A stretch of DNA of 64,000 nt. It comes from Dictyobacter arantiisoli (GTDB taxonomy: Bacteria > Chloroflexota > Ktedonobacteria > Ktedonobacterales > Ktedonobacteraceae). The first letter of the stretch is position 1. The number at the start of each line of letters is the position of its first letter. The stretch spans positions 1 through 64,000 of the forward strand of contig NZ_BIXY01000033.1 of assembly GCF_008326305.1 (NCBI RefSeq). Reading direction: 5' to 3'. The notes below the pieces were generated by a model, which ran no database searches, was not told where the DNA came from, and saw only the letters and a program-made list of their open reading frames with translations. Positions 1 through 64,000 of the stretch are shown piece by piece. A program made the position numbers and the translations under genes.

Positions 1-38
1 AATTGGTCACTGACTTCCCACGGTTTGGTTCGGGCCAT
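1..38 (-). CDS. N-terminus of an IS5-family transposase (partial at window edge)
   Basis: The first 38 bases, read on the minus strand, give an ATG preceded by a good ribosome binding site (AAGGAG, about 7 nt upstream). They encode MARTKPWEVSDQ and then run off the window. The start MxRTKPWEVSD is typical of IS5-group DDE transposases, which is family knowledge. Only 12 residues are visible, so intactness cannot be judged. The terminal inverted repeat of the element should lie between this start and about position 130, but I could not recognise it without the other end. Confidence 0.6.
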   Translation of the reverse strand, partial: MARTKPWEVSDQ

Positions 39-139
39 CTTGGTTTCTCCTTTGCTTGGGGGATTCGTGTTCCTTTCCTTGTTCTTGATTCTATCATCTC
101 CTTCCACGTTTTCGGATAAGTTCTGAAGGGTGGCTGCTA

Positions 140-1792
140 CTAGTCGGCTGCGTTGGATATGCTGGTTGTTGTAGCAGTGGTAAGCACTTCTAGCAGGCGC
201 GCTCCATCGGGAGTGCCAAGGCCGGTACAGGCATCCCAGCCGGAACCAGCACTGTAGCTACCATTATTGCCACTGGTAATGTCACGCAGGGCCTTAGCTT
301 GAAGCAGGCGCTGATAGTTCTGGTACAGGAAAGGATTGAAAAAGCCAACAGGCTGGCCGCGTTTCTGATTCAGGAGAGCGATCAGCCCTGCCCAGAGCGG
401 GGAGACGGCGCTGGTGCCGCCAATCGCCATCCCCTGACCATCGACATAGATCTGATAGCCAGTCTGGGGATCAGCATCGCCAGCCACGTCGGGTACGCCA
501 CGTCCACGGCGCTGACTACTGTTACTTGAAGTGGGCACTTTGGCCTGCGCCTGCCAGGAAGGAAGATCAAAGGTATCGCTGATGCCACCGCCTGAGGCCC
601 CATTTCCCGTAGCACTCTCGTTCCAGACCACCTCGCTTGCCACCTGATTCTGACTGGCTTCCAGACGCGTCCCACCACATGCCAGGACATTCGGGCTGGA
701 GGCCGGGAAGTCAACATGTGCCTGATTATCGGTGATACCATCACTGGAACCATTGTCACCAGAGGCACTACAGATGGTGATACCCAGCGTAGTTGCGGCC
801 TGAAATGCCTGATCCATACTCTGCATGGCTTGCGCGGTCCAGTTGGATTCCGGGCCCCCCCAGCTAATTGAGATCACCGACGGCGAATTCTGAGTATCAT
901 GGATGGCCTGTGTGATAGCATCCAGGAAGCCACGATCCGTATTGGGGGCGAAGTAGACAGCTATCCTGGCTTTGGGAGCGATACTGCCAGCGACCTCGAT
1001 ATCCAGAACCACCTCGCCATCCGCGCTACTGGGATCACCAACAGGACTATTGGTCGCGCCATCGACCCCCACACTGACGACCTGCGGCGAGGACAATCCT
1101 AATTGCTGAAAGTATGTCGCGAGATCGCTATCCTGATAGCCACCACCCAGCTCAATGATACCAATACACTGACCGCTGCCATCCAGACCCGCCGGAAAAT
1201 CATACAGGCCAGCCAACTGTAGAGGTGTAAAGGTAGTCACCTGCGTATTGACATGAGGGAATTTAATGCCCAGAGGAAGGAAGCGGAAGCGTGGATGGGC
1301 CTGAGGGCGATCATCCAGACCGAATACACCGGTGATAATCTGCTCCAGTGCCGCAGGTATGTGGATATGACCCGTACGACCCCGGAAAGTTTCATCGCCC
1401 GCCGTGTTCTCCGCTGCGTAGCGATGCAGATCGACCGCAAACGCCTGCGTCATATCCGCGCTGCTACCCGACAGGATGATCTGACGTGCGACAGGATCGC
1501 TTGAGACAACCGTGAGATGGTGTTGATTGGCGAAAGCTAAAACCTGCGCCACATCATCTGGCGAGGCGCTATGGGTTGCGGCATAAGCACTACGGCTCAT
1601 ACGCGGCCCAGGCTGCCGGGCATGTTCCTGACTGACATCATCTTCACCGCTGATCGCAGCAGGATCACGCAAATAGACGCTCACCTCAAGTTGTTCCTCT
1701 GGATCAACAGGTCCAATAGCGCGGGCGTTTGTGGGCGCCTGGCGCTCACTACCAGCCAGTCTGATAAATCCTCGTGGTGGTAAGTTTGCCAT
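140..1792 (-). CDS. S53 family peptidase (sedolisin / kumamolisin type)
   Basis: A 550-residue serine-carboxyl peptidase. The N-terminal third (to about residue 170) matches the Pro-kumamolisin activation domain and there is no signal peptide, as in kumamolisins. The catalytic domain shows the Glu/Asp pair in DGEVVLDIEVAG, the oxyanion-hole Asp in SASGDNGSSDG and the nucleophile Ser in GGTSAVSPLWAG. The C-terminal DITSGNNG...GWDACTGLGTPDG is the calcium-binding end of the family. A longer reading to 1867 exists, but AAGGAGAG sits directly before the ATG at 1792 and the MANLPPRG start looks right. The enzyme is expected to be an acid-active, self-processing endopeptidase. A second, shorter S53 gene lies at 33620. 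Confidence 0.93.
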   Translation of the reverse strand: MANLPPRGFIRLAGSERQAPTNARAIGPVDPEEQLEVSVYLRDPAAISGEDDVSQEHARQPGPRMSRSAYAATHSASPDDVAQVLAFANQHHLTVVSSDPVARQIILSGSSADMTQAFAVDLHRYAAENTAGDETFRGRTGHIHIPAALEQIITGVFGLDDRPQAHPRFRFLPLGIKFPHVNTQVTTFTPLQLAGLYDFPAGLDGSGQCIGIIELGGGYQDSDLATYFQQLGLSSPQVVSVGVDGATNSPVGDPSSADGEVVLDIEVAGSIAPKARIAVYFAPNTDRGFLDAITQAIHDTQNSPSVISISWGGPESNWTAQAMQSMDQAFQAATTLGITICSASGDNGSSDGITDNQAHVDFPASSPNVLACGGTRLEASQNQVASEVVWNESATGNGASGGGISDTFDLPSWQAQAKVPTSSNSSQRRGRGVPDVAGDADPQTGYQIYVDGQGMAIGGTSAVSPLWAGLIALLNQKRGQPVGFFNPFLYQNYQRLLQAKALRDITSGNNGSYSAGSGWDACTGLGTPDGARLLEVLTTATTTSISNAAD

Positions 1793-1825
1793 GATACTCT
1801 CCTTTTCATAGTCGACACAGCTTAT

Positions 1826-1855
1826 AGTATACCATGTTATTCTATACAGTGTCAG
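1826..1855 (-). promoter_or_regulatory. Candidate sigma-70-like promoter of the S53 peptidase gene
   Basis: On the minus strand, CTGACA (5/6 match to the -35 consensus) is followed after 18 nt by TATACT (5/6 match to -10), 33 bp upstream of the ATG at 1792. This is pattern matching only. The rest of the gap from 1856 to 2127 shows no gene. Confidence 0.45.
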
Positions 1856-2127
1856 AAACAAGGGCACATTTCTGCATAGCCAGACAGCTATCCTCTTTTA
1901 ATGCGCAATAGAGAGGGCAAAAGGATACAACTCCAACAAAAAGTCCAGCAGGGGCAGGCATACAACTCAAACTGCGCCCTTTTTAGTGTGGTGTGGAAAC
2001 TCATGCACAGAAATCGTAGAGAGCATGGAAGTCCGACACGAACTTAGATCTTTTCAGGACTTGACTCGTATCTCCAATAGAGGATCAAACAAAGGCGTGT
2101 TTATCTGGCACGAGAAAGAGTGAAATC

Positions 2128-2265
2128 ATGGAGCAGAAACCTTCATTCGGGAAAACCCTTTCTGTAACTTATGGGGCCGTGATCGTATTCGCCGTCACGT
2201 TTATTCTGGGCGGCATCTTATTGGATAAAGCGGACAAAGAAAAACGTAAACAGGAAAAACGCTAG
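2128..2265 (+). CDS. Small single-pass membrane protein (45 aa), unknown function
   Basis: Starts MEQKPSFGKTLSVTYGAV. One hydrophobic segment (about residues 14-32) is followed by a strongly basic tail (DKADKEKRKQEKR), which suggests the C-terminus stays in the cytoplasm. The ribosome binding site is weak (GAAAGAG). The regular amphipathic layout and the clean stop before the repeat at 2283 favour a real gene, but no family is recognised. It converges on the penicillin-binding protein gene across the repeat. Confidence 0.45.
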   Translation: MEQKPSFGKTLSVTYGAVIVFAVTFILGGILLDKADKEKRKQEKR

Positions 2266-2282
2266 CAAAATACTTCACAATA

Positions 2283-2475
2283 TGTCAGCCTCCCGTGGTC
2301 TCCACGGTCTCTGTGCATGCGTTTTCGCACCTGCGGTGCTCAAACATCTTTTTATTGTGTGGTGTTGGAAAAGTTCTTCGAACTTTTCCAACACCACACA
2401 ATAAAAAGGGCGCAGGCGCGTACGCGCCTGCCAGCCAGAGAGCAGCAAGATCCCGCTGGTATTGGGGGGCTGACA
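2283..2475 (+). repeat. Multi-hairpin interspersed repeat, copy 1 (type A ends)
   Basis: A 193-bp element whose ends TGTCAGCCTCCC and GGGGGGCTGACA pair with each other (one G-T). Inside, in order: a CCGTGG/CCACGG hairpin (about 2292-2306); the conserved GCACC-TGC-GGTGC hairpin; a perfect 28-bp inverted repeat at 2349-2376 / 2380-2407 with a TTC loop, flanked by T5 and A5; a perfect 20-bp GC-rich palindrome at 2412-2431; and the conserved block GAGCAGCAAGATCCCGCTGG. It separates two convergent genes. Short reading frames inside it recur in the other copies and are probably by-products of the repeat. Confidence 0.9.
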
Positions 2476-2513
2476 CATTCTCAAAGAGCGTGTCAGAGCA
2501 GGAAACAAAGTAG

Positions 2514-5294
2514 TTAATTGCTATTCAGCATTATATCCGGTACACCTGCATCCCCGGGCAGACCGGCAGGCATGCCCACTTTTAATCCACTGGGAACAGT
2601 AAACTTATACTGTGGGTGCTTCGAGAAAGGCAAGGAGATGTTACCGCAAGGAATACCATCAGTCGCATCGATACTTGGATCACTGGTGGGATTGACCTGT
2701 GTTTGCGCACTATAATTACACCAGCCCATGGAGCGTTCCATGACACTATGCCAGATCGGAGCGGCACCAGTAATACCAATCACATTGTTCATCGGAGAGT
2801 TATCGCTATTGCCAACCCAGGTACCCACTACCACATCAGGTGTATAGCCAATTGTCCAGTTATCACGAAAACTATCCGTGGTACCTGTTTTCGCCGCCAC
2901 CTGATGATCACAAACGGCAGAGACGGCACAGTTTCGATCAACATCCGCAAAAGAGAGATCATGGTCGCCCGTAAACTCATAGGCACGGGATGGCTCATCG
3001 GTCAGGACTGATGTGACCTGATAGGCGACCTGTGGCGAGAAGACGCGTGACGAGGGTGGCTTCTGCTCATTATAGTGATACACCACGTTGCCCGCGTTGT
3101 CCCAGATATTGAGAACGGTCTGGGGCGCAACCCGTTTCCCGCCATTGGCGAAAGCCTGGTAGCCACCCACCATCTGCAGGAGCGAAACATCTTTCGAGCC
3201 AATCGCCCAGGAGAGACCACCCAGGCCATCAGTATTGCCAAAGGTAATTCCCAGGCGTTTTACGGTATTTAAGACATTTCCAACACCTGCATATTGCATA
3301 GCCCGAATTGCAGGCACATTATACGAGTTGGCCCAACCCAGACGGATGGGTAATGTTTTGTGCTGATAGGTATGCTGATAGTCGTAGGGAGCATAAACCG
3401 TCGGCATCGAGTCAGCCTGATCGTCTGTCAACGGCACTGCTGAGCCAGCCTGCGCGCCATTGGGGAAGTAGGTCCTATCATCACGCAAATCGATCCCTGG
3501 ATTCCAGCCCATCTGGAAAGCGGTCGCGTAATCAAAAGGTTTAAAAGTCGAACCAGGAGGGCGGGCACCAACGGCTGCGTTGAAAAAGCCCGTGACCGTG
3601 CGATCTGACGAGTAATAGTTAGCACTACCAATCATTGACAATATCTCACCATTTTTGGCGTCTTCAACCACGACGGCACCATTGTTTACGTTGTTATTGT
3701 CTTTTAAAACGACTGTATACCCTTCTGTCTTTTGATAGTCTGCTTGATACAGGTGACGTTGAATGGCCGCCTGGGTATAGTTGTTCAGATTGAGATCCAG
3801 CGTGGTCTGGATATTTAAACCGCCAGTGACAAAGGCATTCACACCGGCGTTGGCATCACCATTGCCAAGGGCCGTCTCAACCTGATTAATCACATAATCC
3901 ACGAAGCCCGGCGCAAGCTTGATTGATTTGGGTGGTGTAAAAGTCATCTTAGCTGTTAGAGCTTCTGCCTCTTTTACCATAGCGTTGGTCAGTGGCTTAC
4001 CATCCACATACTTTCCCTGCGTGAACATCGCTTGTAGGACAAGTTTCTGACGCGCCAGAGCTGCAGCCTTGTTGGTAGGTCCCAGGGTAGGATCGAAAGA
4101 AACAGGTGAGTTCGGAATACCTGCAAGCAGGGAAGCACGCGCCAGGCCAAGCAAAGGATCATTTTTCTTAGTCTTCTGATCGTATTCGAGCTGCGAGATA
4201 GCAGGCGCACAGGGCTGATCAGGCTGACAGGTTGAGGTAAGCCCGAATAAGTCCTGTGCAGCAATCTCAACACCAGCATCCTGTGAACCGAAGGGCGCAA
4301 CATTAAAATACAACTCAAGGATTTTCTGTTTGGGAAATTGCTGGGTCAGGCCAATTGCCATTGCCGCCTCATTCAGTTTGCGATTGAACGACGGATCTTT
4401 ATCCCCGGTCAGATTTTTGATCAACTGCTGGGTAATCGTACTCGCACCACCATAACTGCTGGCGCCAGCACGGATAATTGCCAGAGGATCAATACCCGCA
4501 TTGCTCCAGAAGTTTTTATCCTCAATAGCGGTCATAGCATCCTGCATGACCATCGGGATGTCCTGATAACGAACGGCCAGACGGCGTCCGCCATTGCCGA
4601 CCTTGGAGTTTGAGTCGTAGGCTTGATAGAGCAAGGTATTGTTGCGATCATAAATGCGTGTCATTTGTGGCAACTGCTCATTGGCGTAACGCTCCATGCG
4701 TGGCTGCTGCTGTTGATAGTAGCTATAGCCATAGGCGCTGCTGCCAAAGGCACTCGTCAGGATCAGAATGAGCAAAACAGAGAGAATAATCACTACCGTA
4801 CGGCGTGCTGCGTTTCTCTCTTGTTGCTTACGTAGGCGCATCTGACGGCTAATCTTGCGAACACGTGCATAGCGTCGAAATCGGTTCCGCTTGCGTTCAG
4901 CAGCATTGAGCTGATCCTGCCTGCGCGCAGAAGATCGATATCGATCAATATAAGGAGCAGGCGGCTGCACTGTATGGCCAGCAATTGCAGCCATCTTATT
5001 GGTCCAGCCTTTGACTTTCTGCAGCGGACCAGCAGGCGCGAAAAAATCCTCCTGCGGTGGTAACGGAGAGAATTCCCCAGGGACGGCAGGCGGCGTTGGC
5101 GTATAGGGCGCTGGCATCATCCCCGGCACCGAACCTGGCTGACCAGATGGAGACACAGGAGTTATAGATTGATTATTTTGATTGTTGCCTGGCTGATTTT
5201 GCTGACCAGGCAGGTTGCTTGCGCCCCCCGTCTCTGGTGGATGGTGATTATTTTGTCGTTTATTTGGGGATTGCTCATCCCTGTCATTACTCAT
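2514..5294 (-). CDS. Class A penicillin-binding protein (PBP1A-like transglycosylase/transpeptidase)
   Basis: A 926-residue bifunctional murein synthase. Residues 1-155 are a cytoplasmic Pro/Gln/Asn-rich then Arg-rich segment, followed by a membrane anchor at about 167-190. The GT51 glycosyltransferase domain carries the EDKNFW catalytic motif (about residue 258) and the QQLIKNL motif. The transpeptidase domain has the Ser nucleophile in GSTFKPF (about 582), SYN (about 653) and KTGTT (about 800). It polymerises lipid II and cross-links peptide stems at the outer face of the membrane. AAGGA precedes the ATG. The long disordered N-terminus is unusual in length but seen in related multi-domain PBPs. 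It is monocistronic, with the multi-hairpin repeat directly downstream. Confidence 0.95.
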   Translation of the reverse strand: MSNDRDEQSPNKRQNNHHPPETGGASNLPGQQNQPGNNQNNQSITPVSPSGQPGSVPGMMPAPYTPTPPAVPGEFSPLPPQEDFFAPAGPLQKVKGWTNKMAAIAGHTVQPPAPYIDRYRSSARRQDQLNAAERKRNRFRRYARVRKISRQMRLRKQQERNAARRTVVIILSVLLILILTSAFGSSAYGYSYYQQQQPRMERYANEQLPQMTRIYDRNNTLLYQAYDSNSKVGNGGRRLAVRYQDIPMVMQDAMTAIEDKNFWSNAGIDPLAIIRAGASSYGGASTITQQLIKNLTGDKDPSFNRKLNEAAMAIGLTQQFPKQKILELYFNVAPFGSQDAGVEIAAQDLFGLTSTCQPDQPCAPAISQLEYDQKTKKNDPLLGLARASLLAGIPNSPVSFDPTLGPTNKAAALARQKLVLQAMFTQGKYVDGKPLTNAMVKEAEALTAKMTFTPPKSIKLAPGFVDYVINQVETALGNGDANAGVNAFVTGGLNIQTTLDLNLNNYTQAAIQRHLYQADYQKTEGYTVVLKDNNNVNNGAVVVEDAKNGEILSMIGSANYYSSDRTVTGFFNAAVGARPPGSTFKPFDYATAFQMGWNPGIDLRDDRTYFPNGAQAGSAVPLTDDQADSMPTVYAPYDYQHTYQHKTLPIRLGWANSYNVPAIRAMQYAGVGNVLNTVKRLGITFGNTDGLGGLSWAIGSKDVSLLQMVGGYQAFANGGKRVAPQTVLNIWDNAGNVVYHYNEQKPPSSRVFSPQVAYQVTSVLTDEPSRAYEFTGDHDLSFADVDRNCAVSAVCDHQVAAKTGTTDSFRDNWTIGYTPDVVVGTWVGNSDNSPMNNVIGITGAAPIWHSVMERSMGWCNYSAQTQVNPTSDPSIDATDGIPCGNISLPFSKHPQYKFTVPSGLKVGMPAGLPGDAGVPDIMLNSN

Positions 5295-5850
5295 ATATAT
5301 TCCTTAAAAATAGACGCATCGGCGTAGAGCATTTTTCACTATTTCTTGCGCACAACGCAACAGATCAACAATAGCTATCATCCTCACTCATTTTTGTACT
5401 CCTGCAATCGTTGTAGCATCAATCTCCCAAAAGCACGAAGTGACAAATGTAGATGTTTTCAAGGAGGACAATCTTTACTGTATATCTGAATACATTATTC
5501 CCGATCTATTGCGACTTCTCATCGACCTAGCAGGTCATGTAATACGTTCTATCTCAATAAGACATCTCTTTACAAGACGAAACAGGGAATGCAATCATAA
5601 CAAGATCCCCTACCTGGGTGATGGCTTGTGGCCTCAATAGCCCAGAATAGCCCACACCTATACTTGTATAATGAATTGTACCCTCACAGACTTCTGTTTC
5701 CGCGCTTACATGGCCTATTTGTACCAGTTACAGAGAAGGATTTCATCGAGGATATCCAATTAGCTTCAAGTGGCTTCAGTGCAAGCCTCACGCAGGTGGG
5801 ATTATAAAGAGCAAGCAGCCCTTAACAATCCCATTGAAACAGTTTTACGC
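5295..5850. other. Intergenic region without recognised gene
   Basis: This 556-bp gap lies upstream of the PBP gene and downstream of the xylosidase gene (both minus strand). The only open frame of note (5440-5640, plus) has no ribosome binding site and no recognisable sequence. I see no terminator hairpin and no repeat. Confidence 0.5.
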
Positions 5851-8172
5851 TCAGGCGAGAACAATATGCAGTGTCTGATTGCCATTTAGAGGAGTGATAC
5901 ACACGCCCTGCGGAGTGCCGGTGTAATCCCCACCCTCGACGCTGACGATCTCGCTGATTCCTCTCAGCACGAGGCTCCAGGCTTTGCCAACGCCCGTAGC
6001 ATGCACATTGATGCACTTCCCCTCACGCGTCACAGTCGCCTGCAACTCCGGCTCCCCATGAGTATTGCGGACCGTCGTGCTGGCCTGCCCATCCTGTGAC
6101 AAGAAAACGTGCAGGACGACATCGGCAGCATAGTCATAATCCGGCTTGCTCTCTTGATTGCCAATAGCAATCATCGAGTTGTCGCGGGCATACAGTGGAA
6201 GGCTCAGATAGCCATGCTGCTCCTTGCGCCAGCTCCCTCCCTGTACCTGCTCGCCAGTCAGGAAGTTCATCCAGGAACCAGCAGGCAAATAGAACTTGAC
6301 CTCGCCAGCCTGATTGAAGATAGGAGCCACCAGCAAGGAAGATCCCAGCATATACTGTCGATCCAGATAATCACAAGCCGGATCACCATCAAACTCAAGC
6401 AGCATAGCGCGCATTACCGGCAGGCCATACTCCTTCGCCTGATGGGCAACATCATAAAGATACGGCATTAAGCTACACTTCAAGCGCGTAAAGAAGCGCA
6501 GCACATCCACCGACTCTTGATCGTAGTTCCACGGCACGCGATACGAATTGCTACCATGCAAACGACTATGACTGGAAAGCATGCCAAACGCTAACCAGCG
6601 CTTGTAAATATCGGCTGGTGCTGTATTCTCAAAACCACCAATATCATGGCTCCAGAAGCCAAAGCCAGAGAGACCAAAGGACAGGCCGCCGCGCAGGCTT
6701 TCCGCCATAGACTCATAGGTGGCATTGCTATCACCGCCCCAATGGACAGGGAACTTCTGGCTACCCACCGAAGCCGAGCGGGCAAACAGCACCGCCTCAT
6801 CCTCGCCCTTCACCTCTTTCAAGAGATTATAGACGGTCTCATTATAAAGATATGCGTAGTAATTATGCATTTTATGAGCATCTGATCCATCCGCGTAGAC
6901 GCCATCGAGCGGGATGCGCTCACCGAAATCGGTTTTAAAGCAATCCACACCCATATTAAGCAGAGTTTTCAACTTGCTTGTATACCAGGTGCGTGCCTCA
7001 GAATTGGTGAAATCGACAATTCCCATACCAGGCTGCCAGAGATCTGTCTGCCAGATACTCCCATCAGCCTTTTTGATCAGATAGCCATTCTTGCGACCCT
7101 CTTCAAATAAATGAGAGCGCTGCGCAATATAGGGATTAATCCAGACGCAGATTTTGAGGCCGCGCTGCTTGAGACGCCGCAACATCCCCTCGGGATCTGG
7201 GAAGACGTCTTCATCCCATTGGAAATTGCTCCAATGCAGGCCCTTCATCCAGAAGCAATCGAAGTGGAAGACATGCACCGGCAAATCCCGCTCGGCCATG
7301 CCATCGACAAAATGCGTCACCGTCTGCTCGTCATAATTAGTCGTGAAGGAGGTGGAGAGCCAGAGACCAAAGCTCCAGGCGGGCGGCAGAGAGGGTTTGC
7401 CGGTCAGAGCCGTATAATTTCCCAGCACCTCTTTGAGGCTAGCGCCACCAACAATATAGTAATCCAGGCTCTCACCGGGCACACTGAACTGTGCACGCGC
7501 CACACGCTCCGTTGCAATCTCAAAGGAGACAGTTTCAGGATGATTGACAAAGACACCATAACCATTATTGGTAAGATAGAAAGGAATGCTCTTGTATGCC
7601 TGCTCGGTGCCAGTTCCACCATCAGCATTCACCGAGTCCACAACCTGTCCATTTTTCGCAAAGGCGGTAAAACGCTCACCGAGTCCATAGACATATTCAC
7701 CTACCGCCAGATCAAGCTGTTCACGCATATAGGTAGTACCATCATCGGTCGTGATATGGGCCGTACTGCGATCTCCACTCCCGGTAAGCCTGCGTCCATC
7801 ATACGTAAACTCAACATTCCAGGGATGCGCTTTCTGAACATGCACCGCCAGTTTGCCACTGCGCAATGTCGAAACGTGCTCTGCATCGCTCACCTCAACC
7901 GGCTGCTCATCAATCGCCTGCAACTGAAAATGCGGGCCATGATCGACCTGTCCTTTATGATGAACGATCTGCACATGCATCACATCGGGCAGAGGAGAGG
8001 AATAGCGAATTTCTAGCAGTGGATCACCAATACCGACAGCACGATTCTCCACATGGCGTGAGGGGGCAAAAATAGTTAACGCATTGGGCTCAATCAGACG
8101 TTCGCGAACCTCGAACGGATGAAGCATTTTGATGCCCGGACGGATCAGCCAGTTACCGTCAGTAAACTTCAT
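5851..8172 (-). CDS. yicI: Alpha-xylosidase, GH31 (YicI type)
   Basis: A 773-residue glycoside hydrolase family 31 enzyme that removes alpha-linked xylose from the non-reducing ends of xylosides such as isoprimeverose. The N-terminus (MKFTDGNWLIRPGIKM) and overall layout match E. coli YicI. The catalytic nucleophile is the Asp of KTDFGE (about residue 414) and the acid/base Asp lies in GGDSNATYESM (about 480), followed by GLSFGLSGFGFWSHDIGGF. GAAAGGA lies upstream of the ATG. It has no signal peptide, so it is cytoplasmic and probably works on imported oligosaccharides. A second, divergent GH31 sits with an ABC importer at 16988-22477, and the two could share substrates, which is an inference. 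Confidence 0.93.
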   Translation of the reverse strand: MKFTDGNWLIRPGIKMLHPFEVRERLIEPNALTIFAPSRHVENRAVGIGDPLLEIRYSSPLPDVMHVQIVHHKGQVDHGPHFQLQAIDEQPVEVSDAEHVSTLRSGKLAVHVQKAHPWNVEFTYDGRRLTGSGDRSTAHITTDDGTTYMREQLDLAVGEYVYGLGERFTAFAKNGQVVDSVNADGGTGTEQAYKSIPFYLTNNGYGVFVNHPETVSFEIATERVARAQFSVPGESLDYYIVGGASLKEVLGNYTALTGKPSLPPAWSFGLWLSTSFTTNYDEQTVTHFVDGMAERDLPVHVFHFDCFWMKGLHWSNFQWDEDVFPDPEGMLRRLKQRGLKICVWINPYIAQRSHLFEEGRKNGYLIKKADGSIWQTDLWQPGMGIVDFTNSEARTWYTSKLKTLLNMGVDCFKTDFGERIPLDGVYADGSDAHKMHNYYAYLYNETVYNLLKEVKGEDEAVLFARSASVGSQKFPVHWGGDSNATYESMAESLRGGLSFGLSGFGFWSHDIGGFENTAPADIYKRWLAFGMLSSHSRLHGSNSYRVPWNYDQESVDVLRFFTRLKCSLMPYLYDVAHQAKEYGLPVMRAMLLEFDGDPACDYLDRQYMLGSSLLVAPIFNQAGEVKFYLPAGSWMNFLTGEQVQGGSWRKEQHGYLSLPLYARDNSMIAIGNQESKPDYDYAADVVLHVFLSQDGQASTTVRNTHGEPELQATVTREGKCINVHATGVGKAWSLVLRGISEIVSVEGGDYTGTPQGVCITPLNGNQTLHIVLA

Positions 8173-8534
8173 ACAAGGTATCCTTTCAAGTCATGCGAGA
8201 AAGAAATTTTGATCGCATTTGTAGATAATTTTTTAGAAAGAATGTGAGTATTCATCGCATCTGAAGAAGAATCTATAAAAAATACACATCTCGTGCCATT
8301 GCGCTCTTGAGAACAGATAATCATTCCTCCCTGTCCTTCACAGAGCCCATCCTTTGCCTATATCAATGCTTTTGGGGAACCTTCACCAGATAAAGAATAG
8401 TACTCTCTTGCATCTTATCATAGAACGACAAGTAAACCTCACCTTCACGGTAAACTTGTACTTTACACATAATCGCTCAATTTTGAAGACGGTAAGGCCA
8501 GTATCAAGAATGAGAACTCGCAATTTTATGGCAA
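8173..8534. other. Intergenic region upstream of the alpha-xylosidase gene
   Basis: AT-rich, with no gene seen. It should hold the promoter for the xylosidase gene on the minus strand, but I could not pick out a convincing -35/-10 pair or a LacI-type palindrome like the one at 22717. Confidence 0.4.
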
Positions 8535-8568
8535 AATCTACCATTTGGCGAAATCTATCATTTGGCGA
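8535..8568 (+). repeat. 17-bp tandem duplication at the 3' end of the CAP-domain gene
   Basis: Two adjacent 17-bp units (8535-8551 and 8552-8568, AATCTAyCATTTGGCGA) differ at one base and begin a third (AATCT). On the minus strand the duplication covers the last codons of the CAP gene (DFAK-stop). The second unit lies just past the stop and repeats that C-terminal coding sequence. Confidence 0.8.
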
Positions 8569-9349
8569 AATCTTCAGTCAACCAGACACGCGCATGCACA
8601 GTATCTACCAGTACATCGACGCCAATCATAGTATTGCTGGACAGGATATTGCGGCGATGGAAATCGTCGGGTGGTCGCTCTCCAAACATCGCCTCATTCA
8701 GGCCCAGAACGGCGAGTTGAGGATTGCCACGCCCGATACCGATATTTTCCCCAAATCCGGTCCAGTTAATGTCCTCTTGCCGGATACGCGTGCCTGGATC
8801 AGCCTCCCCGGGCAATTGATGCGCAAGCGTGTTGGTTGCCGCCATGGCTTGATTATGTCTGAGTGCGCCCAGAGCTAGAATATTTGACCACTGAAATGCT
8901 GGTAAGCCAGCATTAGCGCGCTGCTGATTAATCTCCATGAACACCGCCTGAGCCGCCTGTAAGGCTGATGAACTACTACCAGTCCCTGCACCAGAAGAGG
9001 GGACTGGAATGGTGGTCGGAATGATCACCACGGTTGGAATGGGGGTAGGGATGGGTGTGGGTATTACCTTGTCTGGTTTGGGAGGAAGGGGAGGAAGCGC
9101 GCCCGTCGCTTTTATCGATCTGACACCTAATTTGGCCCCAATCAGCGTTGCGCCACCCTGCACGGCAGTAGAACGCGCTGTCAAATGGGGAGACTGATCC
9201 TGCCGCGCCTGAATGCTCTGATCGCGGGTGGACCCGCAAGCAACCAGCAACAACAGCAACATCCCGATCAAGAGAGATTGGACAATGCTATATGGTTTCT
9301 TGAACAAAACATATCTCCCCATCAATAAATGGCACACACGAAGATTCAC
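8558..9349 (-). CDS. CAP/SCP-domain lipoprotein (cysteine-rich secretory protein family)
   Basis: A 263-residue product if it starts at the GTG at 9349; an ATG at 9322 would give 254 residues. Neither has a strong ribosome binding site. A basic n-region and a hydrophobic core end in the lipobox LLVAC, so the protein is probably a membrane-anchored lipoprotein. A Pro/Thr/Ile-rich linker (about residues 85-125) leads to a CAP domain with the HNQAMAA, GENIG and HRRNIL motifs and the terminal VWLTEDFAK strand. Bacterial CAP proteins are extracellular and mostly of unknown biochemical role. A 17-bp duplication overlaps the stop. Confidence 0.85.
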   Translation of the reverse strand: MNLRVCHLLMGRYVLFKKPYSIVQSLLIGMLLLLLVACGSTRDQSIQARQDQSPHLTARSTAVQGGATLIGAKLGVRSIKATGALPPLPPKPDKVIPTPIPTPIPTVVIIPTTIPVPSSGAGTGSSSSALQAAQAVFMEINQQRANAGLPAFQWSNILALGALRHNQAMAATNTLAHQLPGEADPGTRIRQEDINWTGFGENIGIGRGNPQLAVLGLNEAMFGERPPDDFHRRNILSSNTMIGVDVLVDTVHARVWLTEDFAK

Positions 9350-9888
9350 TTTGTGCCATAATTACCTGCTAACAACTTCCTTATCATACAATGGTACAAG
9401 AAGAAATACATAGCGACAGGCCGGGAAATAGTACTTTTCGGACGGTACGCCTGAACAGGTTGATCTGACGTATCTCATCAGGTTAACCTGTTTCTGCATC
9501 ACCCTGATGGGCAAAGAGATAGGGAACACTTCGTTCAGGAAATAATTCAAGCGTTTGCATTCTGGACACAGGCGGCTTCTCCTCGCTCTTCTCTTCCGTT
9601 CCCCGCCTGCGGCGAGAAAAGGAAAAATGAAATAGCCCTGGAAAACAAATGAAAAACTTGCCAAAACAATAGAGATGATTATATCATAGGAAGAATAATA
9701 GATCGATTTTTGTTTTAGTTCGCTTGCTCTGGCACAATATTTGCTTGAGAATGATATATGCAAATAACGTCAAGTATTTGAAAGAGTAAAAATCCCTACA
9801 CAGCTCATACGAACAACACATAGCAGACTGTTTACAGTGCCAGGGATTTTATCTCAACATCGCTAACGTAGGAAGAGAGATACATAGC
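9350..9888. other. Intergenic region; only a doubtful minus-strand reading frame
   Basis: A 133-codon frame on the minus strand (9362-9763) has no ribosome binding site and no domain I recognise. It contains a CPEC pair but composition unlike its neighbours, so I do not call it. The stretch should carry the promoter for the M32 gene. An imperfect inverted repeat (ACAGGTT...AACCTGT) lies near 9453-9491. Confidence 0.4.
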
Positions 9889-11448
9889 ATGACGACTCAA
9901 TCTCAGGCGCGTGAGGTGCGCGATTTCACAGCCAATGATGCGCGCATTCAGTCCCTTCTTGAACATGTACGCCCTCTGATGGACCTTACCGCATTGTCCG
10001 CATTGGCAGTCTGGGATCAGTCAACTGCGATGCCGCGTGGCGCGGGCGTGGTTCATATGCATCAGGCGGCCACACTGCAAAGTATTCTCCATGATCGCCA
10101 GACCGATCCTCGCCTGGGTGCGATACTCGATGAGCTTGAAACGGTGATCGCCAGCGATGCATTCAACGATAGCGACCGGGCACTGGTACGCGAGACACGC
10201 CTGAGTTATGATCGCGCTTGCAAGCTGCCTCGGCCCTTCGTAGAGGAGACATCGCGGGTGCGCTCGGCCAGCTTCAATGCCTGGATTGAGGCGCGCGAAA
10301 AGAATGACTTTAAGATATTCGCCCCCTGGTTGCAACGCACTATCGCCTTACAACGCGAATTGGCCGACTATTACGGCTATGCTGAGACACGCTACGACGC
10401 GCTGTTAGATACTTATGAGCCGGGTCTGACGACCAGCCGTGTAGAACAGCTTTTCGCTCCTGTCCGCACCGCCAGCACAGCCCTGCTGCGCCGCATTCAG
10501 GACAGCGGACGGGTAGTGGATACCTCTTCTGTTACCGGTACCTTTGCTATCGCGCAGCAAGAAGAGCTCTGCAATCGTATCCTGCGCACGATTGGCTATG
10601 ACTTCAATCGTGGTTATCTATCGCGTTCCGAACATCCTTTCACCATCTCGTTCGGCTCACCGTATGACGTGCGCCTGACGACGCGTTATGAAGAACAGTA
10701 CTTGCCGATGACCTTGATGGCGGTCATCCATGAAGGTGGGCACGGCCTCTATGAACAGGGAATTGCAGAGACGCTATCCCGCACGCCGCTGGCCGGTGGC
10801 GTCTCACTGGGTATCCATGAATCGCAATCCCGCTTATGGGAGAATTTGCTGGCTCGCTCACACGCCTTCTGGCAGGGACACTATAGTGGGCTGCGCGAAA
10901 CCTTCCCCACGCAATTCGAGCATGTTGATCTGGATACCTATGTGCGGGCGCTCAACCAGGTCCAACCCAGCTTGATCCGTGTCAAAGCCGACGAAATCAC
11001 CTATAATCTTCATATCATGATCCGCTTCGAGATAGAGAAAGAGCTGATTAACGGCAACGTTGCGGTCGAGAGCCTGCCGGAATTGTGGAATGCCAGATAT
11101 CGTGAATATCTGGGCATCTCAGCCAGCAATGAGGTCGATGGCGTGCTCCAGGATATGCATTGGACCAACGGCTTTGGCTACTTCCCTACGTATACGCTTG
11201 GCAATCTCTATGCCGCCCAGATTACCCATACCCTCCGTCGCAGCTTTCCCGACTTCGATGCCCGCCTGAGTTCCGGCGACACCAGCTTTGTCCTCAACTG
11301 GCTGCGTGAAAACATCCATCAATATGGCGGCATCTATCGCCCCGACGACCTGATCAAGCAGGCCACCGGTGAAGTCTTGAATTCACAATACTTTATCAGC
11401 TATATCACAGAAAAATTCGGCAAACTCTACGGCCTGACAGAGGCCTGA
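9889..11448 (+). CDS. M32 family metallocarboxypeptidase (Taq carboxypeptidase type)
   Basis: 519 residues, the normal length for M32. The zinc-binding motif HEGGHGLYEQG is at about residue 280, with the downstream GIHESQSRLWENL block that carries the third ligand Glu, and IRVKADEITYNLHI further on. This cytoplasmic enzyme releases C-terminal amino acids broadly, except next to proline. GGAAGAGAG precedes the ATG. It appears to be transcribed alone. A cluster of short repeats lies directly downstream. Confidence 0.95.
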   Translation: MTTQSQAREVRDFTANDARIQSLLEHVRPLMDLTALSALAVWDQSTAMPRGAGVVHMHQAATLQSILHDRQTDPRLGAILDELETVIASDAFNDSDRALVRETRLSYDRACKLPRPFVEETSRVRSASFNAWIEAREKNDFKIFAPWLQRTIALQRELADYYGYAETRYDALLDTYEPGLTTSRVEQLFAPVRTASTALLRRIQDSGRVVDTSSVTGTFAIAQQEELCNRILRTIGYDFNRGYLSRSEHPFTISFGSPYDVRLTTRYEEQYLPMTLMAVIHEGGHGLYEQGIAETLSRTPLAGGVSLGIHESQSRLWENLLARSHAFWQGHYSGLRETFPTQFEHVDLDTYVRALNQVQPSLIRVKADEITYNLHIMIRFEIEKELINGNVAVESLPELWNARYREYLGISASNEVDGVLQDMHWTNGFGYFPTYTLGNLYAAQITHTLRRSFPDFDARLSSGDTSFVLNWLRENIHQYGGIYRPDDLIKQATGEVLNSQYFISYITEKFGKLYGLTEA

Positions 11449-11478
11449 TAGCAACCACTCTTTGAAGCATGAAGGGAT

Positions 11479-11536
11479 GTGTAGGTGCGTGCCGAGGTCG
11501 CAACCGAGGTGCGCTTTCCCGTTCCTCGTACGACCA
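11479..11536 (+). repeat. Short interspersed repeat B, copy 1
   Basis: The sequence GTAGGTGCGTGCCGAGGTCG continues as CAACCGAGGTGCGCTTTCCC and TTCCTCGTACGACCAT. It recurs almost identically at 40969-41024, and in shortened form at 41038-41079. It contains the internal near-repeat CCGAGGTCGCAA / CCGAGGTGCG. It is non-coding and lies between the M32 gene and the pyrC 3' end. Confidence 0.8.
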
Positions 11537-11588
11537 TCTCACCTCTCGGCATAGCCCTACCTCAACAGTCATGCCAGGGTACATCACA

Positions 11589-11655
11589 GAGCGTTGGGGC
11601 GAGTGCATCGTACGAGCAAGGGAGCATCGACCTGCACTTACGCTCCGTACGATGC
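11589..11655. repeat. Short interspersed repeat C (copy 1) with an inverted repeat
   Basis: Positions 11589-11624 (AGAGCGTTGGGGCGAG then CATCGTACGAGCAAGGGAG) reappear in inverse orientation at 28649-28685 with few changes. Within this copy, GCATCGTACG (11605-11614) pairs perfectly with CGTACGATGC (11646-11655). The hairpin lies 60 bp past the pyrC stop and could shape its transcript end, but there is no T-run. Confidence 0.7.
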
Positions 11656-11713
11656 CTACGTTTTTCGTCAAAATCCCTCTTCTTTTAGTGGGATTGCTCG
11701 TGAATGGCGGTTG

Positions 11714-13015
11714 CTACGCGTCAACATATTGTACGGCTCGTCCGCTGCCAGGGGTCGCCAGAATGGCTCCTTTGTGATAAGCAAGCGTGCCACGTACAAA
11801 GACATGCTCAATTTTGCCTTTGATATGAGTACCTGCAAAGGGAGTCCAGCCGCATTTGGAAAGGATTTCCCGATCGGTGATCTCATATTCCTGCTCAGGA
11901 TCTACCAGGACAATGTCGGCATCTTTGCCTGCTTCGAGCGCACCTTTGTTCTTCAAGCCAAAGATACGGGCGGGATTGCTGACACAGCGTTTGACAACCT
12001 CTTCCAGCGTGATCCTGCCGCTACTGGCGGCGTTGAGGAGCAGTGGCATGAGCGTCTGGACGCCAGGCATACCAGAGGGTGCCTGAGCATAGGGCTGATC
12101 CTTGTCCTGGCGCGTATGCGGAGCATGATCGGTACCAATGGTGTCGATGACGTCAAGGTAATGCCAGAGCGCGTCCTGATCGCTTTGACTACGCAGCGGA
12201 GGATTCACCTTGCCGTAGTTCCCCAGTCGCTGCTGATCAGCTTCGGTCAGGAAGAGATGCAATGGCGTGACTTCACAGGTGACATGCACGCCTTTCTGCC
12301 TGGCCTCCTGGATCAGCTCCAGTTCACGTTGGGTGGTGGTATGGGCGATATGCAGTGAGCGTCCAGTCTTCTCGGCGATTGCCAGGGCGCGGCTGAGCGC
12401 AATCTGTGCGCTGATCGGCGGACGAGCCTGATTATGATCCTGCGAGCCCTGTGTCCCAAAATAGTGTAGGGATTGCTCATCCTCGGCGTGGACTACGATG
12501 GGCTTGCGCAGCGGAAAAGTCGAGAAATGGCGATAGATGGGCGAGAATTCGGTCACCAGCAGGGAACCCGTCGATGAGCCCATATATAATTTCAGAGCTG
12601 CAACCTTATGGGCTGCCTGCGCCACTTCATCGATATTCGTATCGGTAGCACCAAAATAAAAACCATAGTCCACCACCGCTTTAGGCGCCACCAGAGCTAT
12701 CTTGGCGCTCAGATGCTCCTGAGTATCCGTGGTAGGCTGGGTATTGGGCATATCCAGGACAGTTGTCACACCACCAGCCAATGCCGCGCGGGTACCGCTT
12801 AAAAAGTCCTCTTTCTGGGTTCCACCGGGCTCACGGAAGTGTACGTGCGAGTCAATAAAACCCGGTAATACCAGTAGCTTACTGGCATCAATCACGTGTT
12901 CCCCCTGCTCGGGATTAAGATGCTCGCCAAGCTCAATAATCGTCTCAGCGTGGGTTCGAATATCAAGACGCTTGCGACCTTCGGGTAGGACAACCATACC
13001 ATTGCGAATGAGCAT
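11714..13015 (-). CDS. pyrC: Dihydroorotase (PyrC, type I)
   Basis: A 433-residue amidohydrolase that cyclises N-carbamoyl-L-aspartate to dihydroorotate, the third step of pyrimidine synthesis. Metal ligands are visible in DSHVHFREPG and in later HAED and HIAHTTT motifs; GTDHAPHT holds the catalytic Asp. The substrate loop DMPNTQP and KLYMGSSTG are also present. AAGGAGTG precedes the ATG. It is divergent from pyrD with 163 bp between them, so the shared gap probably holds both promoters. The other pyrimidine genes are not in the window. Confidence 0.95.
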   Translation of the reverse strand: MLIRNGMVVLPEGRKRLDIRTHAETIIELGEHLNPEQGEHVIDASKLLVLPGFIDSHVHFREPGGTQKEDFLSGTRAALAGGVTTVLDMPNTQPTTDTQEHLSAKIALVAPKAVVDYGFYFGATDTNIDEVAQAAHKVAALKLYMGSSTGSLLVTEFSPIYRHFSTFPLRKPIVVHAEDEQSLHYFGTQGSQDHNQARPPISAQIALSRALAIAEKTGRSLHIAHTTTQRELELIQEARQKGVHVTCEVTPLHLFLTEADQQRLGNYGKVNPPLRSQSDQDALWHYLDVIDTIGTDHAPHTRQDKDQPYAQAPSGMPGVQTLMPLLLNAASSGRITLEEVVKRCVSNPARIFGLKNKGALEAGKDADIVLVDPEQEYEITDREILSKCGWTPFAGTHIKGKIEHVFVRGTLAYHKGAILATPGSGRAVQYVDA

Positions 13016-13178
13016 GTCTGGACACTCCTTATCGCTATTCCCCGATTCTTCGTGGTCGGGGCCATTATAAGCCCGAACGTGCTAAATCGGGGTTACATAC
13101 CTATTTTCAATTTGACAAATCACTATTATACTTGAAACGGAGTTCTGTTGCTTACAAAATTTTGAAAGATGAAATCGC

Positions 13179-14225
13179 ATGCTGTATAAAGCTATCGTTC
13201 GACCGGCTGTATTTCGTATCTCTGCCAAAGATCCTGAGTTTGCACATCACCTGATCATGGAGAAACTGGCGTTTGCCTCCAAATTTCAGAGCTTGCTCAA
13301 AATTATTGAGGCCACCAGTGCCTATAAATCGCCCGCGCTGGAACGGGATGTCTTTGGCGTCCATTTTCCCAATCCAGTCGGCCTGGCAGGAGGATTCGAT
13401 AAGAATGGTCTGGCATTGCCCGCACTGGCAGCTCTCGACTTTGGCTTTATCGAAGCTGGCACAGTGACGCGTTATCGTCAACCCGGCAATGATCGTCCGC
13501 GCATTTTCCGCTTCTCCGATGTCGATGCCCTGATCAATCGCATGGGCTTTCCCAACGATGGAGCGGACGCCATCCACGAACGCCTCTTAAAACTGCCCGC
13601 AGCTGGAGTTCCAGTCGGCTGGAGTATTGGAAAATCTAAGATCACGCCACCCGCAGAGGCCGTTGAGGATTATCGCTATTCACTGCGCAAACTCTATGAT
13701 TTCGCTGCCTTCTTTACTGTCAATGTCAGCTCACCCAATACTCCTGGCTTGCGTACCTTGCAGGATAAAGAACCGTTGGATCAGTTATTACAAGCAATGG
13801 TCCAGGAAGCTACTGCACTGGCACAACAGCGCGGGAATGTTATCCCAAAACCGATACTGGTCAAGATCGCGCCAGATCTCACCGAAGAACAGATTCAGGA
13901 TGTGATCGAGGTCTGTCTGGCACGCAATGTAGGCGGCATTATCGCCACGAATACGACCCTGGCACGCGATGGCTTACGCCATAGTACCGAACAAACGGGC
14001 GGACTCAGTGGTCGTCCTCTCTTGACTCGTTCACTAGAGGTTGTCAACTATCTCAGCAGACAGCTGGATGGCAAAATTCCCATCATTGGGGTCGGTGGTA
14101 TCTTCAGCCCCGATGACGCCAAACGCATGTTCGACGCCGGTGCCAGCCTGATCCAGATCTACACCAGCTTCATCTACGAAGGTCCTGGCATCATTAAACA
14201 GATCAATAAAAAACTCCTCTATTAA
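13179..14225 (+). CDS. pyrD: Dihydroorotate dehydrogenase, class 2 (quinone-dependent)
   Basis: 348 residues. It oxidises dihydroorotate to orotate at the membrane, passing electrons to quinone. The N-terminal helix (MLYKAIVRPAVFRI) is the membrane-associated extension of class 2. Visible motifs include NPVGLAGGFDKNG, EAGTVTRYRQPGN, NRMGFPNDG, NVSSPNTPG (the class 2 catalytic Ser, about residue 184), TNTT, GGLSGRPL and GVGGIFSPDDA (FMN phosphate binding). The start is the only ATG that gives the full N-terminal helix; the ribosome binding site (GAAAGATGA) is weak. It is divergent from pyrC, the preceding pathway enzyme. Confidence 0.95.
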   Translation: MLYKAIVRPAVFRISAKDPEFAHHLIMEKLAFASKFQSLLKIIEATSAYKSPALERDVFGVHFPNPVGLAGGFDKNGLALPALAALDFGFIEAGTVTRYRQPGNDRPRIFRFSDVDALINRMGFPNDGADAIHERLLKLPAAGVPVGWSIGKSKITPPAEAVEDYRYSLRKLYDFAAFFTVNVSSPNTPGLRTLQDKEPLDQLLQAMVQEATALAQQRGNVIPKPILVKIAPDLTEEQIQDVIEVCLARNVGGIIATNTTLARDGLRHSTEQTGGLSGRPLLTRSLEVVNYLSRQLDGKIPIIGVGGIFSPDDAKRMFDAGASLIQIYTSFIYEGPGIIKQINKKLLY

Positions 14226-14658
14226 TTTACTGTCAACCCCATAGATAGATTTCCACTGCAAACAGAGGTTAGAGCGAGGGTACATTCCAACAAGTACCCT
14301 CCTGACATACTTTCCCCAAAAGCGCAAGCCCCCCCGGATACGCATAAATAGGACCACGACTCAAGCCGCTTCTGATGCGGCTCCACACGCCTATACAACC
14401 CGAATGGGCTATGTTTCATTGCGTATCTTTGTGTTTCATTTTGGTTGTGCTATGATAGATCTACAAGCACATCTTACTAATCGCTACTACCGATAAGCGA
14501 TAAAGATAAATATCTAGCTTTCATCAGACTGAAATGGCAACAGTTGATGGGCAGAACATATTTACGACGCGCTTGCTTTAGTTGGTCCCTGGAACCTGGG
14601 TCCTCCTTTTAAAGATGTTAAATACTGTTAGTTTCGTTCCGTTAAAAAGGAGAACAGC
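14226..14658. other. Intergenic leader region upstream of the lysozyme-like gene
   Basis: It holds an 8-bp inverted repeat (GAGGGTAC 14276-14283 / GTACCCTC 14294-14301) after pyrD, without a T-run. A long AT-rich leader follows, with CGCT...AGCG pairing near 14486-14503 and a TCCCTGGAACCTGGGTCC stretch near 14586. I checked it for the c-di-AMP riboswitch often found before such lytic genes and did not see its conserved core. Another leader RNA remains possible. Confidence 0.4.
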
Positions 14659-15084
14659 TTGAATTCACATCAGGATGTACGCACAAACTTCATAAAAAAA
14701 CCGATCATCGTCAAGATGAGCCTTGCCATCCTCTTTAGTATGATGCTCTTCTCGGCAGCCGTGGGATTCCACTCATCAAATTCTTATGCCGCAACCAATG
14801 GTGCTGATCCAACCAGCGTCATCCGACAAGTCTTTGGTGGCTATGCTGACCAGGCTCTACATATTGCACAATGTGAGTCAACAATGAACCCGGGTGCGAC
14901 AAATACACAGGCAATTGGTAACAGCCATGCAGCAGGCCTCTTCCAGGTTCTTTACCCGAGCACCTGGATCACCACATCACAGGCCAGCGCTTCCCCATAT
15001 GACGTCACAGCCAATGTAAAAGCGGCCTATGAGATCTTCCAGCGTGACGGCTACTCCTGGAGAGAGTGGGAATGCCACCTGTAA
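14659..15084 (+). CDS. Secreted lysozyme-like / lytic transglycosylase-fold protein
   Basis: 141 residues starting at a TTG with a strong ribosome binding site (AAAGGAGA, 8 nt away). Residues 1-45 form a signal peptide (basic start, hydrophobic core, SNSYA cleavage region). The rest resembles small lysozyme-like domains: the catalytic Glu is probably in AQCESTMNPGA, followed by AAGLFQVLYPSTW and a C-terminal W-rich EIFQRDGYSWREWECHL. Two Cys residues (in AQCES and WECHL) may form a disulfide. Such proteins cleave peptidoglycan outside the membrane. It is followed by a strong terminator. Confidence 0.85.
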   Translation: MNSHQDVRTNFIKKPIIVKMSLAILFSMMLFSAAVGFHSSNSYAATNGADPTSVIRQVFGGYADQALHIAQCESTMNPGATNTQAIGNSHAAGLFQVLYPSTWITTSQASASPYDVTANVKAAYEIFQRDGYSWREWECHL

Positions 15085-15178
15085 TCTGGCAAAACGCCAG
15101 ATGGCTGTAGCGGCCAGATAAAAGAGAAGCAAAGACAATTACAATTATCCATCTTCCTCTTTCTCTTCGCTGTTACTG

Positions 15179-15225
15179 AAAGCGAGGGGCGGTGAACAAC
15201 ACTGTTCACTGCCCCTCGCTTTTTC
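15179..15225 (+). terminator. Rho-independent terminator after the lysozyme-like gene
   Basis: An 18-bp stem (AGCGAGGGGCGGTGAACA with its complement, one G-T pair) and an ACAC loop are followed by TTTTTCTC. A second, smaller hairpin (TCTGGC/GCCAGA) lies right after the stop codon at about 15085. Confidence 0.9.
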
Positions 15226-15503
15226 TCTTGATCTTATCTCTCCCGCCGGCGACGGCACCTAAAACTCATTTTTGGGGAACACTCCAAACCCCTATCATCA
15301 CCATGCTGTGGAAAGTCAAACAAGTCAACGGCACTTTATCGTGAGCTGAACCGTGTTATAATTGAGCTTCATACGACAGCGCGTACTATTTCAGCATGGA
15401 CGTCGCATATTTTAACAAATACTGCGAAGAACGTATTCAGCGGATGCCATATTGATACAATTGGATAAATTGACACCATAGAGTTGACAAAGGAGGTTAT
15501 CGC

Positions 15504-16082
15504 ATGCCATCACAACAATATCCACCCAACGATCCGCAATACCCACAATATCCCCAGGGGCAGGGAAACTATCCCTCACAGGAAAACTATGCACAACAGG
15601 AGTATAACGATACCACCGAGCAGATCTCCAGACAAGGGGATAACTATGTGCAGCGCCAGCATCAGACCTATAAGGACCCGGCGGGCAACCGTGTCGAGAA
15701 GCGCCAGGTAGTCAGCAAAGACTTCACGCAAAGCATGATCAACACGCGTTACTGGATCACCTCCGTGATCTACTTTCTCCTGGGAGTGCTCGAAGTCATC
15801 CTTGGCCTGCGCTTCATCTTCCGTCTGCTGGGTGCCAATCAGGGAAGCGCATTTATCGACTTTCTGTATAATCTCAGTCATCCATTTGTCGCCATCTTCA
15901 ATGGCATCTTCACCGACCCGGTCCTTGGCAACAGTAACAGCGTCTTTGAAGTATCAACCATCCTGGGGATGCTCATCTACGCTCTCATCGCCTGGGGAAT
16001 TGTCTCGCTGGTACGTATCGTCTTCTTTCCCAATATTCCCAGCCGTCGTGAAGCCACTACCACCCGTCGTCGCACGCGCTAA
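15504..16082 (+). CDS. YggT family membrane protein with a low-complexity N-terminus
   Basis: 192 residues. Residues 1-75 are rich in Gln, Tyr, Pro and Asn (MPSQQYPPNDPQYPQYPQ) and look disordered. Residues 85-175 are a YggT domain with two main hydrophobic segments (VIYFLLGVLEVILGLRFIFR and an ALIAWGIVSLVRIVFF end) around a short SHPFVAIFNGIF loop. The tail is Arg-rich. A textbook ribosome binding site (AAAGGAGG) precedes the ATG. YggT proteins are linked to the cell envelope, division or osmotic stress, but their exact role is unclear. The low-complexity tail resembles that of the protein at 35098. Confidence 0.9.
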   Translation: MPSQQYPPNDPQYPQYPQGQGNYPSQENYAQQEYNDTTEQISRQGDNYVQRQHQTYKDPAGNRVEKRQVVSKDFTQSMINTRYWITSVIYFLLGVLEVILGLRFIFRLLGANQGSAFIDFLYNLSHPFVAIFNGIFTDPVLGNSNSVFEVSTILGMLIYALIAWGIVSLVRIVFFPNIPSRREATTTRRRTR

Positions 16083-16114
16083 GATCAGCTCTCACGGCTA
16101 AAATCATCCTTCTC

Positions 16115-16144
16115 GTCGGGGCACGCATTCAGACCTGCCCCGAC
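16115..16144 (+). terminator. Hairpin downstream of the YggT gene, possible terminator
   Basis: A perfect 9-bp stem, GTCGGGGCA (16115-16123) with TGCCCCGAC (16136-16144). No T-run follows, so intrinsic termination is uncertain. Confidence 0.45.
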
Positions 16145-16276
16145 CATCCCTTCACATCATGCCTGAAGAGTGCCCGGTTTCATAGAGAAAACATGTCAGC
16201 CGTCTTCTTCATTCTGTTTGGGATCAATGCCAGGCCAACGTTTCCTGATCTTCACTGTGATCCCGCTAGTAATCCG

Positions 16277-16723
16277 TCATGCACGTTCCCAGATGAGTTC
16301 GGCGCGATAGATTTTACCGTCGAAGAGGGTGGAGTCTTCATTGACCAGCGAGAGTCGACCGGATGATAGGGTCGCCTTGTAACCCACATTCATACCAATC
16401 CAGTTGGGGAAAAGACTTAATTTGACCTCGTAGACAATCTCTTCACCGTCTATACGATAGCGACCAGTATAGGCGATGAATGTCTTGGCAGCGAATGCCA
16501 GTTCCTCCATCATTCCTCCCATCAGGTCAGGTTGTTCAAAGGGCGGACGGTGCGGAAGAGAGATAAAGAGAGACATATAATCATCAGGACCATACATCAG
16601 GTATCCCAGTGGTTCTGTACCAAAGGGATTAAGCACCAATCCATCCTTCGCAGTGAGGGTATATGAAAGCAGGCACCATGTACCGATGATAGCGGCCTTG
16701 TTAATTGATGTTGTCTCAGCCAT
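16277..16723 (-). CDS. Lipocalin-like domain protein
   Basis: 148 residues starting MAETTSINKAAIIGTWCLLSY. The ATG at 16723 has AGGAATG upstream; a longer reading to 16756 lacks one. The GTWxLxS opening, the GYLMYGPDDYMSLFIS strand pair and the EIVYEVKLSLFPNWIG block match the lipocalin-like_4 type of small beta-barrel proteins. These bind small ligands or act in secondary metabolism, but no specific ligand can be read here. It is separated by 264 bp from the GH31 gene on the same strand. Confidence 0.75.
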   Translation of the reverse strand: MAETTSINKAAIIGTWCLLSYTLTAKDGLVLNPFGTEPLGYLMYGPDDYMSLFISLPHRPPFEQPDLMGGMMEELAFAAKTFIAYTGRYRIDGEEIVYEVKLSLFPNWIGMNVGYKATLSSGRLSLVNEDSTLFDGKIYRAELIWERA

Positions 16724-16987
16724 GATGATCATTCCTATCTGCGCACTGCTAGCCAATCGACAACCATACTCAATACCCTACCTAACACGCCAGACACCAG
16801 CAACTTGTTACATCTCACCAGCGAGCCCCTGTCCACCCGTCCTAACATCTATCATGCATAGACAAGGATGATGATATTGCAGCAATCTGATATCTATCGC
16901 AGTGCAAAGCAAGCAGATAGTCACAAGCTAGATGATGTGGCTTTCTGCTTGCTTGATGGCTTTATCGCCAGGCTAGCCAGAAAAAAT

Positions 16988-18979
16988 CTAGGCGTTACGG
17001 ATAGGTAATTGAGCATCCGCACGCAAGTAGACAGGAATGCGCTCCAACGGGGCCGCGGCGGTGATGCGTTGCCCGCCAGCATAGCTCTCACCGCTCCAGG
17101 CATCGGTCCAGGTGGTACCGGCAGGGAGATAGACTTCTCGGCTACGGGCACCTTCAAAGAGCACTGGAGCAACCAACAGATCAGAGCCAAACAGGAACTG
17201 ATCCTCTATCGCCGCGCAGGCCGCATCTTCGGGGAAGTCGAAGAAGAGTGGGCGCATGGGCGGCAAGCCCTTCTCATGGGCAATCCGCATCTGCTCGTTG
17301 ATATAGGGGCGCAGGCGTTCGCGCAGGAAGAGCAGGTCGGTGATGATCCCATAAGCTTCGTCACCAAAGGACCATGCTTCATTCTCGGCCCCACTATCCA
17401 ACATTTGCTCGGCTGACTCGGATTCCATGCGATAGCCGTGCAGGCGGAACAAGGGGCAGAAGACGCCATATTGGAACCAGCGTACCACCAGCTCTCGGAA
17501 ATAGGCGGAATTGATATCGGCACCATAGAAGCCACCAATATCGGTGGTCCACCAGGGAATGCCACTCAGCGCCATATTCAGGCCCGCCCGGATCTGTGCC
17601 TGCAAGGTTTCAAAGGTACTATTGATATCGCCAGACCAGATGGCGGATGCGTAACGCTGGCTCCCGGCCCAGCCTGAACGGCAGAGATTCACAACCGCAG
17701 GAGCGCCCGCCTCTTTGATATGTTCGTAGAAACCACGCTCATGCAGCAGAGGATAGGCGTTGGCGACCGCCTGACCATTGCCAATATGGAAACGCACATT
17801 ATCGGGGTCCAATGGGAACATTTCAGGCTCACAGGCATCCAGCCACCAGGTCTTGATGCCCAGTTGATAGTAGTGCTCGTTGACCTGCTCCCAGATGAAA
17901 TCGCGCGCTTCGGGATTGCTGGAGTCATAGTAATAGACGCCAATCTGACCTTCGGGACGATTGTCCTGGAAGGACATCAGGAAAGGGATACCGCGCTCGG
18001 TGCGCAATAAGAGGCCACGCTCAAGCATAGTTGCGAAGTTCTCGCTTAAGGGATTCACCGTCGGCCAGATCGAGACCATCAGCTCAATGCCCAGCTCTTT
18101 TAATTCTTGCACCATAGCCGCGGGATCAGGCCAGGCCTGGGGATCGAAGCGCCAGTCGCCTTGCAAGGACCAGTGGAAGAAGTCGATCACGATCACGGAA
18201 AGTGGCAGGCCACGCCGCTTGTATTCACGCGCCACAGATAACAATTCGTCCTGATTGCGATAACGCAGTTTGCTCTGCCAGAAGCCGGTTGCCCAGTCAG
18301 GAAACTCAGGAGCATGTCCGGTTGCATCAGCATACCGTTCCATAATCTCAGCGGGAGAGTCACCCACGGTAATCCAGTAATCCAGTTGTGGTGTGGCCTC
18401 GGCTACCCAACGTGTCTCGTTGGTGCCCAGTTCGACACGCCCAATGGCGGGATTATGCCAGAGAAAACCATAGCCGCGACTCGAAAAGAGGAAAGGGATG
18501 GATACTTCACTATTGCGCTGAATCAGATCAATGGTCGCGCCCTTCTGATCCAACAGGCCGTGCTGATGTTGTCCCAGTCCATACAGGCGCTCATCCGAAT
18601 ATGCACAGAAGCGGGCCTCCAGGTGGTGGAGATCGCTGTGTTTGGATTTAAAGAAGCGGGCAGGGATACGGCTGGAATGAAAGGGCTTCTTCTCTGCCAG
18701 GATCTCCGCGCCACTCTGCGTATTCAGAAAACGGATACCTCCCACAGCCGAGACCTGGGCCGTGATATTGCCATTGACCAGCGTCGCCTCGTCCTCACCC
18801 AGCGTAATCTGTACCTCGGTTGCCTCTGCTGGCAGCAGGACATTCACGACGGGATCGTGAATATCTCCGTTGACCGACGCACGCACGCGCAAGCTATCGC
18901 GTCCCCACGGCTCGATAGCAACCGTCTCGTGCTGTCTCTCCCAGATTAAAGTAGTATTGTACTGACGAAAACCGTGCAT
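16988..18979 (-). CDS. GH31 family glycosidase (alpha-xylosidase/alpha-glucosidase-like)
   Basis: 663 residues from the ATG at 18979, which has AAGAGG upstream; a 10-codon longer reading has no such site. The nucleophile Asp is in WWLDACEPE (about residue 378) and the acid/base Asp in WSGDINSTFETL (about 451), followed by GIPWWTTDIGGF. It lacks a signal peptide. It is only distantly similar to the YicI-type enzyme at 5851. Its position downstream of an ABC sugar importer on the same strand suggests it hydrolyses the imported alpha-glycoside in the cytoplasm. The exact substrate cannot be read from sequence. Confidence 0.92.
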   Translation of the reverse strand: MHGFRQYNTTLIWERQHETVAIEPWGRDSLRVRASVNGDIHDPVVNVLLPAEATEVQITLGEDEATLVNGNITAQVSAVGGIRFLNTQSGAEILAEKKPFHSSRIPARFFKSKHSDLHHLEARFCAYSDERLYGLGQHQHGLLDQKGATIDLIQRNSEVSIPFLFSSRGYGFLWHNPAIGRVELGTNETRWVAEATPQLDYWITVGDSPAEIMERYADATGHAPEFPDWATGFWQSKLRYRNQDELLSVAREYKRRGLPLSVIVIDFFHWSLQGDWRFDPQAWPDPAAMVQELKELGIELMVSIWPTVNPLSENFATMLERGLLLRTERGIPFLMSFQDNRPEGQIGVYYYDSSNPEARDFIWEQVNEHYYQLGIKTWWLDACEPEMFPLDPDNVRFHIGNGQAVANAYPLLHERGFYEHIKEAGAPAVVNLCRSGWAGSQRYASAIWSGDINSTFETLQAQIRAGLNMALSGIPWWTTDIGGFYGADINSAYFRELVVRWFQYGVFCPLFRLHGYRMESESAEQMLDSGAENEAWSFGDEAYGIITDLLFLRERLRPYINEQMRIAHEKGLPPMRPLFFDFPEDAACAAIEDQFLFGSDLLVAPVLFEGARSREVYLPAGTTWTDAWSGESYAGGQRITAAAPLERIPVYLRADAQLPIRNA

Positions 18980-19051
18980 GATAAACCTCTTACTTCCCAT
19001 ATCTAGCACTTATACATAGTGCGTAGAAACAATGCGATGTATGATCATGGA

Positions 19052-19118
19052 GTACATCTTATACTGCATCCCTTGATTTTAGTAGCAATCGAATCTCAGC
19101 GTACATCATATACTACAT
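19052..19118 (-). promoter_or_regulatory. Paired 18-bp direct repeats upstream of the GH31 gene
   Basis: GTACATCTTATACTGCAT (19052-19069) and GTACATCATATACTACAT (19101-19118) match at 16 of 18 positions with start points 49 bp apart. They lie in the 170-bp gap between the permease stop and the GH31 start. They may be a regulator binding site or promoter elements specific to the enzyme gene, which is an inference. Confidence 0.45.
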
Positions 19119-19149
19119 TCAGGTTGATCAAAACCTTCTCTAAAATGTG

Positions 19150-20007
19150 CTAGCCCTTGACGGCACCAGATGTCATACCGGCGGTGATGTAGCGCTGGAA
19201 GGCAACCAGGATAATCGCAGCCGGTATGGTCGCCATTGTCGCAACAGCCATCAGGCTATTCCACTCTGAATTGAACTGACCCAGATAGTTATAGATGCTC
19301 AGCGAAATCGGCTGAATATCATTGGTCGTCATTAAAGTTAGTCCATACATAAAATCGCCCCATGAGAACAGGAAGGCGAACAGTCCAGCCGTCACGACGC
19401 CTGGAACCGCGATTGGCAGCATAATGCGCAGGAACGCGCCCCATTCGCCGCAACCATCCACCATCGACGCCTCAACCAGTTCATAGGGAAGCGACTGCAA
19501 AAAGGCGCTCAAGATCATGACGTCAAATGGAACGGCATAGGTGGTATCCGCCAGGATCAGGCCAATATTGTTATTCAGCAAGCCGAGATTATTGAAAATC
19601 AGGAACATCGGCGTAGCCAGCGTGACTGATGGGATCATCTGCGTCAAGAGCATACAAAAAATCAGTACCGGCGCCCAGCGAAAATGAAAATGCGCAATCG
19701 CATAGGCCGCTGGTGTCGCGATTACCAGTGAAATGACCACCGTGCCCAGCGCGATAATCAGACTGGTCACCAGATGGGGAAACTGCGCCGAAAAGGTCGC
19801 AGCATAGCCCTGAAACGTAATCTGCGTCGGGATGATGGTCGCGGGAATACTGAAGATCTCATTGTTGGTCTTCAGCGAATTCGCTACCATCCAATAGACC
19901 GGGAAAAGCATAATGATGGTGAAGAGCACACCAAAGATGGTCGTGATCACTCTGCTGACCATCTGACCGCCCTCGCGCCTGCGCCTTGTCAGTAATTGAG
20001 CCTGCAT
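19150..20007 (-). CDS. Carbohydrate ABC transporter permease (MalG/ThuG type)
   Basis: 285 residues with six predicted membrane segments, the first at about 18-38. The cytoplasmic EAA loop reads EASMVDGCGEWGAFLRIMLP, the coupling site for the ATPase subunit. CAAGGAG precedes the ATG. It lies 35 bp downstream of its partner permease gene and forms the inner-membrane channel with it. There is no ATP-binding subunit gene in this locus, so the transporter probably uses a shared MsmK/UgpC-type ATPase encoded elsewhere. Confidence 0.93.
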   Translation of the reverse strand: MQAQLLTRRRREGGQMVSRVITTIFGVLFTIIMLFPVYWMVANSLKTNNEIFSIPATIIPTQITFQGYAATFSAQFPHLVTSLIIALGTVVISLVIATPAAYAIAHFHFRWAPVLIFCMLLTQMIPSVTLATPMFLIFNNLGLLNNNIGLILADTTYAVPFDVMILSAFLQSLPYELVEASMVDGCGEWGAFLRIMLPIAVPGVVTAGLFAFLFSWGDFMYGLTLMTTNDIQPISLSIYNYLGQFNSEWNSLMAVATMATIPAAIILVAFQRYITAGMTSGAVKG

Positions 20008-20042
20008 TGGAAACTCCTTGTGCTGAAATGCTAGCCTGGTTG

Positions 20043-20999
20043 CTAGTCCACACTCTTATTGAAGCGAATGTAGAAGACGGCCACAATTAACGCCACAATC
20101 AGGATCATGTTGCCCAGAGCGGCCCCATTACCAAACAATTGCTGGCTGAAGGAAAGGTTATAGGACCAGGTGGCAAAGATTTGTGTCGAGTTGGCCGGTC
20201 CACCCTTCGTCATCACATAAATCAGATCAAAGACTTTCAATGTATAGATCAGGCCCAGCATCAACACGACCGCAACCACTGGTCGCAACAACGGCAGGGT
20301 CACATAGAAGAACTGCTGCCACTTGCCCGCGCCATCCATCGAAGACGCCTCATAAAACTCGGGCGAGATGTTCGTCAAACCGCTATAGAGCAGGACCATA
20401 TTAAAAGGAATGCCGATCCAGATGTTGGTGATGATAATCGCAAACAGTGCCCAACTCGGCGACGTCAGCCAGGCAAAGTGAGCAGGCAGAATATGCAAGG
20501 CAGTCAGCACCTGATCAATAACGCCGTTAGTACCATCAAAGAGCCAGGTCCAGATGGTGCCTGAAACCACGATTGGCAATAGCCAGGGCAGCAACATCAA
20601 AGAGCGCAAGAAGCTACTGAGCGGAAACTTTTTGGTGAAAAAGACAGCTAGCGCCAGGCCAATCACAAACTGAGGCACAATCGAGCCGACAGTAAAGAGC
20701 AGGGTATGCAAAGCAGACTGCTGAAATACCGAGTCCTGAAGCACATCAGTGTAGTTTTGCAGGCCAATAAATGGGGCATTACCAGTAAAAAGTGCACTCA
20801 GATCATATTTTTCAAGGCTCACACTGATGCTATAGTACAAAGGATATCCAAAAAAGAGCACCAGATAAAGCATGACTGGAAGCACAAATAAGAAACGAAT
20901 CCAGAAGATGCGACTTTTCTGTCGTCTTGCGCGCGGATGTAAGCTTGCTTTTACCACCTGCTTCGCTGGTGCTGACATCTCCTGTGCATGCGTCGTCAC
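20043..20999 (-). CDS. Carbohydrate ABC transporter permease (MalF/ThuF type)
   Basis: 318 residues from the GTG at 20999, which has GGGAG 8 nt upstream. A longer reading to 21071 overlaps an inter-gene hairpin and lacks a ribosome binding site. A cytoplasmic basic tail (PRARRQKSRIFWIR) precedes the first membrane helix. The EAA loop reads EASSMDGAGKWQQFFYVTLP. It is the partner of the permease at 19150 and lies 155 bp downstream of the solute-binding protein gene. Confidence 0.92.
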   Translation of the reverse strand: MTTHAQEMSAPAKQVVKASLHPRARRQKSRIFWIRFLFVLPVMLYLVLFFGYPLYYSISVSLEKYDLSALFTGNAPFIGLQNYTDVLQDSVFQQSALHTLLFTVGSIVPQFVIGLALAVFFTKKFPLSSFLRSLMLLPWLLPIVVSGTIWTWLFDGTNGVIDQVLTALHILPAHFAWLTSPSWALFAIIITNIWIGIPFNMVLLYSGLTNISPEFYEASSMDGAGKWQQFFYVTLPLLRPVVAVVLMLGLIYTLKVFDLIYVMTKGGPANSTQIFATWSYNLSFSQQLFGNGAALGNMILIVALIVAVFYIRFNKSVD

Positions 21000-21073
21000 A
21001 ATAGTATCTCCCTGACTAAGCAAGAGTAAGGATACTGGTTCTGGGCCAGTCCTCACTCCTGCTACAACCATCC

Positions 21074-21113
21074 GCCGACTGCAACGACAGAAGAATCTGT
21101 AGCTTCAGTCGGC
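21074..21113 (-). promoter_or_regulatory. Hairpin between binding-protein and permease genes
   Basis: GCCGACTG (21074-21081) pairs perfectly with CAGTCGGC (21106-21113), with an inner ACAG/CTGT pair. A structure at this place in sugar ABC operons commonly stabilises the upstream message, or partly terminates, so that more binding protein than permease is made (known from malE-malF). That role here is an inference from position. Confidence 0.6.
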
Positions 21114-21154
21114 AACGCTCGCAAGAGTAAGAAACTTCCTGGCAAGGGGGTTCA

Positions 21155-22477
21155 TTACTTCTTGAGAGTCGCATCAATTTTAGTTTGAGCAGCATCTAAC
21201 GCGGCTTGTGGAGATTGACTACCTGTCAACGCCGATTGCTCAGCGGTCCATAGCGCCTGTGAAATGGTGGGATATTTGGCTCCAACCTCAGCAGTACGAG
21301 CATGGGCAGTATTCAATTCATTGGTAAAGACTGCCAGTTCTGGATGGCTCTGAAGCATGGTTACGCCCTCACTCTTCAGCGGAGGCACATAGCCGTTGAT
21401 CTCGTCAAAGGCGAGGATCTGAGTCGGCTGTTCTAACCAGTTCAGGAGATCCCAGGCCGCTTTCTGCTTGGCTGGATCACCCACAGGAATTACCCAGTCC
21501 TCACCACCCAATGGGGAAACCGACTTCCCACCAACAGCGGAAGCAGGGATCGACACGACACCATAATCAATGCCCTTGCCCTTCAGCAAGCTGATATTCC
21601 AGGGTCCATTGACCATCATTGCGGCGTGACCTTCCTGGAATTGTGTCAGTACATCGGCTTGCCCCCAGTTCAGGGAGGATTTTGAGAGTGAGCCATCTTT
21701 TACCAGATTGCTGACATATTGCAGGGCAGCAACGCCATTCGTATTGTTGACGTGCGTAATGTCGCCACCATTTGACCAGAAGAAAGGCTCAAACTGCCAT
21801 GATCCCTCTTCAGTCGCCGGAGCAGCCATCGCCAGACCATAGACATCGCCTTTAGTCAGCTTTTTAGCGGAGGAACTCAGTTCAGACCAGGTGGTGGGAG
21901 GCTTCAGACCAGCATCAGTAAACATCTTCTTATTATAATAGAGGGCCAGATCATTATTACCAACGGAATATCCATAGGTTTTGTTGTTATAGGTCATGGT
22001 TGACAATGAACCAGCATAGAAATCGGAAGTACTGATACCGCTGCTCTTCAAATAATCGTCCAGCGGAGCCAGGATACCAGTGGCCGCAAAGCTCGCCATA
22101 TCAGGATTATCGATGGAGATCAGGCTGGGCAACGTATGTGAGGCCGCTTCCTGATCAATCTTCGAGTTCAAAGAACCCACTGGAACCGGATCACGCTTGA
22201 TGGTGATGTTAGGATGCAACTTTTCATATTGACTGAAAAGAGTGTTGATCTCAGTATTAGAAGGTTCGGTCGGCCAGTGATCAAGTACGGTGATGACGGT
22301 CTTACCATCCGAGGTTGTGGTTGAACCAGTTGACGAACCACCGCAGGCAGCCAGTACACCCAGCATCATAACCATCACACCACAGACCGAGAGGCTACGC
22401 AGTAAACGTGCATGGGATTTTCTGTGTGGAGCTACCTTGTGTTGCTTGCTGGAAACATCGTGAAACCGCAAGTTCAT
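21155..22477 (-). CDS. ABC transporter sugar-binding lipoprotein (extracellular solute-binding family 1)
   Basis: 440 residues. A long basic N-terminus is followed by a hydrophobic core and the lipobox LAACGG (Cys at about 45), so the mature protein is lipid-anchored outside the membrane. Typical motifs are DHWPTEPSNTEINTLFSQYEK, NDLALYYNKKMFTDAGLKPP, WSEL, FQEGHAAMMVNGPWN and PLGGEDWVIP. AGGGAGGA precedes the ATG. It captures an oligosaccharide and delivers it to the two permeases encoded downstream. The preceding LacI gene and operator suggest substrate-induced expression. Confidence 0.94.
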   Translation of the reverse strand: MNLRFHDVSSKQHKVAPHRKSHARLLRSLSVCGVMVMMLGVLAACGGSSTGSTTTSDGKTVITVLDHWPTEPSNTEINTLFSQYEKLHPNITIKRDPVPVGSLNSKIDQEAASHTLPSLISIDNPDMASFAATGILAPLDDYLKSSGISTSDFYAGSLSTMTYNNKTYGYSVGNNDLALYYNKKMFTDAGLKPPTTWSELSSSAKKLTKGDVYGLAMAAPATEEGSWQFEPFFWSNGGDITHVNNTNGVAALQYVSNLVKDGSLSKSSLNWGQADVLTQFQEGHAAMMVNGPWNISLLKGKGIDYGVVSIPASAVGGKSVSPLGGEDWVIPVGDPAKQKAAWDLLNWLEQPTQILAFDEINGYVPPLKSEGVTMLQSHPELAVFTNELNTAHARTAEVGAKYPTISQALWTAEQSALTGSQSPQAALDAAQTKIDATLKK

Positions 22478-22505
22478 AGTCTATCCTCCCTTGGATCGAG
22501 CACAT

Positions 22506-22534
22506 TTGATACAATAAAAAAGACCTTGTATCAA
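22506..22534 (-). promoter_or_regulatory. 9-bp inverted repeat in the leader of the ABC operon
   Basis: TTGATACAA (22506-22514) and TTGTATCAA (22526-22534) are perfect inverted repeats, 29 bp upstream of the binding-protein start. It could be a second operator or a leader-RNA hairpin; sequence alone does not decide. Confidence 0.45.
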
Positions 22535-22716
22535 CTTTTTTTATGCCTGCAAAGATATAGTCTTATTGAATAGAGTCTTATGAGCTCTTACGAGCCTATA
22601 CCGATGTATTGGATTGTCAGGTATATCCTCTATCTCCTGCGCATGGCCTGACAACCAGACATAAGTATGAGTTTACTTTATGAAATACTTCTATATCATC
22701 GCTCAGGATTCTTCGT

Positions 22717-22728
22717 CGAAGCGCTTCG
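22717..22728. promoter_or_regulatory. LacI-family operator (12-bp palindrome)
   Basis: The perfect palindrome CGAAGCGCTTCG contains the GAAGCGCTTC core with a central CG that is typical of LacI/GalR-type operators. It lies between the lacI-type stop (22785) and the ABC operon start (22477). It is the likely site through which the adjacent regulator represses the transporter genes. Confidence 0.65.
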
Positions 22729-22784
22729 CTAAAGTCTAGTATAGAACCTGAAGATAGAAGTGTCAAGAGGAGATGAGCCTGCTT

Positions 22785-23789
22785 TTACGCTCTGGGTCCT
22801 GAACTACGCCGAACAGTGAGAGGAGGCTTTAATAAAATTTGTGCTGCTTTTTCTTCTTCTTTCCCCTCAAGCTTTTGGATCAACATCTGTGCGCCTAAAC
22901 GCCCCATTTCATTAAAGGGGAATTCGATAGAGCTCAGGGCAGGTGTGGTCATCTCGGCCATACGTGGTGAAAAGATCGCCACCAGTGAGGTATCCTCTGG
23001 CACACGCAGTCCCTTATCGCTAATGGCACGTAGCACGCCACCGCTCGGCCACGGCGTGAGTAAGACAAAGGCGCTTAACTCGGGATCTTGTTCGAACAGG
23101 CGCATCACCGTCTCATAGCCCGCCTGCTCGCTTTCATCACAACAGCTATCCACGCCACTCAAGCCATGATGTTGAATAGCGCGATAAAAGGCCGTTCTGG
23201 CACGCACGACATAGCCAACTTCGCGCTTGAGCATGGCCTCCGATTGGTTGATCAGGCCAATGTGCGTATGACCGGAAGCACGGAGATAATCAATCGTGGT
23301 TTCGACGGCATTGTCAAAATCGAGATCCACAAAACTGAGGCCCTCATTATTTTCACATCGTCCAATCAAGGTAAATGGCAGGTTCTGTTCCCGCAACAGA
23401 TCGACGCGTGCGTCATGCAAGGCCACTTCCATCAAAATCACTCCATCAATAAAACCTTGATGGGTCATATTCATGACCTCTAGATTCTCGCTGGGAGATG
23501 TCCAGAGGAGAAGAGCATAGCCGTGGGTCGTAGCCATCTCGGCGATACTGGTCACGAACTCCTGCTGCCCGGAACTCAAGGTATACGATGGATAGAGTAA
23601 GGCAATGATTTTAGTGCGCTTGGTCACCAGCGCTCGAGCCAGGAAATTAGGCTGATACCCCAATTCTTCCATAGCCTGATACACTTTTTGTCTGGCCTCT
23701 TCCGAAATAGGTCGCTTGCCACTAAGCGTGTACGACACCGTACTTAAAGCTACGCCTGCTCGCCTGGCAATGTCTGACATTGTTGCCAT
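22785..23789 (-). CDS. LacI family transcriptional regulator
   Basis: 334 residues. The N-terminal helix-turn-helix reads MSDIARRAGVALSTVSYTLSG with the hinge helix YQPNFLARALVTKRT. A periplasmic-binding-protein-like sensor domain follows, with LYPSYTLSSGQQEFV, GFIDGVILMEVALHD, FVDLDFDNAVE and the C-terminal FPFNEMGRLGAQMLIQKLEG. AAGGGG lies upstream of the ATG. It is encoded directly before the sugar transporter on the same strand with an operator between them, so it most likely controls that operon in response to the imported sugar. Confidence 0.94.
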   Translation of the reverse strand: MATMSDIARRAGVALSTVSYTLSGKRPISEEARQKVYQAMEELGYQPNFLARALVTKRTKIIALLYPSYTLSSGQQEFVTSIAEMATTHGYALLLWTSPSENLEVMNMTHQGFIDGVILMEVALHDARVDLLREQNLPFTLIGRCENNEGLSFVDLDFDNAVETTIDYLRASGHTHIGLINQSEAMLKREVGYVVRARTAFYRAIQHHGLSGVDSCCDESEQAGYETVMRLFEQDPELSAFVLLTPWPSGGVLRAISDKGLRVPEDTSLVAIFSPRMAEMTTPALSSIEFPFNEMGRLGAQMLIQKLEGKEEEKAAQILLKPPLTVRRSSGPRA

Positions 23790-23912
23790 AAATCTGCACC
23801 CCTTAGCTCCTGATACTGTATCTATGAAGCTTCCATATAGGTTTATTTACCAAAAAGGCATGGCTCACTGGCAGTCCATCACTGGACACCCTGAACCACC
23901 TTGTTCAAAAGA

Positions 23913-24059
23913 GTGTTTGTTTCCCATGCCCTCCATGATCTCTGTACATGCGTTTTCGCACCTGCGGTGCTCAAACAGATTTTTAGTATGTGGCGCAGGC
24001 GCGTCGGCGCCTGCCAGCAGGTGAGCAGCAAGATCCCGCTGGGAGTGGAAAACAAACAC
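23913..24059 (+). repeat. Multi-hairpin repeat, copy 2a (inner hairpin deleted)
   Basis: The ends GTGTTTGTTTCCC and GGAAAACAAACAC pair with one mismatch (type B ends). The conserved GCACC-TGC-GGTGC hairpin, the GC-rich palindrome (GGCGCAGGCGCG...GCGCCTGCC) and the GAGCAGCAAGATCCCGCTGG block are kept. The long central inverted repeat is reduced to TTTTTAGTATGTG. An 11-nt linker (TTAGTTAGACA) leads directly to copy 2b. Confidence 0.88.
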
Positions 24060-24070
24060 TTAGTTAGACA

Positions 24071-24264
24071 GTGTTTGATTCCCATGGTCTTCGCCATCCT
24101 GGCGCATGAGTTTTCGCACCAATGGTGCTCAAACAGATTTTTATTATGTGATGTAGAAAAGGTTCGAAGAACCTTTTCTACATCACATAATAAAAAGGGC
24201 GCAGGCGCGCAGGCGCCTGCCAGCAGGTGAGCAGCAAGATCCCGATGGTGATGGGAAACAAACG
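24071..24264 (+). repeat. Multi-hairpin repeat, copy 2b (full length)
   Basis: A 194-bp full copy with ends GTGTTTGATTCCC and GGGAAACAAACGC. The central hairpin at 24138-24165 / 24169-24196 is a perfect 28-bp inverted repeat with a GAA loop. Compared with copy 1 the stem differs at several positions, but each change is matched on the other arm. The small hairpin reads GCACC-AAT-GGTGC here. It lies in the divergent gap between the LacI gene and the operon starting at 24519. Confidence 0.9.
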
Positions 24265-24518
24265 CTTTGTTAGTAGTTGTTGAAAACGGGTCACTATGGA
24301 GAAGAGGATAATTCTATCATACACTGTTTTGGAACAGATAGCTAGAGCTAACTGGAGCCAGGGGACGGCAAAAACTACCGTTCAAGCCAGTTCATCCCTC
24401 TCGAAGTAAGCAAGCCAGATTAAAAATCTCCTCCTTAATTACTTGACTTCTTCTACGTCTACCGTTACGCTTTATGCGAGCATCCACTTATCTCAATGGA
24501 CATAAAGGGGTAGACATT

Positions 24519-25754
24519 GTGAAGACAGCCATCACGCCTTCCTCTACGGAGAACACAGCACCTGATGCTGATAGATACTACTATTACAAGCAGGTCTTTG
24601 CAGGACGGACCTTGCCGTTTGCTTATCTGGATCTGGATTTATTGGAACAGAATATCCAATCGATTATAGCCAGGGCAGGCGGCAAGCGGTTACGGCTGGC
24701 CTCGAAATCCTTACGCAGCGTCGCAGTGATCAAACGCATCCTGGCGGCAAATGATATTTTCCAGGGCATTATGTGTTTTACCGTGCGCGAAGCGATCTAC
24801 CTGGCTTCTCAGGGATTAGATGATCTCTTGATCGGCTATCCAAGCTGGCATGCACAGGATATTGCAGCGGTCGCACAGGCTATTCAGGGAGGTGCACAGA
24901 TCACGCTGATGATCGATAGCGTGGCACATGTTCAACAGATTGAAGCGATAGCCAGTCAACATGCTGTGAGTATCCCCGTCTGTATCGATCTGGATATGGC
25001 GCTTTCGCTGCCGGGCCTGCACTTCGGGGTATGGCGCAGTGCTCTCCTGACTCCCGCACAGGTACGACCGGTTCTGGAGAGTATCCAGGCCGCGTCCCAT
25101 GTGACGCTGGATGGCATTATGGGCTATGAGGCGCAGATTGCGGGCGTGGGCGATCAGTATCCTAAAGGACAAGCGAAAAATCAACTCGTGCGCCTCCTCA
25201 AGCAGCGTTCATTGCGCGAGGTAGCCCGGCGGCGAGCCGACATTATGGCTTTCATTCAGGACTACCACTTACCGCTGCGCTTTGTCAACGGAGGCGGCAC
25301 TGGCAGCTTGCATACCACCCGCGCCGAGGCTGGTGTAACCGAAATTACCGTTGGATCGGGCTTCTATGCACCGGCCCTCTTCGATAATTATCGAGATTTT
25401 CACTATCAACCAGCCGCTGGCTTTGCGATTGAGATCGTCCGTCAGCCACAGAAGCATATCTACACCGGCCTCGGTGGCGGCTATAGCGCCTCTGGTCCCG
25501 CCGGGAGTGATCGTTTACCAAAACCCTATCTCCCCCAGGGAGCCCGTTTCGTCCCTCTCGAAGGTCCAGGAGAGGTACAGACGCCGATTATCTATACCGG
25601 TGAAACCGTGCTGGCCCTGGGAGATCCCATCTTTTTGCGCCACAGCAAAGCAGGTGAGCTATGCGAACGCTTTACCCACCTCCTCCTTGTGAAACAGGGC
25701 GCTATCGTCGAGGAAGTCACTACCTACCGGGGCGATGGATACTGTTTCCTCTAG
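24519..25754 (+). CDS. PLP-dependent amino acid deaminase/aldolase (alanine racemase N-terminal fold, DSD1-like)
   Basis: 411 residues from the GTG at 24519, which has AAAGGGG upstream; an ATG at 24474 has no ribosome binding site. The N-terminal half is an alanine-racemase-type TIM barrel: LPFAYLDLDLLEQNI, then RLASKSLRSV, whose Lys (about residue 62) should bind PLP, then GNxNG-like elements such as FVNGGGTGSL. Relatives act on D-threonine or D-serine-like hydroxy amino acids. It starts a three-gene operon with an alditol/aldonolactone oxidase (21 bp downstream) and an amino-acid permease. The substrate is not identifiable. Confidence 0.85.
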   Translation: MKTAITPSSTENTAPDADRYYYYKQVFAGRTLPFAYLDLDLLEQNIQSIIARAGGKRLRLASKSLRSVAVIKRILAANDIFQGIMCFTVREAIYLASQGLDDLLIGYPSWHAQDIAAVAQAIQGGAQITLMIDSVAHVQQIEAIASQHAVSIPVCIDLDMALSLPGLHFGVWRSALLTPAQVRPVLESIQAASHVTLDGIMGYEAQIAGVGDQYPKGQAKNQLVRLLKQRSLREVARRRADIMAFIQDYHLPLRFVNGGGTGSLHTTRAEAGVTEITVGSGFYAPALFDNYRDFHYQPAAGFAIEIVRQPQKHIYTGLGGGYSASGPAGSDRLPKPYLPQGARFVPLEGPGEVQTPIIYTGETVLALGDPIFLRHSKAGELCERFTHLLLVKQGAIVEEVTTYRGDGYCFL

Positions 25755-25775
25755 CTAAAATGAAAGGACATCAGG

Positions 25776-27143
25776 ATGGCAACACGACAGCCACCGCGCT
25801 GGCACAACTGGTCTGGTTCTGTGCAGGCCCATCCCCGACAAATCGAGAAACCCGGCAGTATCGCGGCCCTGAAAGAACTGGTGGGTACATGCGGACGCAC
25901 AGGACGACACATACGCGTGGTAGGATCGGGACATTCCTTCACCCCGCTGGTCCATACCGATGACGTACTCATCTCGCTTGACAATCTACAAGGCGTAGAG
26001 AGCATGGATGAAGTAGCGGGAACCGTGACCGTCCTGGCAGGAACCAAACTTAAATATTTAGGAGAGACGCTGCTGGCACGCGGCCTGGCCCAGGAAAATC
26101 TTGGCGATGTTGATGCCCAGAGCATCGCCGGGGCCATCAGCACGGGCACCCATGGCACGGGCATCAACTTTGGCAATCTGGCAACGCAGGTCGAGGCCCT
26201 GACGCTGGTCACCGCCGACGGTGAACTCCTTGAATGCTCAGCCTCACAACATCCCGATATATTTAAGGCCGCCCAGATTTCGTTGGGCACGCTGGGCGTC
26301 ATTGCCAGGGTCAAATTACGCGTCATCTCGGCCCAACTCCTGCACTTCAAGAGCCGACGTGAAACACTCGCCAACTGCCTCGCTCATCTCGAAGACTATA
26401 AGAATAACAATGACCATTTTGAGTTCTACTGGTTACCCTATACACCGTGGGTCCAGACGAAATTTCTCAATGAAACCACAGTCACAGTATCGAAAGGAAA
26501 TCTTTGGAGCAGTTTTAATCAAATTGTACTGGAAAATGGACTCTTCTGGCTCCTATCAGAGATCAGTCGACTCTTGCCTGCTTCGGCCAGGACCATTAGC
26601 AGACTTTCAGCACAGGGCATCGCAACGACGAGTGAGGTGAACTATAGCCATCGCTTATATGCGACGCTGCGTGTGGTGCGCTTTCAGGAGATGGAATATA
26701 ATATTCCAGCCGAACACTTTACCAGTGTACTGCAAGAAATCCGTGCATGTATCGATAAGCATCAATTCGCCGTGCACTTCCCGATTGAGTGCCGCTTTGC
26801 ACGCGCCGACGACATCTGGCTTAGTTCCGCCTATCAGCGTACTTCAGCCTATATCGCCATCCATATGTACAAAGGCATGCCCTATCAGGAATATTTTCAA
26901 AGCATCGAAGCCATTTTTAAGCGCTATCAGGGCAGACCGCATTGGGGCAAACTACATACCAGGGATGCCGCCAGTCTGGCCCAGCTCTATCCCCGCTGGC
27001 AGGATTTCCGCCGCATTCGCGCAACCCTCGATCCACAGGGAATTTTCCTCAATGACTATCTATGCCGCTTGCTGGATGTGCCTGACACATCATCCGGGCG
27101 TGGTCAGCAGGATACAGAAGCAGCCCGCGAATCATCCTTTTGA
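25776..27143 (+). CDS. FAD-linked D-arabinono-1,4-lactone oxidase / alditol oxidase family
   Basis: 455 residues of the VAO flavoprotein fold. The PP-loop VVGSGHSFTPL carries His53, the expected covalent attachment site for FAD in alditol oxidases. SIAGAISTGTHGTG binds the pyrophosphate, and the C-terminal ALO domain ends with an RRIRATLDPQGIFLNDYL-like segment. It oxidises a polyol or aldonolactone with oxygen, giving hydrogen peroxide, in the cytoplasm. AAAGGA lies upstream of the ATG. It sits between the PLP enzyme and the permease in one operon. I recall similar neighbouring pairs in actinobacteria, but the joint pathway is not established here. Confidence 0.9.
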   Translation: MATRQPPRWHNWSGSVQAHPRQIEKPGSIAALKELVGTCGRTGRHIRVVGSGHSFTPLVHTDDVLISLDNLQGVESMDEVAGTVTVLAGTKLKYLGETLLARGLAQENLGDVDAQSIAGAISTGTHGTGINFGNLATQVEALTLVTADGELLECSASQHPDIFKAAQISLGTLGVIARVKLRVISAQLLHFKSRRETLANCLAHLEDYKNNNDHFEFYWLPYTPWVQTKFLNETTVTVSKGNLWSSFNQIVLENGLFWLLSEISRLLPASARTISRLSAQGIATTSEVNYSHRLYATLRVVRFQEMEYNIPAEHFTSVLQEIRACIDKHQFAVHFPIECRFARADDIWLSSAYQRTSAYIAIHMYKGMPYQEYFQSIEAIFKRYQGRPHWGKLHTRDAASLAQLYPRWQDFRRIRATLDPQGIFLNDYLCRLLDVPDTSSGRGQQDTEAARESSF

Positions 27144-27218
27144 AAGCATGGGGTCATCATACGTACAACATGACGTCTTTACAGAAAACAGTAGAGAGTC
27201 CAAGCAAGGAGAGCATAT

Positions 27219-28619
27219 ATGAGCGATGCACCCTCGCCCGTGCCCGGGATTGCCGCTGATCCGGCCTTGAGGAAGGGAAGTCTCGGCCTGCGCCATGCTA
27301 TTGTGATTTCGGTTGCGGTCATGTCACCTGCCGCCTCTATTTTCTTTAATACCATTCCGCAGGCGGGTGTGGTCGGTGGAGCCCTCCCACTCTGCTACGT
27401 GATTGGCTTTATTGTGGCACTTCTGGTCGCCAATCAGTATAGCGAATTAGCCCGTGAACTGCCTTCCAGCGGCTCGGCCTATACCTTTGTCCAGCAGGGA
27501 CTCAATCCTTACTGGGGCTTTCTGACTGGCTGGATTGGCTTGATTGGCGTCGCCCTGGGAGGGCCCTATACCTTTGTCCTGATGAGCGCAAATTTGCAGG
27601 CGCTTGTGCTGCGCTGGTTTGGCATCAACATCCATTGGACGATCTGGTTTGTCATCGCCGTCGGCATTGTCTTCGCCATCTGTTACATCGGCATACGTCA
27701 ATCATTAACCATTGATCTCACGCTGCTCTGCTTCGAGATGGGGATCTGTGTCCTCCTGGCCCTGCTCATCCTCTCGCATGTAGGAGCGCAGAGACAACTC
27801 AGCCTGATCCCCTTCACGACTGGTCCTATCCCTGGCGGAGGTGATCTCACAATCGGCATCATTCTAGCTGTGCTGAGCTTTATCGGCTTTGAAACCGCTG
27901 CCACCCTGGGCGAAGAAACCAATCATCCCGGCCGCAATATTCCACGTGCCGTCTATGGCTCAATGCTCGTCGTCGGCGTCTTCTATATTTTAATGGCCTA
28001 TGTTGCCACGATGGGCTATGGTATACAGAACATGTCTACCGGTTATGCCAATGATGCGGCGCCCTTTGATACCATTAGCCGTCATCTTGGAGGCAATATC
28101 TTCGCCCTTTTGATCGATCTGGCCGGTATCTTCTCCTTCTTCGGAGCTGCCCTCGCCATCATCAATGGGGGAGCACGCATCATCTATAGTGTTGGACGTG
28201 ATGGCCTGCTACCGAGTTGGACCGCCCGTACCCATGCTATCAACCAGACACCTATCGGGGCGATCACTCTGCTTTGCGTCTTTGCTCTCATCTGTGGTAT
28301 CCCATTGGGACTGCTCATGACCCCGATTGAAGCCTTCGCCTTCCTCGGCACGCTCGACGCCCTCTTCATCCTCTTGATCTATCTTCTCGTCAACATCGCC
28401 TGCATACGCTTCTTCCAGCGTCAACGGCGCTCGCAATTCAACCTCATCAAGCACGGCGTCATCCCTGTCATCAGTACCATCTTGATGACCGCCATCTTTA
28501 TTGCGGCCTATCTAGAGCCAGGAGCCACGCCACTCAACCTTATACCCTACATCGTCACCGGCTGGATCGCCATCGGGCTCGTCGTCTTACTCATCATCAG
28601 GAGGAAAATCGTCGCCTGA
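27219..28619 (+). CDS. APC family amino acid permease
   Basis: 466 residues with about 12 membrane segments. Features of the amino acid-polyamine-organocation family are the first-helix region ISVAVMSPAASIFFNT, the ELARELPSSGSAYTFVQ stretch and the SFIGFETAATLGEETNHPGRNIPRA block of helix 6. AAGGAGAG precedes the ATG. It is the last gene of the operon, 75 bp after the oxidase gene, and probably imports the amino acid or amine used by the PLP enzyme, which is an inference. Confidence 0.92.
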   Translation: MSDAPSPVPGIAADPALRKGSLGLRHAIVISVAVMSPAASIFFNTIPQAGVVGGALPLCYVIGFIVALLVANQYSELARELPSSGSAYTFVQQGLNPYWGFLTGWIGLIGVALGGPYTFVLMSANLQALVLRWFGINIHWTIWFVIAVGIVFAICYIGIRQSLTIDLTLLCFEMGICVLLALLILSHVGAQRQLSLIPFTTGPIPGGGDLTIGIILAVLSFIGFETAATLGEETNHPGRNIPRAVYGSMLVVGVFYILMAYVATMGYGIQNMSTGYANDAAPFDTISRHLGGNIFALLIDLAGIFSFFGAALAIINGGARIIYSVGRDGLLPSWTARTHAINQTPIGAITLLCVFALICGIPLGLLMTPIEAFAFLGTLDALFILLIYLLVNIACIRFFQRQRRSQFNLIKHGVIPVISTILMTAIFIAAYLEPGATPLNLIPYIVTGWIAIGLVVLLIIRRKIVA

Positions 28620-28648
28620 CCTCATAACAACCAATCTTACGGACAATA

Positions 28649-28685
28649 CTCCCTTGCTCGTACGACTCTCTCACCCCAACGCTCC
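28649..28685 (-). repeat. Short interspersed repeat C, copy 2
   Basis: This is the reverse complement of the 11589-11624 sequence (GGAGCGTTGGGGTGAG then GTCGTACGAGCAAGGGAG). It lies in the 149-bp gap between convergent genes. TCTCACCCCA here also pairs with TGGGGTGAGA near 28715-28724, so the gap may fold as a long stem. Confidence 0.7.
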
Positions 28686-28768
28686 ACACTGTTCCCTGAG
28701 AAGGATGTTGCGGTGGGGTGAGAATGGCCTACGGGCGGGATGCTCCGAGCAAAACCTTCTCTCTCTGG

Positions 28769-29182
28769 TTAAGAGAAAGTAGCTTGGAGTAAGCGACGAA
28801 TGACGTTTTCTAGCTGATCAAGATCAAATGGTTTAGCCATTACAACATCTACAGGCAAATCTTTTAGCGCCGGTACACCAACGGCGGTCAACAGAATAAT
28901 GGGAGGTGGCAATCTTCTTTGCGCGACTGCCTCAACATGTAAAGCACGCACAAGATCAGCGCCATTTAACTTTGGCATCATAAAATCAGTAATCACGAGT
29001 GCAGGCCAGTGCTCATACACACGCTCCATCGCCTGCTGCCCATTTTGAGCCACAGAGGGAGTATAGCCTAGATCGGTCACGAAATCCGAGAGGAGGTCGA
29101 TAATGGCATCTTCATCATCAACAATAAGCACCAGGAAGGACTTTCCCTCTTGTAAATAATGCGCGGGTTCCCTGTCCGTCAT
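28769..29182 (-). CDS. Single-domain response regulator
   Basis: 137 residues forming only a receiver domain. The acidic pocket is VDDEDA (Asp22-Asp23), the phosphoacceptor Asp66 is in LVITDFMMPKLNG, and the conserved Lys lies in MAKPFD (about 121). There is no output domain. AGAGAGGTAG precedes the ATG. It starts 5 bp after the KaiC-like ATPase gene, so the two are almost certainly co-translated and probably act together in one signalling pathway. Confidence 0.93.
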   Translation of the reverse strand: MTDREPAHYLQEGKSFLVLIVDDEDAIIDLLSDFVTDLGYTPSVAQNGQQAMERVYEHWPALVITDFMMPKLNGADLVRALHVEAVAQRRLPPPIILLTAVGVPALKDLPVDVVMAKPFDLDQLENVIRRLLQATFS

Positions 29183-29187
29183 GGTCT

Positions 29188-30756
29188 CTACCTCTCTGTC
29201 GATTTTTTCTTCAATGTATGCGGCAGTAATTCTGCTCCTTGCTGCTCGATCAGTCCGAGGATAACCTCTAGTCCGCTTTCATCATGGGTCAGGACACGTA
29301 ATCCCTCTGGCGGCTTAATTTGAAACTCGCGCAACATATAATCATGAGATGAAAAACGCATTTTTAGCACAGAAAGGACACGATGCAACTTACCACGATA
29401 AGCTATTTGTTGCAAAAAGATAAGATTTTCGGCCAGGACAGCCAGCGCATCCGACGAGAAATCAAATTGCGTCGTAACATTTCGGGGCGTTTCTTTGATC
29501 GCCAGCAGCGTCACGCTCCGTTCGCGTAAGACAGACAGCAAGGCCGACAAATAATTAGAAGTCCGTTCTTTGCCATTACTTTCCTCAACAGCGCGCTCAA
29601 TTTCAGCAATGCTATCCACCACCACGCGTTGCGCATGTGTCTGCTCTAAAGCTGTAATCAATCGTAGCGCAATCTGATCGGGATCTAATTCAACAGGTTC
29701 CCAGCGTTGCAACGTCAGGCCACCATCTGGCGCGAGTGCGGCGCGCAATTGCTCGCCCAGCGCAAAATCGTCAGCCTTCTGAATCAATTGCCGACTGGTC
29801 TCGCGAAAACTGAGAAAAAGCGTCGGCTCGCTATTATGGACGCCATTCAATGCAAACTGCAACGCTAGCAAGGTTTTCCCCATCCCCAGGCTGCCGGTGA
29901 GCAAGGTACTTGTCCCACGCGTCAGACCGCCGCCCAGGAGCGTATCAAGTTCTGACAGACCGAAATCCGCTCGCCCACTAAATTGTATACGGCTGACTGG
30001 CGCCGTTAGATTGGTCGGCTCTTCTTGCTTTACGCGTGATTCCAGACGTGGAAAGACAGTTACGCCACTATCACTCAATGTCAGGCTATGTAAACCCGAG
30101 AGTGGAGCGCGTCCCCGTACTTTAATCACCTCTAAATTGCGAAATGTGCGTACCCCAACGATCTTAAAATACAAGCCAATCAACACATCGCCCGTGGTCA
30201 TTTCTGGGAAAAGCGCGGGATCATGTGGATCAGACTCGGTTGTGATCAGGGTGGTCGTGCCATGTAAACTCAGACGCAACCCCAGATCATAGAGTAAACG
30301 ACGTGTGGCATCAAGATTGGGCTCCAGACTGCGGATACTCTGAAAACCATCCAGCACCACCAGATTGGCCTTCGTTTGACGCACAGCAGCCACAATCTCC
30401 TGGCTCGTCGCCGCCAGGCCCTGTGGTAAAAATTGCTGCAAACTAAAAATCTGCACACTTGTACCAATCAAGCTCGCAGCATAGAAATGATAGGCACTCA
30501 GATGCGACAGCAGTTTTGTTGTTGGCTCCGAAAGTGCAGTTAAGATTATCACCCTTTGCCCGCGTTGCGCCGAAGCAAAGGCAATCTGGCTTGCAAGAGT
30601 CGTCTTGCCACTTCCAGGAGGGCCAAGAATAATCGATAAAGCCCCCTGTGGAATACCACCACCCAGCACAAGATCAAGTTGAGGTACACCCGTTGGTTCA
30701 AGCTGTACTAATGGCAGCGACTCCAGATCGGGGATAGCTTTCTGCGAATTATCCAT
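29188..30756 (-). CDS. KaiC-like double-domain RecA-fold ATPase
   Basis: 522 residues from the ATG at 30756, which has AAAGGGGAG upstream; a longer reading to 30840 lacks one. Two KaiC/RadA-type domains are visible. The first has Walker A GPPGSGKTT (residues 45-53) after TGVPQLDLVLGGGIPQG. The second has TGSLGMGKTLLALQ (about 288) after FGLSELDTLLGGGLTRG. Walker B-like strands are NLVVLDGFQS and RVVVDSIAE. It differs from cyanobacterial KaiC, and no kaiA or kaiB is nearby. Relatives are signalling ATPases of unclear output. The adjoining response regulator gene suggests a phospho-signalling partnership. Confidence 0.9.
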   Translation of the reverse strand: MDNSQKAIPDLESLPLVQLEPTGVPQLDLVLGGGIPQGALSIILGPPGSGKTTLASQIAFASAQRGQRVIILTALSEPTTKLLSHLSAYHFYAASLIGTSVQIFSLQQFLPQGLAATSQEIVAAVRQTKANLVVLDGFQSIRSLEPNLDATRRLLYDLGLRLSLHGTTTLITTESDPHDPALFPEMTTGDVLIGLYFKIVGVRTFRNLEVIKVRGRAPLSGLHSLTLSDSGVTVFPRLESRVKQEEPTNLTAPVSRIQFSGRADFGLSELDTLLGGGLTRGTSTLLTGSLGMGKTLLALQFALNGVHNSEPTLFLSFRETSRQLIQKADDFALGEQLRAALAPDGGLTLQRWEPVELDPDQIALRLITALEQTHAQRVVVDSIAEIERAVEESNGKERTSNYLSALLSVLRERSVTLLAIKETPRNVTTQFDFSSDALAVLAENLIFLQQIAYRGKLHRVLSVLKMRFSSHDYMLREFQIKPPEGLRVLTHDESGLEVILGLIEQQGAELLPHTLKKKSTER

Positions 30757-30842
30757 AAACTCCCCTTTTTCATTTGAATATGAGGATAGTATGACACACA
30801 GGGCGTCCTGAAACAAGAGTAAATCAACAAAAACAGTCATTC

Positions 30843-32915
30843 TTATTTTGCCGTTGCTCTATTCACCATATCCGCGCAATCATATAAGTGCAAAGTGCTG
30901 GTATTGCCACCCCCCTTAGTAGATCTCCACTTGCTGGTGGGCACGAGCTTACAATTACTTGCCACCCACGTGGGTACCCCTTCCTGCTGACCGCTTCCTC
31001 CCAACTTGCTGCCAGCCGCAGAGACTGAAGCACGGTACGCACTCGACAAGCCATCAACTACAGCATGCACATTACGGGTTGAGGCACTGAGCAGAAAGAA
31101 GCGCACTTTCTGCTGGACGATGAGCTCTTTGAGGTCAGCTGTCGTCACAATAGGATCGCTCCCCCCAAAGCCACCCAGAGCCATCACCGGTTTATTGGTG
31201 CTCAGAATCAACGGATCAGCGGTCCCTGAACTGGGCGTCGCCACCAAAAATTGGGTGTTTCCCTGATGGGCAATAAGATAAGCAACCAGCTTATGATCGA
31301 CGTTGACCAATTCCACAAGCGCTTTGGGTAGAGCAGGAGCTGTCTTTTCATGCGCATTTGGACCAGCTGTAGGGAAAGACGATTCGGTATTATGCATGAC
31401 GACGTAGCCAGACCAGAGTGTAGGAGCGATCAACAAGGCCAATAAGGCCAGACAGACCAACGCCAGGCCACTGCCAACAAGCACGCTATTCATGCGCCCC
31501 AATCCCCAGGCCAGCAGACGCAGAATCAGCAAGAGAATCACAACCAGTAGCATCACACCACCCACCAGAGGGATTAGCCATTGCGACCAGAGAGGATAAG
31601 ATGTGACTATGTACACCTGGGCAAACGCGGTCAGCGCCAGGGTCAAGGGAAGCAGCCAACCACGCCAACCTGCGCGCCGATAATCCTGCCACATCGTGAC
31701 CAGACCAATGCCCACGCAGGCGCTCAGGCCAGGAGCCAGCACGACCAGATAATATTGATGGAACGAATTATCCAATGAAAAAAAGACCGCCATCGTCAGG
31801 AACCAGATACCCCAGAGCACCAGTCCTAACTGCTGACGATCCTTTTGAAAGTTCGGGCGTCGCTGCCAGACCAGAGCCAGCATTCCCAGTAACGCACATG
31901 GCAAGAACCAGGCGATCTGCGAACCCAGTGAGACAGTGAAGAGATGGAAGAGAAGCAAGAAACTACCGGATGAATTATTAGCCGCCGGACGAGTAACCTT
32001 TACATCCTCTCTACGAACCGTTGTGCTCTGTTTCCCAGTCGCGGAAGTATGATTATTATCACCCACTGTAATATGCAGGCGATTTAAACCATTATAGCCA
32101 AAGGCCAGGCTCAATTCAGAATTATCTTTGGTTGAGCCAACATAGGGACGTTGCGAGACTGGCGTCAAATCAACAATAGCCGCCCAGGATAGAGATACTA
32201 CCAGCAATACAAGCAGGGCCAGCAATAAATGCCAGCTACGAGTCCAGATTTTGCGTGGTGCGCAGAGCAAATACACCAGTCCCAGAGCCGGGATGATGAG
32301 ATACGCCTCCGCCATCTTCACGTTAAAGCCCAGGCCCACCAGGCCAGCGGAAAGAAGCAACCAGCGCAATTTTCCACTTTCCGCCGCCTGAATGACTGCC
32401 CATGCCGCCAGCAGCAGGGCCAGCGCCAGCACACTATCAATAGTATTATTGCGATTCGTCACTACACTGATAGGAGTCAGGGCCAGCACCAGAGACGCGA
32501 CCAGTCCCGCTACAACCCCAAAATGGCGACGCACCAGCATATAGAGTAATAAGACCGAGAGAACACCACATAATGCCTGGGGGAAAAAGATGCTAAAAGG
32601 AGTAAAACCAAAAATTTTGCTACTCAATGTTTGTAACCAGAAGCCGACCGGCGGCTTATCCACTGTCACAAAACCACCGGGATCCAGGGACACAAAAAAG
32701 AAATTATGCCAGCTATCGGTCATACTTCTGACACCAGCTGCATAGTACAGATTGCCATAGCCATTCTGGCCGAGCTGAAAAAAATCCATCACAATTGACA
32801 GCAGCAAAACTGCTCCCAATGCGCTACGACTCCATATATTCGGTTCAGCTACCTGACGCCCAGGAGCTGCTTCAGTTACTGGTATGCCTGTCGATGCTTC
32901 AGCGACATTTGTCAT
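30843..32915 (-). CDS. Glycosyltransferase family 39 membrane protein (ArnT/PMT-like)
   Basis: 690 residues from the ATG at 32915, with AAGGAGATAA upstream; the longer frame to 33203 is out of keeping with the family. Membrane helices run through most of residues 30-560. The first extracytoplasmic loop holds SLDPGGFVTVDKPPVGFW, the acidic catalytic and metal-binding region of this fold. The C-terminal domain (about 590-690) is soluble and lies outside the membrane. Such enzymes move a sugar from a polyprenyl-phosphate carrier to lipid, protein or glycan acceptors. It lies 86 bp upstream of the KaiC-like gene start, so co-transcription is possible. Confidence 0.9.
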   Translation of the reverse strand: MTNVAEASTGIPVTEAAPGRQVAEPNIWSRSALGAVLLLSIVMDFFQLGQNGYGNLYYAAGVRSMTDSWHNFFFVSLDPGGFVTVDKPPVGFWLQTLSSKIFGFTPFSIFFPQALCGVLSVLLLYMLVRRHFGVVAGLVASLVLALTPISVVTNRNNTIDSVLALALLLAAWAVIQAAESGKLRWLLLSAGLVGLGFNVKMAEAYLIIPALGLVYLLCAPRKIWTRSWHLLLALLVLLVVSLSWAAIVDLTPVSQRPYVGSTKDNSELSLAFGYNGLNRLHITVGDNNHTSATGKQSTTVRREDVKVTRPAANNSSGSFLLLFHLFTVSLGSQIAWFLPCALLGMLALVWQRRPNFQKDRQQLGLVLWGIWFLTMAVFFSLDNSFHQYYLVVLAPGLSACVGIGLVTMWQDYRRAGWRGWLLPLTLALTAFAQVYIVTSYPLWSQWLIPLVGGVMLLVVILLLILRLLAWGLGRMNSVLVGSGLALVCLALLALLIAPTLWSGYVVMHNTESSFPTAGPNAHEKTAPALPKALVELVNVDHKLVAYLIAHQGNTQFLVATPSSGTADPLILSTNKPVMALGGFGGSDPIVTTADLKELIVQQKVRFFLLSASTRNVHAVVDGLSSAYRASVSAAGSKLGGSGQQEGVPTWVASNCKLVPTSKWRSTKGGGNTSTLHLYDCADMVNRATAK

Positions 32916-33619
32916 ACAGGTTATCTCCTTACATGACATGGGAATAAAATGGGGAGCAGCAAACATTCCTATGGTTAGAAATTTTAGAGCAGAAACTTCA
33001 ATAAAAGCTCTGGAAGTGCTAAAGAAGCAATTACTAGTTTCCAGTATTTTAGTCACGCCTCCACACAAAATTCTGAACCAGACGAAATTATGCCAATATA
33101 GACGAATAGACCACAATCTATAGTACCATATAACACTCTCTTTTGCTGCTTTTTGTGCAAATAGTACGCCCGCCGTTACCATCAATACATATCTTTCTTG
33201 CATAGAGAAAGATTCAATGCATAATCGTACTTTATCAAGCGCTTAAACAAGTCATTCTCATCTATATGATACAAAAAAATCTAGCTATCCTTTACCATGT
33301 TCTATGGACGATCTCTATAGCACATTAAAAGTGGGTATTGACTTTTCTGTATTCATGTTGAATACTTCTTATATAAGAGTGTCGGTGCCAAACGAAGAAT
33401 AAATTTATTCTAAGTGATACTCTAAGCACTATTTTTTGAAGTGCAGTATAGTACCCACATTCCTTTACTTTTTTATTTATGTAGTCTCAAGCAAAGACAG
33501 CATGTCACGCTCTACCATGCTTGCTTGCCCTACAAAGGAGAAGCTGTCCTTAGAGATGCTCTACCTTTGAACAAGCTGGCAATGATATGCAGACAGCAGT
33601 CAACGGAAAGGAAGCCGTT
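32916..33619. other. Long AT-rich intergenic region
   Basis: About 700 bp between divergent genes. A frame on the plus strand (32884-33123) and the upstream part of the minus-strand frame have no ribosome binding site. Near 33338 a TTGACT and an AATACT 17 bp later could be the promoter of the S53 gene at 33620, which is weak. No repeat of the multi-hairpin family is present. Confidence 0.4.
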
Positions 33620-34801
33620 ATGCGCAGACTTATCACCTCCTTCTCATCAATGGCCGTGCTCGTGCTATTGCTGATGGGAACATCCGCTACCGCGTTCGCC
33701 GCGCAAGCAAATGTCACCCCGACAGGCTTTTCATCACACCATGTTTGCAGCGTAGCAGCCGTAAATCACGCTTATTGTAATGCCATTCAGATCGACAAAA
33801 TCAAGGGGGCCATCGTACCCAACGCCTCACCGTCAGGCTTGAGTCCTGCCAATCTGCAATCCGCGTACAAACTCCCCTCATCCAGTGCAGGGAGCGGCCA
33901 GACCGTCGCAATTGTCGATGCATACAATGATCCCAACGCAGAGTCTGATCTGGCGGTATACCGCTCCCAGTTCGGTCTGCCAGCCTGTACCACCGCTAAC
34001 GGCTGCTTCAAAAAAGTCGGTCAAACGGGAAGTACCACCAGTTTACCAAGCAGTAATAGCAGTTGGTCCGAAGAGATCTCACTGGATCTCGATATGGTCA
34101 GCGCCATCTGTCCCAATTGTCATATTCTGCTCGTTGAAGCGAAAAGCACCTCTTTCTCGAATCTGGGAATTGCAGTCAATGAGGCTGTAACACTGGGAGC
34201 CAATACCGTCAGCAATAGCTATGGCGGTAGCGAATCAAGCAGTGAAACAAGCTATGCCTCCTACTACAATCATCCCGGTCATATCATCACCGCCAGCTCT
34301 GGAGACAGCGGTTACGGTGTTCAGGTACCAGCCGCGTTCAACACCGTCGTCGCAGTCGGTGGAACATCTCTTTCCAGCAGCAGCAATAGCCGTGGTTGGA
34401 CAGAAAGCGCCTGGAACGGGGCTGGTAGCGGCTGTAGCTCATACATCAGCAAACCGAGCTGGCAGACGGATAGCGGTTGTTCCAGAAGAACTGTCGCCGA
34501 CGTCTCCGCAGTAGCCGATCCCAACACGGGTGTCGCCGTTTACGATACCTATGGAGTTAGTGGCTGGTTAGTCTTTGGTGGCACCAGCGTCTCCTCGCCG
34601 ATCATTGCCAGCGTCTATGCTCTGGCCGGGAACGCGAGCAGCGTCAATGCCGCACAATCGCTCTATAGCAATACAAGTAGCCTGTTCGACGTCACCAGTG
34701 GTAGCAACGGCTCTTGCGGCGGAAGCTATCTCTGTACAGCGAAGAGCGGCTATGATGGCCCCACAGGACTCGGCACACCGGATGGAACCGGAGCCTTCTA
34801 A
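33620..34801 (+). CDS. Secreted S53-like peptidase (short sedolisin)
   Basis: 393 residues from the ATG at 33620, with AAAGGAAG upstream. A clear signal peptide (MRRLITSFSSMAVLVLLLMG to AFAAQA) is present, unlike in the S53 gene at 140. The catalytic domain starts almost at once (LQSAYKLPSSSAGSGQTVAIVDAY), so the long activation prodomain is missing. Glu and Asp are in SEEISLDLDMV, the oxyanion Asp in SSGDSGYG and the nucleophile in GGTSVSSPI. The C-terminal calcium site is DVTSGSNGSCGG...GPTGLGTPDG. Six or more Cys residues may form disulfides in the exported protein. A strong terminator follows. Confidence 0.9.
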   Translation: MRRLITSFSSMAVLVLLLMGTSATAFAAQANVTPTGFSSHHVCSVAAVNHAYCNAIQIDKIKGAIVPNASPSGLSPANLQSAYKLPSSSAGSGQTVAIVDAYNDPNAESDLAVYRSQFGLPACTTANGCFKKVGQTGSTTSLPSSNSSWSEEISLDLDMVSAICPNCHILLVEAKSTSFSNLGIAVNEAVTLGANTVSNSYGGSESSSETSYASYYNHPGHIITASSGDSGYGVQVPAAFNTVVAVGGTSLSSSSNSRGWTESAWNGAGSGCSSYISKPSWQTDSGCSRRTVADVSAVADPNTGVAVYDTYGVSGWLVFGGTSVSSPIIASVYALAGNASSVNAAQSLYSNTSSLFDVTSGSNGSCGGSYLCTAKSGYDGPTGLGTPDGTGAF

Positions 34802-34828
34802 ATTCGCTCTCATTGCGTCTGAACATAC

Positions 34829-34868
34829 GCCGGATAAGCTATCCTCGATAGCCTATCCGGCCTTTTTT
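34829..34868 (+). terminator. Rho-independent terminator after the secreted S53 gene
   Basis: A 15-bp stem, GCCGGATAAGCTATC with GATAGCCTATCCGGC (one mismatch) and a CTC loop, is followed directly by CTTTTTTG. Confidence 0.92.
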
Positions 34869-35097
34869 GTCATCAGCGCAACAGAGGAATCAACGTTCTA
34901 TCTTTATGAGAGGAAAGCGCTAAAATTTCTGGCAGATATGACATGGGGAACAGGAAAAAAGTCATATTTTAGCGCCGCTTTGCCACGATTGTGGTGCTGC
35001 AAACATTTATGTATAGGAAAGAGTTGTATTCTAAAGATAAGAGAAGTGATAGAATTATAGATACATACTTCCGCAAAGTCAGGAAAGGATGTGCTTT

Positions 35098-35622
35098 ATG
35101 CGTGAGATGGAAATATTGGCACTGCTCAGCACGCTGTTCTGGATCATTATGCTCATCCACTGTCTGTTCAATAGAGGGTTAAGAGGTGGACAGAAGCTGT
35201 TCTGGTTGTTTTTGATCTTTCTAATCCCCATCTTTGGGACTGTCCTCTATTTCTTTTTTGGCCGTCAACAGGCCATCAGACAACGCTATCAAGTCTATCG
35301 ATCCACACAACGTCAACGACAATCAACCTATTGGAATCAGCAGCCCTACTACCAACCACGTCAACCACAGCAACCGTATTATCAGCCCACACCTGCGCAG
35401 CCCACACGGACAGAGCGAGCGGCAGCACAGCAATCAACCTATTATCAACCACAGGCCCGACCGCCGGAGCCAGAGCAATCCTATCAGACCGGCTATAGTG
35501 CGCAAAGCCCATCCAGAGAAAAAGCAGGCTTTGAGACTGAGCCCGGCTACAATCAATACGACTATCCGCAGGCCAGTTATCCCGATCCTGAGCAGCCGCA
35601 ACAGCAAGCGCAGGCGCAATAG
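35098..35622 (+). CDS. PLDc_N-domain membrane protein with a Gln/Tyr/Pro-rich tail
   Basis: 174 residues from the ATG at 35098 (AAAGG 9 nt upstream); an ATG at 35089 overlaps that site. Two hydrophobic segments (ALLSTLFWIIMLIHCLF and LFWLFLIFLIPIFGTVLYFF, then GR) form the PLDc_N/phospholipase-D-nuclease N-terminal type of membrane module. This module is found alone in many small proteins of unknown role. Residues 65-174 are low complexity (QQPYYQPRQPQQPYY) and probably disordered. The composition resembles the N-terminus of the YggT protein at 15504. Confidence 0.85.
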   Translation: MREMEILALLSTLFWIIMLIHCLFNRGLRGGQKLFWLFLIFLIPIFGTVLYFFFGRQQAIRQRYQVYRSTQRQRQSTYWNQQPYYQPRQPQQPYYQPTPAQPTRTERAAAQQSTYYQPQARPPEPEQSYQTGYSAQSPSREKAGFETEPGYNQYDYPQASYPDPEQPQQQAQAQ

Positions 35623-35882
35623 TGAATTAAAATAATATAAAGGTTTTCTCAGGGAATTTTCTTTCCTAAACTTTCTCTGTGCTTTGATTTCTGTGCATAT
35701 AACGTTCATTAGCAAATAACTGCGGCATAGAGCATCTCTGATTCAGGGAGCGCCGTCTCAATCTTCACTGATCTGCTCTAAAAATTTTTCACCTCTCGTA
35801 TATCAGGCAATTGACAACACTTTGACTCTCATGGTATATGTCTTTGTGAAATAAATAAGCAACTGTCCAGGCGCTTTGACAT

Positions 35883-35962
35883 CTCGGATACCGAGTACCG
35901 GGTACCATTCTCACTGCAAGAAGGCAACATCTTCCGTGCGGATTGGCCCCGGTTTTCTTTTT
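35883..35962 (+). ncRNA. Candidate structured RNA ending in a terminator-like T-run
   Basis: CTCGG-ATA-CCGAG forms a tight hairpin (35883-35895). ACCGGG (35897-35902) can pair with CCCGGT (35948-35953) around an inner AAGA/TCTT stem, and TTTTCTTTTTTC follows. Three consecutive 7-mers GGATACC-GAGTACC-GGGTACC (35886-35906) overlap this structure. It lies in a 680-bp gap 260 bp past one gene and 340 bp before the sensor kinase gene. It could be a terminated leader, a small RNA or just a terminator. No known riboswitch core was recognised. Confidence 0.35.
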
Positions 35963-36243
35963 TCGTTTCTTCAACACTGCTCTAGCTCATCCACCTTTGT
36001 GCTCAAATACGGGCAAGTCCGCAGGTAACCGTTTCAGAACCCTTGCAGAGAGAAAAGAACTTCTGTTAAGATAGCATGACAGAAGAGTCTGGTACCCTAT
36101 ATCTCCCAGTAGAATGCGATCCTGAGCATGACCCCTTTCAAATCGTTCAGATTACAGGGTATAATAATGCCCGGGATGTCTGCATGGCGCGGCAAAGCCA
36201 GACTGATAAACAAGGGAGGCACGCTGCTACATGTGGCTATCGA

Positions 36244-36263
36244 CCTGACCTGACCTGACCTGA
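36244..36263 (+). repeat. Pentanucleotide tandem repeat (CCTGA x4) before the sensor kinase
   Basis: Four perfect CCTGA units end 39 bp upstream of the sensor kinase ATG. Being upstream, a change in copy number would alter promoter or leader spacing rather than reading frame. Confidence 0.75.
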
Positions 36264-36302
36264 TTGCTGAAAACGGACTGAAGAAAGAAAAGAGAAGACA
36301 GC

Positions 36303-39300
36303 ATGACATATACCCCTGAACCCACCTCGCAAGACGAGAGAAGCTCGCTTTCTCAATTGCGAAACGAAGTCAGGCAAACCGAACAGCGTTTCAAAGCAAC
36401 TTTCGAGCAAGCAGCAGTTGGGATGGCACACGTGGCGGTGGATGGCCGCTGGCTACAGGTTAACCGCAAACTCTGCTCCATCGTTGGCTATAGCCAACAA
36501 GAACTACTCACACAGTCATTCCAGGATATTACCTATCGGGATGATCTGGATACTGATCTCGCCTCTATGCAGCAACTTCTGCATGGCAATATTGATACCT
36601 ATTCGATGAAGAAACGCTATATCCGTAAGGATAATGCAACCATCTGGATTCATCTCACGGTCTCATTGGCCCGCGATGAGAACGGAGCACCATTGTATTT
36701 TATTTCTGTCATCGAAGATATCAATGCACAGCAACAATTAGAAGAGAACTTAAAACAGCAGCAGCAAGCCTTCCAGACCGTTGCCGAGAATGCTCCCGAT
36801 ATCATTTCCCGCTTCGATCCGCAGTACCGCTTTATTTATATAAATCCAAGTGTGCGGCGCGCGACAGGACGAGAGCCAGAAGAATTTATCGGGAAAACAC
36901 ATTTAGAAGCAGGTTTACCACCAGAACACGCTGATAAATGGCGCACCTATCTGACACAGGTATTTGCCACCAGGCAATCCATGGATGCCGAGTTCCCTTT
37001 TCAGGGTCCCGAGGGCCTGCGCTTATATGAGGCCCGGTTGACGCCGGAATTTGACGCGTTTGGTCAGGTTGTCTCGGTGTTGAGTATCGCACGCGACTAT
37101 ACCGAGCAAAAACAACTGGAGGAACAACGTAAACAATTATTGATCCGCGAACAAAATGCACGTCAGACGGCCGAGAGGGAACGCAAACGCCTCTATGATC
37201 TCTTCATGCAAGTTCCGGCTCTGATCGCTCTGCTCCACGGTCCAGAGCATGTGTTCGAGTTTGCCAATAGCTCCTATCTCCAATTAGTCGACAACCGTGA
37301 CCTTACAGGTAAACCCATCCGCGAGGCGCTCCCCGAGCTGGCCGGACAGGGATACTATGAGTTGCTGGATGACCTGTATAAAACAGGGAAGGTGCTGGTT
37401 GGCAATGAGCAGAAATTCGCGCTTGATCGCCATCACACAGGCACCCTTGAGGATACCTACTTAAACTTTATCTATCAACCTGCCCACAATCTGGACGGCG
37501 AGATCGATGGTATCCTGGTCCATGCGGTAGATGTGACTGAGCAGGTCCAGAGCCGCGAAACCTTGAAGGTTAGTCAGGAACGCCTTCAGCTAGCTCAACA
37601 GGCCGGTCACATCGGCACCTTCGAATGGCGGGTCAACGACGATCAGGTCCTCTGGACCCCCAATCTAGAAGCCTTATATGGACTCCCTGCCGGCGGTTTT
37701 GAAGGCACCTATCATAAATGGACCGAACTGGTCCATCCCGATGATCTCCAGGCGGTTGAAGAGAATTTATGGGATTCCACCAGGGGTGGGCCAGCTTTTA
37801 ACATTGAGTTTCGGACCATCTGGTCGGATGGAAGCATCCATTGGCTGCTGGGCAAGGCAAATGTCACAGACTGGGAAAATGGAGTGGGCACACGTGTGGT
37901 CGGTGTCAATATTGACATTACAGAACGCAAAGAGATAGAGCTGCAACTTGCACGCACCCTCCAGCAGGTGGATTTCCTCTCGGAAGCCAGCAAACTCCTG
38001 GTGGCTTCACTGGATTATCAGGATATCCTCAAACATGTGCTTGAGCGGGCTATCCCGGCTCTGGCCGATTGGTGCCGCATTGATATCAAGAGCAGCGAGG
38101 CGGGGATTGAGCCGCTGAGTATCTCTTATCCTTATGCGGTTGAGGGCACACAGGAGTTACAATTCATCACTGATATTCCGGTTGATGCTGGCACGCCTTC
38201 CGTATTAGAAACCGTCTGTCGACAAAAGCATTCGGCCATCTTCGCCCATCTTGGGAAACAACAATTGAGACAAATTGCAGGTACCGCCAGCAATTATGCC
38301 TTGCTCAGGAAAATAAAGGCGGATTCCGCTCTGGTCATCCCGCTCACCATTCAAGATATGATCGAGGGCACAATAACCTTTATCGCCACAGCCGACCGCG
38401 ATCCCTACACAGACGCGGATCTCAATATCGCGCAGGAACTGGCGAACCGCGTAATGATGGCGATTGAGCGCGCGCAGATCTATCAAAATCTTCAGGAGTT
38501 GAATGCCAATCTGGAGGCACGCGTCACACAACGCACAGAAGAGTTACGCCTGCTCAATACTGATCTGGAACGCAGTAACCAGGAATTGCAGGAATTTGCG
38601 TATGTGGCTTCACATGATCTTCAGGAGCCATTGCGCAAAATCCAGGCCTTCGGCAATCTACTTGAAGAGGAATATGCCGAGGGTCTGGGTGATGGAAAAG
38701 AGTATCTGGAGCGCATGCGCAATGCCGCCTCGCGGATGCGTGTCTTGATCGATGATCTCCTCACTTTTTCACGTGTGGCGACGAAAACTTTACCATTTAC
38801 GTCCAGCGACCTGAATCTGATCGTGCGCGATGTTATCGATGATCTGGAAACACGCATCCAGGAAACGCAGGGGCGCGTAGAGGTCTCACCACTCCCAACC
38901 ATTGATGCCGATTCCCGCCAGATGTATCAGGTCTTACAAAATCTGATTGGCAATGCCTTGAAATTTCATCGACCGGGCGTCCCACCAGTGATCAAAGTCG
39001 CCGCCAGCCTTATAGATACACTGCCAGAAGAGGAAGAGGGAAACGCTCAGCAACAGTGCATTCTGACCATCGAGGATAATGGAATTGGTTTTGATGAGAA
39101 GTACCTCAGCAAAATCTTTACCGTCTTCCAGCGCTTGCATGGTCGCAATGAATATGAAGGAACTGGTATTGGCCTGGCGGTGGTGCGCAAAATTGTGGAG
39201 CGACATGGCGGACAAATCACCGCCAGGAGTACTCCTGGCGCAGGGGCTACCTTTATTATCACCTTACCCGCTCACCACCTAACAATGAAAGAAATAGAAA

Positions 39301-39308
39301 TAGTATGA
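36303..39308 (+). CDS. Multi-PAS/GAF sensor histidine kinase
   Basis: 1001 residues without membrane segments. PAS domains lie at about 20-145, 150-275, 285-415 and 420-550, the last with a PAC-like IDITERK end. A GAF domain is at about 560-740, then a coiled coil (LEARVTQRTEELRLLNTDLERS). The HisKA phosphoacceptor is His771 in ASHDLQEPLRK and the HATPase domain has N (LIGNALKFHRP), G1 (DNGIGFD) and G2 (GTGIGLA) boxes. This layout resembles cytoplasmic light- or redox-type kinases of the phytochrome/Rcp family. The stop overlaps the start of the next gene (ATGA), so translation is coupled. The signal sensed is unknown. Confidence 0.94.
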   Translation: MTYTPEPTSQDERSSLSQLRNEVRQTEQRFKATFEQAAVGMAHVAVDGRWLQVNRKLCSIVGYSQQELLTQSFQDITYRDDLDTDLASMQQLLHGNIDTYSMKKRYIRKDNATIWIHLTVSLARDENGAPLYFISVIEDINAQQQLEENLKQQQQAFQTVAENAPDIISRFDPQYRFIYINPSVRRATGREPEEFIGKTHLEAGLPPEHADKWRTYLTQVFATRQSMDAEFPFQGPEGLRLYEARLTPEFDAFGQVVSVLSIARDYTEQKQLEEQRKQLLIREQNARQTAERERKRLYDLFMQVPALIALLHGPEHVFEFANSSYLQLVDNRDLTGKPIREALPELAGQGYYELLDDLYKTGKVLVGNEQKFALDRHHTGTLEDTYLNFIYQPAHNLDGEIDGILVHAVDVTEQVQSRETLKVSQERLQLAQQAGHIGTFEWRVNDDQVLWTPNLEALYGLPAGGFEGTYHKWTELVHPDDLQAVEENLWDSTRGGPAFNIEFRTIWSDGSIHWLLGKANVTDWENGVGTRVVGVNIDITERKEIELQLARTLQQVDFLSEASKLLVASLDYQDILKHVLERAIPALADWCRIDIKSSEAGIEPLSISYPYAVEGTQELQFITDIPVDAGTPSVLETVCRQKHSAIFAHLGKQQLRQIAGTASNYALLRKIKADSALVIPLTIQDMIEGTITFIATADRDPYTDADLNIAQELANRVMMAIERAQIYQNLQELNANLEARVTQRTEELRLLNTDLERSNQELQEFAYVASHDLQEPLRKIQAFGNLLEEEYAEGLGDGKEYLERMRNAASRMRVLIDDLLTFSRVATKTLPFTSSDLNLIVRDVIDDLETRIQETQGRVEVSPLPTIDADSRQMYQVLQNLIGNALKFHRPGVPPVIKVAASLIDTLPEEEEGNAQQQCILTIEDNGIGFDEKYLSKIFTVFQRLHGRNEYEGTGIGLAVVRKIVERHGGQITARSTPGAGATFIITLPAHHLTMKEIEIV

Positions 39309-39805
39309 GCACAGCAAAATCAATCGTGATCCTGATGGCTGATGATGATGATGATGATATTCTCCTCACGACGAAGGCCCTGCAAAAAGGCAAATTGATC
39401 AATACGTTTTATAGCGTGAGCGACGGTGAAGAACTATTGGAGTATCTCCTCCGACGCGGCAAGTACGAAGGTGCCGATGATAGCACCGCACCGCTGCCTG
39501 GTTTGATCCTGCTAGACTTAAATATGCCCAAGAAAGATGGACGTGAAGCATTGCGCGAGATTAAGGCGCATCCCGCGCTACAGGAAATACCTATCGTAGT
39601 CTTTACGACATCGAAGGCCGAGGAAGATATTTATCGCTCCTATAGACTGGGTGTCAATTCTTTTATTACCAAACCAGTCACGTTTGAAAAACTCATCGAA
39701 GTCATGCAGGCTCTGGGGAAATATTGGTTTGAGGTTGTGACGTTGCCTTCCAAGTCGAAAAAGGATTCCTATGGACATACAGCGAACGACGATACTGCTC
39801 ATTGA
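39305..39805 (+). CDS. Response regulator, receiver only (Rcp1-like)
   Basis: 166 residues. The acidic pocket is an Asp run in MADDDDDDILLTTKAL, written as six GAT codons. The phosphoacceptor is Asp71 in LILLDLNMPKKDG and the Lys is in FITKPVTF. The loop insertion around residues 50-65 is typical of Rcp1-type partners of phytochrome-like kinases. It overlaps the upstream kinase by 4 bp and the downstream hybrid kinase by 35 bp, so the three genes form one translationally linked unit. Confidence 0.94.
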   Translation: MSTAKSIVILMADDDDDDILLTTKALQKGKLINTFYSVSDGEELLEYLLRRGKYEGADDSTAPLPGLILLDLNMPKKDGREALREIKAHPALQEIPIVVFTTSKAEEDIYRSYRLGVNSFITKPVTFEKLIEVMQALGKYWFEVVTLPSKSKKDSYGHTANDDTAH

Positions 39806-40925
39806 AGATGATGAAGAGGATTATATCCTCCTGAAAAAAGCACTGACAAAAATTCCCCATGTCCACTATGATTTACGCTGGGAAAGCGATCCACAGGCTG
39901 GTCTGAAGCGCATGCTGGTAGACCAGCATGATATCTGCTTGCTCGATTATCGTCTGGGCGCGCTCAACGGCATTGAACTCATCAGAGAGGCGCGCCGCCA
40001 GGGCTATGCGCTGCCAATTATCTTACTGACAGGGGCCAATGAGTCGGAAATTGATATCCTGGCCCTGCAAGCGGGGGCGGATGACTATATTGCAAAAGAA
40101 CGACTCCAGGTGGACCTGCTGAGCCGCATTATCCGTTATGCGATCGAGCGCAAGAAGGCTGAACGTGAACGTGAAAAGCTTTTAAGCGAGCAACTGGCGA
40201 TTCAGGAATTAGAGAAACGGCGTAATGAGTTTGTGAACATGGTCGTACATGAGTTACGCACCCCACTTACCAGTCTTAAGGCGCATGCGCAAATCCTGCG
40301 TAAACACTTTTCGCTGACAGGTGATGAGGCCGTGATCCGTACGACAACACGCATGAATACTCAGATCAACAAATTAACTGATTTGATTAGTGACTTTCAG
40401 GATATTACACGCATTGAAGGCGGAAGATTACAGTTCCGCGAAAGCTACTTTGATTTTGATGAGCTTGTCAATGAGATCGTGGAAGAGATGCAGCCAGTCA
40501 CTGATCGCCAATTGTTGCTGCGCGATGGAGAGACGAATAAGACCGTCTGGGGAGATCGCTCACGCATTGGTCAGGTCATCACTAATTTGATTATGAATGC
40601 GATTAAATATGCGCCCGACTCTGACCGTATTGTCATAAAGATGCAAAGCGATGACACAACGGTCACCTTGCAGATACAGGATTTCGGACCAGGCATTCCA
40701 CAGACAGTACAGGATAAAATATTTGCTCCTTTCTTCCGGGTGGAAGGTGCCACAGCACGCACAATCTCGGGCCTGGGCCTGGGCCTCTATATCTCCGCAG
40801 AGATTATTCAACGCCAGGAGGGTCACCTCTGGGTGGAGAGCCAGGAAGGGAAAGGGTCAACCTTCTGCTTTACGCTCCCTATCGAGCGCGAGCACCCGTT
40901 AGAAGAAAAAGAAACAGCCTCATAA
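39771..40925 (+). CDS. Receiver-histidine kinase hybrid
   Basis: 384 residues: an N-terminal receiver (acidic pair IEDDEED, phosphoacceptor Asp59 in CLLDYRLGALNG), a coiled linker (IERKKAEREREKLL), HisKA with His160 in VVHELRTPLTSLK, and HATPase with N box (LIMNAIKYAPDSD), DFGPGIP and GLGLGLY motifs. AAAAAGGATT precedes the ATG inside the previous gene. The receiver-first layout lets phosphorylation by the upstream kinase control this kinase's activity. It has no DNA-binding output, so the final target lies elsewhere. Confidence 0.93.
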   Translation: MDIQRTTILLIEDDEEDYILLKKALTKIPHVHYDLRWESDPQAGLKRMLVDQHDICLLDYRLGALNGIELIREARRQGYALPIILLTGANESEIDILALQAGADDYIAKERLQVDLLSRIIRYAIERKKAEREREKLLSEQLAIQELEKRRNEFVNMVVHELRTPLTSLKAHAQILRKHFSLTGDEAVIRTTTRMNTQINKLTDLISDFQDITRIEGGRLQFRESYFDFDELVNEIVEEMQPVTDRQLLLRDGETNKTVWGDRSRIGQVITNLIMNAIKYAPDSDRIVIKMQSDDTTVTLQIQDFGPGIPQTVQDKIFAPFFRVEGATARTISGLGLGLYISAEIIQRQEGHLWVESQEGKGSTFCFTLPIEREHPLEEKETAS

Positions 40926-40968
40926 GCTATGGGGCGCGTCAGGCTCGGAATTCCTGTATTCGCCGCAT

Positions 40969-41024
40969 GTAGGTGCGTGCCGAGGTCGCAACCGAGGTGC
41001 GCTTTCCCTTTCCTCGTACCACCA
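40969..41024 (+). repeat. Short interspersed repeat B, copy 2
   Basis: Nearly identical over its length to 11479-11536 (GTAGGTGCGTGCCGAGGTCG onward, ending CCTCGTACCACCAT). It lies just downstream of the hybrid kinase, as copy 1 lies just downstream of the M32 gene. Confidence 0.8.
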
Positions 41025-41037
41025 TTGCACCCAAAAA

Positions 41038-41079
41038 CGTAGGTCGCAACCGAGGTGCGCTTTTCCCTTCCTCGTACGT
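41038..41079 (+). repeat. Short interspersed repeat B, copy 3 (shortened)
   Basis: CGTAGGTCGCAACCGAGGTG continues to TTCCTCGTACG. It lacks the GCGTGCCG part of the full unit and follows copy 2 after 13 bp. Confidence 0.75.
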
Positions 41080-41138
41080 TGAAGGGGACAGCTACTGACT
41101 GGGTTTTCCGGGCATTCAGGCGGCGAGGAAAAAGATGG

Positions 41139-41224
41139 TTATCCACATGAAAGATGGTTTTTGCACACGTGCCTGCGACTTTTGCACAATGCTTGCACAT
41201 TTGTCAGCGCAGAGCTGTGGATAA
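41139..41224. promoter_or_regulatory. Cluster of DnaA-box sequences
   Basis: A perfect DnaA box TTATCCACA (41139-41147, plus) is followed by TTTTGCACA at 41159-41167 and 41180-41188, both fitting the relaxed TTWTNCACA consensus. A degenerate GCTTGCACA lies at 41191-41199. A second perfect box on the minus strand, TGTGGATAA, is at 41216-41224. Start-to-start steps are 20, 21, 11 and 25 bp, so the middle three are close to helical phasing. dnaA, dnaN, gyrB or parA are not in the window. It could titrate DnaA, regulate the following gene or belong to an origin-like site; the boxes themselves are clear. Confidence 0.6.
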
Positions 41225-41355
41225 GCTACTGGCCCTCTGTCAGCACATCAGTTACACTTCTCATAACAGCATTTATTCAGTTATCTCCGGTGTCAGCCAC
41301 TGATCGCACCCGTTGGATAGCTTCTTTATTGACGTTTGAGGAGAGGAGTTTCTTG

Positions 41356-42006
41356 ATGTCATCATCAGAAGTCGCTGAAGGCGCAGCAACCGGTGCGCTA
41401 CGTTATAGTACATTACGCCATCGCCCGATCCAGACAACCACAGCAGCTGTGTATGTTACTACACCGCGAGCCTCTCTGGGCAGGGGTGCTCAAGCAGCAC
41501 CCATCACCGAGAACACGCTTCATCCTATTCAGAACTATGCAGCATTGCACGCTCAACGCATCAAACGTCAACAGCACTGGACAGTGACGGTGGGCATCTC
41601 AATGCTCGGTATGTGTCTGCTCCTATGGCTGGCACAAAGCCTCTGGCACTGGGGAACCATCACCTATGATGACCTTACGTATGGACGACCTCGCACGATG
41701 CAGACAGATGCCTATGTCGGGCATGAAAGCAGCAGCCATAGCACTCCCAGTCACTTTATCGCGCTTAATCAGCACGGCCGTATCGAGATCATTGAACTGC
41801 CGGGGGGGGATGCCAGCCATGCGCACATTATCCTCGGACCACAGATCTGGGGACCAGACGCTGATCTTGTACCCATCACGCTCAGTTTTGTACCATCCGC
41901 AACGGGACAGGGTCGACAACAGGACATGATCATCTCCTTTCAAGGATCACGCATCAGGCTGCGCAACGAAAAAGGCACCTTCGTTCTACCCTCTACATCC
42001 AATTAA
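41356..42006 (+). CDS. Single-pass membrane protein, unknown function
   Basis: 216 residues from the ATG at 41356 (GAGGAG 8 nt upstream). A longer frame from 41161 would run through the DnaA-box cluster and has no ribosome binding site. Residues 1-75 are a hydrophilic cytoplasmic part, a membrane helix (WTVTVGISMLGMCLLLWLAQ) follows, and the external C-terminal 110 residues look beta-rich (HFIALNQHGRIEIIELPGGD, IRLRNEKGTFVLP). No family is recognised. Confidence 0.75.
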   Translation: MSSSEVAEGAATGALRYSTLRHRPIQTTTAAVYVTTPRASLGRGAQAAPITENTLHPIQNYAALHAQRIKRQQHWTVTVGISMLGMCLLLWLAQSLWHWGTITYDDLTYGRPRTMQTDAYVGHESSSHSTPSHFIALNQHGRIEIIELPGGDASHAHIILGPQIWGPDADLVPITLSFVPSATGQGRQQDMIISFQGSRIRLRNEKGTFVLPSTSN

Positions 42007-42089
42007 GCACAGGAAACATAAATCAGGTGACCTTTAAACAAAATACTATTGAATAACGTGCTACTGATATACATCATACTTGAAATTAG

Positions 42090-42117
42090 CGCTTTCTAGC
42101 ATTATAGTTAGAAAGCG
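42090..42117 (+). terminator. Hairpin after the membrane protein gene, possible terminator
   Basis: CGCTTTCTA (42090-42098) pairs perfectly with TAGAAAGCG (42109-42117). The sequence after it is AT-rich but has no clear T-run, so its role is uncertain. Confidence 0.4.
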
Positions 42118-42273
42118 TAATATAGTAAAACGTATAGCGCAGAGCCAGAACTATTAACACACGAGATCCGAGCATTCTTTCGCCCACTGCGTTAGCCCAA
42201 CACGCACTGGCAGTGAGCATGAGGGCATAACATAACTTTATATCTATCAAATAATTGCAGAAAAGGAAGATGG

Positions 42274-42735
42274 ATGATGTCAGAAGAAGCTCTATTGTTC
42301 CGTCAACACATCGAAAAACTCATGGGACAGGTTTTCGCGCTGGTGCAGGCCTGCCCAACTGGACGCGTCACAACCTATGGCTGGATCGCCAAAGCACTCG
42401 GGTATCCACGTGGTGCCCGCATAATCGGCTTTATCATGCATGAAGCGCCAGAGGGAGTGCCAGCACATCGCGTCGTGAATAGCAAAGGAGAATTAACCGG
42501 TAGTCGCGCCTTTGGGCAAATCGGTCGTATGCGAGAATTGCTAGAAAAAGAAGGGATAATTTTTTCCTCCGGGGATCATGTCAATCTCACGCGCTATGGC
42601 TGGAATCCTGAATATGAGCTGAACGAAGCCGAGCGGCAGCAAGCTCTGGAGGCCGCCAACAACATTCCTGTCGAGGCGAATGCTCGCACACTCCATCTTA
42701 TGCAAAGCGATTCCGCCTCACCATTTCGCGCCTGA
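42274..42735 (+). CDS. Alkyltransferase-like (ATL) protein of the MGMT family, lacking the active-site Cys
   Basis: 153 residues. The MGMT DNA-binding domain is recognisable: VQACPTGRVTTYGWIAKALG (helix-turn-helix) and GYPRGARIIGFIM with the Arg finger at about residue 49. At the position of the alkyl-accepting PCHRV motif it reads PAHRV, with Ala64 replacing Cys. It therefore cannot accept alkyl groups and fits the ATL group, which binds O6-alkylguanine and passes the lesion to nucleotide excision repair. The product is longer than usual at its C-terminus by about 40 residues. AAAAGGAAG precedes the tandem ATGs at 42274/42277. Confidence 0.9.
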   Translation: MMSEEALLFRQHIEKLMGQVFALVQACPTGRVTTYGWIAKALGYPRGARIIGFIMHEAPEGVPAHRVVNSKGELTGSRAFGQIGRMRELLEKEGIIFSSGDHVNLTRYGWNPEYELNEAERQQALEAANNIPVEANARTLHLMQSDSASPFRA

Positions 42736-42780
42736 CACCAAAACTGCGAAGCAGCACAATGAGATAAATCCTTTTACAAA

Positions 42781-42905
42781 GTGTTTGATTCCCACTCCCA
42801 GCGGGATCTTGCTGCTCACCTGCTGGCAGGCGCCTGCCAGCAGGTGAGCACCATCGGTGCGAAAACTCATGCGCCAGCATAGCAAAGACCATGGGAGTCA
42901 AACAC
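42781..42905 (-). repeat. Multi-hairpin repeat, copy 3 (inverted, inner hairpin deleted)
   Basis: A 125-bp copy on the minus strand. The ends GTGTTTGATTCCCA and TGGGAGTCAAACAC pair with one mismatch. Read on the minus strand it has the ATGG...CCAT region, GCACC-GAT-GGTGC, then jumps directly to the CACCTGCTGGCAGGCGCCTG palindrome and the GAGCAGCAAGATCCCGCTGG block. The 28-bp central hairpin is missing. It lies between two convergent genes. Confidence 0.88.
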
Positions 42906-42935
42906 TGTCTAAGAATAATCGTCACATGTTAACGC

Positions 42936-43520
42936 TTATGCACCAGGAGATCCTGGACTGGGATTGGCATTGGGATTGGGATTGGTCAGACTGCTATCAG
43001 TGAGAAGGCCAACCATTAAGTGCTCGGGCAACTCTAACGCGGACGCCATTTCATCCAATATGCGCACCTCTTCCGGGCTAACATTTATACCGCCAACATT
43101 CAATAAATTCGCGCCCTCATTCGCAGCACTGGCTACATTTTTCCCAATCATCAATAGCCATTGCTTGTACTCATCCGCTTCCTGGGTAGTACTTTTCATT
43201 TTCAATATCTGACAGGCCTGCCTGCAGGCATCTAGTGCTTGCGTACGAGCTATATCGGCCTGCTGAAACAGATTACTCGCCATACCCGCCAGGGTATTCA
43301 CCTGCTCACGATTGATCCCTTTCGGCACGATCTCATTGATCAATTGATTACTGGTGTAGCGATGTGCCTCATTGACCATACTATTAGTAATCGCCAGCGT
43401 CTCCTTCACATTGCCAACCACGCCGCTGGGGGCCGAAGCCGCAACCGCGCCACCAACCTTCAATGGGGTTGTGCACAGGATATTCCACTCTTCCGAGGTA
43501 TAATCAGCATGTGATGTCAT
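42936..43520 (-). CDS. Helical protein of unknown function (194 aa)
   Basis: Starts MTSHADYTSEEWNILCTTPL at the ATG at 43520, with GGAAGG upstream. The predicted structure is almost entirely helical, with an EEWxxL-P-VGxAVAxxxxSGxxGxxKE opening repeated in spirit in the later GKNVASAANEGANLL stretch. The tail is Asn/Pro/Gly-rich (NPNPNANPSPGSPGA). No membrane segment or signal peptide is seen. No family is recognised with confidence. The next gene upstream at 43729 has the same kind of leader and is also helical, so the two may work together. Confidence 0.7.
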   Translation of the reverse strand: MTSHADYTSEEWNILCTTPLKVGGAVAASAPSGVVGNVKETLAITNSMVNEAHRYTSNQLINEIVPKGINREQVNTLAGMASNLFQQADIARTQALDACRQACQILKMKSTTQEADEYKQWLLMIGKNVASAANEGANLLNVGGINVSPEEVRILDEMASALELPEHLMVGLLTDSSLTNPNPNANPSPGSPGA

Positions 43521-43728
43521 GATAAGCATCCTTCCCCTGCATACCGTCTTGTGCCTGCAACGCTTCTTGAGGCCCAGGTGCGCAATCAGTAGCAGGTATC
43601 TACATTCAGCATCATGTCCATCCCTGGAATCACTTTTTATGGCTCTTCTTAAGAAGATGTGAGGGTATTCCCCACTTCTGTATACGCAGGAGCAATCCGC
43701 TTAGTGACACATGCATAGCAGTCGGGCA

Positions 43729-44052
43729 TTATTCTGGTTGCGCCCAACCCGGTAAATCTGGTCGCTTCTCATTGTTATGATGCAATTGAGTTATGGTGGT
43801 GGCGCGTCCCAGATACGGGCTATGGATCTCATTGCGTAAATTCACTAATTGCGCCAGTTGTTCCTGAATTGCAGGATGTAAGAGCGGCGTCACTGTATTG
43901 AGGGCCTGGAGCAATTCGCGATCAGCCACTTGCCGTGCATCCTGCTCATTTTCGGAATGCTCCTTCACATCCTGTAACAATTCGATAGAGCGTTTAAGCA
44001 ACGTGCCTATATTTTGCACAAGAGGATTATTGATAGTTGCTTTATTCTTCAT
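43729..44052 (-). CDS. Small helical protein of unknown function (107 aa)
   Basis: Starts MKNKATINNPLVQNIGTLLKR, with GGAAGGATATG before the ATG, much like the leader of the gene at 43520. Amphipathic helices cover residues 8-75 (SIELLQDVKEHSENEQDARQ) and the tail is polar. No motif is recognised. It lies 208 bp upstream of the 194-aa gene on the same strand, next to the tandem array of multi-hairpin repeats. Confidence 0.65.
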   Translation of the reverse strand: MKNKATINNPLVQNIGTLLKRSIELLQDVKEHSENEQDARQVADRELLQALNTVTPLLHPAIQEQLAQLVNLRNEIHSPYLGRATTITQLHHNNEKRPDLPGWAQPE

Positions 44053-44084
44053 AACATATCCTTCCCATGGTCGCTTCTATAAAA

Positions 44085-44147
44085 GTGTTTAATTCCCAAT
44101 ACCAGCAGGTGAGCAGCAAGATCCCGCTGGTATTGGGGGCCTGACAC
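44085..44147 (+). repeat. Multi-hairpin repeat, copy 4a (63-bp remnant)
   Basis: It starts with a type B left end (GTGTTTAATTCCC), jumps to the GAGCAGCAAGATCCCGCTGG block and finishes with a type A right end (GGCCTGACAC). The ends therefore no longer pair, but AATACCAGC still pairs with GCTGGTATT. It looks like a mosaic formed by deletion or recombination between two copies. Confidence 0.8.
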
Positions 44148-44158
44148 TCTCTATGAGT

Positions 44159-44354
44159 GTGTCAGCCTCCCATGATCTCCACGGTCTCTGTGCATGAGTT
44201 TTCGCACCTGCGGTGCTCAAACATCTTTTTATTGTGTAGTGCAGGAAAGGTGCACAGCACCTTTCCTGCACTACACAATAAAAAAGGGCGCAGGCGCGCA
44301 AGCGCCTGCCAGCCAGGGAGCAGCAAGATCCCGCTGGTATTGGGAGGCTGACAC
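44159..44354 (+). repeat. Multi-hairpin repeat, copy 4b (full length, type A ends)
   Basis: A 196-bp copy with perfectly paired ends GTGTCAGCCTCCCA / TGGGAGGCTGACAC. The central 28-bp inverted repeat at 44226-44253 / 44257-44284 is perfect, with an ACA loop and arm sequence different from copies 1 and 2b. The GC-rich palindrome reads GCAGGCGCGCAAGCGCCTGC (one mismatch). An 11-nt linker (TCTCTATGAGT) precedes it and another (TCTCTATGACA) follows. Confidence 0.9.
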
Positions 44355-44365
44355 TCTCTATGACA

Positions 44366-44560
44366 GTGTTTGATTCCCATGCTCTTCGCCATCCTGGTGC
44401 ATGAGTTTTCGCACCTGCGGTGCTCAAAACTGTTTTTAGTGTGTGGTGCAGAAAAGGTGCATAGCACCTTTTCTGCACCACACACTAAAAAGGGCGCAGG
44501 CGCGCAGGCGCCTGCCAGCAAGTGAGCAGCAAGATCCCGATGAGAGTGGGAATCAAACAC
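44366..44560 (+). repeat. Multi-hairpin repeat, copy 4c (full length, type B ends)
   Basis: A 195-bp copy with ends GTGTTTGATTCCCA and GTGGGAATCAAACAC pairing. The central 28-bp inverted repeat at 44433-44460 / 44464-44491 is perfect, with an ATA loop, and identical to that of copy 5 at 59773. Tandem with copy 4b but of the other end type, so the array was not made by simple duplication of one unit. Confidence 0.9.
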
Positions 44561-44572
44561 TTTGTATGAGTG

Positions 44573-44640
44573 TGTCGGACTCCCATGCTCTCCACGGTCT
44601 CTGTGCATGAAGATCGCAGGGACATGAGAATCAAGTACTC
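44573..44640 (+). repeat. Multi-hairpin repeat, copy 4d (left-end fragment)
   Basis: It begins GTGTCGGACTCCCATG and keeps the CTCCACGGTCTCTGTGCATG stretch. It then diverges and ends with CATGAGAATCAAGTACT, a degraded type B right end. All inner hairpins are gone. Confidence 0.75.
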
Positions 44641-44889
44641 TCTAAGTATAAGCGATGAAATCAATAATTATAGAGGTAAGAGAAATTTTTTCTCTTTTTC
44701 ACAACCGCTTACAAGATGCTCCATTTGGTGGGCCGATTTTTTGCGCCTTCTGCCCCTTACCTTCCTTCGCAAGACAGTTATTAACCAGACATTCAAGCGA
44801 TACAATTATTCCTGTTTATTCTTCTCTTGCAATTTTTCTCCAAATATGTCAATATACAGGCAATATTGCATCAGGAGACAAAAAAATAT

Positions 44890-45114
44890 ATGACGAGTAA
44901 TCGCTATCCAAGGCGTTTCCAACCAACGCGCGTGAATGCAAAACAACGCCTGCATGCTTTGCTCCGCGAAAATCCCTCGCTTACCCCACAAGAGCTGGCG
45001 CAGGCCGTAGGCTGTACTCCAGCTTCGGCACGCATCTGGAAAAGCACCTTCTTTGCCAAACGCTATCCCTCCATTTCTGACGATAGTACCTCATCAATGG
45101 ATAGGTTGGTCTAG
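44890..45114 (+). CDS. Small helix-turn-helix protein (74 aa)
   Basis: Starts MTSNRYPRRFQPTRVNAKQR; AGGAGAC lies 12 nt upstream of the ATG. A longer frame from 44827 lacks a ribosome binding site. Residues 17-50 form a winged-helix-like HTH (RLHALLRENPSLTPQELAQA, then VGCTPASARIWKS) with a basic N-terminal arm, so it probably binds DNA. No partner gene is obvious; it lies beside the repeat array. Confidence 0.65.
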   Translation: MTSNRYPRRFQPTRVNAKQRLHALLRENPSLTPQELAQAVGCTPASARIWKSTFFAKRYPSISDDSTSSMDRLV

Positions 45115-45292
45115 CTTAGCTCTATGTATTCTCGCTACGATCCTTGCCAGCAAGACAGAGCACCGTCAGCAAGGAAGGAGTCCCATAAAAGACTGAACGA
45201 CTTGCCACTGGCTGCTCTCATCTCGTAAAATTGGTAGGCAATGATACAGCTTGTATGGTTGATGACATTTTCAGAAAATAGAGGATGAAACA

Positions 45293-46081
45293 GTGGATTA
45301 CAATTGGACCAATTGCTCGAAGGTCGTTAAAACGGAGGTGCTCACGCTGGTCGCTGAGTTACAACGTCTATTAGAAGATAATCTGACCGGTATTTATCTC
45401 TACGGATCAATGGCGGCCGGTGGCTTTAATCCTGAACGCAGCGATATCGATATCCTGGTGGTGACACCTCATAACATGTCTGGTGAGACCAAAAAAAATC
45501 TGCTGGAATTGCTCTGGCGCATGTCACGCGTACCCAGTGCCTTGGATATTACCTTTCTCGTTTCAAGCGTGCTGCATCCTTTTCAGCCAGCCCTCCCGAT
45601 TGAATTCCATTATGCTGAGAAACTGCGCGAGTTCTATCTGCAGGGACTGCGTACGCAAGGCGGTACAGCCTGGCTGGATGCGACAAAAGAGGATGCTCAT
45701 CTCGTCCTCGCTCTCACTGCCCTACGACACTATGGTATTTGTCTATACGGAACGCCCATAGCCGAGGCGATCCCTGACGTGCCTGAGTCGCTATTCCGTG
45801 CAACCCTGTTAGACGTCATGCGCAATACATTGGAAACATATCTCAGTGATCCTTTTACCTGTGTATTAAACGCCTGCCGCTGTCTCGCTTATCTACGTAC
45901 AGGCAGTTATCTTTCAAAAAGCGCTGCTGGAACCTGGGCCTTAAGCGCGCTCCCCGCAGAGTATCACCCCTTGATCACTCAATCGCTGGCCATCTATCGC
46001 AGTGAACGCCTGGGTCGTGCCCTGGGCCGCAAAATTCTGGATGATTTTGTCGCTTTTACCCAACAAGAAATAGCAAAATAG
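45293..46081 (+). CDS. AadA-like aminoglycoside nucleotidyltransferase family protein
   Basis: 262 residues starting at a GTG with AGAGGATG upstream. The nucleotidyltransferase motif reads YGSMAAGGFNPERSDIDILV, with the metal-binding Asp pair in SDID. The C-terminal helical domain shows CRCLAYLRTGSYLSKSAAGTWAL, as in ANT(3'')-type AadA/DUF4111 enzymes. Confirmed members adenylate streptomycin or spectinomycin. Environmental homologues are common and often untested, so resistance activity is a family-based inference. Confidence 0.88.
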   Translation: MDYNWTNCSKVVKTEVLTLVAELQRLLEDNLTGIYLYGSMAAGGFNPERSDIDILVVTPHNMSGETKKNLLELLWRMSRVPSALDITFLVSSVLHPFQPALPIEFHYAEKLREFYLQGLRTQGGTAWLDATKEDAHLVLALTALRHYGICLYGTPIAEAIPDVPESLFRATLLDVMRNTLETYLSDPFTCVLNACRCLAYLRTGSYLSKSAAGTWALSALPAEYHPLITQSLAIYRSERLGRALGRKILDDFVAFTQQEIAK

Positions 46082-46440
46082 GTACTTTATATCAGCCTCA
46101 CTTCCCTATAAGTGCTTCCTTTTCTGCTCACTCTACTTTACACTCTCGATATCTGAGCTTTCTTAACCTTCATCGTATTACGCAAGATAAGCGTCGATGG
46201 TAAATAGAAATGCCTATAAGTGTGACATTTTAGCTGCCTACCCGTTTTCTCTATTGTAGAGAAAGTCTAAAGTGGCATGTAGTTCGATTTTTAAATACTT
46301 AAAAATCGAGAACTATTTTCGCTTCTCAGGCTCACAATATATAATCTCGTGTAGTATAACTACTCTGTACTCACTAATACTCTTTTTTTATTTCTACTAG
46401 TAAAAAAGGAAGCCTTTTTAGTCTGGAGGCATTCACTTCC
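46082..46440. other. Intergenic region with two AT-rich hairpins
   Basis: TTCTCTA-TTG-TAGAGAA lies at about 46247-46263. GTTCGATTTTTAA (46282-46294) pairs with TTAAAAATCG(A)GAAC (46299-46313) in a stem with one bulge. The second could serve as a terminator in either direction. No gene is seen. Confidence 0.45.
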
Positions 46441-48249
46441 ATGCGTAATAATATACGTGCGCAATATATTTTTTTGGGGATACTCGTGGGGCTGATAACA
46501 AGTCTGATTGTGATAGCTTTTTATATTAACCATCCAGCTGCAGAGATACTTCCAGATACATGGAGTTATCTTTATGTGGTAAATCTGATCCAAACAAGCG
46601 GGCACCTTGTTAATTTCTGGCGCCTGCCAGTCTATCCCCTCTTTATCACAGCCATTTATGCCATGGCCGGTCAGGGAAATGTTGAAGCAGTCAGTATCGG
46701 GCAAGCGGTACTCTTTGTATGTGCCACCCTTGAAATTTATTGGGTTGCAGCTCTTATCTTTAAACGTCCCTGGATCGCGTTTGTGCTTGGTTTGACAGTC
46801 GGTGGAAACCTTATGCTTCTATCCTATGTCAAGCCACTGATGACCGAGGGCATGGGACTCTGGCTACTCACTTCTTTGGTGCTCTTGACGTTGCTCTTCC
46901 TACGTACCTTCAAACGTCGTTTCTTATGGCTTACAGCCCTGGTGATGTTCCTGCTCTTCATGACACGCCCCGAATGGCTCTATCTCCCTCCCATCATCTT
47001 CGCTTATATCCTCTTTATTGCTTTTACGAGAAAAAATTTTCGGCGCACGCTTTTACACGTTATAGCATCTGGCATTCTCATTTACGCTATTGTCGTTGGA
47101 TACATATTTGTCAATACCACCCAGAATCATTTTATGGGTACAACGTGGATACAAAATATCAATGAAGTGGGCAAGGTTATCCAGTATCGCATGCAGACAG
47201 AATCAAGCTCCACAAATCCTCGCGATGTAGCCATCAGTCAGGACCTTAATAGCGAAATAAAAGCAGGCAACCTGGACCCTTACAGCATCATGGAAAGGCA
47301 TCCAGATGATTTTAAAAACTATGCCAGCGAAACAGGAAGTTTTTCACAAGCGATTATTATTCGCCATCCCCTGGAATATATTCAAAAATCGATTCCCATC
47401 ATCTTATCTATACCTGCTCTAGGTGGGCGGGAATCCTCTTATGATTCTGCTGGTCCATTTGCAGGATTTTTACAACCTTTAACCAATGCTGGCAAAATTT
47501 TCCATAGTTTCAACGTTTGCTTCTTCCTGATAGTGATCCTCTGGATCTGCCTCTTCTGCATCAAACGATCACGAAAGCAACAGATTACACCAGGTATGAT
47601 ATTGCTACTCTTGATATGTAACTATGGTCTTATCATCACTGTCGTTGGTGGCTATCGATACATGGATTATGTGCGAACGGATATTCAGTTCAATCCATTG
47701 ATGTTCATCATTATATGGGGAACACTATTGCTGGTAATAGATATCTTTATTACGAAAAATTCTAGAGGTGCTTTTTTCAACGGAATAAAGAACTGTACGC
47801 GTATAATCTCTTCTTACAGAATAAAAGGCAAAAAGCTTGTCCGTACGAGTGCACTCCTCAGTATGCTCTTGATGCTCTGCTTGAGTGGATGTGGTATACA
47901 ATCCCAGATATCCACGACACACAGCGTACTCAAGCTTAGCTGTCACCAGGAGGGAGGAGTTGGCTTGCTATTTATAAACATCAGTAATGCTGGTATTGAT
48001 CAACCACCTGCGATATTGAAGGTAACATTTACAGCACAAGATGGCACCACTATCCATCTACAAACAAGCACGCCAACGATTCCAGCCACCCAGGAACGTC
48101 TACTCACGGTCAACGTGCCGCAGTTCCATACATCAGTGGTTAAAAATCCTTTTATGATAGATTACAAAATGCCAGCCGGGACAATTCATCTACAACTTGC
48201 TGCTCCAACTAGTGCAGCAACTTCCTCTAACATGCAGTATACCTGTTAA
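46441..48249 (+). CDS. Polytopic membrane protein with a lipobox-like junction and a C-terminal beta domain
   Basis: 602 residues. About 10-11 membrane segments fill residues 8-440, with a first loop ILPDTWSYLYVVNLIQTSG and TRPEWLYLPP resembling GT-C/GT39-type glycosyltransferases. A Lys/Arg-rich linker (FFNGIKNCTRIISSYRIKG) is followed by a second hydrophobic stretch ending in LMLCLSGCG, which looks like a lipoprotein signal inside the chain. The last 115 residues appear to be a CARDB-like beta sandwich (ISNAGIDQPPAILKVTFTAQ). It may be a real fusion with one extra membrane helix, or two genes joined by loss of a stop. There is no ribosome binding site visible before the ATG. Confidence 0.7.
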   Translation: MRNNIRAQYIFLGILVGLITSLIVIAFYINHPAAEILPDTWSYLYVVNLIQTSGHLVNFWRLPVYPLFITAIYAMAGQGNVEAVSIGQAVLFVCATLEIYWVAALIFKRPWIAFVLGLTVGGNLMLLSYVKPLMTEGMGLWLLTSLVLLTLLFLRTFKRRFLWLTALVMFLLFMTRPEWLYLPPIIFAYILFIAFTRKNFRRTLLHVIASGILIYAIVVGYIFVNTTQNHFMGTTWIQNINEVGKVIQYRMQTESSSTNPRDVAISQDLNSEIKAGNLDPYSIMERHPDDFKNYASETGSFSQAIIIRHPLEYIQKSIPIILSIPALGGRESSYDSAGPFAGFLQPLTNAGKIFHSFNVCFFLIVILWICLFCIKRSRKQQITPGMILLLLICNYGLIITVVGGYRYMDYVRTDIQFNPLMFIIIWGTLLLVIDIFITKNSRGAFFNGIKNCTRIISSYRIKGKKLVRTSALLSMLLMLCLSGCGIQSQISTTHSVLKLSCHQEGGVGLLFINISNAGIDQPPAILKVTFTAQDGTTIHLQTSTPTIPATQERLLTVNVPQFHTSVVKNPFMIDYKMPAGTIHLQLAAPTSAATSSNMQYTC

Positions 48250-48415
48250 GCATCGCGTCCCTGGTAAGGATGCTTCCCAGTTCACAACCAGGCAGTATCC
48301 TTACCTTCCGCATCCTCAAAAATAATGGCCCCTCCATGTTATCTTCAAAATGTGCTATACTATTATCACAAACAAACAATAAGTAAGTAAACAACCAGCC
48401 ACCGGGCGAAAAGAG

Positions 48416-49246
48416 ATGAAGAATATGACAACAACAGATACTTCGACGACTCAGCAGGAGATCCAGCCTTCTAGCTGGCCTTTGCAACGGGTAGGATTGC
48501 GTGTGCAGCATATGAAGCGCAGTATTGCATATTATCAACGGCTGGGCCTGAAATTGGTCCGCGATGAGCGCGATGAGACGGGCAATGGCAGTGTGGGACT
48601 TGGTGTTGGCAGCCGTGAGGTGCTACAATTGCGCACACTGCCTGGCGGTCGTCCTCGTCCGGCGCGTACGGCAGGACTCTATCATTTCGCGCTGGTTGTG
48701 CCAACTGAGGCCGAACTGGGAGCCTTCCTGTTGCATGTTCAGGATGCCCACAATAATGTCCCGCTGGGCGGTGAAGCTGATCATCTGGTGAGCGAGGCTC
48801 TCTATCTGACAGACCCAGAAGGGAACGGCATCGAGGTCTATTATGATCGCCCGCGCACACAATGGCCCTATCGCGGCGATCAGTTGCTGATGGATACCCT
48901 GTACTTGAATCGACCCCATCTTATCGCACAGGCCAGCGCCAGCTTTACCGGCTTCTCAGATAGCCTGCGCCTCGGCCATATGCATCTCAATGTCAGTGAT
49001 CTGGAACAGAGCCTGACCTTCTATAAGAGCCTGGGCATGCAGCCCACCGTCAAAATGAAGGATCAGGCCTACTTTATCTCCTGGGATGGCTATCATCATC
49101 ATCTAGGAACCAATCTCTGGGCGGGCCGCAATGTCAGCCCGGTTGAGCCAGATATGTATGGCATCGACTTTTATGAAATCAAGCGACCAGGATTGACACC
49201 GATGACAATACAAGATCCCAACGGCGTCACGATTGTTGTCCTGTAA
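48416..49246 (+). CDS. VOC family protein, two glyoxalase/extradiol-dioxygenase modules (CatE-like)
   Basis: 276 residues with two paired VOC domains at about 20-145 and 175-276. Likely metal ligands are in GLYHFALVVP and GNGIEVYYD in the first domain and LGHMHLNVSD and YHHHLGTNLW in the second. The layout matches the CatE/YfiE group, often annotated catechol 2,3-dioxygenase. The substrate is not clear from sequence. The upstream site (GCGAAAAGAG) is modest. A terminator follows. Confidence 0.88.
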   Translation: MKNMTTTDTSTTQQEIQPSSWPLQRVGLRVQHMKRSIAYYQRLGLKLVRDERDETGNGSVGLGVGSREVLQLRTLPGGRPRPARTAGLYHFALVVPTEAELGAFLLHVQDAHNNVPLGGEADHLVSEALYLTDPEGNGIEVYYDRPRTQWPYRGDQLLMDTLYLNRPHLIAQASASFTGFSDSLRLGHMHLNVSDLEQSLTFYKSLGMQPTVKMKDQAYFISWDGYHHHLGTNLWAGRNVSPVEPDMYGIDFYEIKRPGLTPMTIQDPNGVTIVVL

Positions 49247-49268
49247 TAATAAGCTGTGCCTGTTCTAC

Positions 49269-49306
49269 AAAGCCAGGACTTGCCTCCTTATCCTGGCTTT
49301 GCTTTA
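49269..49306 (+). terminator. Rho-independent terminator after the VOC gene
   Basis: AAAGCCAGGA (49269-49278) pairs perfectly with TCCTGGCTTT (49291-49300), then GCTTTA. The T-run is short but the hairpin begins 22 bp past the stop. Confidence 0.75.
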
Positions 49307-49440
49307 TCCCTCTCTACAATTCCTGCCTCTTCAGGTGACTCTGTCGGAACAATTGACGCCGATTGGATGAATAGGGGATATGTTCGTTCTACTAGTAGAA
49401 CAGACAGATAAATACAAATAAGCTGTAGGAGAACGCATCC

Positions 49441-50196
49441 ATGTTTTACTTCCGGGACGATACAAACGATCATCTTATTTATGACGAAATTTTTAAGCGC
49501 AATGCTTATAACTTGCCAGCATCATTTTCTGATACAGATATCATTATCGATATTGGCGCACATCTGGGATTCTTTACCTATGCAGCGGCTGAGCGTGGCG
49601 CTGGCATTGTCTATGCAATAGAAGCAGAAGCAGAAAATTATAAATTAGCGAAGGAAAACTTACAAGCTTTTATTGACCAGAATAAAGTAAAGTTACTTCA
49701 GGCGGCCATCTGGCGGTCAGATGAAAAAGGGGCCGTGCTGTTCCATAGCGGGCATCCCAGACGCTTTGATTGCCAGATCGAGAGTAAATTGATCAATACG
49801 GGTGGCGGCGATGTGCTATGGCAAACATCTGGCACCCCTATCTCAACCCTGGCCTTTGATGATCTTGTCACAGAAGCAAGCCAGCAACAGACAAAACGTA
49901 TCCATATCCTCAAAATTGATTGCGAAGGATCTGAATGGCCGATCTTGCTCACCTCACAAACCCTCCATCTCATAGATGAAATCCACGGAGAATTTCACGA
50001 AATCGGCGGCCCATATGATACCTTTAGCGCGCCCTTTTCCATTCCTGGCTATCAGCGTTTTACAGTGGAAGAGCTACAAACCTTTCTGGAGCAACAAAAT
50101 TTCACCTTCAGCTATACACGACTCACACGTTCTGATGGTTTACCCTCCCGTTTAGGGATGTTTACTGCCATTAACAAAGCTCATGTAGTTGGATAG
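49441..50196 (+). CDS. FkbM family SAM-dependent methyltransferase
   Basis: 251 residues. The SAM-binding motif I reads IIDIGAHLGFFTYAAAERGA, then YAIEAEAENYKLAKENL. The FkbM signature follows in HILKIDCEGSEWPIL and EIHGEFHEIG. TAGGAGA precedes the ATG. The family methylates hydroxyl groups of sugars or small molecules. No biosynthetic genes adjoin it, so the substrate is unknown. It converges on the STAND gene with 39 bp between the ends. Confidence 0.9.
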   Translation: MFYFRDDTNDHLIYDEIFKRNAYNLPASFSDTDIIIDIGAHLGFFTYAAAERGAGIVYAIEAEAENYKLAKENLQAFIDQNKVKLLQAAIWRSDEKGAVLFHSGHPRRFDCQIESKLINTGGGDVLWQTSGTPISTLAFDDLVTEASQQQTKRIHILKIDCEGSEWPILLTSQTLHLIDEIHGEFHEIGGPYDTFSAPFSIPGYQRFTVEELQTFLEQQNFTFSYTRLTRSDGLPSRLGMFTAINKAHVVG

Positions 50197-50235
50197 ACCA
50201 CAGGTCATCTGGCTACATGAGTGAATAACATAACA

Positions 50236-53200
50236 TCAGTGATCAATCGCACCCAGAACTTTCAGAGTTTCTCGCTGGACCTCTGTTAAACCAGAGGCTC
50301 CAGTGATATCCATATGCTCATATGGTCGATCACACTTAAGGATTTTATAACAGGTGCCAGCAGGTACATCCCAGAGACGAATAGAGCCATCCCGGCTACC
50401 ACTGGCAAGGTGATTCCCCTGTCCATTAAAAGCAACTGCACGCACATGGTCGGCATGGCCTTCTAGAACCTGAATACATTCACCCGTCCGGGCATCCCAG
50501 AGACGAATAGTCCGATCATCGCTTCCACTCGCAATCACCGCATCAGCACCAATGGCAACCGAACGTACCCAGTTGGTATGTCCGAGGAGTATATGTAAGC
50601 AACGCCAGGTGTCAGTCTGCCAGACTCTCACAGTATGATCTCCACTCGCACTAGCCAGAAAGCGTCCATCCGGGCTAAAAGCGACAGACCTTACCCGGCT
50701 GGTGTGCCCATGTAAGGTTGTAAGACAGGTACCCAGTTGCACGTTCCAAAGGCGAACCTTCTGATCATCACCGGCACTCGCCAGCAGAGTGCCATCAGGA
50801 CTAAAAGCGATAGATCCAACTCTATGTGTATGGCCAGTCAGGGTATGGATAGCTTTACCAGTCTGAATATTCCATAAACAGATCGACGCATCTTCGCTTG
50901 CACTCGCCAGCACATTCCCATCCGGACTAAAAGCGACGGACGTAACCCAACTATGATGTCCTCGTAATGTTTTCACATACTGCTCACGCCTGACATTCCA
51001 CAAGCGAACTACGGTATCTTCACTCCCACTGGCTAACAAATTACCATCAGGACTAAAGGCTACAGTACGTACCCAGCTATTGTGCCCGGTTAGCATATGA
51101 GCGGTTTCTTCAATCTCTGTTTGCCACAAGCTCAGGGTGTAAGTATCACTATTGCTTGCCAGTAAGCGCTCATCAGGACTAAAGGCTACGGTTTTTATCC
51201 AATTACTATGGCCGCTTAAAGCTGTCAGGCAGTGATTGGTATTCGTCTCCCAGAGGCGAATCGTCTGATCATCACCGCCGCTGGCGAGAACGCTCCCGTC
51301 AGCGTTGAACGCAATTGAGCGTATCCAACCCGTATGTCCGACCAGGGTATGGCGCCGCTGCCCGGTGAGCGTATCCCATTGCCGAATGGTTTGATCTTCG
51401 CTGGCACTGATCAACAGAGGCTCCAAAGGATGAAAAGCAACCGAGCGTACACGCCTGGTATGTCCCGTCAAGACGTGATGCAGCGCATGTGTCTGGCTAT
51501 CCCATACACGAATTGTTTGATCATCGCTCGCACTGGCGCAGAAGCGACTATCAGGACTAAAGGCTACAGACCATACTTCGCTGGTATGCCCCGTGACGAT
51601 AGCGAGGCAATCCCTGCTAGTGAGATCCCAAAAGCGCACTGTTTTATCCTGGCTACCACTTACCAGACGTGTGCCGTCAGGACTAAAAGCAATCGAGCGC
51701 ACTTCACCCTCATGTCCCTGCAAGATATGCATACATTGTCGAGTAGCAACATCCCAGAGGCGAATCGTCTGATCATTCCCACAACTCGCTAGTACCTTGC
51801 CATCCGGACTAAAGATAACCTGGCGTACCCAGCTATTGTGGCCTCGCAAAACGGACAAACATATCCCTGTATTGACATCCCAGAGGCGAATCGTCTGATC
51901 ATTCCCACAACTCGCTAATACATTGCTATCCGGACTAAAAGTCACGGATCGCACCCAGTCAGTATGTCCTGTGCAATCCAGATGCGGCGACGCATGCATC
52001 CCCTGCCAGCGCCAGATACGCACGCTACTCGTGGTTGTCCCCCCGGCAACAAGATCCCCCACAGGCGCAAATGAGAGAGATAAGATATTCCCTAATGTAT
52101 CGGTAAACATTGATTTATCAAAATGAGTGGAGCGAAAATTAACGTTGGAGAGATTCACTTTCTGGAGATAGGCTTGTCGAATGAAGAGATGCGAAAAATC
52201 ATACTTCTCTAAATCAAACTTCAGAAATATTAGCAGGGAGAGCATATTTCCAGCTGCATAGGTTGGTTGTGCGGCAGGAAATGTATGGATAAGGGACAAT
52301 ATATGCTGGCACTTCTGTTGTAATTCTGACTCGCCAAAATTGTCCAGTAGCCGCTTCGCCAGGGGAGCCAGAAAAAAACGTATCTGACTTTCTCGCACAT
52401 GTTCTTTAGCATCGGCCTTCATCAGAGCATATTTGCCAAATATATTGATATCTTCGTTCAAGAACTCTTCATAGATCTGGTCAACAAGTACATCAGCAAC
52501 ATGCTCCATAATAAGAGGGAGCAACGTAAATTGTACTGAACTACCAGTGGTCTCAATGAGAAAACGCCGGCGTAATGAGAGCAGTGCATCCAGTAACTCT
52601 TTTTTTATAACAGAAGTGACGAGGTCTACGCGCAATTCTTCTAAAGATACACGCTCACGCTCTACTGCCAGCCAATAGATAATTTCTAATTCAAGCGCTG
52701 ATAGTCTTTTAAACTGTTGATCAAGGAGCGCGTGAATGCCTGTACTACCGTCACGTTCACGCAAGAAAACCTCAATATTCCCTCCAAATATCTCACGAAT
52801 AAACTCGCAGACCAGCTTTAAAGCCAATGGATTCCCGGAATAAATTTGTACGAGCATAGACCATTGGTCGTCGGAACCAAACAGCGTCCCATCCTCGATA
52901 ATGGCACGGCCCACTTTTGTATCTAAACCCGCCACAGATAACGAACGAACACCAGCGGAGGCGCTTTCCAACAGTACAAGTTCCTTCGTTTTCTCACGAC
53001 TCGTCAAGAGCAAACAACTACTATGCCTGGTTGTTCCAAAACGGCGAATGAAATTATCATAATCTTCATAGCCATATTGGTATAAGCTAGCATGATTCCC
53101 ATCCTGTAAGATGGTCTCTAAATTATCAAAAATAAGCAAGCAACGCTTCTTCTTTAGAATATCAAAGAGCAAAGCTAAAGCTGCTTCCTCATTTTCAGGA

Positions 53201-53880
53201 AGCGCAGTTATCTGTTGCTCTGAAAAAAAGAGCAGGGATTCCTTTAATACTTCTCTTAAGGGAGGCGCATTTTGCAGGGTACGCCAGAAGACATAATCAA
53301 ATAAAGTGTTGACTTGATTCACTAATGCTACAGCAAGACTGGTTTTTCCAATTCCTCCCTGCCCTAATATCGATAAGACACAACAATGCTCATGTTCAAT
53401 CCATTTTTCTAGCGTGGTAAACTCTTCCAGCCTGCCGTAAAACTTTCCTTGTTGCGGCGCGCCATCCCAATCTATCCTCGTCTCATTTGCCATCCGTGCT
53501 ACGGATGTCGATTGATCCACATCTGGAGCACGCGTCACAGTGTTATTTGCGCTAGCAGGGGATGTGGTCAGGATAGCGGGTACAACTCTATGTGCATCCA
53601 CAAGAGTAGTAGAAACATGGGATGATGATAAATCCGTAGAGGCTATCTTTATTGAGGGCTCCTTCTCGGGCAGAAGAAGAGTGGGTGGAAAAACTTGAAA
53701 AAAAGCTAGCACCACACCAATAACAGTTATTACAACCACAGGGATAAGTGCCTGGGCCCCCTGAATAATCCAAAGAATTGCCAGTCCTATGACCAATAGT
53801 AACACGGCAATTAAAATAAGCCAGCGACCCCATAGTGGCAAAGGATGTTTAGGTTCCGCCTCAGGTGCTCTGGGTATCAT
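50236..53880 (-). CDS. Membrane-anchored STAND NTPase with 14 WD40 repeats
   Basis: 1214 residues. Two hydrophobic segments (about 19-42 and 45-64) start the protein where many STAND proteins have an effector domain. The NB-ARC ATPase has Walker A GQGGIGKTSLAV (about 175) and Walker B CLLIFDNLE, followed by LLTSREK and the NPLALKLV (GxP-like) motif. A helical region and a short pentapeptide-like stretch (KYDFSHLFIRQAYLQKVN) connect to 14 WD40 repeats (about 610-1185), enough for two seven-bladed propellers, each with the GHxxxVRSVAFSPDG...TIRLWD pattern. STAND proteins oligomerise on ligand binding to the repeats. Without a known effector, the membrane segments may be the output. Confidence 0.93.
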   Translation of the reverse strand: MIPRAPEAEPKHPLPLWGRWLILIAVLLLVIGLAILWIIQGAQALIPVVVITVIGVVLAFFQVFPPTLLLPEKEPSIKIASTDLSSSHVSTTLVDAHRVVPAILTTSPASANNTVTRAPDVDQSTSVARMANETRIDWDGAPQQGKFYGRLEEFTTLEKWIEHEHCCVLSILGQGGIGKTSLAVALVNQVNTLFDYVFWRTLQNAPPLREVLKESLLFFSEQQITALPENEEAALALLFDILKKKRCLLIFDNLETILQDGNHASLYQYGYEDYDNFIRRFGTTRHSSCLLLTSREKTKELVLLESASAGVRSLSVAGLDTKVGRAIIEDGTLFGSDDQWSMLVQIYSGNPLALKLVCEFIREIFGGNIEVFLRERDGSTGIHALLDQQFKRLSALELEIIYWLAVERERVSLEELRVDLVTSVIKKELLDALLSLRRRFLIETTGSSVQFTLLPLIMEHVADVLVDQIYEEFLNEDINIFGKYALMKADAKEHVRESQIRFFLAPLAKRLLDNFGESELQQKCQHILSLIHTFPAAQPTYAAGNMLSLLIFLKFDLEKYDFSHLFIRQAYLQKVNLSNVNFRSTHFDKSMFTDTLGNILSLSFAPVGDLVAGGTTTSSVRIWRWQGMHASPHLDCTGHTDWVRSVTFSPDSNVLASCGNDQTIRLWDVNTGICLSVLRGHNSWVRQVIFSPDGKVLASCGNDQTIRLWDVATRQCMHILQGHEGEVRSIAFSPDGTRLVSGSQDKTVRFWDLTSRDCLAIVTGHTSEVWSVAFSPDSRFCASASDDQTIRVWDSQTHALHHVLTGHTRRVRSVAFHPLEPLLISASEDQTIRQWDTLTGQRRHTLVGHTGWIRSIAFNADGSVLASGGDDQTIRLWETNTNHCLTALSGHSNWIKTVAFSPDERLLASNSDTYTLSLWQTEIEETAHMLTGHNSWVRTVAFSPDGNLLASGSEDTVVRLWNVRREQYVKTLRGHHSWVTSVAFSPDGNVLASASEDASICLWNIQTGKAIHTLTGHTHRVGSIAFSPDGTLLASAGDDQKVRLWNVQLGTCLTTLHGHTSRVRSVAFSPDGRFLASASGDHTVRVWQTDTWRCLHILLGHTNWVRSVAIGADAVIASGSDDRTIRLWDARTGECIQVLEGHADHVRAVAFNGQGNHLASGSRDGSIRLWDVPAGTCYKILKCDRPYEHMDITGASGLTEVQRETLKVLGAIDH

Positions 53881-54207
53881 ACCTGTTCTCCATCAGCATG
53901 CAAAAACAAAAATAATAATCTATACAGCTTTGTATAATACAATAATTATGAATACAACAATGTATTTGCTATTCAAGCATTTTTTTATTCCTATTCGGGA
54001 TGATATAGATTTATAGCTATACAGCAACATACTTGAATAATAAAAACATTTTATCATAAACATCGCTGAATAGTCATTACTTTCTCACCTGAAATTCCTA
54101 TCACCATTCATATAACGTCTTTTGTACTCACGCACATGCGCTGATTTATACATATAGATTATAAGAATCCTCTTTTGGTTGTAGAGCCTATCTGGTACTA
54201 AACGCAC
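53881..54207. other. AT-rich intergenic region upstream of the STAND gene
   Basis: Very AT-rich; it should include the promoter for the STAND gene on the minus strand. I see no ribosome-binding-site-bearing frame and no repeat. Confidence 0.4.
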
Positions 54208-54249
54208 GAAAGCCCTCGTTCATCCTTTTTCAGGAGACGAGGGCTTTCA
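54208..54249. terminator. Hairpin downstream of ilvD (terminator-like)
   Basis: GAAAGCCCTCGT (54208-54219) pairs perfectly with ACGAGGGCTTTC (54238-54249). It lies 40 bp past the ilvD stop on the minus strand; T-rich sequence after the stem is weak in both directions. Confidence 0.7.
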
Positions 54250-54289
54250 TTTACATTCAGAGATTGTTATCTCTTAAGCTAGCAAGCGA

Positions 54290-55969
54290 TTAGATTTCGG
54301 GGACGGCCAGGACTGCGCCAGTGTTGGCGGAGGTGACCATGGAGGCGTAACGACGCAGCCAGGAGCTCTTGACACGTCCTTTGACATGGGTCACCTGGCT
54401 CAGGCGCTCGGCGATCTGCGCAGGAGTCAGATTGACCTCCAAACGGCGCTCAAGCAGATCCAGATGGATCATATCGCCATCCAGCAGGGCCGCGATTGGT
54501 CCGTCGGCGGCGGCCTCAGGCGAGACGTGACCGATACAGGCACCACGAGTACCACCAGAGAAGCGACCATCGGTGATCAGAGCAACCTTATCGCCCAGTC
54601 CCATACCCATGATATTGGCGGTGGGAGCCAGCATCTCCTGCATACCAGGACCACCACGCGGACCCTCGTAGCGGATAACCACAACATCGCCAGCTTTAAC
54701 CTGACCATTCAGAATACCAGCGCAGGCCTCTTCTTGTGAATTATAGATACGGGCAGGTCCGGTATGATTCATCATTTCAGGCGCTACAGCGGCCACTTTG
54801 ACGACCGACCCCTCAGGAGCCAGATTGCCAAACAGGACCGCTAATCCACCTTTTTCGCTATATGGATTATCAATGGAATGGATCACTTCGGAATCCAATA
54901 CATCGGCGTCAGCAATATTCTCGCCCAGGGTGTGCAGCGTCACGGTTGGCCGATCCAGATTGAGGACACCCTCTTTTTTGGAGAGCTCTTTGAGGATGGC
55001 GCTAATGCCACCGGCACGATCCACATCCTCCATATGCCAGCTACCAGCCGGGCTGACTTTACATAAATGAGGTGTGCGGGCCGCTACTTGATTGATGCGC
55101 TCCAGCGAATAATCGATCTCGCCTTCGCGGGCCAGGGCCAGAGTATGCAAGACAGTATTGGTCGAACCCCCCATCGCCATATCCAGGGCAAAAGCGTTAT
55201 CAATGCTCTCCTGGGTCACGATTTTGCGGGGGGTCAGATCGGCTTTGATCAGCTCAAGGATCTGGGCACCGGCCCGGCGCGCCAGTTCTTCGCGGGCCTC
55301 AGTTTTCGCCAGACGGGAACCATTGCCCGGCAAGGCCAGGCCCAACGCCTCCATCAGACAGTTCATCGAATTGGCGGTGAACATACCTGAGCATGAGCCA
55401 CAGGAAGGGCAGCTCTTCTGTTCCAATTCCAGCAACTGAGCATCATTAATCTTGCCCGCTTTATAGGCACCCACGCCCTCAAAGATACGGATCAGATCAG
55501 AGCTACTGCCATCAGAGAGCTTACCAGCTGCCATGGGACCACCACTGATAAAAATAGTGGGAACATCCAGACGCATCGCCGCCAGCAGCATCCCCGGAAC
55601 GATCTTATCGCAGTTCGGGATACAGACCATACCGTCGAAGCGATGGGCCTCAATCATGGTCTCAACGCTATCCGCGATCAACTCACGACTGGGCAGTGAA
55701 TACTTCATACCGATATGGCCCATCGCGATACCATCATCGACGCCAATTGTATTGAACTCAAACGGTACCCCGCCAGCGGCGCGAATCGCTTCCTTCACCA
55801 GTTTGCCAAAAGCCTGCAAATGCACATGACCTGGAACCACATCCACATACGAGTTACAGACGGCGATAAATGGCTTATTAAAATCGTTCTCACCTACAAC
55901 ACCTGTTGCACGCAGCAAACCACGGTGAGGAGCGCGCTCGAAGCCGAGCTTAATCTGATCTGAACGCAT
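54290..55969 (-). CDS. ilvD: Dihydroxy-acid dehydratase
   Basis: 559 residues, the normal length. It dehydrates 2,3-dihydroxy-isovalerate and 2,3-dihydroxy-3-methylvalerate in valine and isoleucine synthesis. The iron-sulfur ligands appear in VCNSY-type ([14 protein letters not shown]), [12 protein letters not shown] and [20 protein letters not shown] motifs. The C-terminal [21 protein letters not shown] is conserved. AGGAGGCG precedes the ATG. No other ilv/leu genes adjoin it. A possible regulatory leader upstream (55970-56319) was not resolved. Confidence 0.96.
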
Positions 55970-56319
55970 TGCGCCTCCTAAAAGCTAGCAGGAGTTTTCT
56001 TTCCCCTGTCCAATAGAGTATGAAAAAACATGCTTCCGGTCAGCGAGACCAGAGATTTTCCTTACATCTTAATACATACAATCAAGGACGCCGCCCATGT
56101 GTGTTCGCACGTAAGAAGTGTCGCTCGTTGACTGCCATGCCATGCTGACTTCTTTTTGTAGGGCAATACACAAACAAGCCGGTATTGCCAATGGATGGCA
56201 AGCCAGCTTCAATAAAAAGTGTTGCGAGTAGGGTTATCCCCCCACAAAAAGAAACTAGTAGGACTCAAGTATAACACAGGCGCGAATTTATGTATCTATC
56301 CAAATGGAGATAACAAATG
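55970..56319. other. Intergenic region upstream of ilvD
   Basis: 350 bp between the decayed methyltransferase and ilvD. It holds GC-rich short stretches (GACGCCGCCCATG) but no leader peptide rich in branched-chain codons and no T-box core that I can recognise. Confidence 0.4.
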
Positions 56320-56774
56320 CTACGACAAGGGTTGCTGTGGCTGGCCCCAACTCACAATCCCACGCACACGAAACGTCACCAGACCATCGGGATGGCTCTG
56401 CCACAAGACCTCACGCGCCTCCCGATCAAAGGCCTCGGCATGGCCGGACTGCATCCTGGCGCGTGAAAAACCACTACGTGCATGATAGGACTCGACATAA
56501 TCATCAACTGACGCACCTGCTCCAGCATCGCCTGCGCATAATCCACCGCATCGATCCGCTCAATATCAGCATCGCGAGCTGCCAGTGAGCGTGCCAGATT
56601 CCCATTCCCGCAACCAGCATCCAGTATCGAGCAAGGCTCATCCTGGATCAAATCCCGCAAAATATCAAACGTACCCACAGGATATGCGGGACGCAACAGA
56701 TACGCAGCCGCCACATCCTCATCCGTAAAAGCCGCCGCATGCTCTTGCATCAAGTATTCAGGCTTCTCCTGCAT
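56320..56774 (-). pseudogene. Class I SAM methyltransferase, internally deleted and frameshifted
   Basis: The 5' part (start ATG 56774, GGAG upstream) encodes the N-terminal half of a methyltransferase with motif I ILDAGCGNGNLARSLAARDA and DAVDYAQAMLEQVRQ. Directly after RQL the original frame becomes nonsense and stops at 56376. The +1 frame continues as DDYVESYHARSGFSRARM, then AFDREAREVL and DGLVTFRVRGIVSWGQP to a stop at 56320. That is the usual C-terminus of such methyltransferases. About 90 middle residues are missing, so both a deletion and a frame change have occurred. Confidence 0.8.
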
Positions 56775-57045
56775 CGCAAACTCCAATTATTAAAACATAT
56801 AAACAATCACAAAAATTACGCCTCTATAATCTTCGTCCACAATCTGCATGTTCTGGCTCGTTCCCAGCCGCTTCAAGCTGATCTTCAGGACGCTGCGTGA
56901 TTTCTTGACCGGCTCTCCAGGCCCTGCGTTACACAGAGAGCTTCATTAAGGCTCTCTACGGGCTAGTTCAGCTAGTTATTCCAAGTTTTGGTTCCTACTG
57001 TGGGCAAATCCCGGTTCTTAGAAAATTGTGCCGGGTAACCAGTTT

Positions 57046-57753
57046 TTATGGCTGGGACTTATATATGCCCAGCGAAAACTTGTGTACCACTCGATCAATA
57101 AATTCGCTGACAGGCACATCGTCTATTTGCTTGGCAAACTCAGGGAGCAGCCATTGGTACTTCTGGAGTTCATAGTAATCATACAGCAGCATTCGCAGCG
57201 TCAAATCGCGCTCCATGAGGAATACAGGGTCCATGATGTTACGCAGGAAGAGTTCATTTTGCAGCACCGCAAGCACCGGCTTAATAGGATGGAAGATGCC
57301 CTGAGCAATGCCCTGCTCATAGAACCGCTGGAGCTGCTGCTGCCATTCTCGCTGGGCCTGTTTGACACGTTCCCATAAGAGCGGCGAGAGCTGTTTCACG
57401 TCAAGCAAAAGTGTCTCAGGGAGATAGCAGGCAATGTCCAGGGATTGCATAAAGGCCTGCTGAAAGCGCAGAAGAGGAGGAGAAGACTCGTCTCCTACAA
57501 GCGTAGCAGCCTGCTTGAGAGAAGCCACCACCAGATCCACTCCTTGCTCAACGACATCTTCTTTTGAGGAAAAATACTTATAGAACGTGGCTTTACTGAT
57601 ATCCATAAAGCGCACAATGTCGTCAAGCCTCAGATGGCCCAATCTCTGGTGTTGGATCACAGGCAGTAAGCGGGTAAGGTACTTCTGTTTCAACTCCTCA
57701 TATCGTTCACCGCGCTGCTCAACAGGCGAAGCGCTCTTTTCAACTTCACTCAT
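57046..57753 (-). CDS. TetR/AcrR family transcriptional regulator
   Basis: 235 residues. The N-terminal HTH is LRLDDIVRFMDISKATFYKY followed by FSSKEDVVEQGV, the standard TetR layout. The C-terminal ligand-binding domain is divergent. CAGGAGC precedes the ATG. It is divergent from an SDR gene with 212 bp between them. A perfect 11-bp inverted repeat overlaps its own leader, so it probably represses itself and the SDR gene until a ligand binds. Confidence 0.92.
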   Translation of the reverse strand: MSEVEKSASPVEQRGERYEELKQKYLTRLLPVIQHQRLGHLRLDDIVRFMDISKATFYKYFSSKEDVVEQGVDLVVASLKQAATLVGDESSPPLLRFQQAFMQSLDIACYLPETLLLDVKQLSPLLWERVKQAQREWQQQLQRFYEQGIAQGIFHPIKPVLAVLQNELFLRNIMDPVFLMERDLTLRMLLYDYYELQKYQWLLPEFAKQIDDVPVSEFIDRVVHKFSLGIYKSQP

Positions 57754-57764
57754 ACATGCTCCTG

Positions 57765-57789
57765 ACTTGACTGGCCCTGCCAGTCAAGT
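57765..57789. promoter_or_regulatory. Probable TetR operator (11-bp perfect inverted repeat)
   Basis: ACTTGACTGGC (57765-57775) and GCCAGTCAAGT (57779-57789) are perfect inverted repeats around CCT. The site begins 12 bp upstream of the TetR start, next to its ribosome binding site, which fits autorepression. Confidence 0.7.
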
Positions 57790-57832
57790 ATACCAGATCA
57801 CCGGATCACTGTAAATGAAAGAGACAAAATAT

Positions 57833-57870
57833 ATAAAGTAGACGAAAAAGGATAAATTTGTTTACTTTAT
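57833..57870. promoter_or_regulatory. Second inverted repeat in the TetR-SDR gap
   Basis: ATAAAGTAGAC (57833-57843) and GTTTACTTTAT (57860-57870) pair at 10 of 11 positions. The site is about 95 bp from the SDR start and could be a second operator or overlap its promoter. Confidence 0.4.
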
Positions 57871-57965
57871 ACTAATCTTGTGGTAGAGTAACAAAGAAGC
57901 AATGCTTCTCTTAGGCGTTCGCGCGCACTGACGCGGCGTCATTCTCTGAACAGAAGGAGACTCAT

Positions 57966-59006
57966 ATGAGTGGAGAACTTGTACTTGTCACAGGTGGATC
58001 GGGATTTCTTGGTGCGCACTGCATCCTGCACCTTCTGGACTCTGGCTATCGTGTGAGAACAACGGTGCGTTCGCTCAAGCGTGAAGCCGACGTACGTGCC
58101 ATGCTCAAAGCGGGCGGTGCTGAACCGGGAGAGGCACTCTCCTTCGTCGCCGCCGATCTGATGGACGATGCGGGCTGGTCAGAAGCCGTGGCAGGGTGTG
58201 ACTTCGTACTTCACGTCGCCTCGCCCTTTCCGCCCAGTCAGCCGAAAAACGAGGACGAACTCATCATTCCAGCCCGCGAAGGTGCTCTGCGTGTACTACG
58301 GGCTGCGCGGGACGCGGACGTCAAACGCGTCGTGCTAACCTCTTCGTTCGCCGCCATCCACTACGGTTTCGCGTCCACAAACCACCTCTTTACCGAAGAG
58401 GACTGGACCAACCTGAACAGCCGCCATCTCAGCGCCTATGTGAAATCGAAGACGCTGGCAGAGCGTGCGGCCTGGGACTTCATCGCCCGCGAAGGTGGTA
58501 CGTTGGAACTCACAGTCATCAATCCGGCCGTTATCTTTGGGCCCGTGCTTGGAGCGGACTATTCAAGCTCCATCCAGATCATGCAGCGTTTAATGGACGG
58601 AGCACTGCCGGGCTGTCCGCGCCTCACCTTTGGTGTCGTCGATGTGCGGGACGTCGTGGATCTGCACGTGCGTGCCATGACCAATCCGGCGGCCAATGGG
58701 CAACGCTTCCTAGCCACCGCTGAAGATGGCATGACCATTCAGCAAATCGCCCTCGTGCTGAAAAAGCGGCTGGGAGATGCAGCGAGACGAGTGCCGACCA
58801 GGGAACTGCCCAATTGGCTGGTGCGGCTGGCCTCATTGGTCGATCCCTCGATCGCGCAATTCATTCCCGAACTGGGCAAAGCCTGGAACGTCACCAATGC
58901 CAAAGCCAGAGAGCTGCTTGGTTGGACACCGCGCTCGAACGAAGAGGCCATCGTCGCGGCTGCCGAGAGCTTGCTGCGGCTCGGCCTGTTGCGGCACGTC
59001 AAATAG
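57966..59006 (+). CDS. NAD(P)-dependent SDR / epimerase (dihydroflavonol-4-reductase-like)
   Basis: 346 residues of the extended SDR type. The Rossmann motif is VTGGSGFLGAHC (residues 8-19), with TVRSLKRE beyond beta-2 suggesting NADP. The downstream LTSSFAAI supplies the active-site Ser, and the YVKSK motif holds the catalytic Tyr and Lys. PAVIFGPVLG follows. It reduces an aldehyde or ketone whose identity is not readable. GAAGGAG precedes the ATG. Its GC content appears higher than its neighbours', and a Tn3-family remnant lies 130 bp downstream, so it may have been acquired with that element. Confidence 0.9.
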   Translation: MSGELVLVTGGSGFLGAHCILHLLDSGYRVRTTVRSLKREADVRAMLKAGGAEPGEALSFVAADLMDDAGWSEAVAGCDFVLHVASPFPPSQPKNEDELIIPAREGALRVLRAARDADVKRVVLTSSFAAIHYGFASTNHLFTEEDWTNLNSRHLSAYVKSKTLAERAAWDFIAREGGTLELTVINPAVIFGPVLGADYSSSIQIMQRLMDGALPGCPRLTFGVVDVRDVVDLHVRAMTNPAANGQRFLATAEDGMTIQQIALVLKKRLGDAARRVPTRELPNWLVRLASLVDPSIAQFIPELGKAWNVTNAKARELLGWTPRSNEEAIVAAAESLLRLGLLRHVK

Positions 59007-59093
59007 GTTGATGGAACGCGGGATTACCAACGCTCCTAGCTTTTTTTGCAGAGAGACGCCCACGCTTTGAGCACATCAGAGCCTGCTCACCAG

Positions 59094-59147
59094 ATATACG
59101 AAACGTCATGCGGAGTGGTGCGCTTGCAGCGCATGACGTTTCATATA
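59094..59147. repeat. Inverted repeat at the SDR / Tn3-remnant junction
   Basis: TATACGAAACGTCATGCG (59095-59112) and CGCATGACGTTTCATATA (59130-59147) pair at 17 of 18 positions around a 17-nt spacer. The right arm runs into the open frame of the transposase remnant. It may mark the point where the transposon was broken, or be a hairpin terminator for the SDR gene; there is no T-run. Confidence 0.6.
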
Positions 59148-59397
59148 CGGGATGAAGCGATATTTGACCTGTGCCATGATGGCCGCCTTATACCTGCATC
59201 TCATTCAGGTCAGCCTCGCTCTCATCAATACGTTGATGCTGCAAGAAGTCTTGGCCGAGGAGAAATGGAAGAATCCGATGAAGCAAGAAGACTGGCGAGG
59301 ATTAACACCACTGTTCTACCAGCATGTGAACCCCTATGGACGCTTCACGTTGGATATGACCCAACGTATTCCTTTATCCGTCACCAAAATTGCCTGA
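59137..59397 (+). pseudogene. tnpA: 3' remnant of a Tn3-family transposase gene
   Basis: About 85 residues remain open: [20 protein letters not shown], then [20 protein letters not shown] and [20 protein letters not shown]. This is the characteristic C-terminus of Tn3-family TnpA proteins (NTLMLQ..., LTPL..HVNPYG), which are normally close to 1000 residues. A stop lies upstream at 59134 in this frame, and the rest of the gene, including most of the DDE domain, is absent. A terminal inverted repeat with outer CCCC lies downstream, as expected for the tnpA end of such a transposon. Confidence 0.8.
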
Positions 59398-59402
59398 GCC
59401 TC

Positions 59403-59503
59403 TGCTCATTGTGGTAATTGTGCTGAACGTTTGAACGAACATACTGTGCTGAAGGCTATTGCGTCGAACCGTCAGCACAATTACCACAATGAGCACATTC
59501 CCC
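59403..59503 (+). mobile_element. Tn3-type terminal inverted repeat with an inverted second copy
   Basis: The 38 bp ending at 59503 (59466-59503), read inward on the minus strand, start GGGGAATGTGCTCATTGTGG, as Tn3-family ends start with GGGG. The inner 24 bp (59472-59495) are repeated exactly in inverse orientation at 59403-59426, just past the transposase stop. A normal Tn3 end has only one such copy, so this is either a duplicated end or a second element's end facing the first. Confidence 0.7.
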
Positions 59504-59705
59504 AAAAAACTGTGCCGCACTTATCTACTTTGCGGCTACAAGGCGTCTTCCTTAAGGTTCATAACACCTGGCAGGACATTTTTTACTCTGCCATGAAATT
59601 TCAGATGGCTTTCTGCCAGGTGTGATGACACCATGCATAACCACTTGTTGAATATCAGGCTGTTGTGTGTAACACAGGGCCAGCTACGTCAAAGACACAA
59701 AGAAT

Positions 59706-59900
59706 GTGTTTGATTCCCATGGTCTTCGCCATCCTGGCGCATGAGTTTTCGCACCTGCGGTGCTCAAAACTGTTTTTAGTGTGTGGTGCAGAAAAGGTGC
59801 ATAGCACCTTTTCTGCACCACACACTAAAAAGGGCGCAGGCGCGCACGCGCCTGCCAGCAGGTGAGCAGTAAGATCCCGCTGGGAGTGGGAATCAAAAAC
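59706..59900 (+). repeat. Multi-hairpin repeat, copy 5 (full length)
   Basis: A 195-bp copy with type B ends (GTGTTTGATTCCC / GGGAATCAAAAAC). The central hairpin 59773-59800 / 59804-59831 is a perfect 28-bp inverted repeat with an ATA loop, identical to copy 4c. The GC-rich palindrome is GCAGGCGCGCACGCGCCTGC. It lies 200 bp from the Tn3-type end. Confidence 0.9.
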
Positions 59901-60045
59901 TTTGTTAGGCAATAGGTCCTGGTTGACTGAACGGATGATCTCTTTTCGAGGAGGCAAAAAGAAGAAAAACTCGTGTAACATTTTTGGAGTATTTAGCGTC
60001 TTATGAGGGAGAGAGAGTTTCTCATATCAGGGAGGGAGATGTGCT

Positions 60046-60249
60046 ATGTATAAACAAGCAAACACTCACCACACTCAATGTACCGATAGCCAGGATCAGG
60101 ATATCGAAATTCTTCATCCTGAGCAGCAAGATCTGGAGCGGCTTGAGCAGTTGCTTCCATCTGATGATGACAAAGTGCAAGATTTTTTGACGCTGCTCGC
60201 TTTAGAAGATAATAAGATCCTCCGTCTTTCGTTGTTGGAAGATTTTTAA
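60046..60249 (+). CDS. Small acidic protein of unknown function (67 aa)
   Basis: Starts MYKQANTHHTQCTDSQDQDI, with GGGAGGGAG 6-10 nt before the ATG. It is Asp/Glu/Gln/Leu-rich (HPEQQDLERLEQLLPSDDDK, LLALEDNKILRLSLLEDF) and looks helical, with one Cys, no membrane segment and no signal peptide. The good ribosome binding site supports a real gene. No family is recognised. Confidence 0.6.
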   Translation: MYKQANTHHTQCTDSQDQDIEILHPEQQDLERLEQLLPSDDDKVQDFLTLLALEDNKILRLSLLEDF

Positions 60250-60620
60250 TATTTAGGTGTTCCCTGTATACAATGCATACACTGTATACAAGCGATCAAC
60301 CAGTTTCAATGCCGATACTGGTGTTCGCACCCAATCTTCAATTCATCCATTCCTTCACCCGTCATCTCCATCATTTATTCAGCCACAACCGCAATGGGTC
60401 AGATTAAATATTGAGCCTTGTCGCTTGTAGCACTCGACACTATGAGAAGGAGAGCTACTCTACCTTGTCCATTTCGAGCCAGCGAGAATGCATCTTTTAT
60501 AAAGCGGGCAGGCTTCTGACATTGGGAAGAAACGTGTGGGAGCAACCAGGCGTGACTACAAAGAAACAAAGAAGAGAGCTGCTCACAATCCCTTAAGCGT
60601 GAAGAGATGGAGTATTTCCT
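60250..60620. other. Intergenic region with paired TGTATACA motifs
   Basis: CTGTATACA occurs at 60264-60272 and again at 60282-60290; each contains the 8-bp palindrome TGTATACA, with ATGCATAC between. This may be a regulator site. The open frame at 60411-60596 has no ribosome binding site and is not called. Confidence 0.4.
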
Positions 60621-61499
60621 ATGCAACAAACCAATCAGCGTCCGGCCAGTGCCAGCGGCACATTTTTGCTGGCAGACACCTTAAAGATCTATCGCCTGGG
60701 TTTTGGTGCGATGCGTATTACAGGCAGAGGCGTCTGGGGGCCACCGCCCGATAAACAAGCATCTCTGGCGGTGCTACGCCATGCCTTAGAGCTTGGCATC
60801 AATTTCATCGATACCGCCAATTCTTATGGTCCAGAGGTCAGCGAAACGCTGATCGCAGAAGCGTTGTATCCCTATCCCGAACATCTTGTGATCGCGACCA
60901 AGGGCGGTTATGGGCGTAGCGGTCCTGATCAGTGGTATCCCGATGGGCATCCAGATCACTTGCGCGCCGCCCTCGAAGGGAGCCTGAAACGACTGCGTGT
61001 GGATCGCATCGATGTCTATCAGTTGCACACCCCTGATCCTAAGATTCCGTTCGAGGATTCAGTGGGCGAGCTGGTCAAGCAGCAAGCAGCCGGCAAGATC
61101 CGCTCTATTGGCCTCTCTAACGTCAATAGTCAGCAGCTTGAGCAGGCCCGCAAGATGACCACCATCGTCAGCGTACAGAATCGCTATAACTTGACTGATC
61201 GAGCCTCAGAGGATGTGCTGGATATCTGTCAGAGCGAGAGTATCGGCTTCATTCCCTGGTTTCCTCTGGCAACAGGCGATCTGGCGAAGGATCAGGGGCA
61301 GCTGGCTCGCATCGCCAGCCAGCATCATGCGACACCGGGACAAATCGCGCTCGCCTGGCTGCTCAAACGTGCCTGTGTGATGCTCCCGATTCCGGGCACC
61401 AATTCGCTTAAACACCTCGAAGAAAATGCCAGAGCCGCCGAGATTCAACTCAGCGATGAAGAATATCAGACCATCTCTGAGGGCTTTCCCAAAAAATAA
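60621..61499 (+). CDS. Aldo/keto reductase
   Basis: 292 residues of the (beta/alpha)8 AKR family. The catalytic tetrad is visible as Asp and Tyr in FIDTANSYGPEVSE, Lys in VIATKGGYGR and His in VYQLHTPDP. NADPH-binding elements are SIGLSN and the C-terminal IPGTNSLKHLEENARA. It reduces carbonyl compounds using NADPH in the cytoplasm; substrate unknown. GAAGAGATGGAG lies upstream of the ATG. It converges on rho across a hairpin. Confidence 0.94.
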   Translation: MQQTNQRPASASGTFLLADTLKIYRLGFGAMRITGRGVWGPPPDKQASLAVLRHALELGINFIDTANSYGPEVSETLIAEALYPYPEHLVIATKGGYGRSGPDQWYPDGHPDHLRAALEGSLKRLRVDRIDVYQLHTPDPKIPFEDSVGELVKQQAAGKIRSIGLSNVNSQQLEQARKMTTIVSVQNRYNLTDRASEDVLDICQSESIGFIPWFPLATGDLAKDQGQLARIASQHHATPGQIALAWLLKRACVMLPIPGTNSLKHLEENARAAEIQLSDEEYQTISEGFPKK

Positions 61500-61538
61500 G
61501 GACTATTGAGAACGCAATCCTGTATATAGAATATCCTG

Positions 61539-61577
61539 GTGAGGATGGAGTCAGGCGGGGCCTGTCTCCATCCTCAC
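61539..61577. terminator. Bidirectional hairpin between the aldo/keto reductase gene and rho
   Basis: GTGAGGATGGAG pairs with CTCCATCCTCAC, and the inner CAGG pairs with CCTG around a CGGGG loop, giving a 16-bp stem with a T-T mismatch. It sits between convergent genes. T-rich tails are short on both sides. Confidence 0.75.
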
Positions 61578-61588
61578 TATACATCATC

Positions 61589-62863
61589 CTATGCGGAGCG
61601 TTTCGCCAGGGATGCCAGGAAATCTCTATTGCTGGGGGATTTGGCAAGTTGTTGAATCAAGGCTTCCATCGCGTCCTGTCCCTGCTGATCCGAAATCTGC
61701 GCAAACATACGACGCATCGTCACCACACCACGATAGGTAGGCTGATCATACAGCAATTCCTCGCGACGCGTACCGGATAAGCCAATATCGATTGAAGGGA
61801 AGACACGGCGTTCGGCCAGTTTGCGGCTCAGGACCAGTTCCATGTTACCGGTTCCTTTGAGTTCCTCATAGATCACATCGTCCATGCGGCTCCCGGTCTC
61901 GATCAAGGCCGTAGCGATCACAGTCAGGCTCCCGCCTTCTTCAAGCTTACGGGCCGCGCCAAAGAAGCGTTTCGGCATCGTCATAGCATTGGGGTCCAGA
62001 CCACCGGACAGACTGCGTCCACTCGAATCGACGGTCAGATTATAGGCGCGTGACAGGCGAGTCAGGCTATCCAGCAGGATCACCACATCTTTGCCCTCTT
62101 CCACCAGCCGCTTGGCACGTTCCAGCACCAGTTCAGCGATATGGGTCTGAATATGGGCAGGCTCATCAAAGGTCGAGCTGATCACCTCGCCGCGCACCAC
62201 ACGCTCCAGATCCGTTACCTCTTCAGGGCGCTCGCCGATCAGAGCGATCAATTGATACACATCGGGATAATTTTCTGAGATAGCATTGGCAATGGCTTTC
62301 AGCAAGACAGTTTTGCCAGCCTTGGGAGGAGCCACAATCAGGCCGCGCTGTCCCCGACCAATTGGGGCCACGAGGTTCAGCAAACGACCAGATAGATTGC
62401 CTGGAACATTCTCAAGATTAAACATCTGATTTGGAAAAATGGGGGTCAGGGCTTCAAAACGAGGCCGCAGGTGTAGCGCCTCAGGATCACGATCATTGAT
62501 AGCTTCAACACGTAAAAGTCCCGCATACTGCTCGCGCTCCTTGGGCGGACGCACCTGACCGGCCACAAAATCGCCCTGGCGTAAGCGAAAACGGCGGATC
62601 TGCGATAGCGAGACATAAATGTCTTCCGGTCCTGGCAGATAGCGGCTTGAACGTAAAAATCCATAGCCATCCTCAACGATATCGAGGACACCCGAACCCG
62701 GCACCGCCAACTCCTGATCAGAGATCAGTGGAGCTTGATGCGATTGCAATTTTTGTTCGTCTTTCATGTTCACCTGGACTACGGCCGGAGCTACAGCCGT
62801 TGAATGTGCCATTGTTTGAGGATGGGGTAAAACTGTTTCCATACTTGATTTGGTATTTCTCAT
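61589..62863 (-). CDS. rho: Transcription termination factor Rho
   Basis: 424 residues. A short non-conserved N-terminus (to about 50) precedes the cold-shock-like RNA-binding domain ([20 protein letters not shown], then [19 protein letters not shown]). The hexameric ATPase has Walker [15 protein letters not shown], Walker [17 protein letters not shown], and the [20 protein letters not shown] and [13 protein letters not shown] blocks. It unwinds RNA-DNA and ends transcription. No clear ribosome binding site supports the first ATG; an ATG seven codons in is equally possible. The helical Rho_N region is absent or very short. Confidence 0.96.
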
Positions 62864-63178
62864 CAGGTTAAAAGGTCACGATCCCGGACAGGGCTCGCAG
62901 CCGTCTCCTTTCGATAGAACGTGTCGGTATTAAAAAAGAAAAGAGGGATTTATTGGGAGCATATAGCCTCAAAGCCATATACTATCAGGGCAGAAGAAAG
63001 TGTCGTGGAGCGGTAAACAAGAGCTGTTAGAACACATTCGCACTGTTGACAATACTTGCGGTACATCTGAAAAGGATTATCAATTCTTCACCTACGCAGG
63101 TAAGTATATCACAAATTCTCTGTCACTGCCAGGGCAACAATACCCATGTTCTCTTTTTGCCGCCTTCAGCGGGATCTA
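62864..63178. other. Intergenic leader region upstream of rho
   Basis: 315 bp, including the leader of rho, which is autoregulated in many bacteria. No terminator hairpin is evident. A mirror-like TATAGCCTCAAAGCCATATA lies near 62964. The frame at 63000-63320 is antisense to the WD40 gene and not called. Confidence 0.4.
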
Positions 63179-64000
63179 TTACATTTGCCAGATCGTGACA
63201 ACGTGTGCGGTAACAGAGGCCAGCTGCTTTCCATCAGGTGACCAGAGTACTTTGCTCGTGCCAAAGCGGCCTGTCAACGGGGGCCCTCCTTTGAGAGCAT
63301 CCCAGATATGCACGATATGATTACTACTGATCGAGCGGGCCGCCGAAGCAATGTGACGACCATCAGGAGACCAGGACACCGCATCTACGTGCTCATTGTG
63401 TCCCCGATAGACGAGGAGAGGAGCCGCAGGCCACTCAATATCCCAGACATAAACGCTATCATCACCACTCGACGATACCAGATAGCGACTGTCCGGCGAC
63501 CAGGACAGCGATGGTGGAGCATTGAGATGAACATCTGTAGACCACTTATCGTTGACAGGTCCACTCAATGTTACGGCAGGTAAGCCAATGTTGCGCATAT
63601 TCCAGATGTGCACCGTATGCTGAGCACTTCCCACCGCAATCAGTCCCCCATCCGGCGACCAGGCAACGCTACCAGAGGCTGGCTGATCGGTATTACCACG
63701 TAAAATACGCATCGGTGGCCCTACGCTGAGGGCGCCCCAGATCTGTACATAGCCATCGCTCACCGAAGCAACCAGAGTACCATTGGGCGACCAGGCAACA
63801 GACTCTACATGATCAGCCGGACACGTATGGGTACAGATAAGCGATGCACGCTGCGTATCCCAGATTTGCACCAGGCGCTCTCGATCCCCTGAAGCTAACC
63901 ACTGACTATCGGGCGACCATGCCACTGCCTGCCCTTCATGCAATAACTTCATCGAATAAAGTAAAGGTTGATCACGATTATGGACGTTCCAGGCTTTGAT
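63179..64000 (-). CDS. WD40 repeat protein, C-terminal part (continues beyond the window)
   Basis: At least 273 residues are visible; the frame stays open to position 64000 (IKAWNVHNRDQPLLYS precedes the first internal Met), so the start is outside. About six WD40-type repeats with VAWSPDG...VxIWD patterns are present, several with a GGPP or VGPP linker, and the gene ends with SKVLWSPDGKQLASVTAHVV. These form part of a beta-propeller for protein binding. In this group such C-termini often follow a Ser/Thr kinase or NTPase domain, which cannot be checked here. Confidence 0.85.
   Translation of the reverse strand: MKAWNVHNRDQPLLYSMKLLHEGQAVAWSPDSQWLASGDRERLVQIWDTQRASLICTHTCPADHVESVAWSPNGTLVASVSDGYVQIWGALSVGPPMRILRGNTDQPASGSVAWSPDGGLIAVGSAQHTVHIWNMRNIGLPAVTLSGPVNDKWSTDVHLNAPPSLSWSPDSRYLVSSSGDDSVYVWDIEWPAAPLLVYRGHNEHVDAVSWSPDGRHIASAARSISSNHIVHIWDALKGGPPLTGRFGTSKVLWSPDGKQLASVTAHVVTIWQM

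Follow-up and report, generated by a model that had tools for sequence, protein, structure and literature searches.

Very probably IS5-type MITEs with an unusual internal palindrome are dispersed in Dictyobacter arantiisoli and some of its congeners

Introduction

Among described mobile repeats, the closest to the family reported here are bacterial MITEs derived from the IS5 family (DUF4096/DDE transposases, 3-bp TNA duplication). Those elements are likewise short, non-coding, intergenic and of high copy number, with a folded interior, and here too TNA is duplicated and the terminal inverted repeats (TIRs) match those of an insertion sequence (IS), in this case one from a congener. The present family differs from them in a length of ca. 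204 bp that is nearly fixed in four species, in its ordered internal hairpins, in a long perfect palindrome that evolves as a unit and in frequent insertion flush to its own ends. The Coxiella QMITEs and the Neisseria Correia/NEMIS repeats are also MITEs for which strong secondary structure is predicted (PMC10969869, PMC5896051). However, QMITE2 has 7- to 9-bp duplications and TIRs of 23 to 29 bp, and a hairpin cassette with arms of constant length is not mentioned in the parts of the QMITE and NEMIS descriptions consulted. The many dispersed intergenic hairpins recall the REP/REPIN sequences moved by RAYT, from which the family is set apart by its TNA target duplications and IS5-type ends; the TNA duplication speaks against a REP/RAYT element, for which no target duplication is expected. 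Lastly, homogenization of the arms and inversion of the spacer between inverted repeats are the published signature of template switching, or quasipalindrome correction (PMC8604942; PMC8794818). It has been reported at separate, unrelated sites, whereas here there are many dispersed copies of one hairpin with arms held at ca. 28 bp. The genome paper of K. racemifer counted 601 transposase genes and reported no palindromes or hairpins, and no description of the family was found in the open-access literature searched. The preliminary description of this locus had considered that the copies might turn out to be a described IS-derived MITE. They are of IS5 type, but none of the open literature searched describes them, so that the family, an IS5-type MITE whose internal palindrome is unusual, is apparently undescribed. 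With the IS of the congener, these very abundant repeats now have a named partner.

Elements in the window and in the genome

The window, i.e., the whole 64-kb stretch of DNA analyzed, was searched with the 3' block of the repeat (8 matches at up to 3 mismatches, 0.01 expected). Delimitation of the elements gave repeats at all the places named in the preliminary description, nine in total, five of them full (203 to 204 bp) and four internally deleted:

2278 to 2480, + strand: full MITE of 203 bp; target duplication TCA on both sides; long hairpin at about 2349 to 2408; covariance model (CM) score 202 bits
23909 to 24063, + strand: internally deleted MITE without the long hairpin; its right end abuts the next copy at TTA
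24067 to 24269, + strand: full MITE of 203 bp; target duplication TTA on both sides; CM score 194.5 bits
42777 to 42909, - strand: internally deleted MITE of 133 bp without the long hairpin
44081 to 44151, + strand: deleted MITE with only the two ends and the 3' block; target duplication TAT; array unit 1
44155 to 44358, + strand: full MITE of 204 bp; TAT on both sides; array unit 2; CM score 201 bits
44362 to 44564, + strand: full MITE of 203 bp; TAT on both sides; array unit 3
44568 to 44642, + strand: deleted MITE, on our reading of the sequence a left end and H1 fused to a decayed right end; array unit 4
59702 to 59904, + strand: full MITE of 203 bp; flanks AAA and TTA differ; CM score 202.6 bits

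The order of parts proposed earlier (ends, small hairpin, long hairpin, palindrome, 3' block) agrees with the sequence, and so does the four-unit array, whose units lie end to end from 44081 to 44642 with single TNA triplets in common, two of them being full copies. Other points needed revision. The size of ca. 195 bp was too small, the T5 and A5 runs exist but form the base of the long stem instead of separate flanks, and the 3' block does recur without being invariant, its terminal bases being CTGG or ATGG. The unmatched flanks of the last copy, AAA and TTA, indicate that it is old or rearranged. Outside its hairpin, the copy at 44362 to 44564 is identical to those at loci L116 and L142 of our set, and its loop reads ATA where that of L142 reads TAT. 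About 650 bp from the array there is an aminoglycoside adenylyltransferase-like gene (NTP_transf_2, AadA_C; 45293 to 46081).

In the genome of the window, G000 (7.2-Mb draft assembly, 256 contigs), GAGCAGCAAGATCCCG occurs 172 times at up to 2 mismatches, and its reversed control not once. The closest relatives of a protein encoded in the window belong to Ktedonobacteraceae. Contigs C36, C85, C150, C96 and C148 of this draft start or stop inside MITEs; the repeats have probably broken the assembly, with some copies missing or chimeric.

Ends, target duplication and the IS5-family partner

The ends were analyzed at 110 places with the 3' block (80 stretches plus the window), a few of which are chance matches. 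Right ends have the form ACAC-N4-TNA and left ends TNA-N4-GTGT. There are two end types in G000, CAAAGTGTTTGATTCCC and GAG(A/T)GTGTCAGCCTCCC, and both can occur in one copy. The TIRs are present but imperfect, so that the termini do pair, as had been noticed before, but as ordinary and often mismatched transposon inverted repeats. In copies with TNA on both sides, the middle base of the two triplets agrees in 33 of 37 cases (9.3 in shuffles, p < 1e-4). This agreement indicates target duplication by a DDE-type transposase and hence that the element is a MITE. At 18 of 94 right ends, the shared triplet is followed directly by another left end, which explains the array at 44081 to 44642. Length is conserved as well: where the ends could be recognized in the congeners, the MITEs measure mostly 198 to 206 bp, and ca. 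204 bp is kept even in species whose copies are only ca. 70 to 77% identical to those of the window.

We looked for the partner among the DUF4096 transposases across the genus and inspected the DNA around them for inverted repeats flanked by TNA. One congener, G004, carries a 1,077-bp IS5-family element in five copies that are 99.8 to 100% identical, each with a 3-bp duplication; such identity implies recent activity. Four of the five lie flush against the end of a MITE or an IS. The right 30 bp of this IS are found without mismatch in two MITEs of the same genome and with 1 to 4 mismatches in 23 more (40 matches at up to 8 mismatches, none in the reversed control). Its two overlapping ORFs match Pfam DUF4096 and DDE_Tnp_1 above the cut-offs and jointly match NF033580 (IS5 family transposase), the first above and the second below the cut-off. 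A related IS of 1,095 bp, with TIRs matching at 18 of 18 positions and the target duplication TGA, is present in G003. In G000 the DUF4096 matches, all of them short or degenerate, lack MITE ends, and no intact partner IS was found in this draft, which in its 256 contigs may miss IS copies; the transposases of G000 with PF01609 and PF13586 were discarded as partners, since none of them has MITE ends.

The family is thus very probably an IS5-type MITE, contrary to the earlier view that it could not be assigned to a known family, the assignment resting on the target duplication, the terminal repeats and the IS of G004. The same TIRs and TNA duplication, with the matching autonomous IS of a congener, bear out its reading as a non-autonomous mobile element, and at 203 to 204 bp it has no transposase of its own, nor was one found among the ten neighboring window proteins scanned. 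Judging from the sequences, the MITEs have apparently been moved by an IS5-type transposase. Ends, duplication and IS are observed directly, and from them we infer transposition itself. An IS5-family transposase (NF033580; DUF4096 plus DDE) would mobilize the MITEs in trans, acting on ends of ca. 17 to 30 bp and duplicating TNA, and insertion flush against an existing end would give rise to tandem arrays.

Two further loci involve IS5-type elements. At L282:1792-3948 of G004, two identical 1,077-bp copies stand head to tail with one TTA in common. Another IS5-type element of G003, 966 bp long and present in four copies (L269, L274, L278 and L281), has the TIR GAGTGTGTCTTAAACTGA and TNA duplications.

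Distribution

A covariance model, one of the checks suggested with the preliminary description, was built and run on G000 and other Ktedonobacteraceae genomes, and found many relatives in three of the four congeners. The matches number at least 150 in G000, at least 150 in G004, 136 in G003, 74 in G001 and 1 in G002, figures that are rough since the palindrome can match on the opposite strand. The MITEs reach copy numbers in the hundreds in genomes of one group of soil bacteria. Outside the genus, the model had matches in one further genus, here called g8, while 11 of the 13 genera of the family gave none; phage and plasmid collections gave no match to the element either.

The long hairpin and probable template switching

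Since CM searches favor good hairpins, the statistics were taken from sequence-anchored sets. In these sets the long hairpin is perfect in 75 of 85 cases in G000, 68 of 77 in G004, 46 of 51 in G003 and 20 of 31 in G001, but a hairpin was missing at 8 of 85 anchored places in G004, at 19 of 70 in G003 and at 32 of 63 in G001. The arms measure ca. 28 bp in two genera and, within a copy, match at ca. 99% of positions, the mismatch between the two arms being 0.5% both in G000 and in G004. Between copies, the arms vary more than their flanks in G000 and about equally in G004 and G003; identity to the nearest neighbor was 95.9% outside the hairpin versus 82.8% in the arm in G000, and 87.4% versus 86.2% in G004. 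As many as 49 distinct arms were counted among the 78 copies of G000 with arms of at least 24 bp. Some pairs of copies are identical or one base apart outside the hairpin, yet differ by 5 to 6 fully compensated changes per arm, and others differ by a reverse-complemented loop alone. Loop orientation is nearly free: where two copies share the same 23-nt arms, the loop is the same in 55 pairs, reverse-complemented in 44 and another one in 2 (14, 12.5 and 74 after shuffling). The loop flip of the long hairpin reaches only p = 0.03 in G004, a genome in two large contigs, where the small hairpin GCGCC-loop-GGCGC has the loop AAA in 13 copies and TTT in 10. Private broken pairs are fewer in the long hairpin than in the other stems of the same copies (13/1913 versus 37/2023, p = 0.0015), and a larger share of the private changes is compensated there (11/24 versus 8/45, p = 0.02).

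A functional RNA is usually taken to be proven by compensatory base changes. In this family such changes come without a sign of selection on an RNA strand, with loop inversion and in many dispersed copies. In a DNA-level process, replication template switching would copy one arm onto the other and flip the loop, giving a perfect hairpin, and the identity of the arms is likely to have this cause; while the compensated arms and flipped loops are read directly from the copies, the process we infer from known template-switch signatures. Cassettes would probably also be swapped between copies, although such exchange stands on weak ground because G000 is a draft and short-read assembly can produce chimeric repeats, and flipped loops as well. 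As an alternative to correction, the perfect hairpin could have been selected in each active lineage and inherited, each copy having been inserted recently. As a whole, MITEs mobilized by an IS5-type transposase and carrying a cassette whose hairpin is maintained by template switching are, with high probability, the best explanation. The family offers a natural large-scale test of whether DNA replication itself keeps hairpins perfect.

A box-plus-hairpin cassette in two genera

The cassette within the MITE consists of a conserved 20-nt hairpin box, TTTCGCRCCTNYGGYGCTCA, directly 5' of the perfect hairpin with arms of ca. 28 bp. At up to 1 mismatch, the box has 206 matches in G000, 162 in G003 and 86 to 116 per genome in the g8 genomes G020, G023 and G025; there are 4 in a fourth g8 genome and 0 to 1 per genome in other genera (no box match in 10 of the family's 13 genera). 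The reversed control gave at most 1 match per genome and 0 in the three g8 genomes with many boxes. In g8, a hairpin follows within 0 to 7 nt at 12 of the 14 boxes inspected, in 11 cases with arms of 26 to 32 bp; the arms average 27.8 bp and contain no G·U pair, and the inner sequences are wholly different at constant length. No TNA/IS5-type ends were recognized around the inspected g8 copies (16 loci read). Arm length and position are thus kept while the sequence is free. This calls for an explanation in terms of function, which template switching by itself does not supply. Constant arm length and box point, weakly, to selection, most likely for a cassette that helps the element to spread or persist; that it aids spread is a tentative proposal, more doubtful than not. 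At replication forks, for example, its hairpin might act in extruded or single-stranded form.

The abundance of boxes in g8, mostly with a hairpin and without visible TNA ends, and the equal length of hairpins that differ in inner sequence would also fit an element in its own right that predates the MITE, moving or acting alone and captured by IS5-type MITEs in one genus. However, other ends may have been missed in only 16 g8 loci, 59 of 87 boxes in G000 come with the left end, hairpin and right block, i.e., most modules there are inside MITEs, and the stand-alone form has no known transposase or clear target duplication; we consider such an origin rather unlikely. The same low expectation applies to the fuller version, in which the box and its hairpin of fixed arms (ca. 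28 bp) and free sequence would be an undescribed Ktedonobacteraceae element with its own function or mobility, housed in IS5 MITEs in one genus and stand-alone in a second, its palindrome rebuilt by template switching. The retention of the box and of a 28-bp arm in two genera raises a sharp question. At L351, in g8, a 12- to 13-bp direct repeat, GGCGTTAATTTAT, flanks a stand-alone cassette, by duplication or by chance.

RNA, terminators and gene context

The elements could also be structured non-coding RNAs, or mRNA ends cut by RNase III, with hairpins kept by selection on RNA. In favor of it, the stems covary over 30 copies (129 double-change cells versus 39 in shuffles), the short 5' stem has many G-U pairs, and the NEMIS repeats of Neisseria are substrates of RNase III according to a reference given in PMC10969869. 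Against it, broken pairs of the long hairpin (anchored and g8 sets) are G·U in 19 cases and A·C in 17, equally rare and unlike an RNA stem, without strand bias, a balance that leaves no sign of RNA-strand selection. Moreover, the 3' block has no conservation in G004, orientation relative to neighboring genes shows no significant preference (24 same, 15 opposite), and no Rfam family, HEARO included, matches the window at the gathering threshold. Permissive Rfam matches were set aside as microRNA models that fit any long hairpin. This reading is improbable, and the earlier suggestion of an RNA-type element is unsupported for the long hairpin. That the hairpins are transcription terminators carried by the repeat is hardly credible: the stems are strong and lie in intergenic DNA, but T5 at the 5' base and A5 at the 3' base of the long stem are the reverse of an intrinsic terminator, and the gaps occupied are convergent, divergent and co-directional in 16, 16 and 39 cases, as expected from all gaps (74, 77 and 192). 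A retron-like RNA was discarded, the ends being TNA-flanked transposon ends and none of the ten window neighbors scanned a reverse transcriptase.

The MITEs use all gene orientations at background frequency and are not simply terminators, as had been stated before. They had also been said to lie only between genes, which holds broadly, with 93 of 106 mapped copies outside long ORFs though 79% of the sequence is ORF, but not strictly: 13 are inside, and several of these are arrays that are themselves open. At about 3900 to 4100 of L063 (G000:C1:279900-280090), a MITE occupies the loop between the halves of an inverted repeat that resembles a terminator, GTAGCAGCCATCC ... GGATGGCTGCTAC, with T-rich DNA after it. 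Near a cassette copy, at L371:1177-1443 (- strand), a T-box leader exceeds the Rfam threshold.

Follow-up and report, generated by a model that had tools for sequence, protein, structure and literature searches.

A conserved DnaA-box array as a probable DnaA-controlled promoter of a membrane-protein gene in Dictyobacter arantiisoli

Introduction

Does a tight cluster of DnaA boxes away from dnaA mark a replication origin, a titration site, or a promoter? The question is raised by an 86-bp stretch in the draft genome of Dictyobacter arantiisoli (7.2 Mb, 256 contigs). Here we analyzed a window of 64,000 nucleotides, positions 1 to 64,000 of contig NZ_BIXY01000033.1 (C33), in which five boxes precede a gene for a predicted membrane protein. 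The initial annotation left three readings side by side: a DnaA-titration site, a promoter through which DnaA controls the gene at 41356, or part of an origin not linked to dnaA. It also described replication genes as missing nearby, and none was recognized among the window ORFs that we scanned or read by eye. DnaA is a known transcription factor, though its regulons have been described in few phyla; in other bacteria it activates or represses promoters (PMC8203912, PMC4447404, PMC11317965). From the sequence comparisons below, the array together with a -10 at 41253 is probably a DnaA-controlled promoter of the gene at 41356-42006.

Results

The box array and its chance expectation

The five boxes within 86 bp and their 20-21-11-25 bp steps were reproduced at the positions first reported. 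The elements are as follows, with offsets counted from the inverted proximal box and identities given as mean pairwise values over five same-genus sequences.

41139..41147, + strand: DnaA box 1, TTATCCACA (perfect); offset -77; identity 0.96
41159..41167, + strand: DnaA box 2, TTTTGCACA; offset -57; identity 0.87; kept as TTWTNCACA among relatives
41180..41188, + strand: DnaA box 3, TTTTGCACA; offset -36; identity 0.80
41191..41199, + strand: weak box 4, GCTTGCACA, read from sequence; offset -25; identity 0.76, measured one base off frame
41216..41224, - strand: proximal inverted DnaA box 5, TTATCCACA (perfect); offset 0; centre at about -45 of the predicted start; identity 0.96
41230..41235, + strand: predicted weak -35 region, TGGCCC, placed by alignment
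41253..41258, + strand: predicted -10, TACACT, 28 bp past box 5; identity 0.85
41356..42006, + strand: putative controlled gene downstream of the array, 216-aa protein

The boxes at 41139(+) and 41216(-) are the only perfect ones in the window. With the window's own first-order composition as the model, the expectation for 64 kb is 0.50 perfect boxes, and pairs as close as 41139/41216 are expected 3e-4 times per window or 0.034 times per 7.2-Mb genome. Four TTWTNCACA boxes within 86 bp occurred in 0 of 300 simulated windows, which bears out the early judgment that a perfect pair with phased relaxed boxes is unlikely by chance. The genome as a whole contains 128 perfect DnaA boxes, compared with 43 matches to the reversed pattern. 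Just 5' of the array, at 40970-41080, lies a GGTCGCAACCGAGGTGCGCTTT repeat.

Conservation of the element with one gene clade

The best-matching members of the downstream gene family in four same-genus genomes and several other genera have the same array upstream. Outside the boxes and the -10, identity among the five same-genus sequences falls to 0.46 in the remaining element columns, 0.29 in the upstream flank, and 0.27 in the leader. Across 18 loci the direct boxes lie mostly at about -25, -36, -57, -67, and -78 from the inverted proximal box, in steps of one or two helical turns. The box at -36/-37 is the most widely kept, and many relatives have better matches at -25 than the weak box of the window. 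A sigma70-like -10, either TACACT or TATACT or closely related to these, starts 28-29 bp past the inverted proximal box in all 18 loci. The predicted -35 is of the type CTAGCG in same-genus relatives and TTGTC in other genera.

A search of 47 genomes of the order for GTGGATAA-N28/29-TAYACTT returned 20 sites, with 0 in reversed controls. At 15 of these the gene that follows is a full-length family member, with one site (G008 11340555) assigned by inference across the end of a presumably circular contig, and two precede short N-terminal versions. The other three comprise a box-rich repeat (G006), a site ahead of a short unrelated ORF (G041), and an mraZ promoter (G042). The pattern was derived from the first relatives, and the 28-29-bp spacing is thus partly built into these counts; the -36 and -25 boxes are independent of it, as is the mraZ set described below, which was found by gene search.

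A single membrane helix is predicted in the 216-aa product, whose C-terminal domain is beta-rich. Its structure model (mean pLDDT 75.7) consists of a low-confidence N-terminal tail, a long helix at residues 62-109, and the beta-rich domain. Sequence searches of Pfam, NCBIfam, and PDB assigned it to no family, and a PDB fold search with the model gave no match at E <= 0.001. The gene belongs to a multi-copy family present in Ktedonobacteria and some other Chloroflexota. In a tree of 56 members, the element is carried by 16 of the 20 members of one clade (support 100/98) and by none of the 36 outside it; the four element-less clade members were read by eye, and one keeps a single perfect box. 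Genomic position and neighbors of the element-bearing members differ, with the neighborhood rearranged between genomes. Few genes accompany the element, a two-component kinase family at several sites being the exception. D. arantiisoli itself has two more promoter copies (L141:7079 and L143:888, on C86 and C109) before short ORFs of 75 and 102 aa, which keep the N-terminal STIRHRPI...RAS motif and are without the C-terminal domain. The locus shows two of the features looked for in a DnaA-regulated promoter, namely an above-chance box cluster close to a predicted promoter and a box arrangement conserved with the gene across species. Of the three early suggestions, the DnaA-controlled promoter is the one that is well supported, being tied to a gene family and to a -10 at an invariant distance across genera.

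mraZ promoters

Prompted by the G042 site, we turned to 20 genomes of the order and read their mraZ promoters (L245-L264). In 17 of these, boxes stand before mraZ at about -36/-35, -25/-24, and 0 (inverted), with 2-6 mismatches in total. The closest background triple elsewhere in the window, taken for control, has 8 mismatches; the element itself has 6. The most regular cases again have a -10 at 28-29 bp past the inverted box, followed by GTGGGG repeats, which we take to resemble MraZ-binding repeats. Within Dictyobacter the inverted box at mraZ is degenerate (3-5 mismatches), and most genomes retain both direct boxes. In D. arantiisoli the triplet lies at G000:C21:29626, upstream of mraZ (C21:29856), which is followed by rsmH (named by sequence) as in dcw operons. 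Found in 17 of 20 genomes in the register of the window element, the triplet before mraZ suggests DnaA control of the division operon.

A model for DnaA control

The scheme we infer comprises DnaA binding, promoter activity, a direction of control, and coupling to replication. DnaA would nucleate at the two perfect outer boxes (1 and 5) and then fill the helically phased weaker inner boxes of the -77, -57, -36, -25, 0 array to form an ordered oligomer. The oligomer would end about 5 bp upstream of the poor -35 and contact or block RNA polymerase there, so that transcription of 41356-42006 would track how much DnaA is present or its ATP state, and with it replication initiation. Strong outer boxes, weaker phased inner ones, and a box at about -45 beside a poor -35 would suit such an oligomer acting on RNA polymerase. 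The weak -35 fits activation, toward which we lean slightly; we give almost the same weight to repression by an extended filament of ATP-DnaA or to a two-state switch like that of nrdAB (PMC8203912).

Several features count against a DnaA promoter. The -35 is poor, a consensus promoter scan reported no promoter at 41230-41258, and two boxes in the window are only loose fits to the E. coli-type consensus. ChIP in E. coli favors box pairs 2-3 bp apart (PMC11317965), a spacing found within the array between boxes 3 and 4 only, and the inverted box at mraZ is degenerate in the window's own genus. There are also two full-length DnaA paralogues in the genome (L021:5688-7268, - strand; L022:5682-7388, + strand), as in most relatives checked, and either could act.

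The sequence patterns suggest that DnaA probably switches the membrane-protein gene and the mraZ operon in step with DNA replication. A broader proposal, which we make tentatively and hold a little short of even, is that a single DnaA-promoter geometry, with direct boxes near -36 and -25, the inverted box at 0, and a -10 that follows 28-29 bp later, serves Ktedonobacterales as a replication-coupled switch. It would drive the mraZ operon and a lineage-specific membrane-protein family, a new DnaA-timed component of the cell cycle or envelope. A partial literature search (Ktedonobacter, Chloroflexi, or mraZ with DnaA or DnaA box) found no description of such a promoter and no DnaA experiment in Ktedonobacteria. 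The part of DnaA in timing division is unsettled (PMC8203912), and a conserved fixed-geometry DnaA promoter common to a division operon and a membrane-protein family would offer a testable link from replication initiation to division or the envelope, in a little-studied and often multi-replicon bacterial class. It would also correct the reading of such box clusters as possible stray origins.

Origin-like regions and replicon position

A far denser box cluster than the array is on contig C2, where 25 perfect boxes lie within 6.1 kb (G000:C2:15740-21828, L017) around dnaG and rpoD, both named from sequence. AT content per 60 bp reaches 0.85 at this cluster, compared with a maximum of 0.60 at the array. 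The C2 cluster, which flanks dnaG-rpoD rather than dnaA, is the probable chromosomal oriC, and box-dense regions like it are present in the relatives searched. Neither DnaA paralogue of D. arantiisoli adjoins it; one lies about 13 kb from mraZ. Published work places dnaA/dnaN with parA/parB on Ktedonobacteria chromosomes (PMC13289182), and the dnaA and parB positions that we find in G002 and G003 disagree with that placement.

The D. arantiisoli assembly is fragmented, and GC skew was sampled in the relatives G002 (in 20-kb pieces), G003, G004, and G010. In the single contig of G002 (brp13), negative skew gives way to positive somewhere from 5.33 to 5.63 Mb, at the oriC-like cluster; the element orthologue is at 1.23 Mb, near the opposite transition on the far side of the chromosome. 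Orthologues lie on a second contig in G001, G003, G004, and G010. The 2.7-2.8-Mb second contigs of Dictyobacter aurantiacus (G003) and D. kobayashii (G004) are described as chromid-like (PMC13289182), and on both the orthologue is away from the skew switch. On G010 C2, positive skew turns negative no more than roughly 0.1-0.2 Mb from the element, a terminus-like rather than origin-like transition.

Discussion

Weighing the alternatives

Five boxes within 86 bp could belong to a replication origin unlinked to dnaA, whether of the chromosome, a second replicon, or an integrated element. Orthologues on second replicons in some Dictyobacter, and AAA+ (IstB/DnaC-like) genes 5-17 kb off in four relatives, point the same way. 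We nevertheless consider an origin highly improbable. The array uses the same 9-mer boxes as the chromosomal oriC but has far fewer of them. It is not the densest cluster of its replicon, has no adjacent AT-rich unwinding region, and its counterparts in the relatives sampled do not lie at an origin-type skew switch. The genome-wide box count, with its denser cluster on C2, speaks against the early suggestion of an origin part, and against that suggestion only. In G002 the sign of the skew changes at the oriC-like cluster, and on the second contigs of G003 and G004 it changes at a point distant from the element. Some species have multiple copies per genome, each before the same gene type. A mobile element or second-replicon origin was considered on account of the nearby AAA+/DnaC-like genes in relatives and repeated copies in G008. 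It was rejected: only the membrane-protein gene consistently travels with the element, and the second contigs of G003 and G004 switch skew elsewhere. A comparison with plasmids gave no DNA match.

The array might instead titrate DnaA or convert its nucleotide state, the neighboring gene being incidental. A datA- or DARS-type site is expected to keep its position relative to the origin, for timing. The element does not, given its far-side location in G002 and its second-contig location in four relatives; it stays with one gene clade even where the neighborhood is rearranged or the replicon is a different one. E. coli sites of this type do titrate DnaA (PMC12371093), the genome has several box clusters apart from the oriC-like region, and any DnaA bound at the array would be titrated to some degree. 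Titration as first proposed survives as a possible side effect, but as the function of the array it is unlikely, leaving both the one-clade linkage and the fixed distance to the -10 without explanation. Less likely still is a different regulator that recognizes a DnaA-box-like 9-mer. Some boxes (TTTTGCACA) do deviate, but at the outer positions perfect DnaA boxes prevail and agree with the boxes in the genome's own oriC-like cluster, and the same register recurs before mraZ, with a similar one beside dnaB. To a chance cluster we give practically no weight. Single perfect boxes are not rare, but the close pair is, and the chance reading is already contradicted by the footprint in aligned relatives, where the boxes are strongly conserved while spacers and flanks have diverged and the register is kept across several genera.

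Comparison with known systems

The DnaA-controlled promoter proposed here most resembles B. subtilis sda and E. coli nrdAB, which likewise have several upstream boxes, strong and weak mixed, under DnaA control (PMC4447404, PMC8203912). It differs from them in phylum and target gene. The literature searched contained no description of a strict helical register of this kind, in which the inverted proximal box sits 28-29 bp ahead of the -10 and several promoters have the same layout. The B. subtilis ftsL and Caulobacter ftsZ promoters link DnaA to division genes (PMC8203912), as the mraZ promoters suggest here; in our case the proposed link comes from order-wide conserved sequence, and the window gene itself is not among the known division genes. 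E. coli datA, DARS1, and DARS2 are also non-origin DnaA-box clusters, but for the window element the constant partners are a gene clade and a -10, and its chromosomal position varies.

Other clusters and repeats

Further box clusters were observed in the D. arantiisoli genome. At L019:3944-4006, two convergent genes enclose five perfect boxes within 63 bp, and this cluster makes a stronger titration candidate than the window element does. A conserved cluster at L018:4820-4881 lies 5' of an ECF-type sigma-factor gene, and its motif, non-box bases included, recurs in G001, G003, G004, and G010. The cluster at L020:4188-4232 has the spacing -36/-24/0 and lies between a divergent gene and a dnaB helicase operon (- strand); in this operon a DnaB_2/DnaD-type gene comes after the replicative-helicase gene. 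Six relatives have similar clusters 4-5 kb from the AAA+ gene of that region. At L090:13930-16659, the gene of an unassigned winged-helix-like protein is paired with an IstB/DnaC-like AAA+ gene, and in four relatives the two lie within 5-17 kb of the element; the pair might be a replication module of second replicons. Elsewhere in the window, 44089-44608 and 59655-59981 are dispersed intergenic repeats whose spurious ORFs have a VFDSHSQRDL.AHLLAGACAPAPFLVCGAEKVL-type translation, seen twice in the window, with similar ones on C67 and C21.
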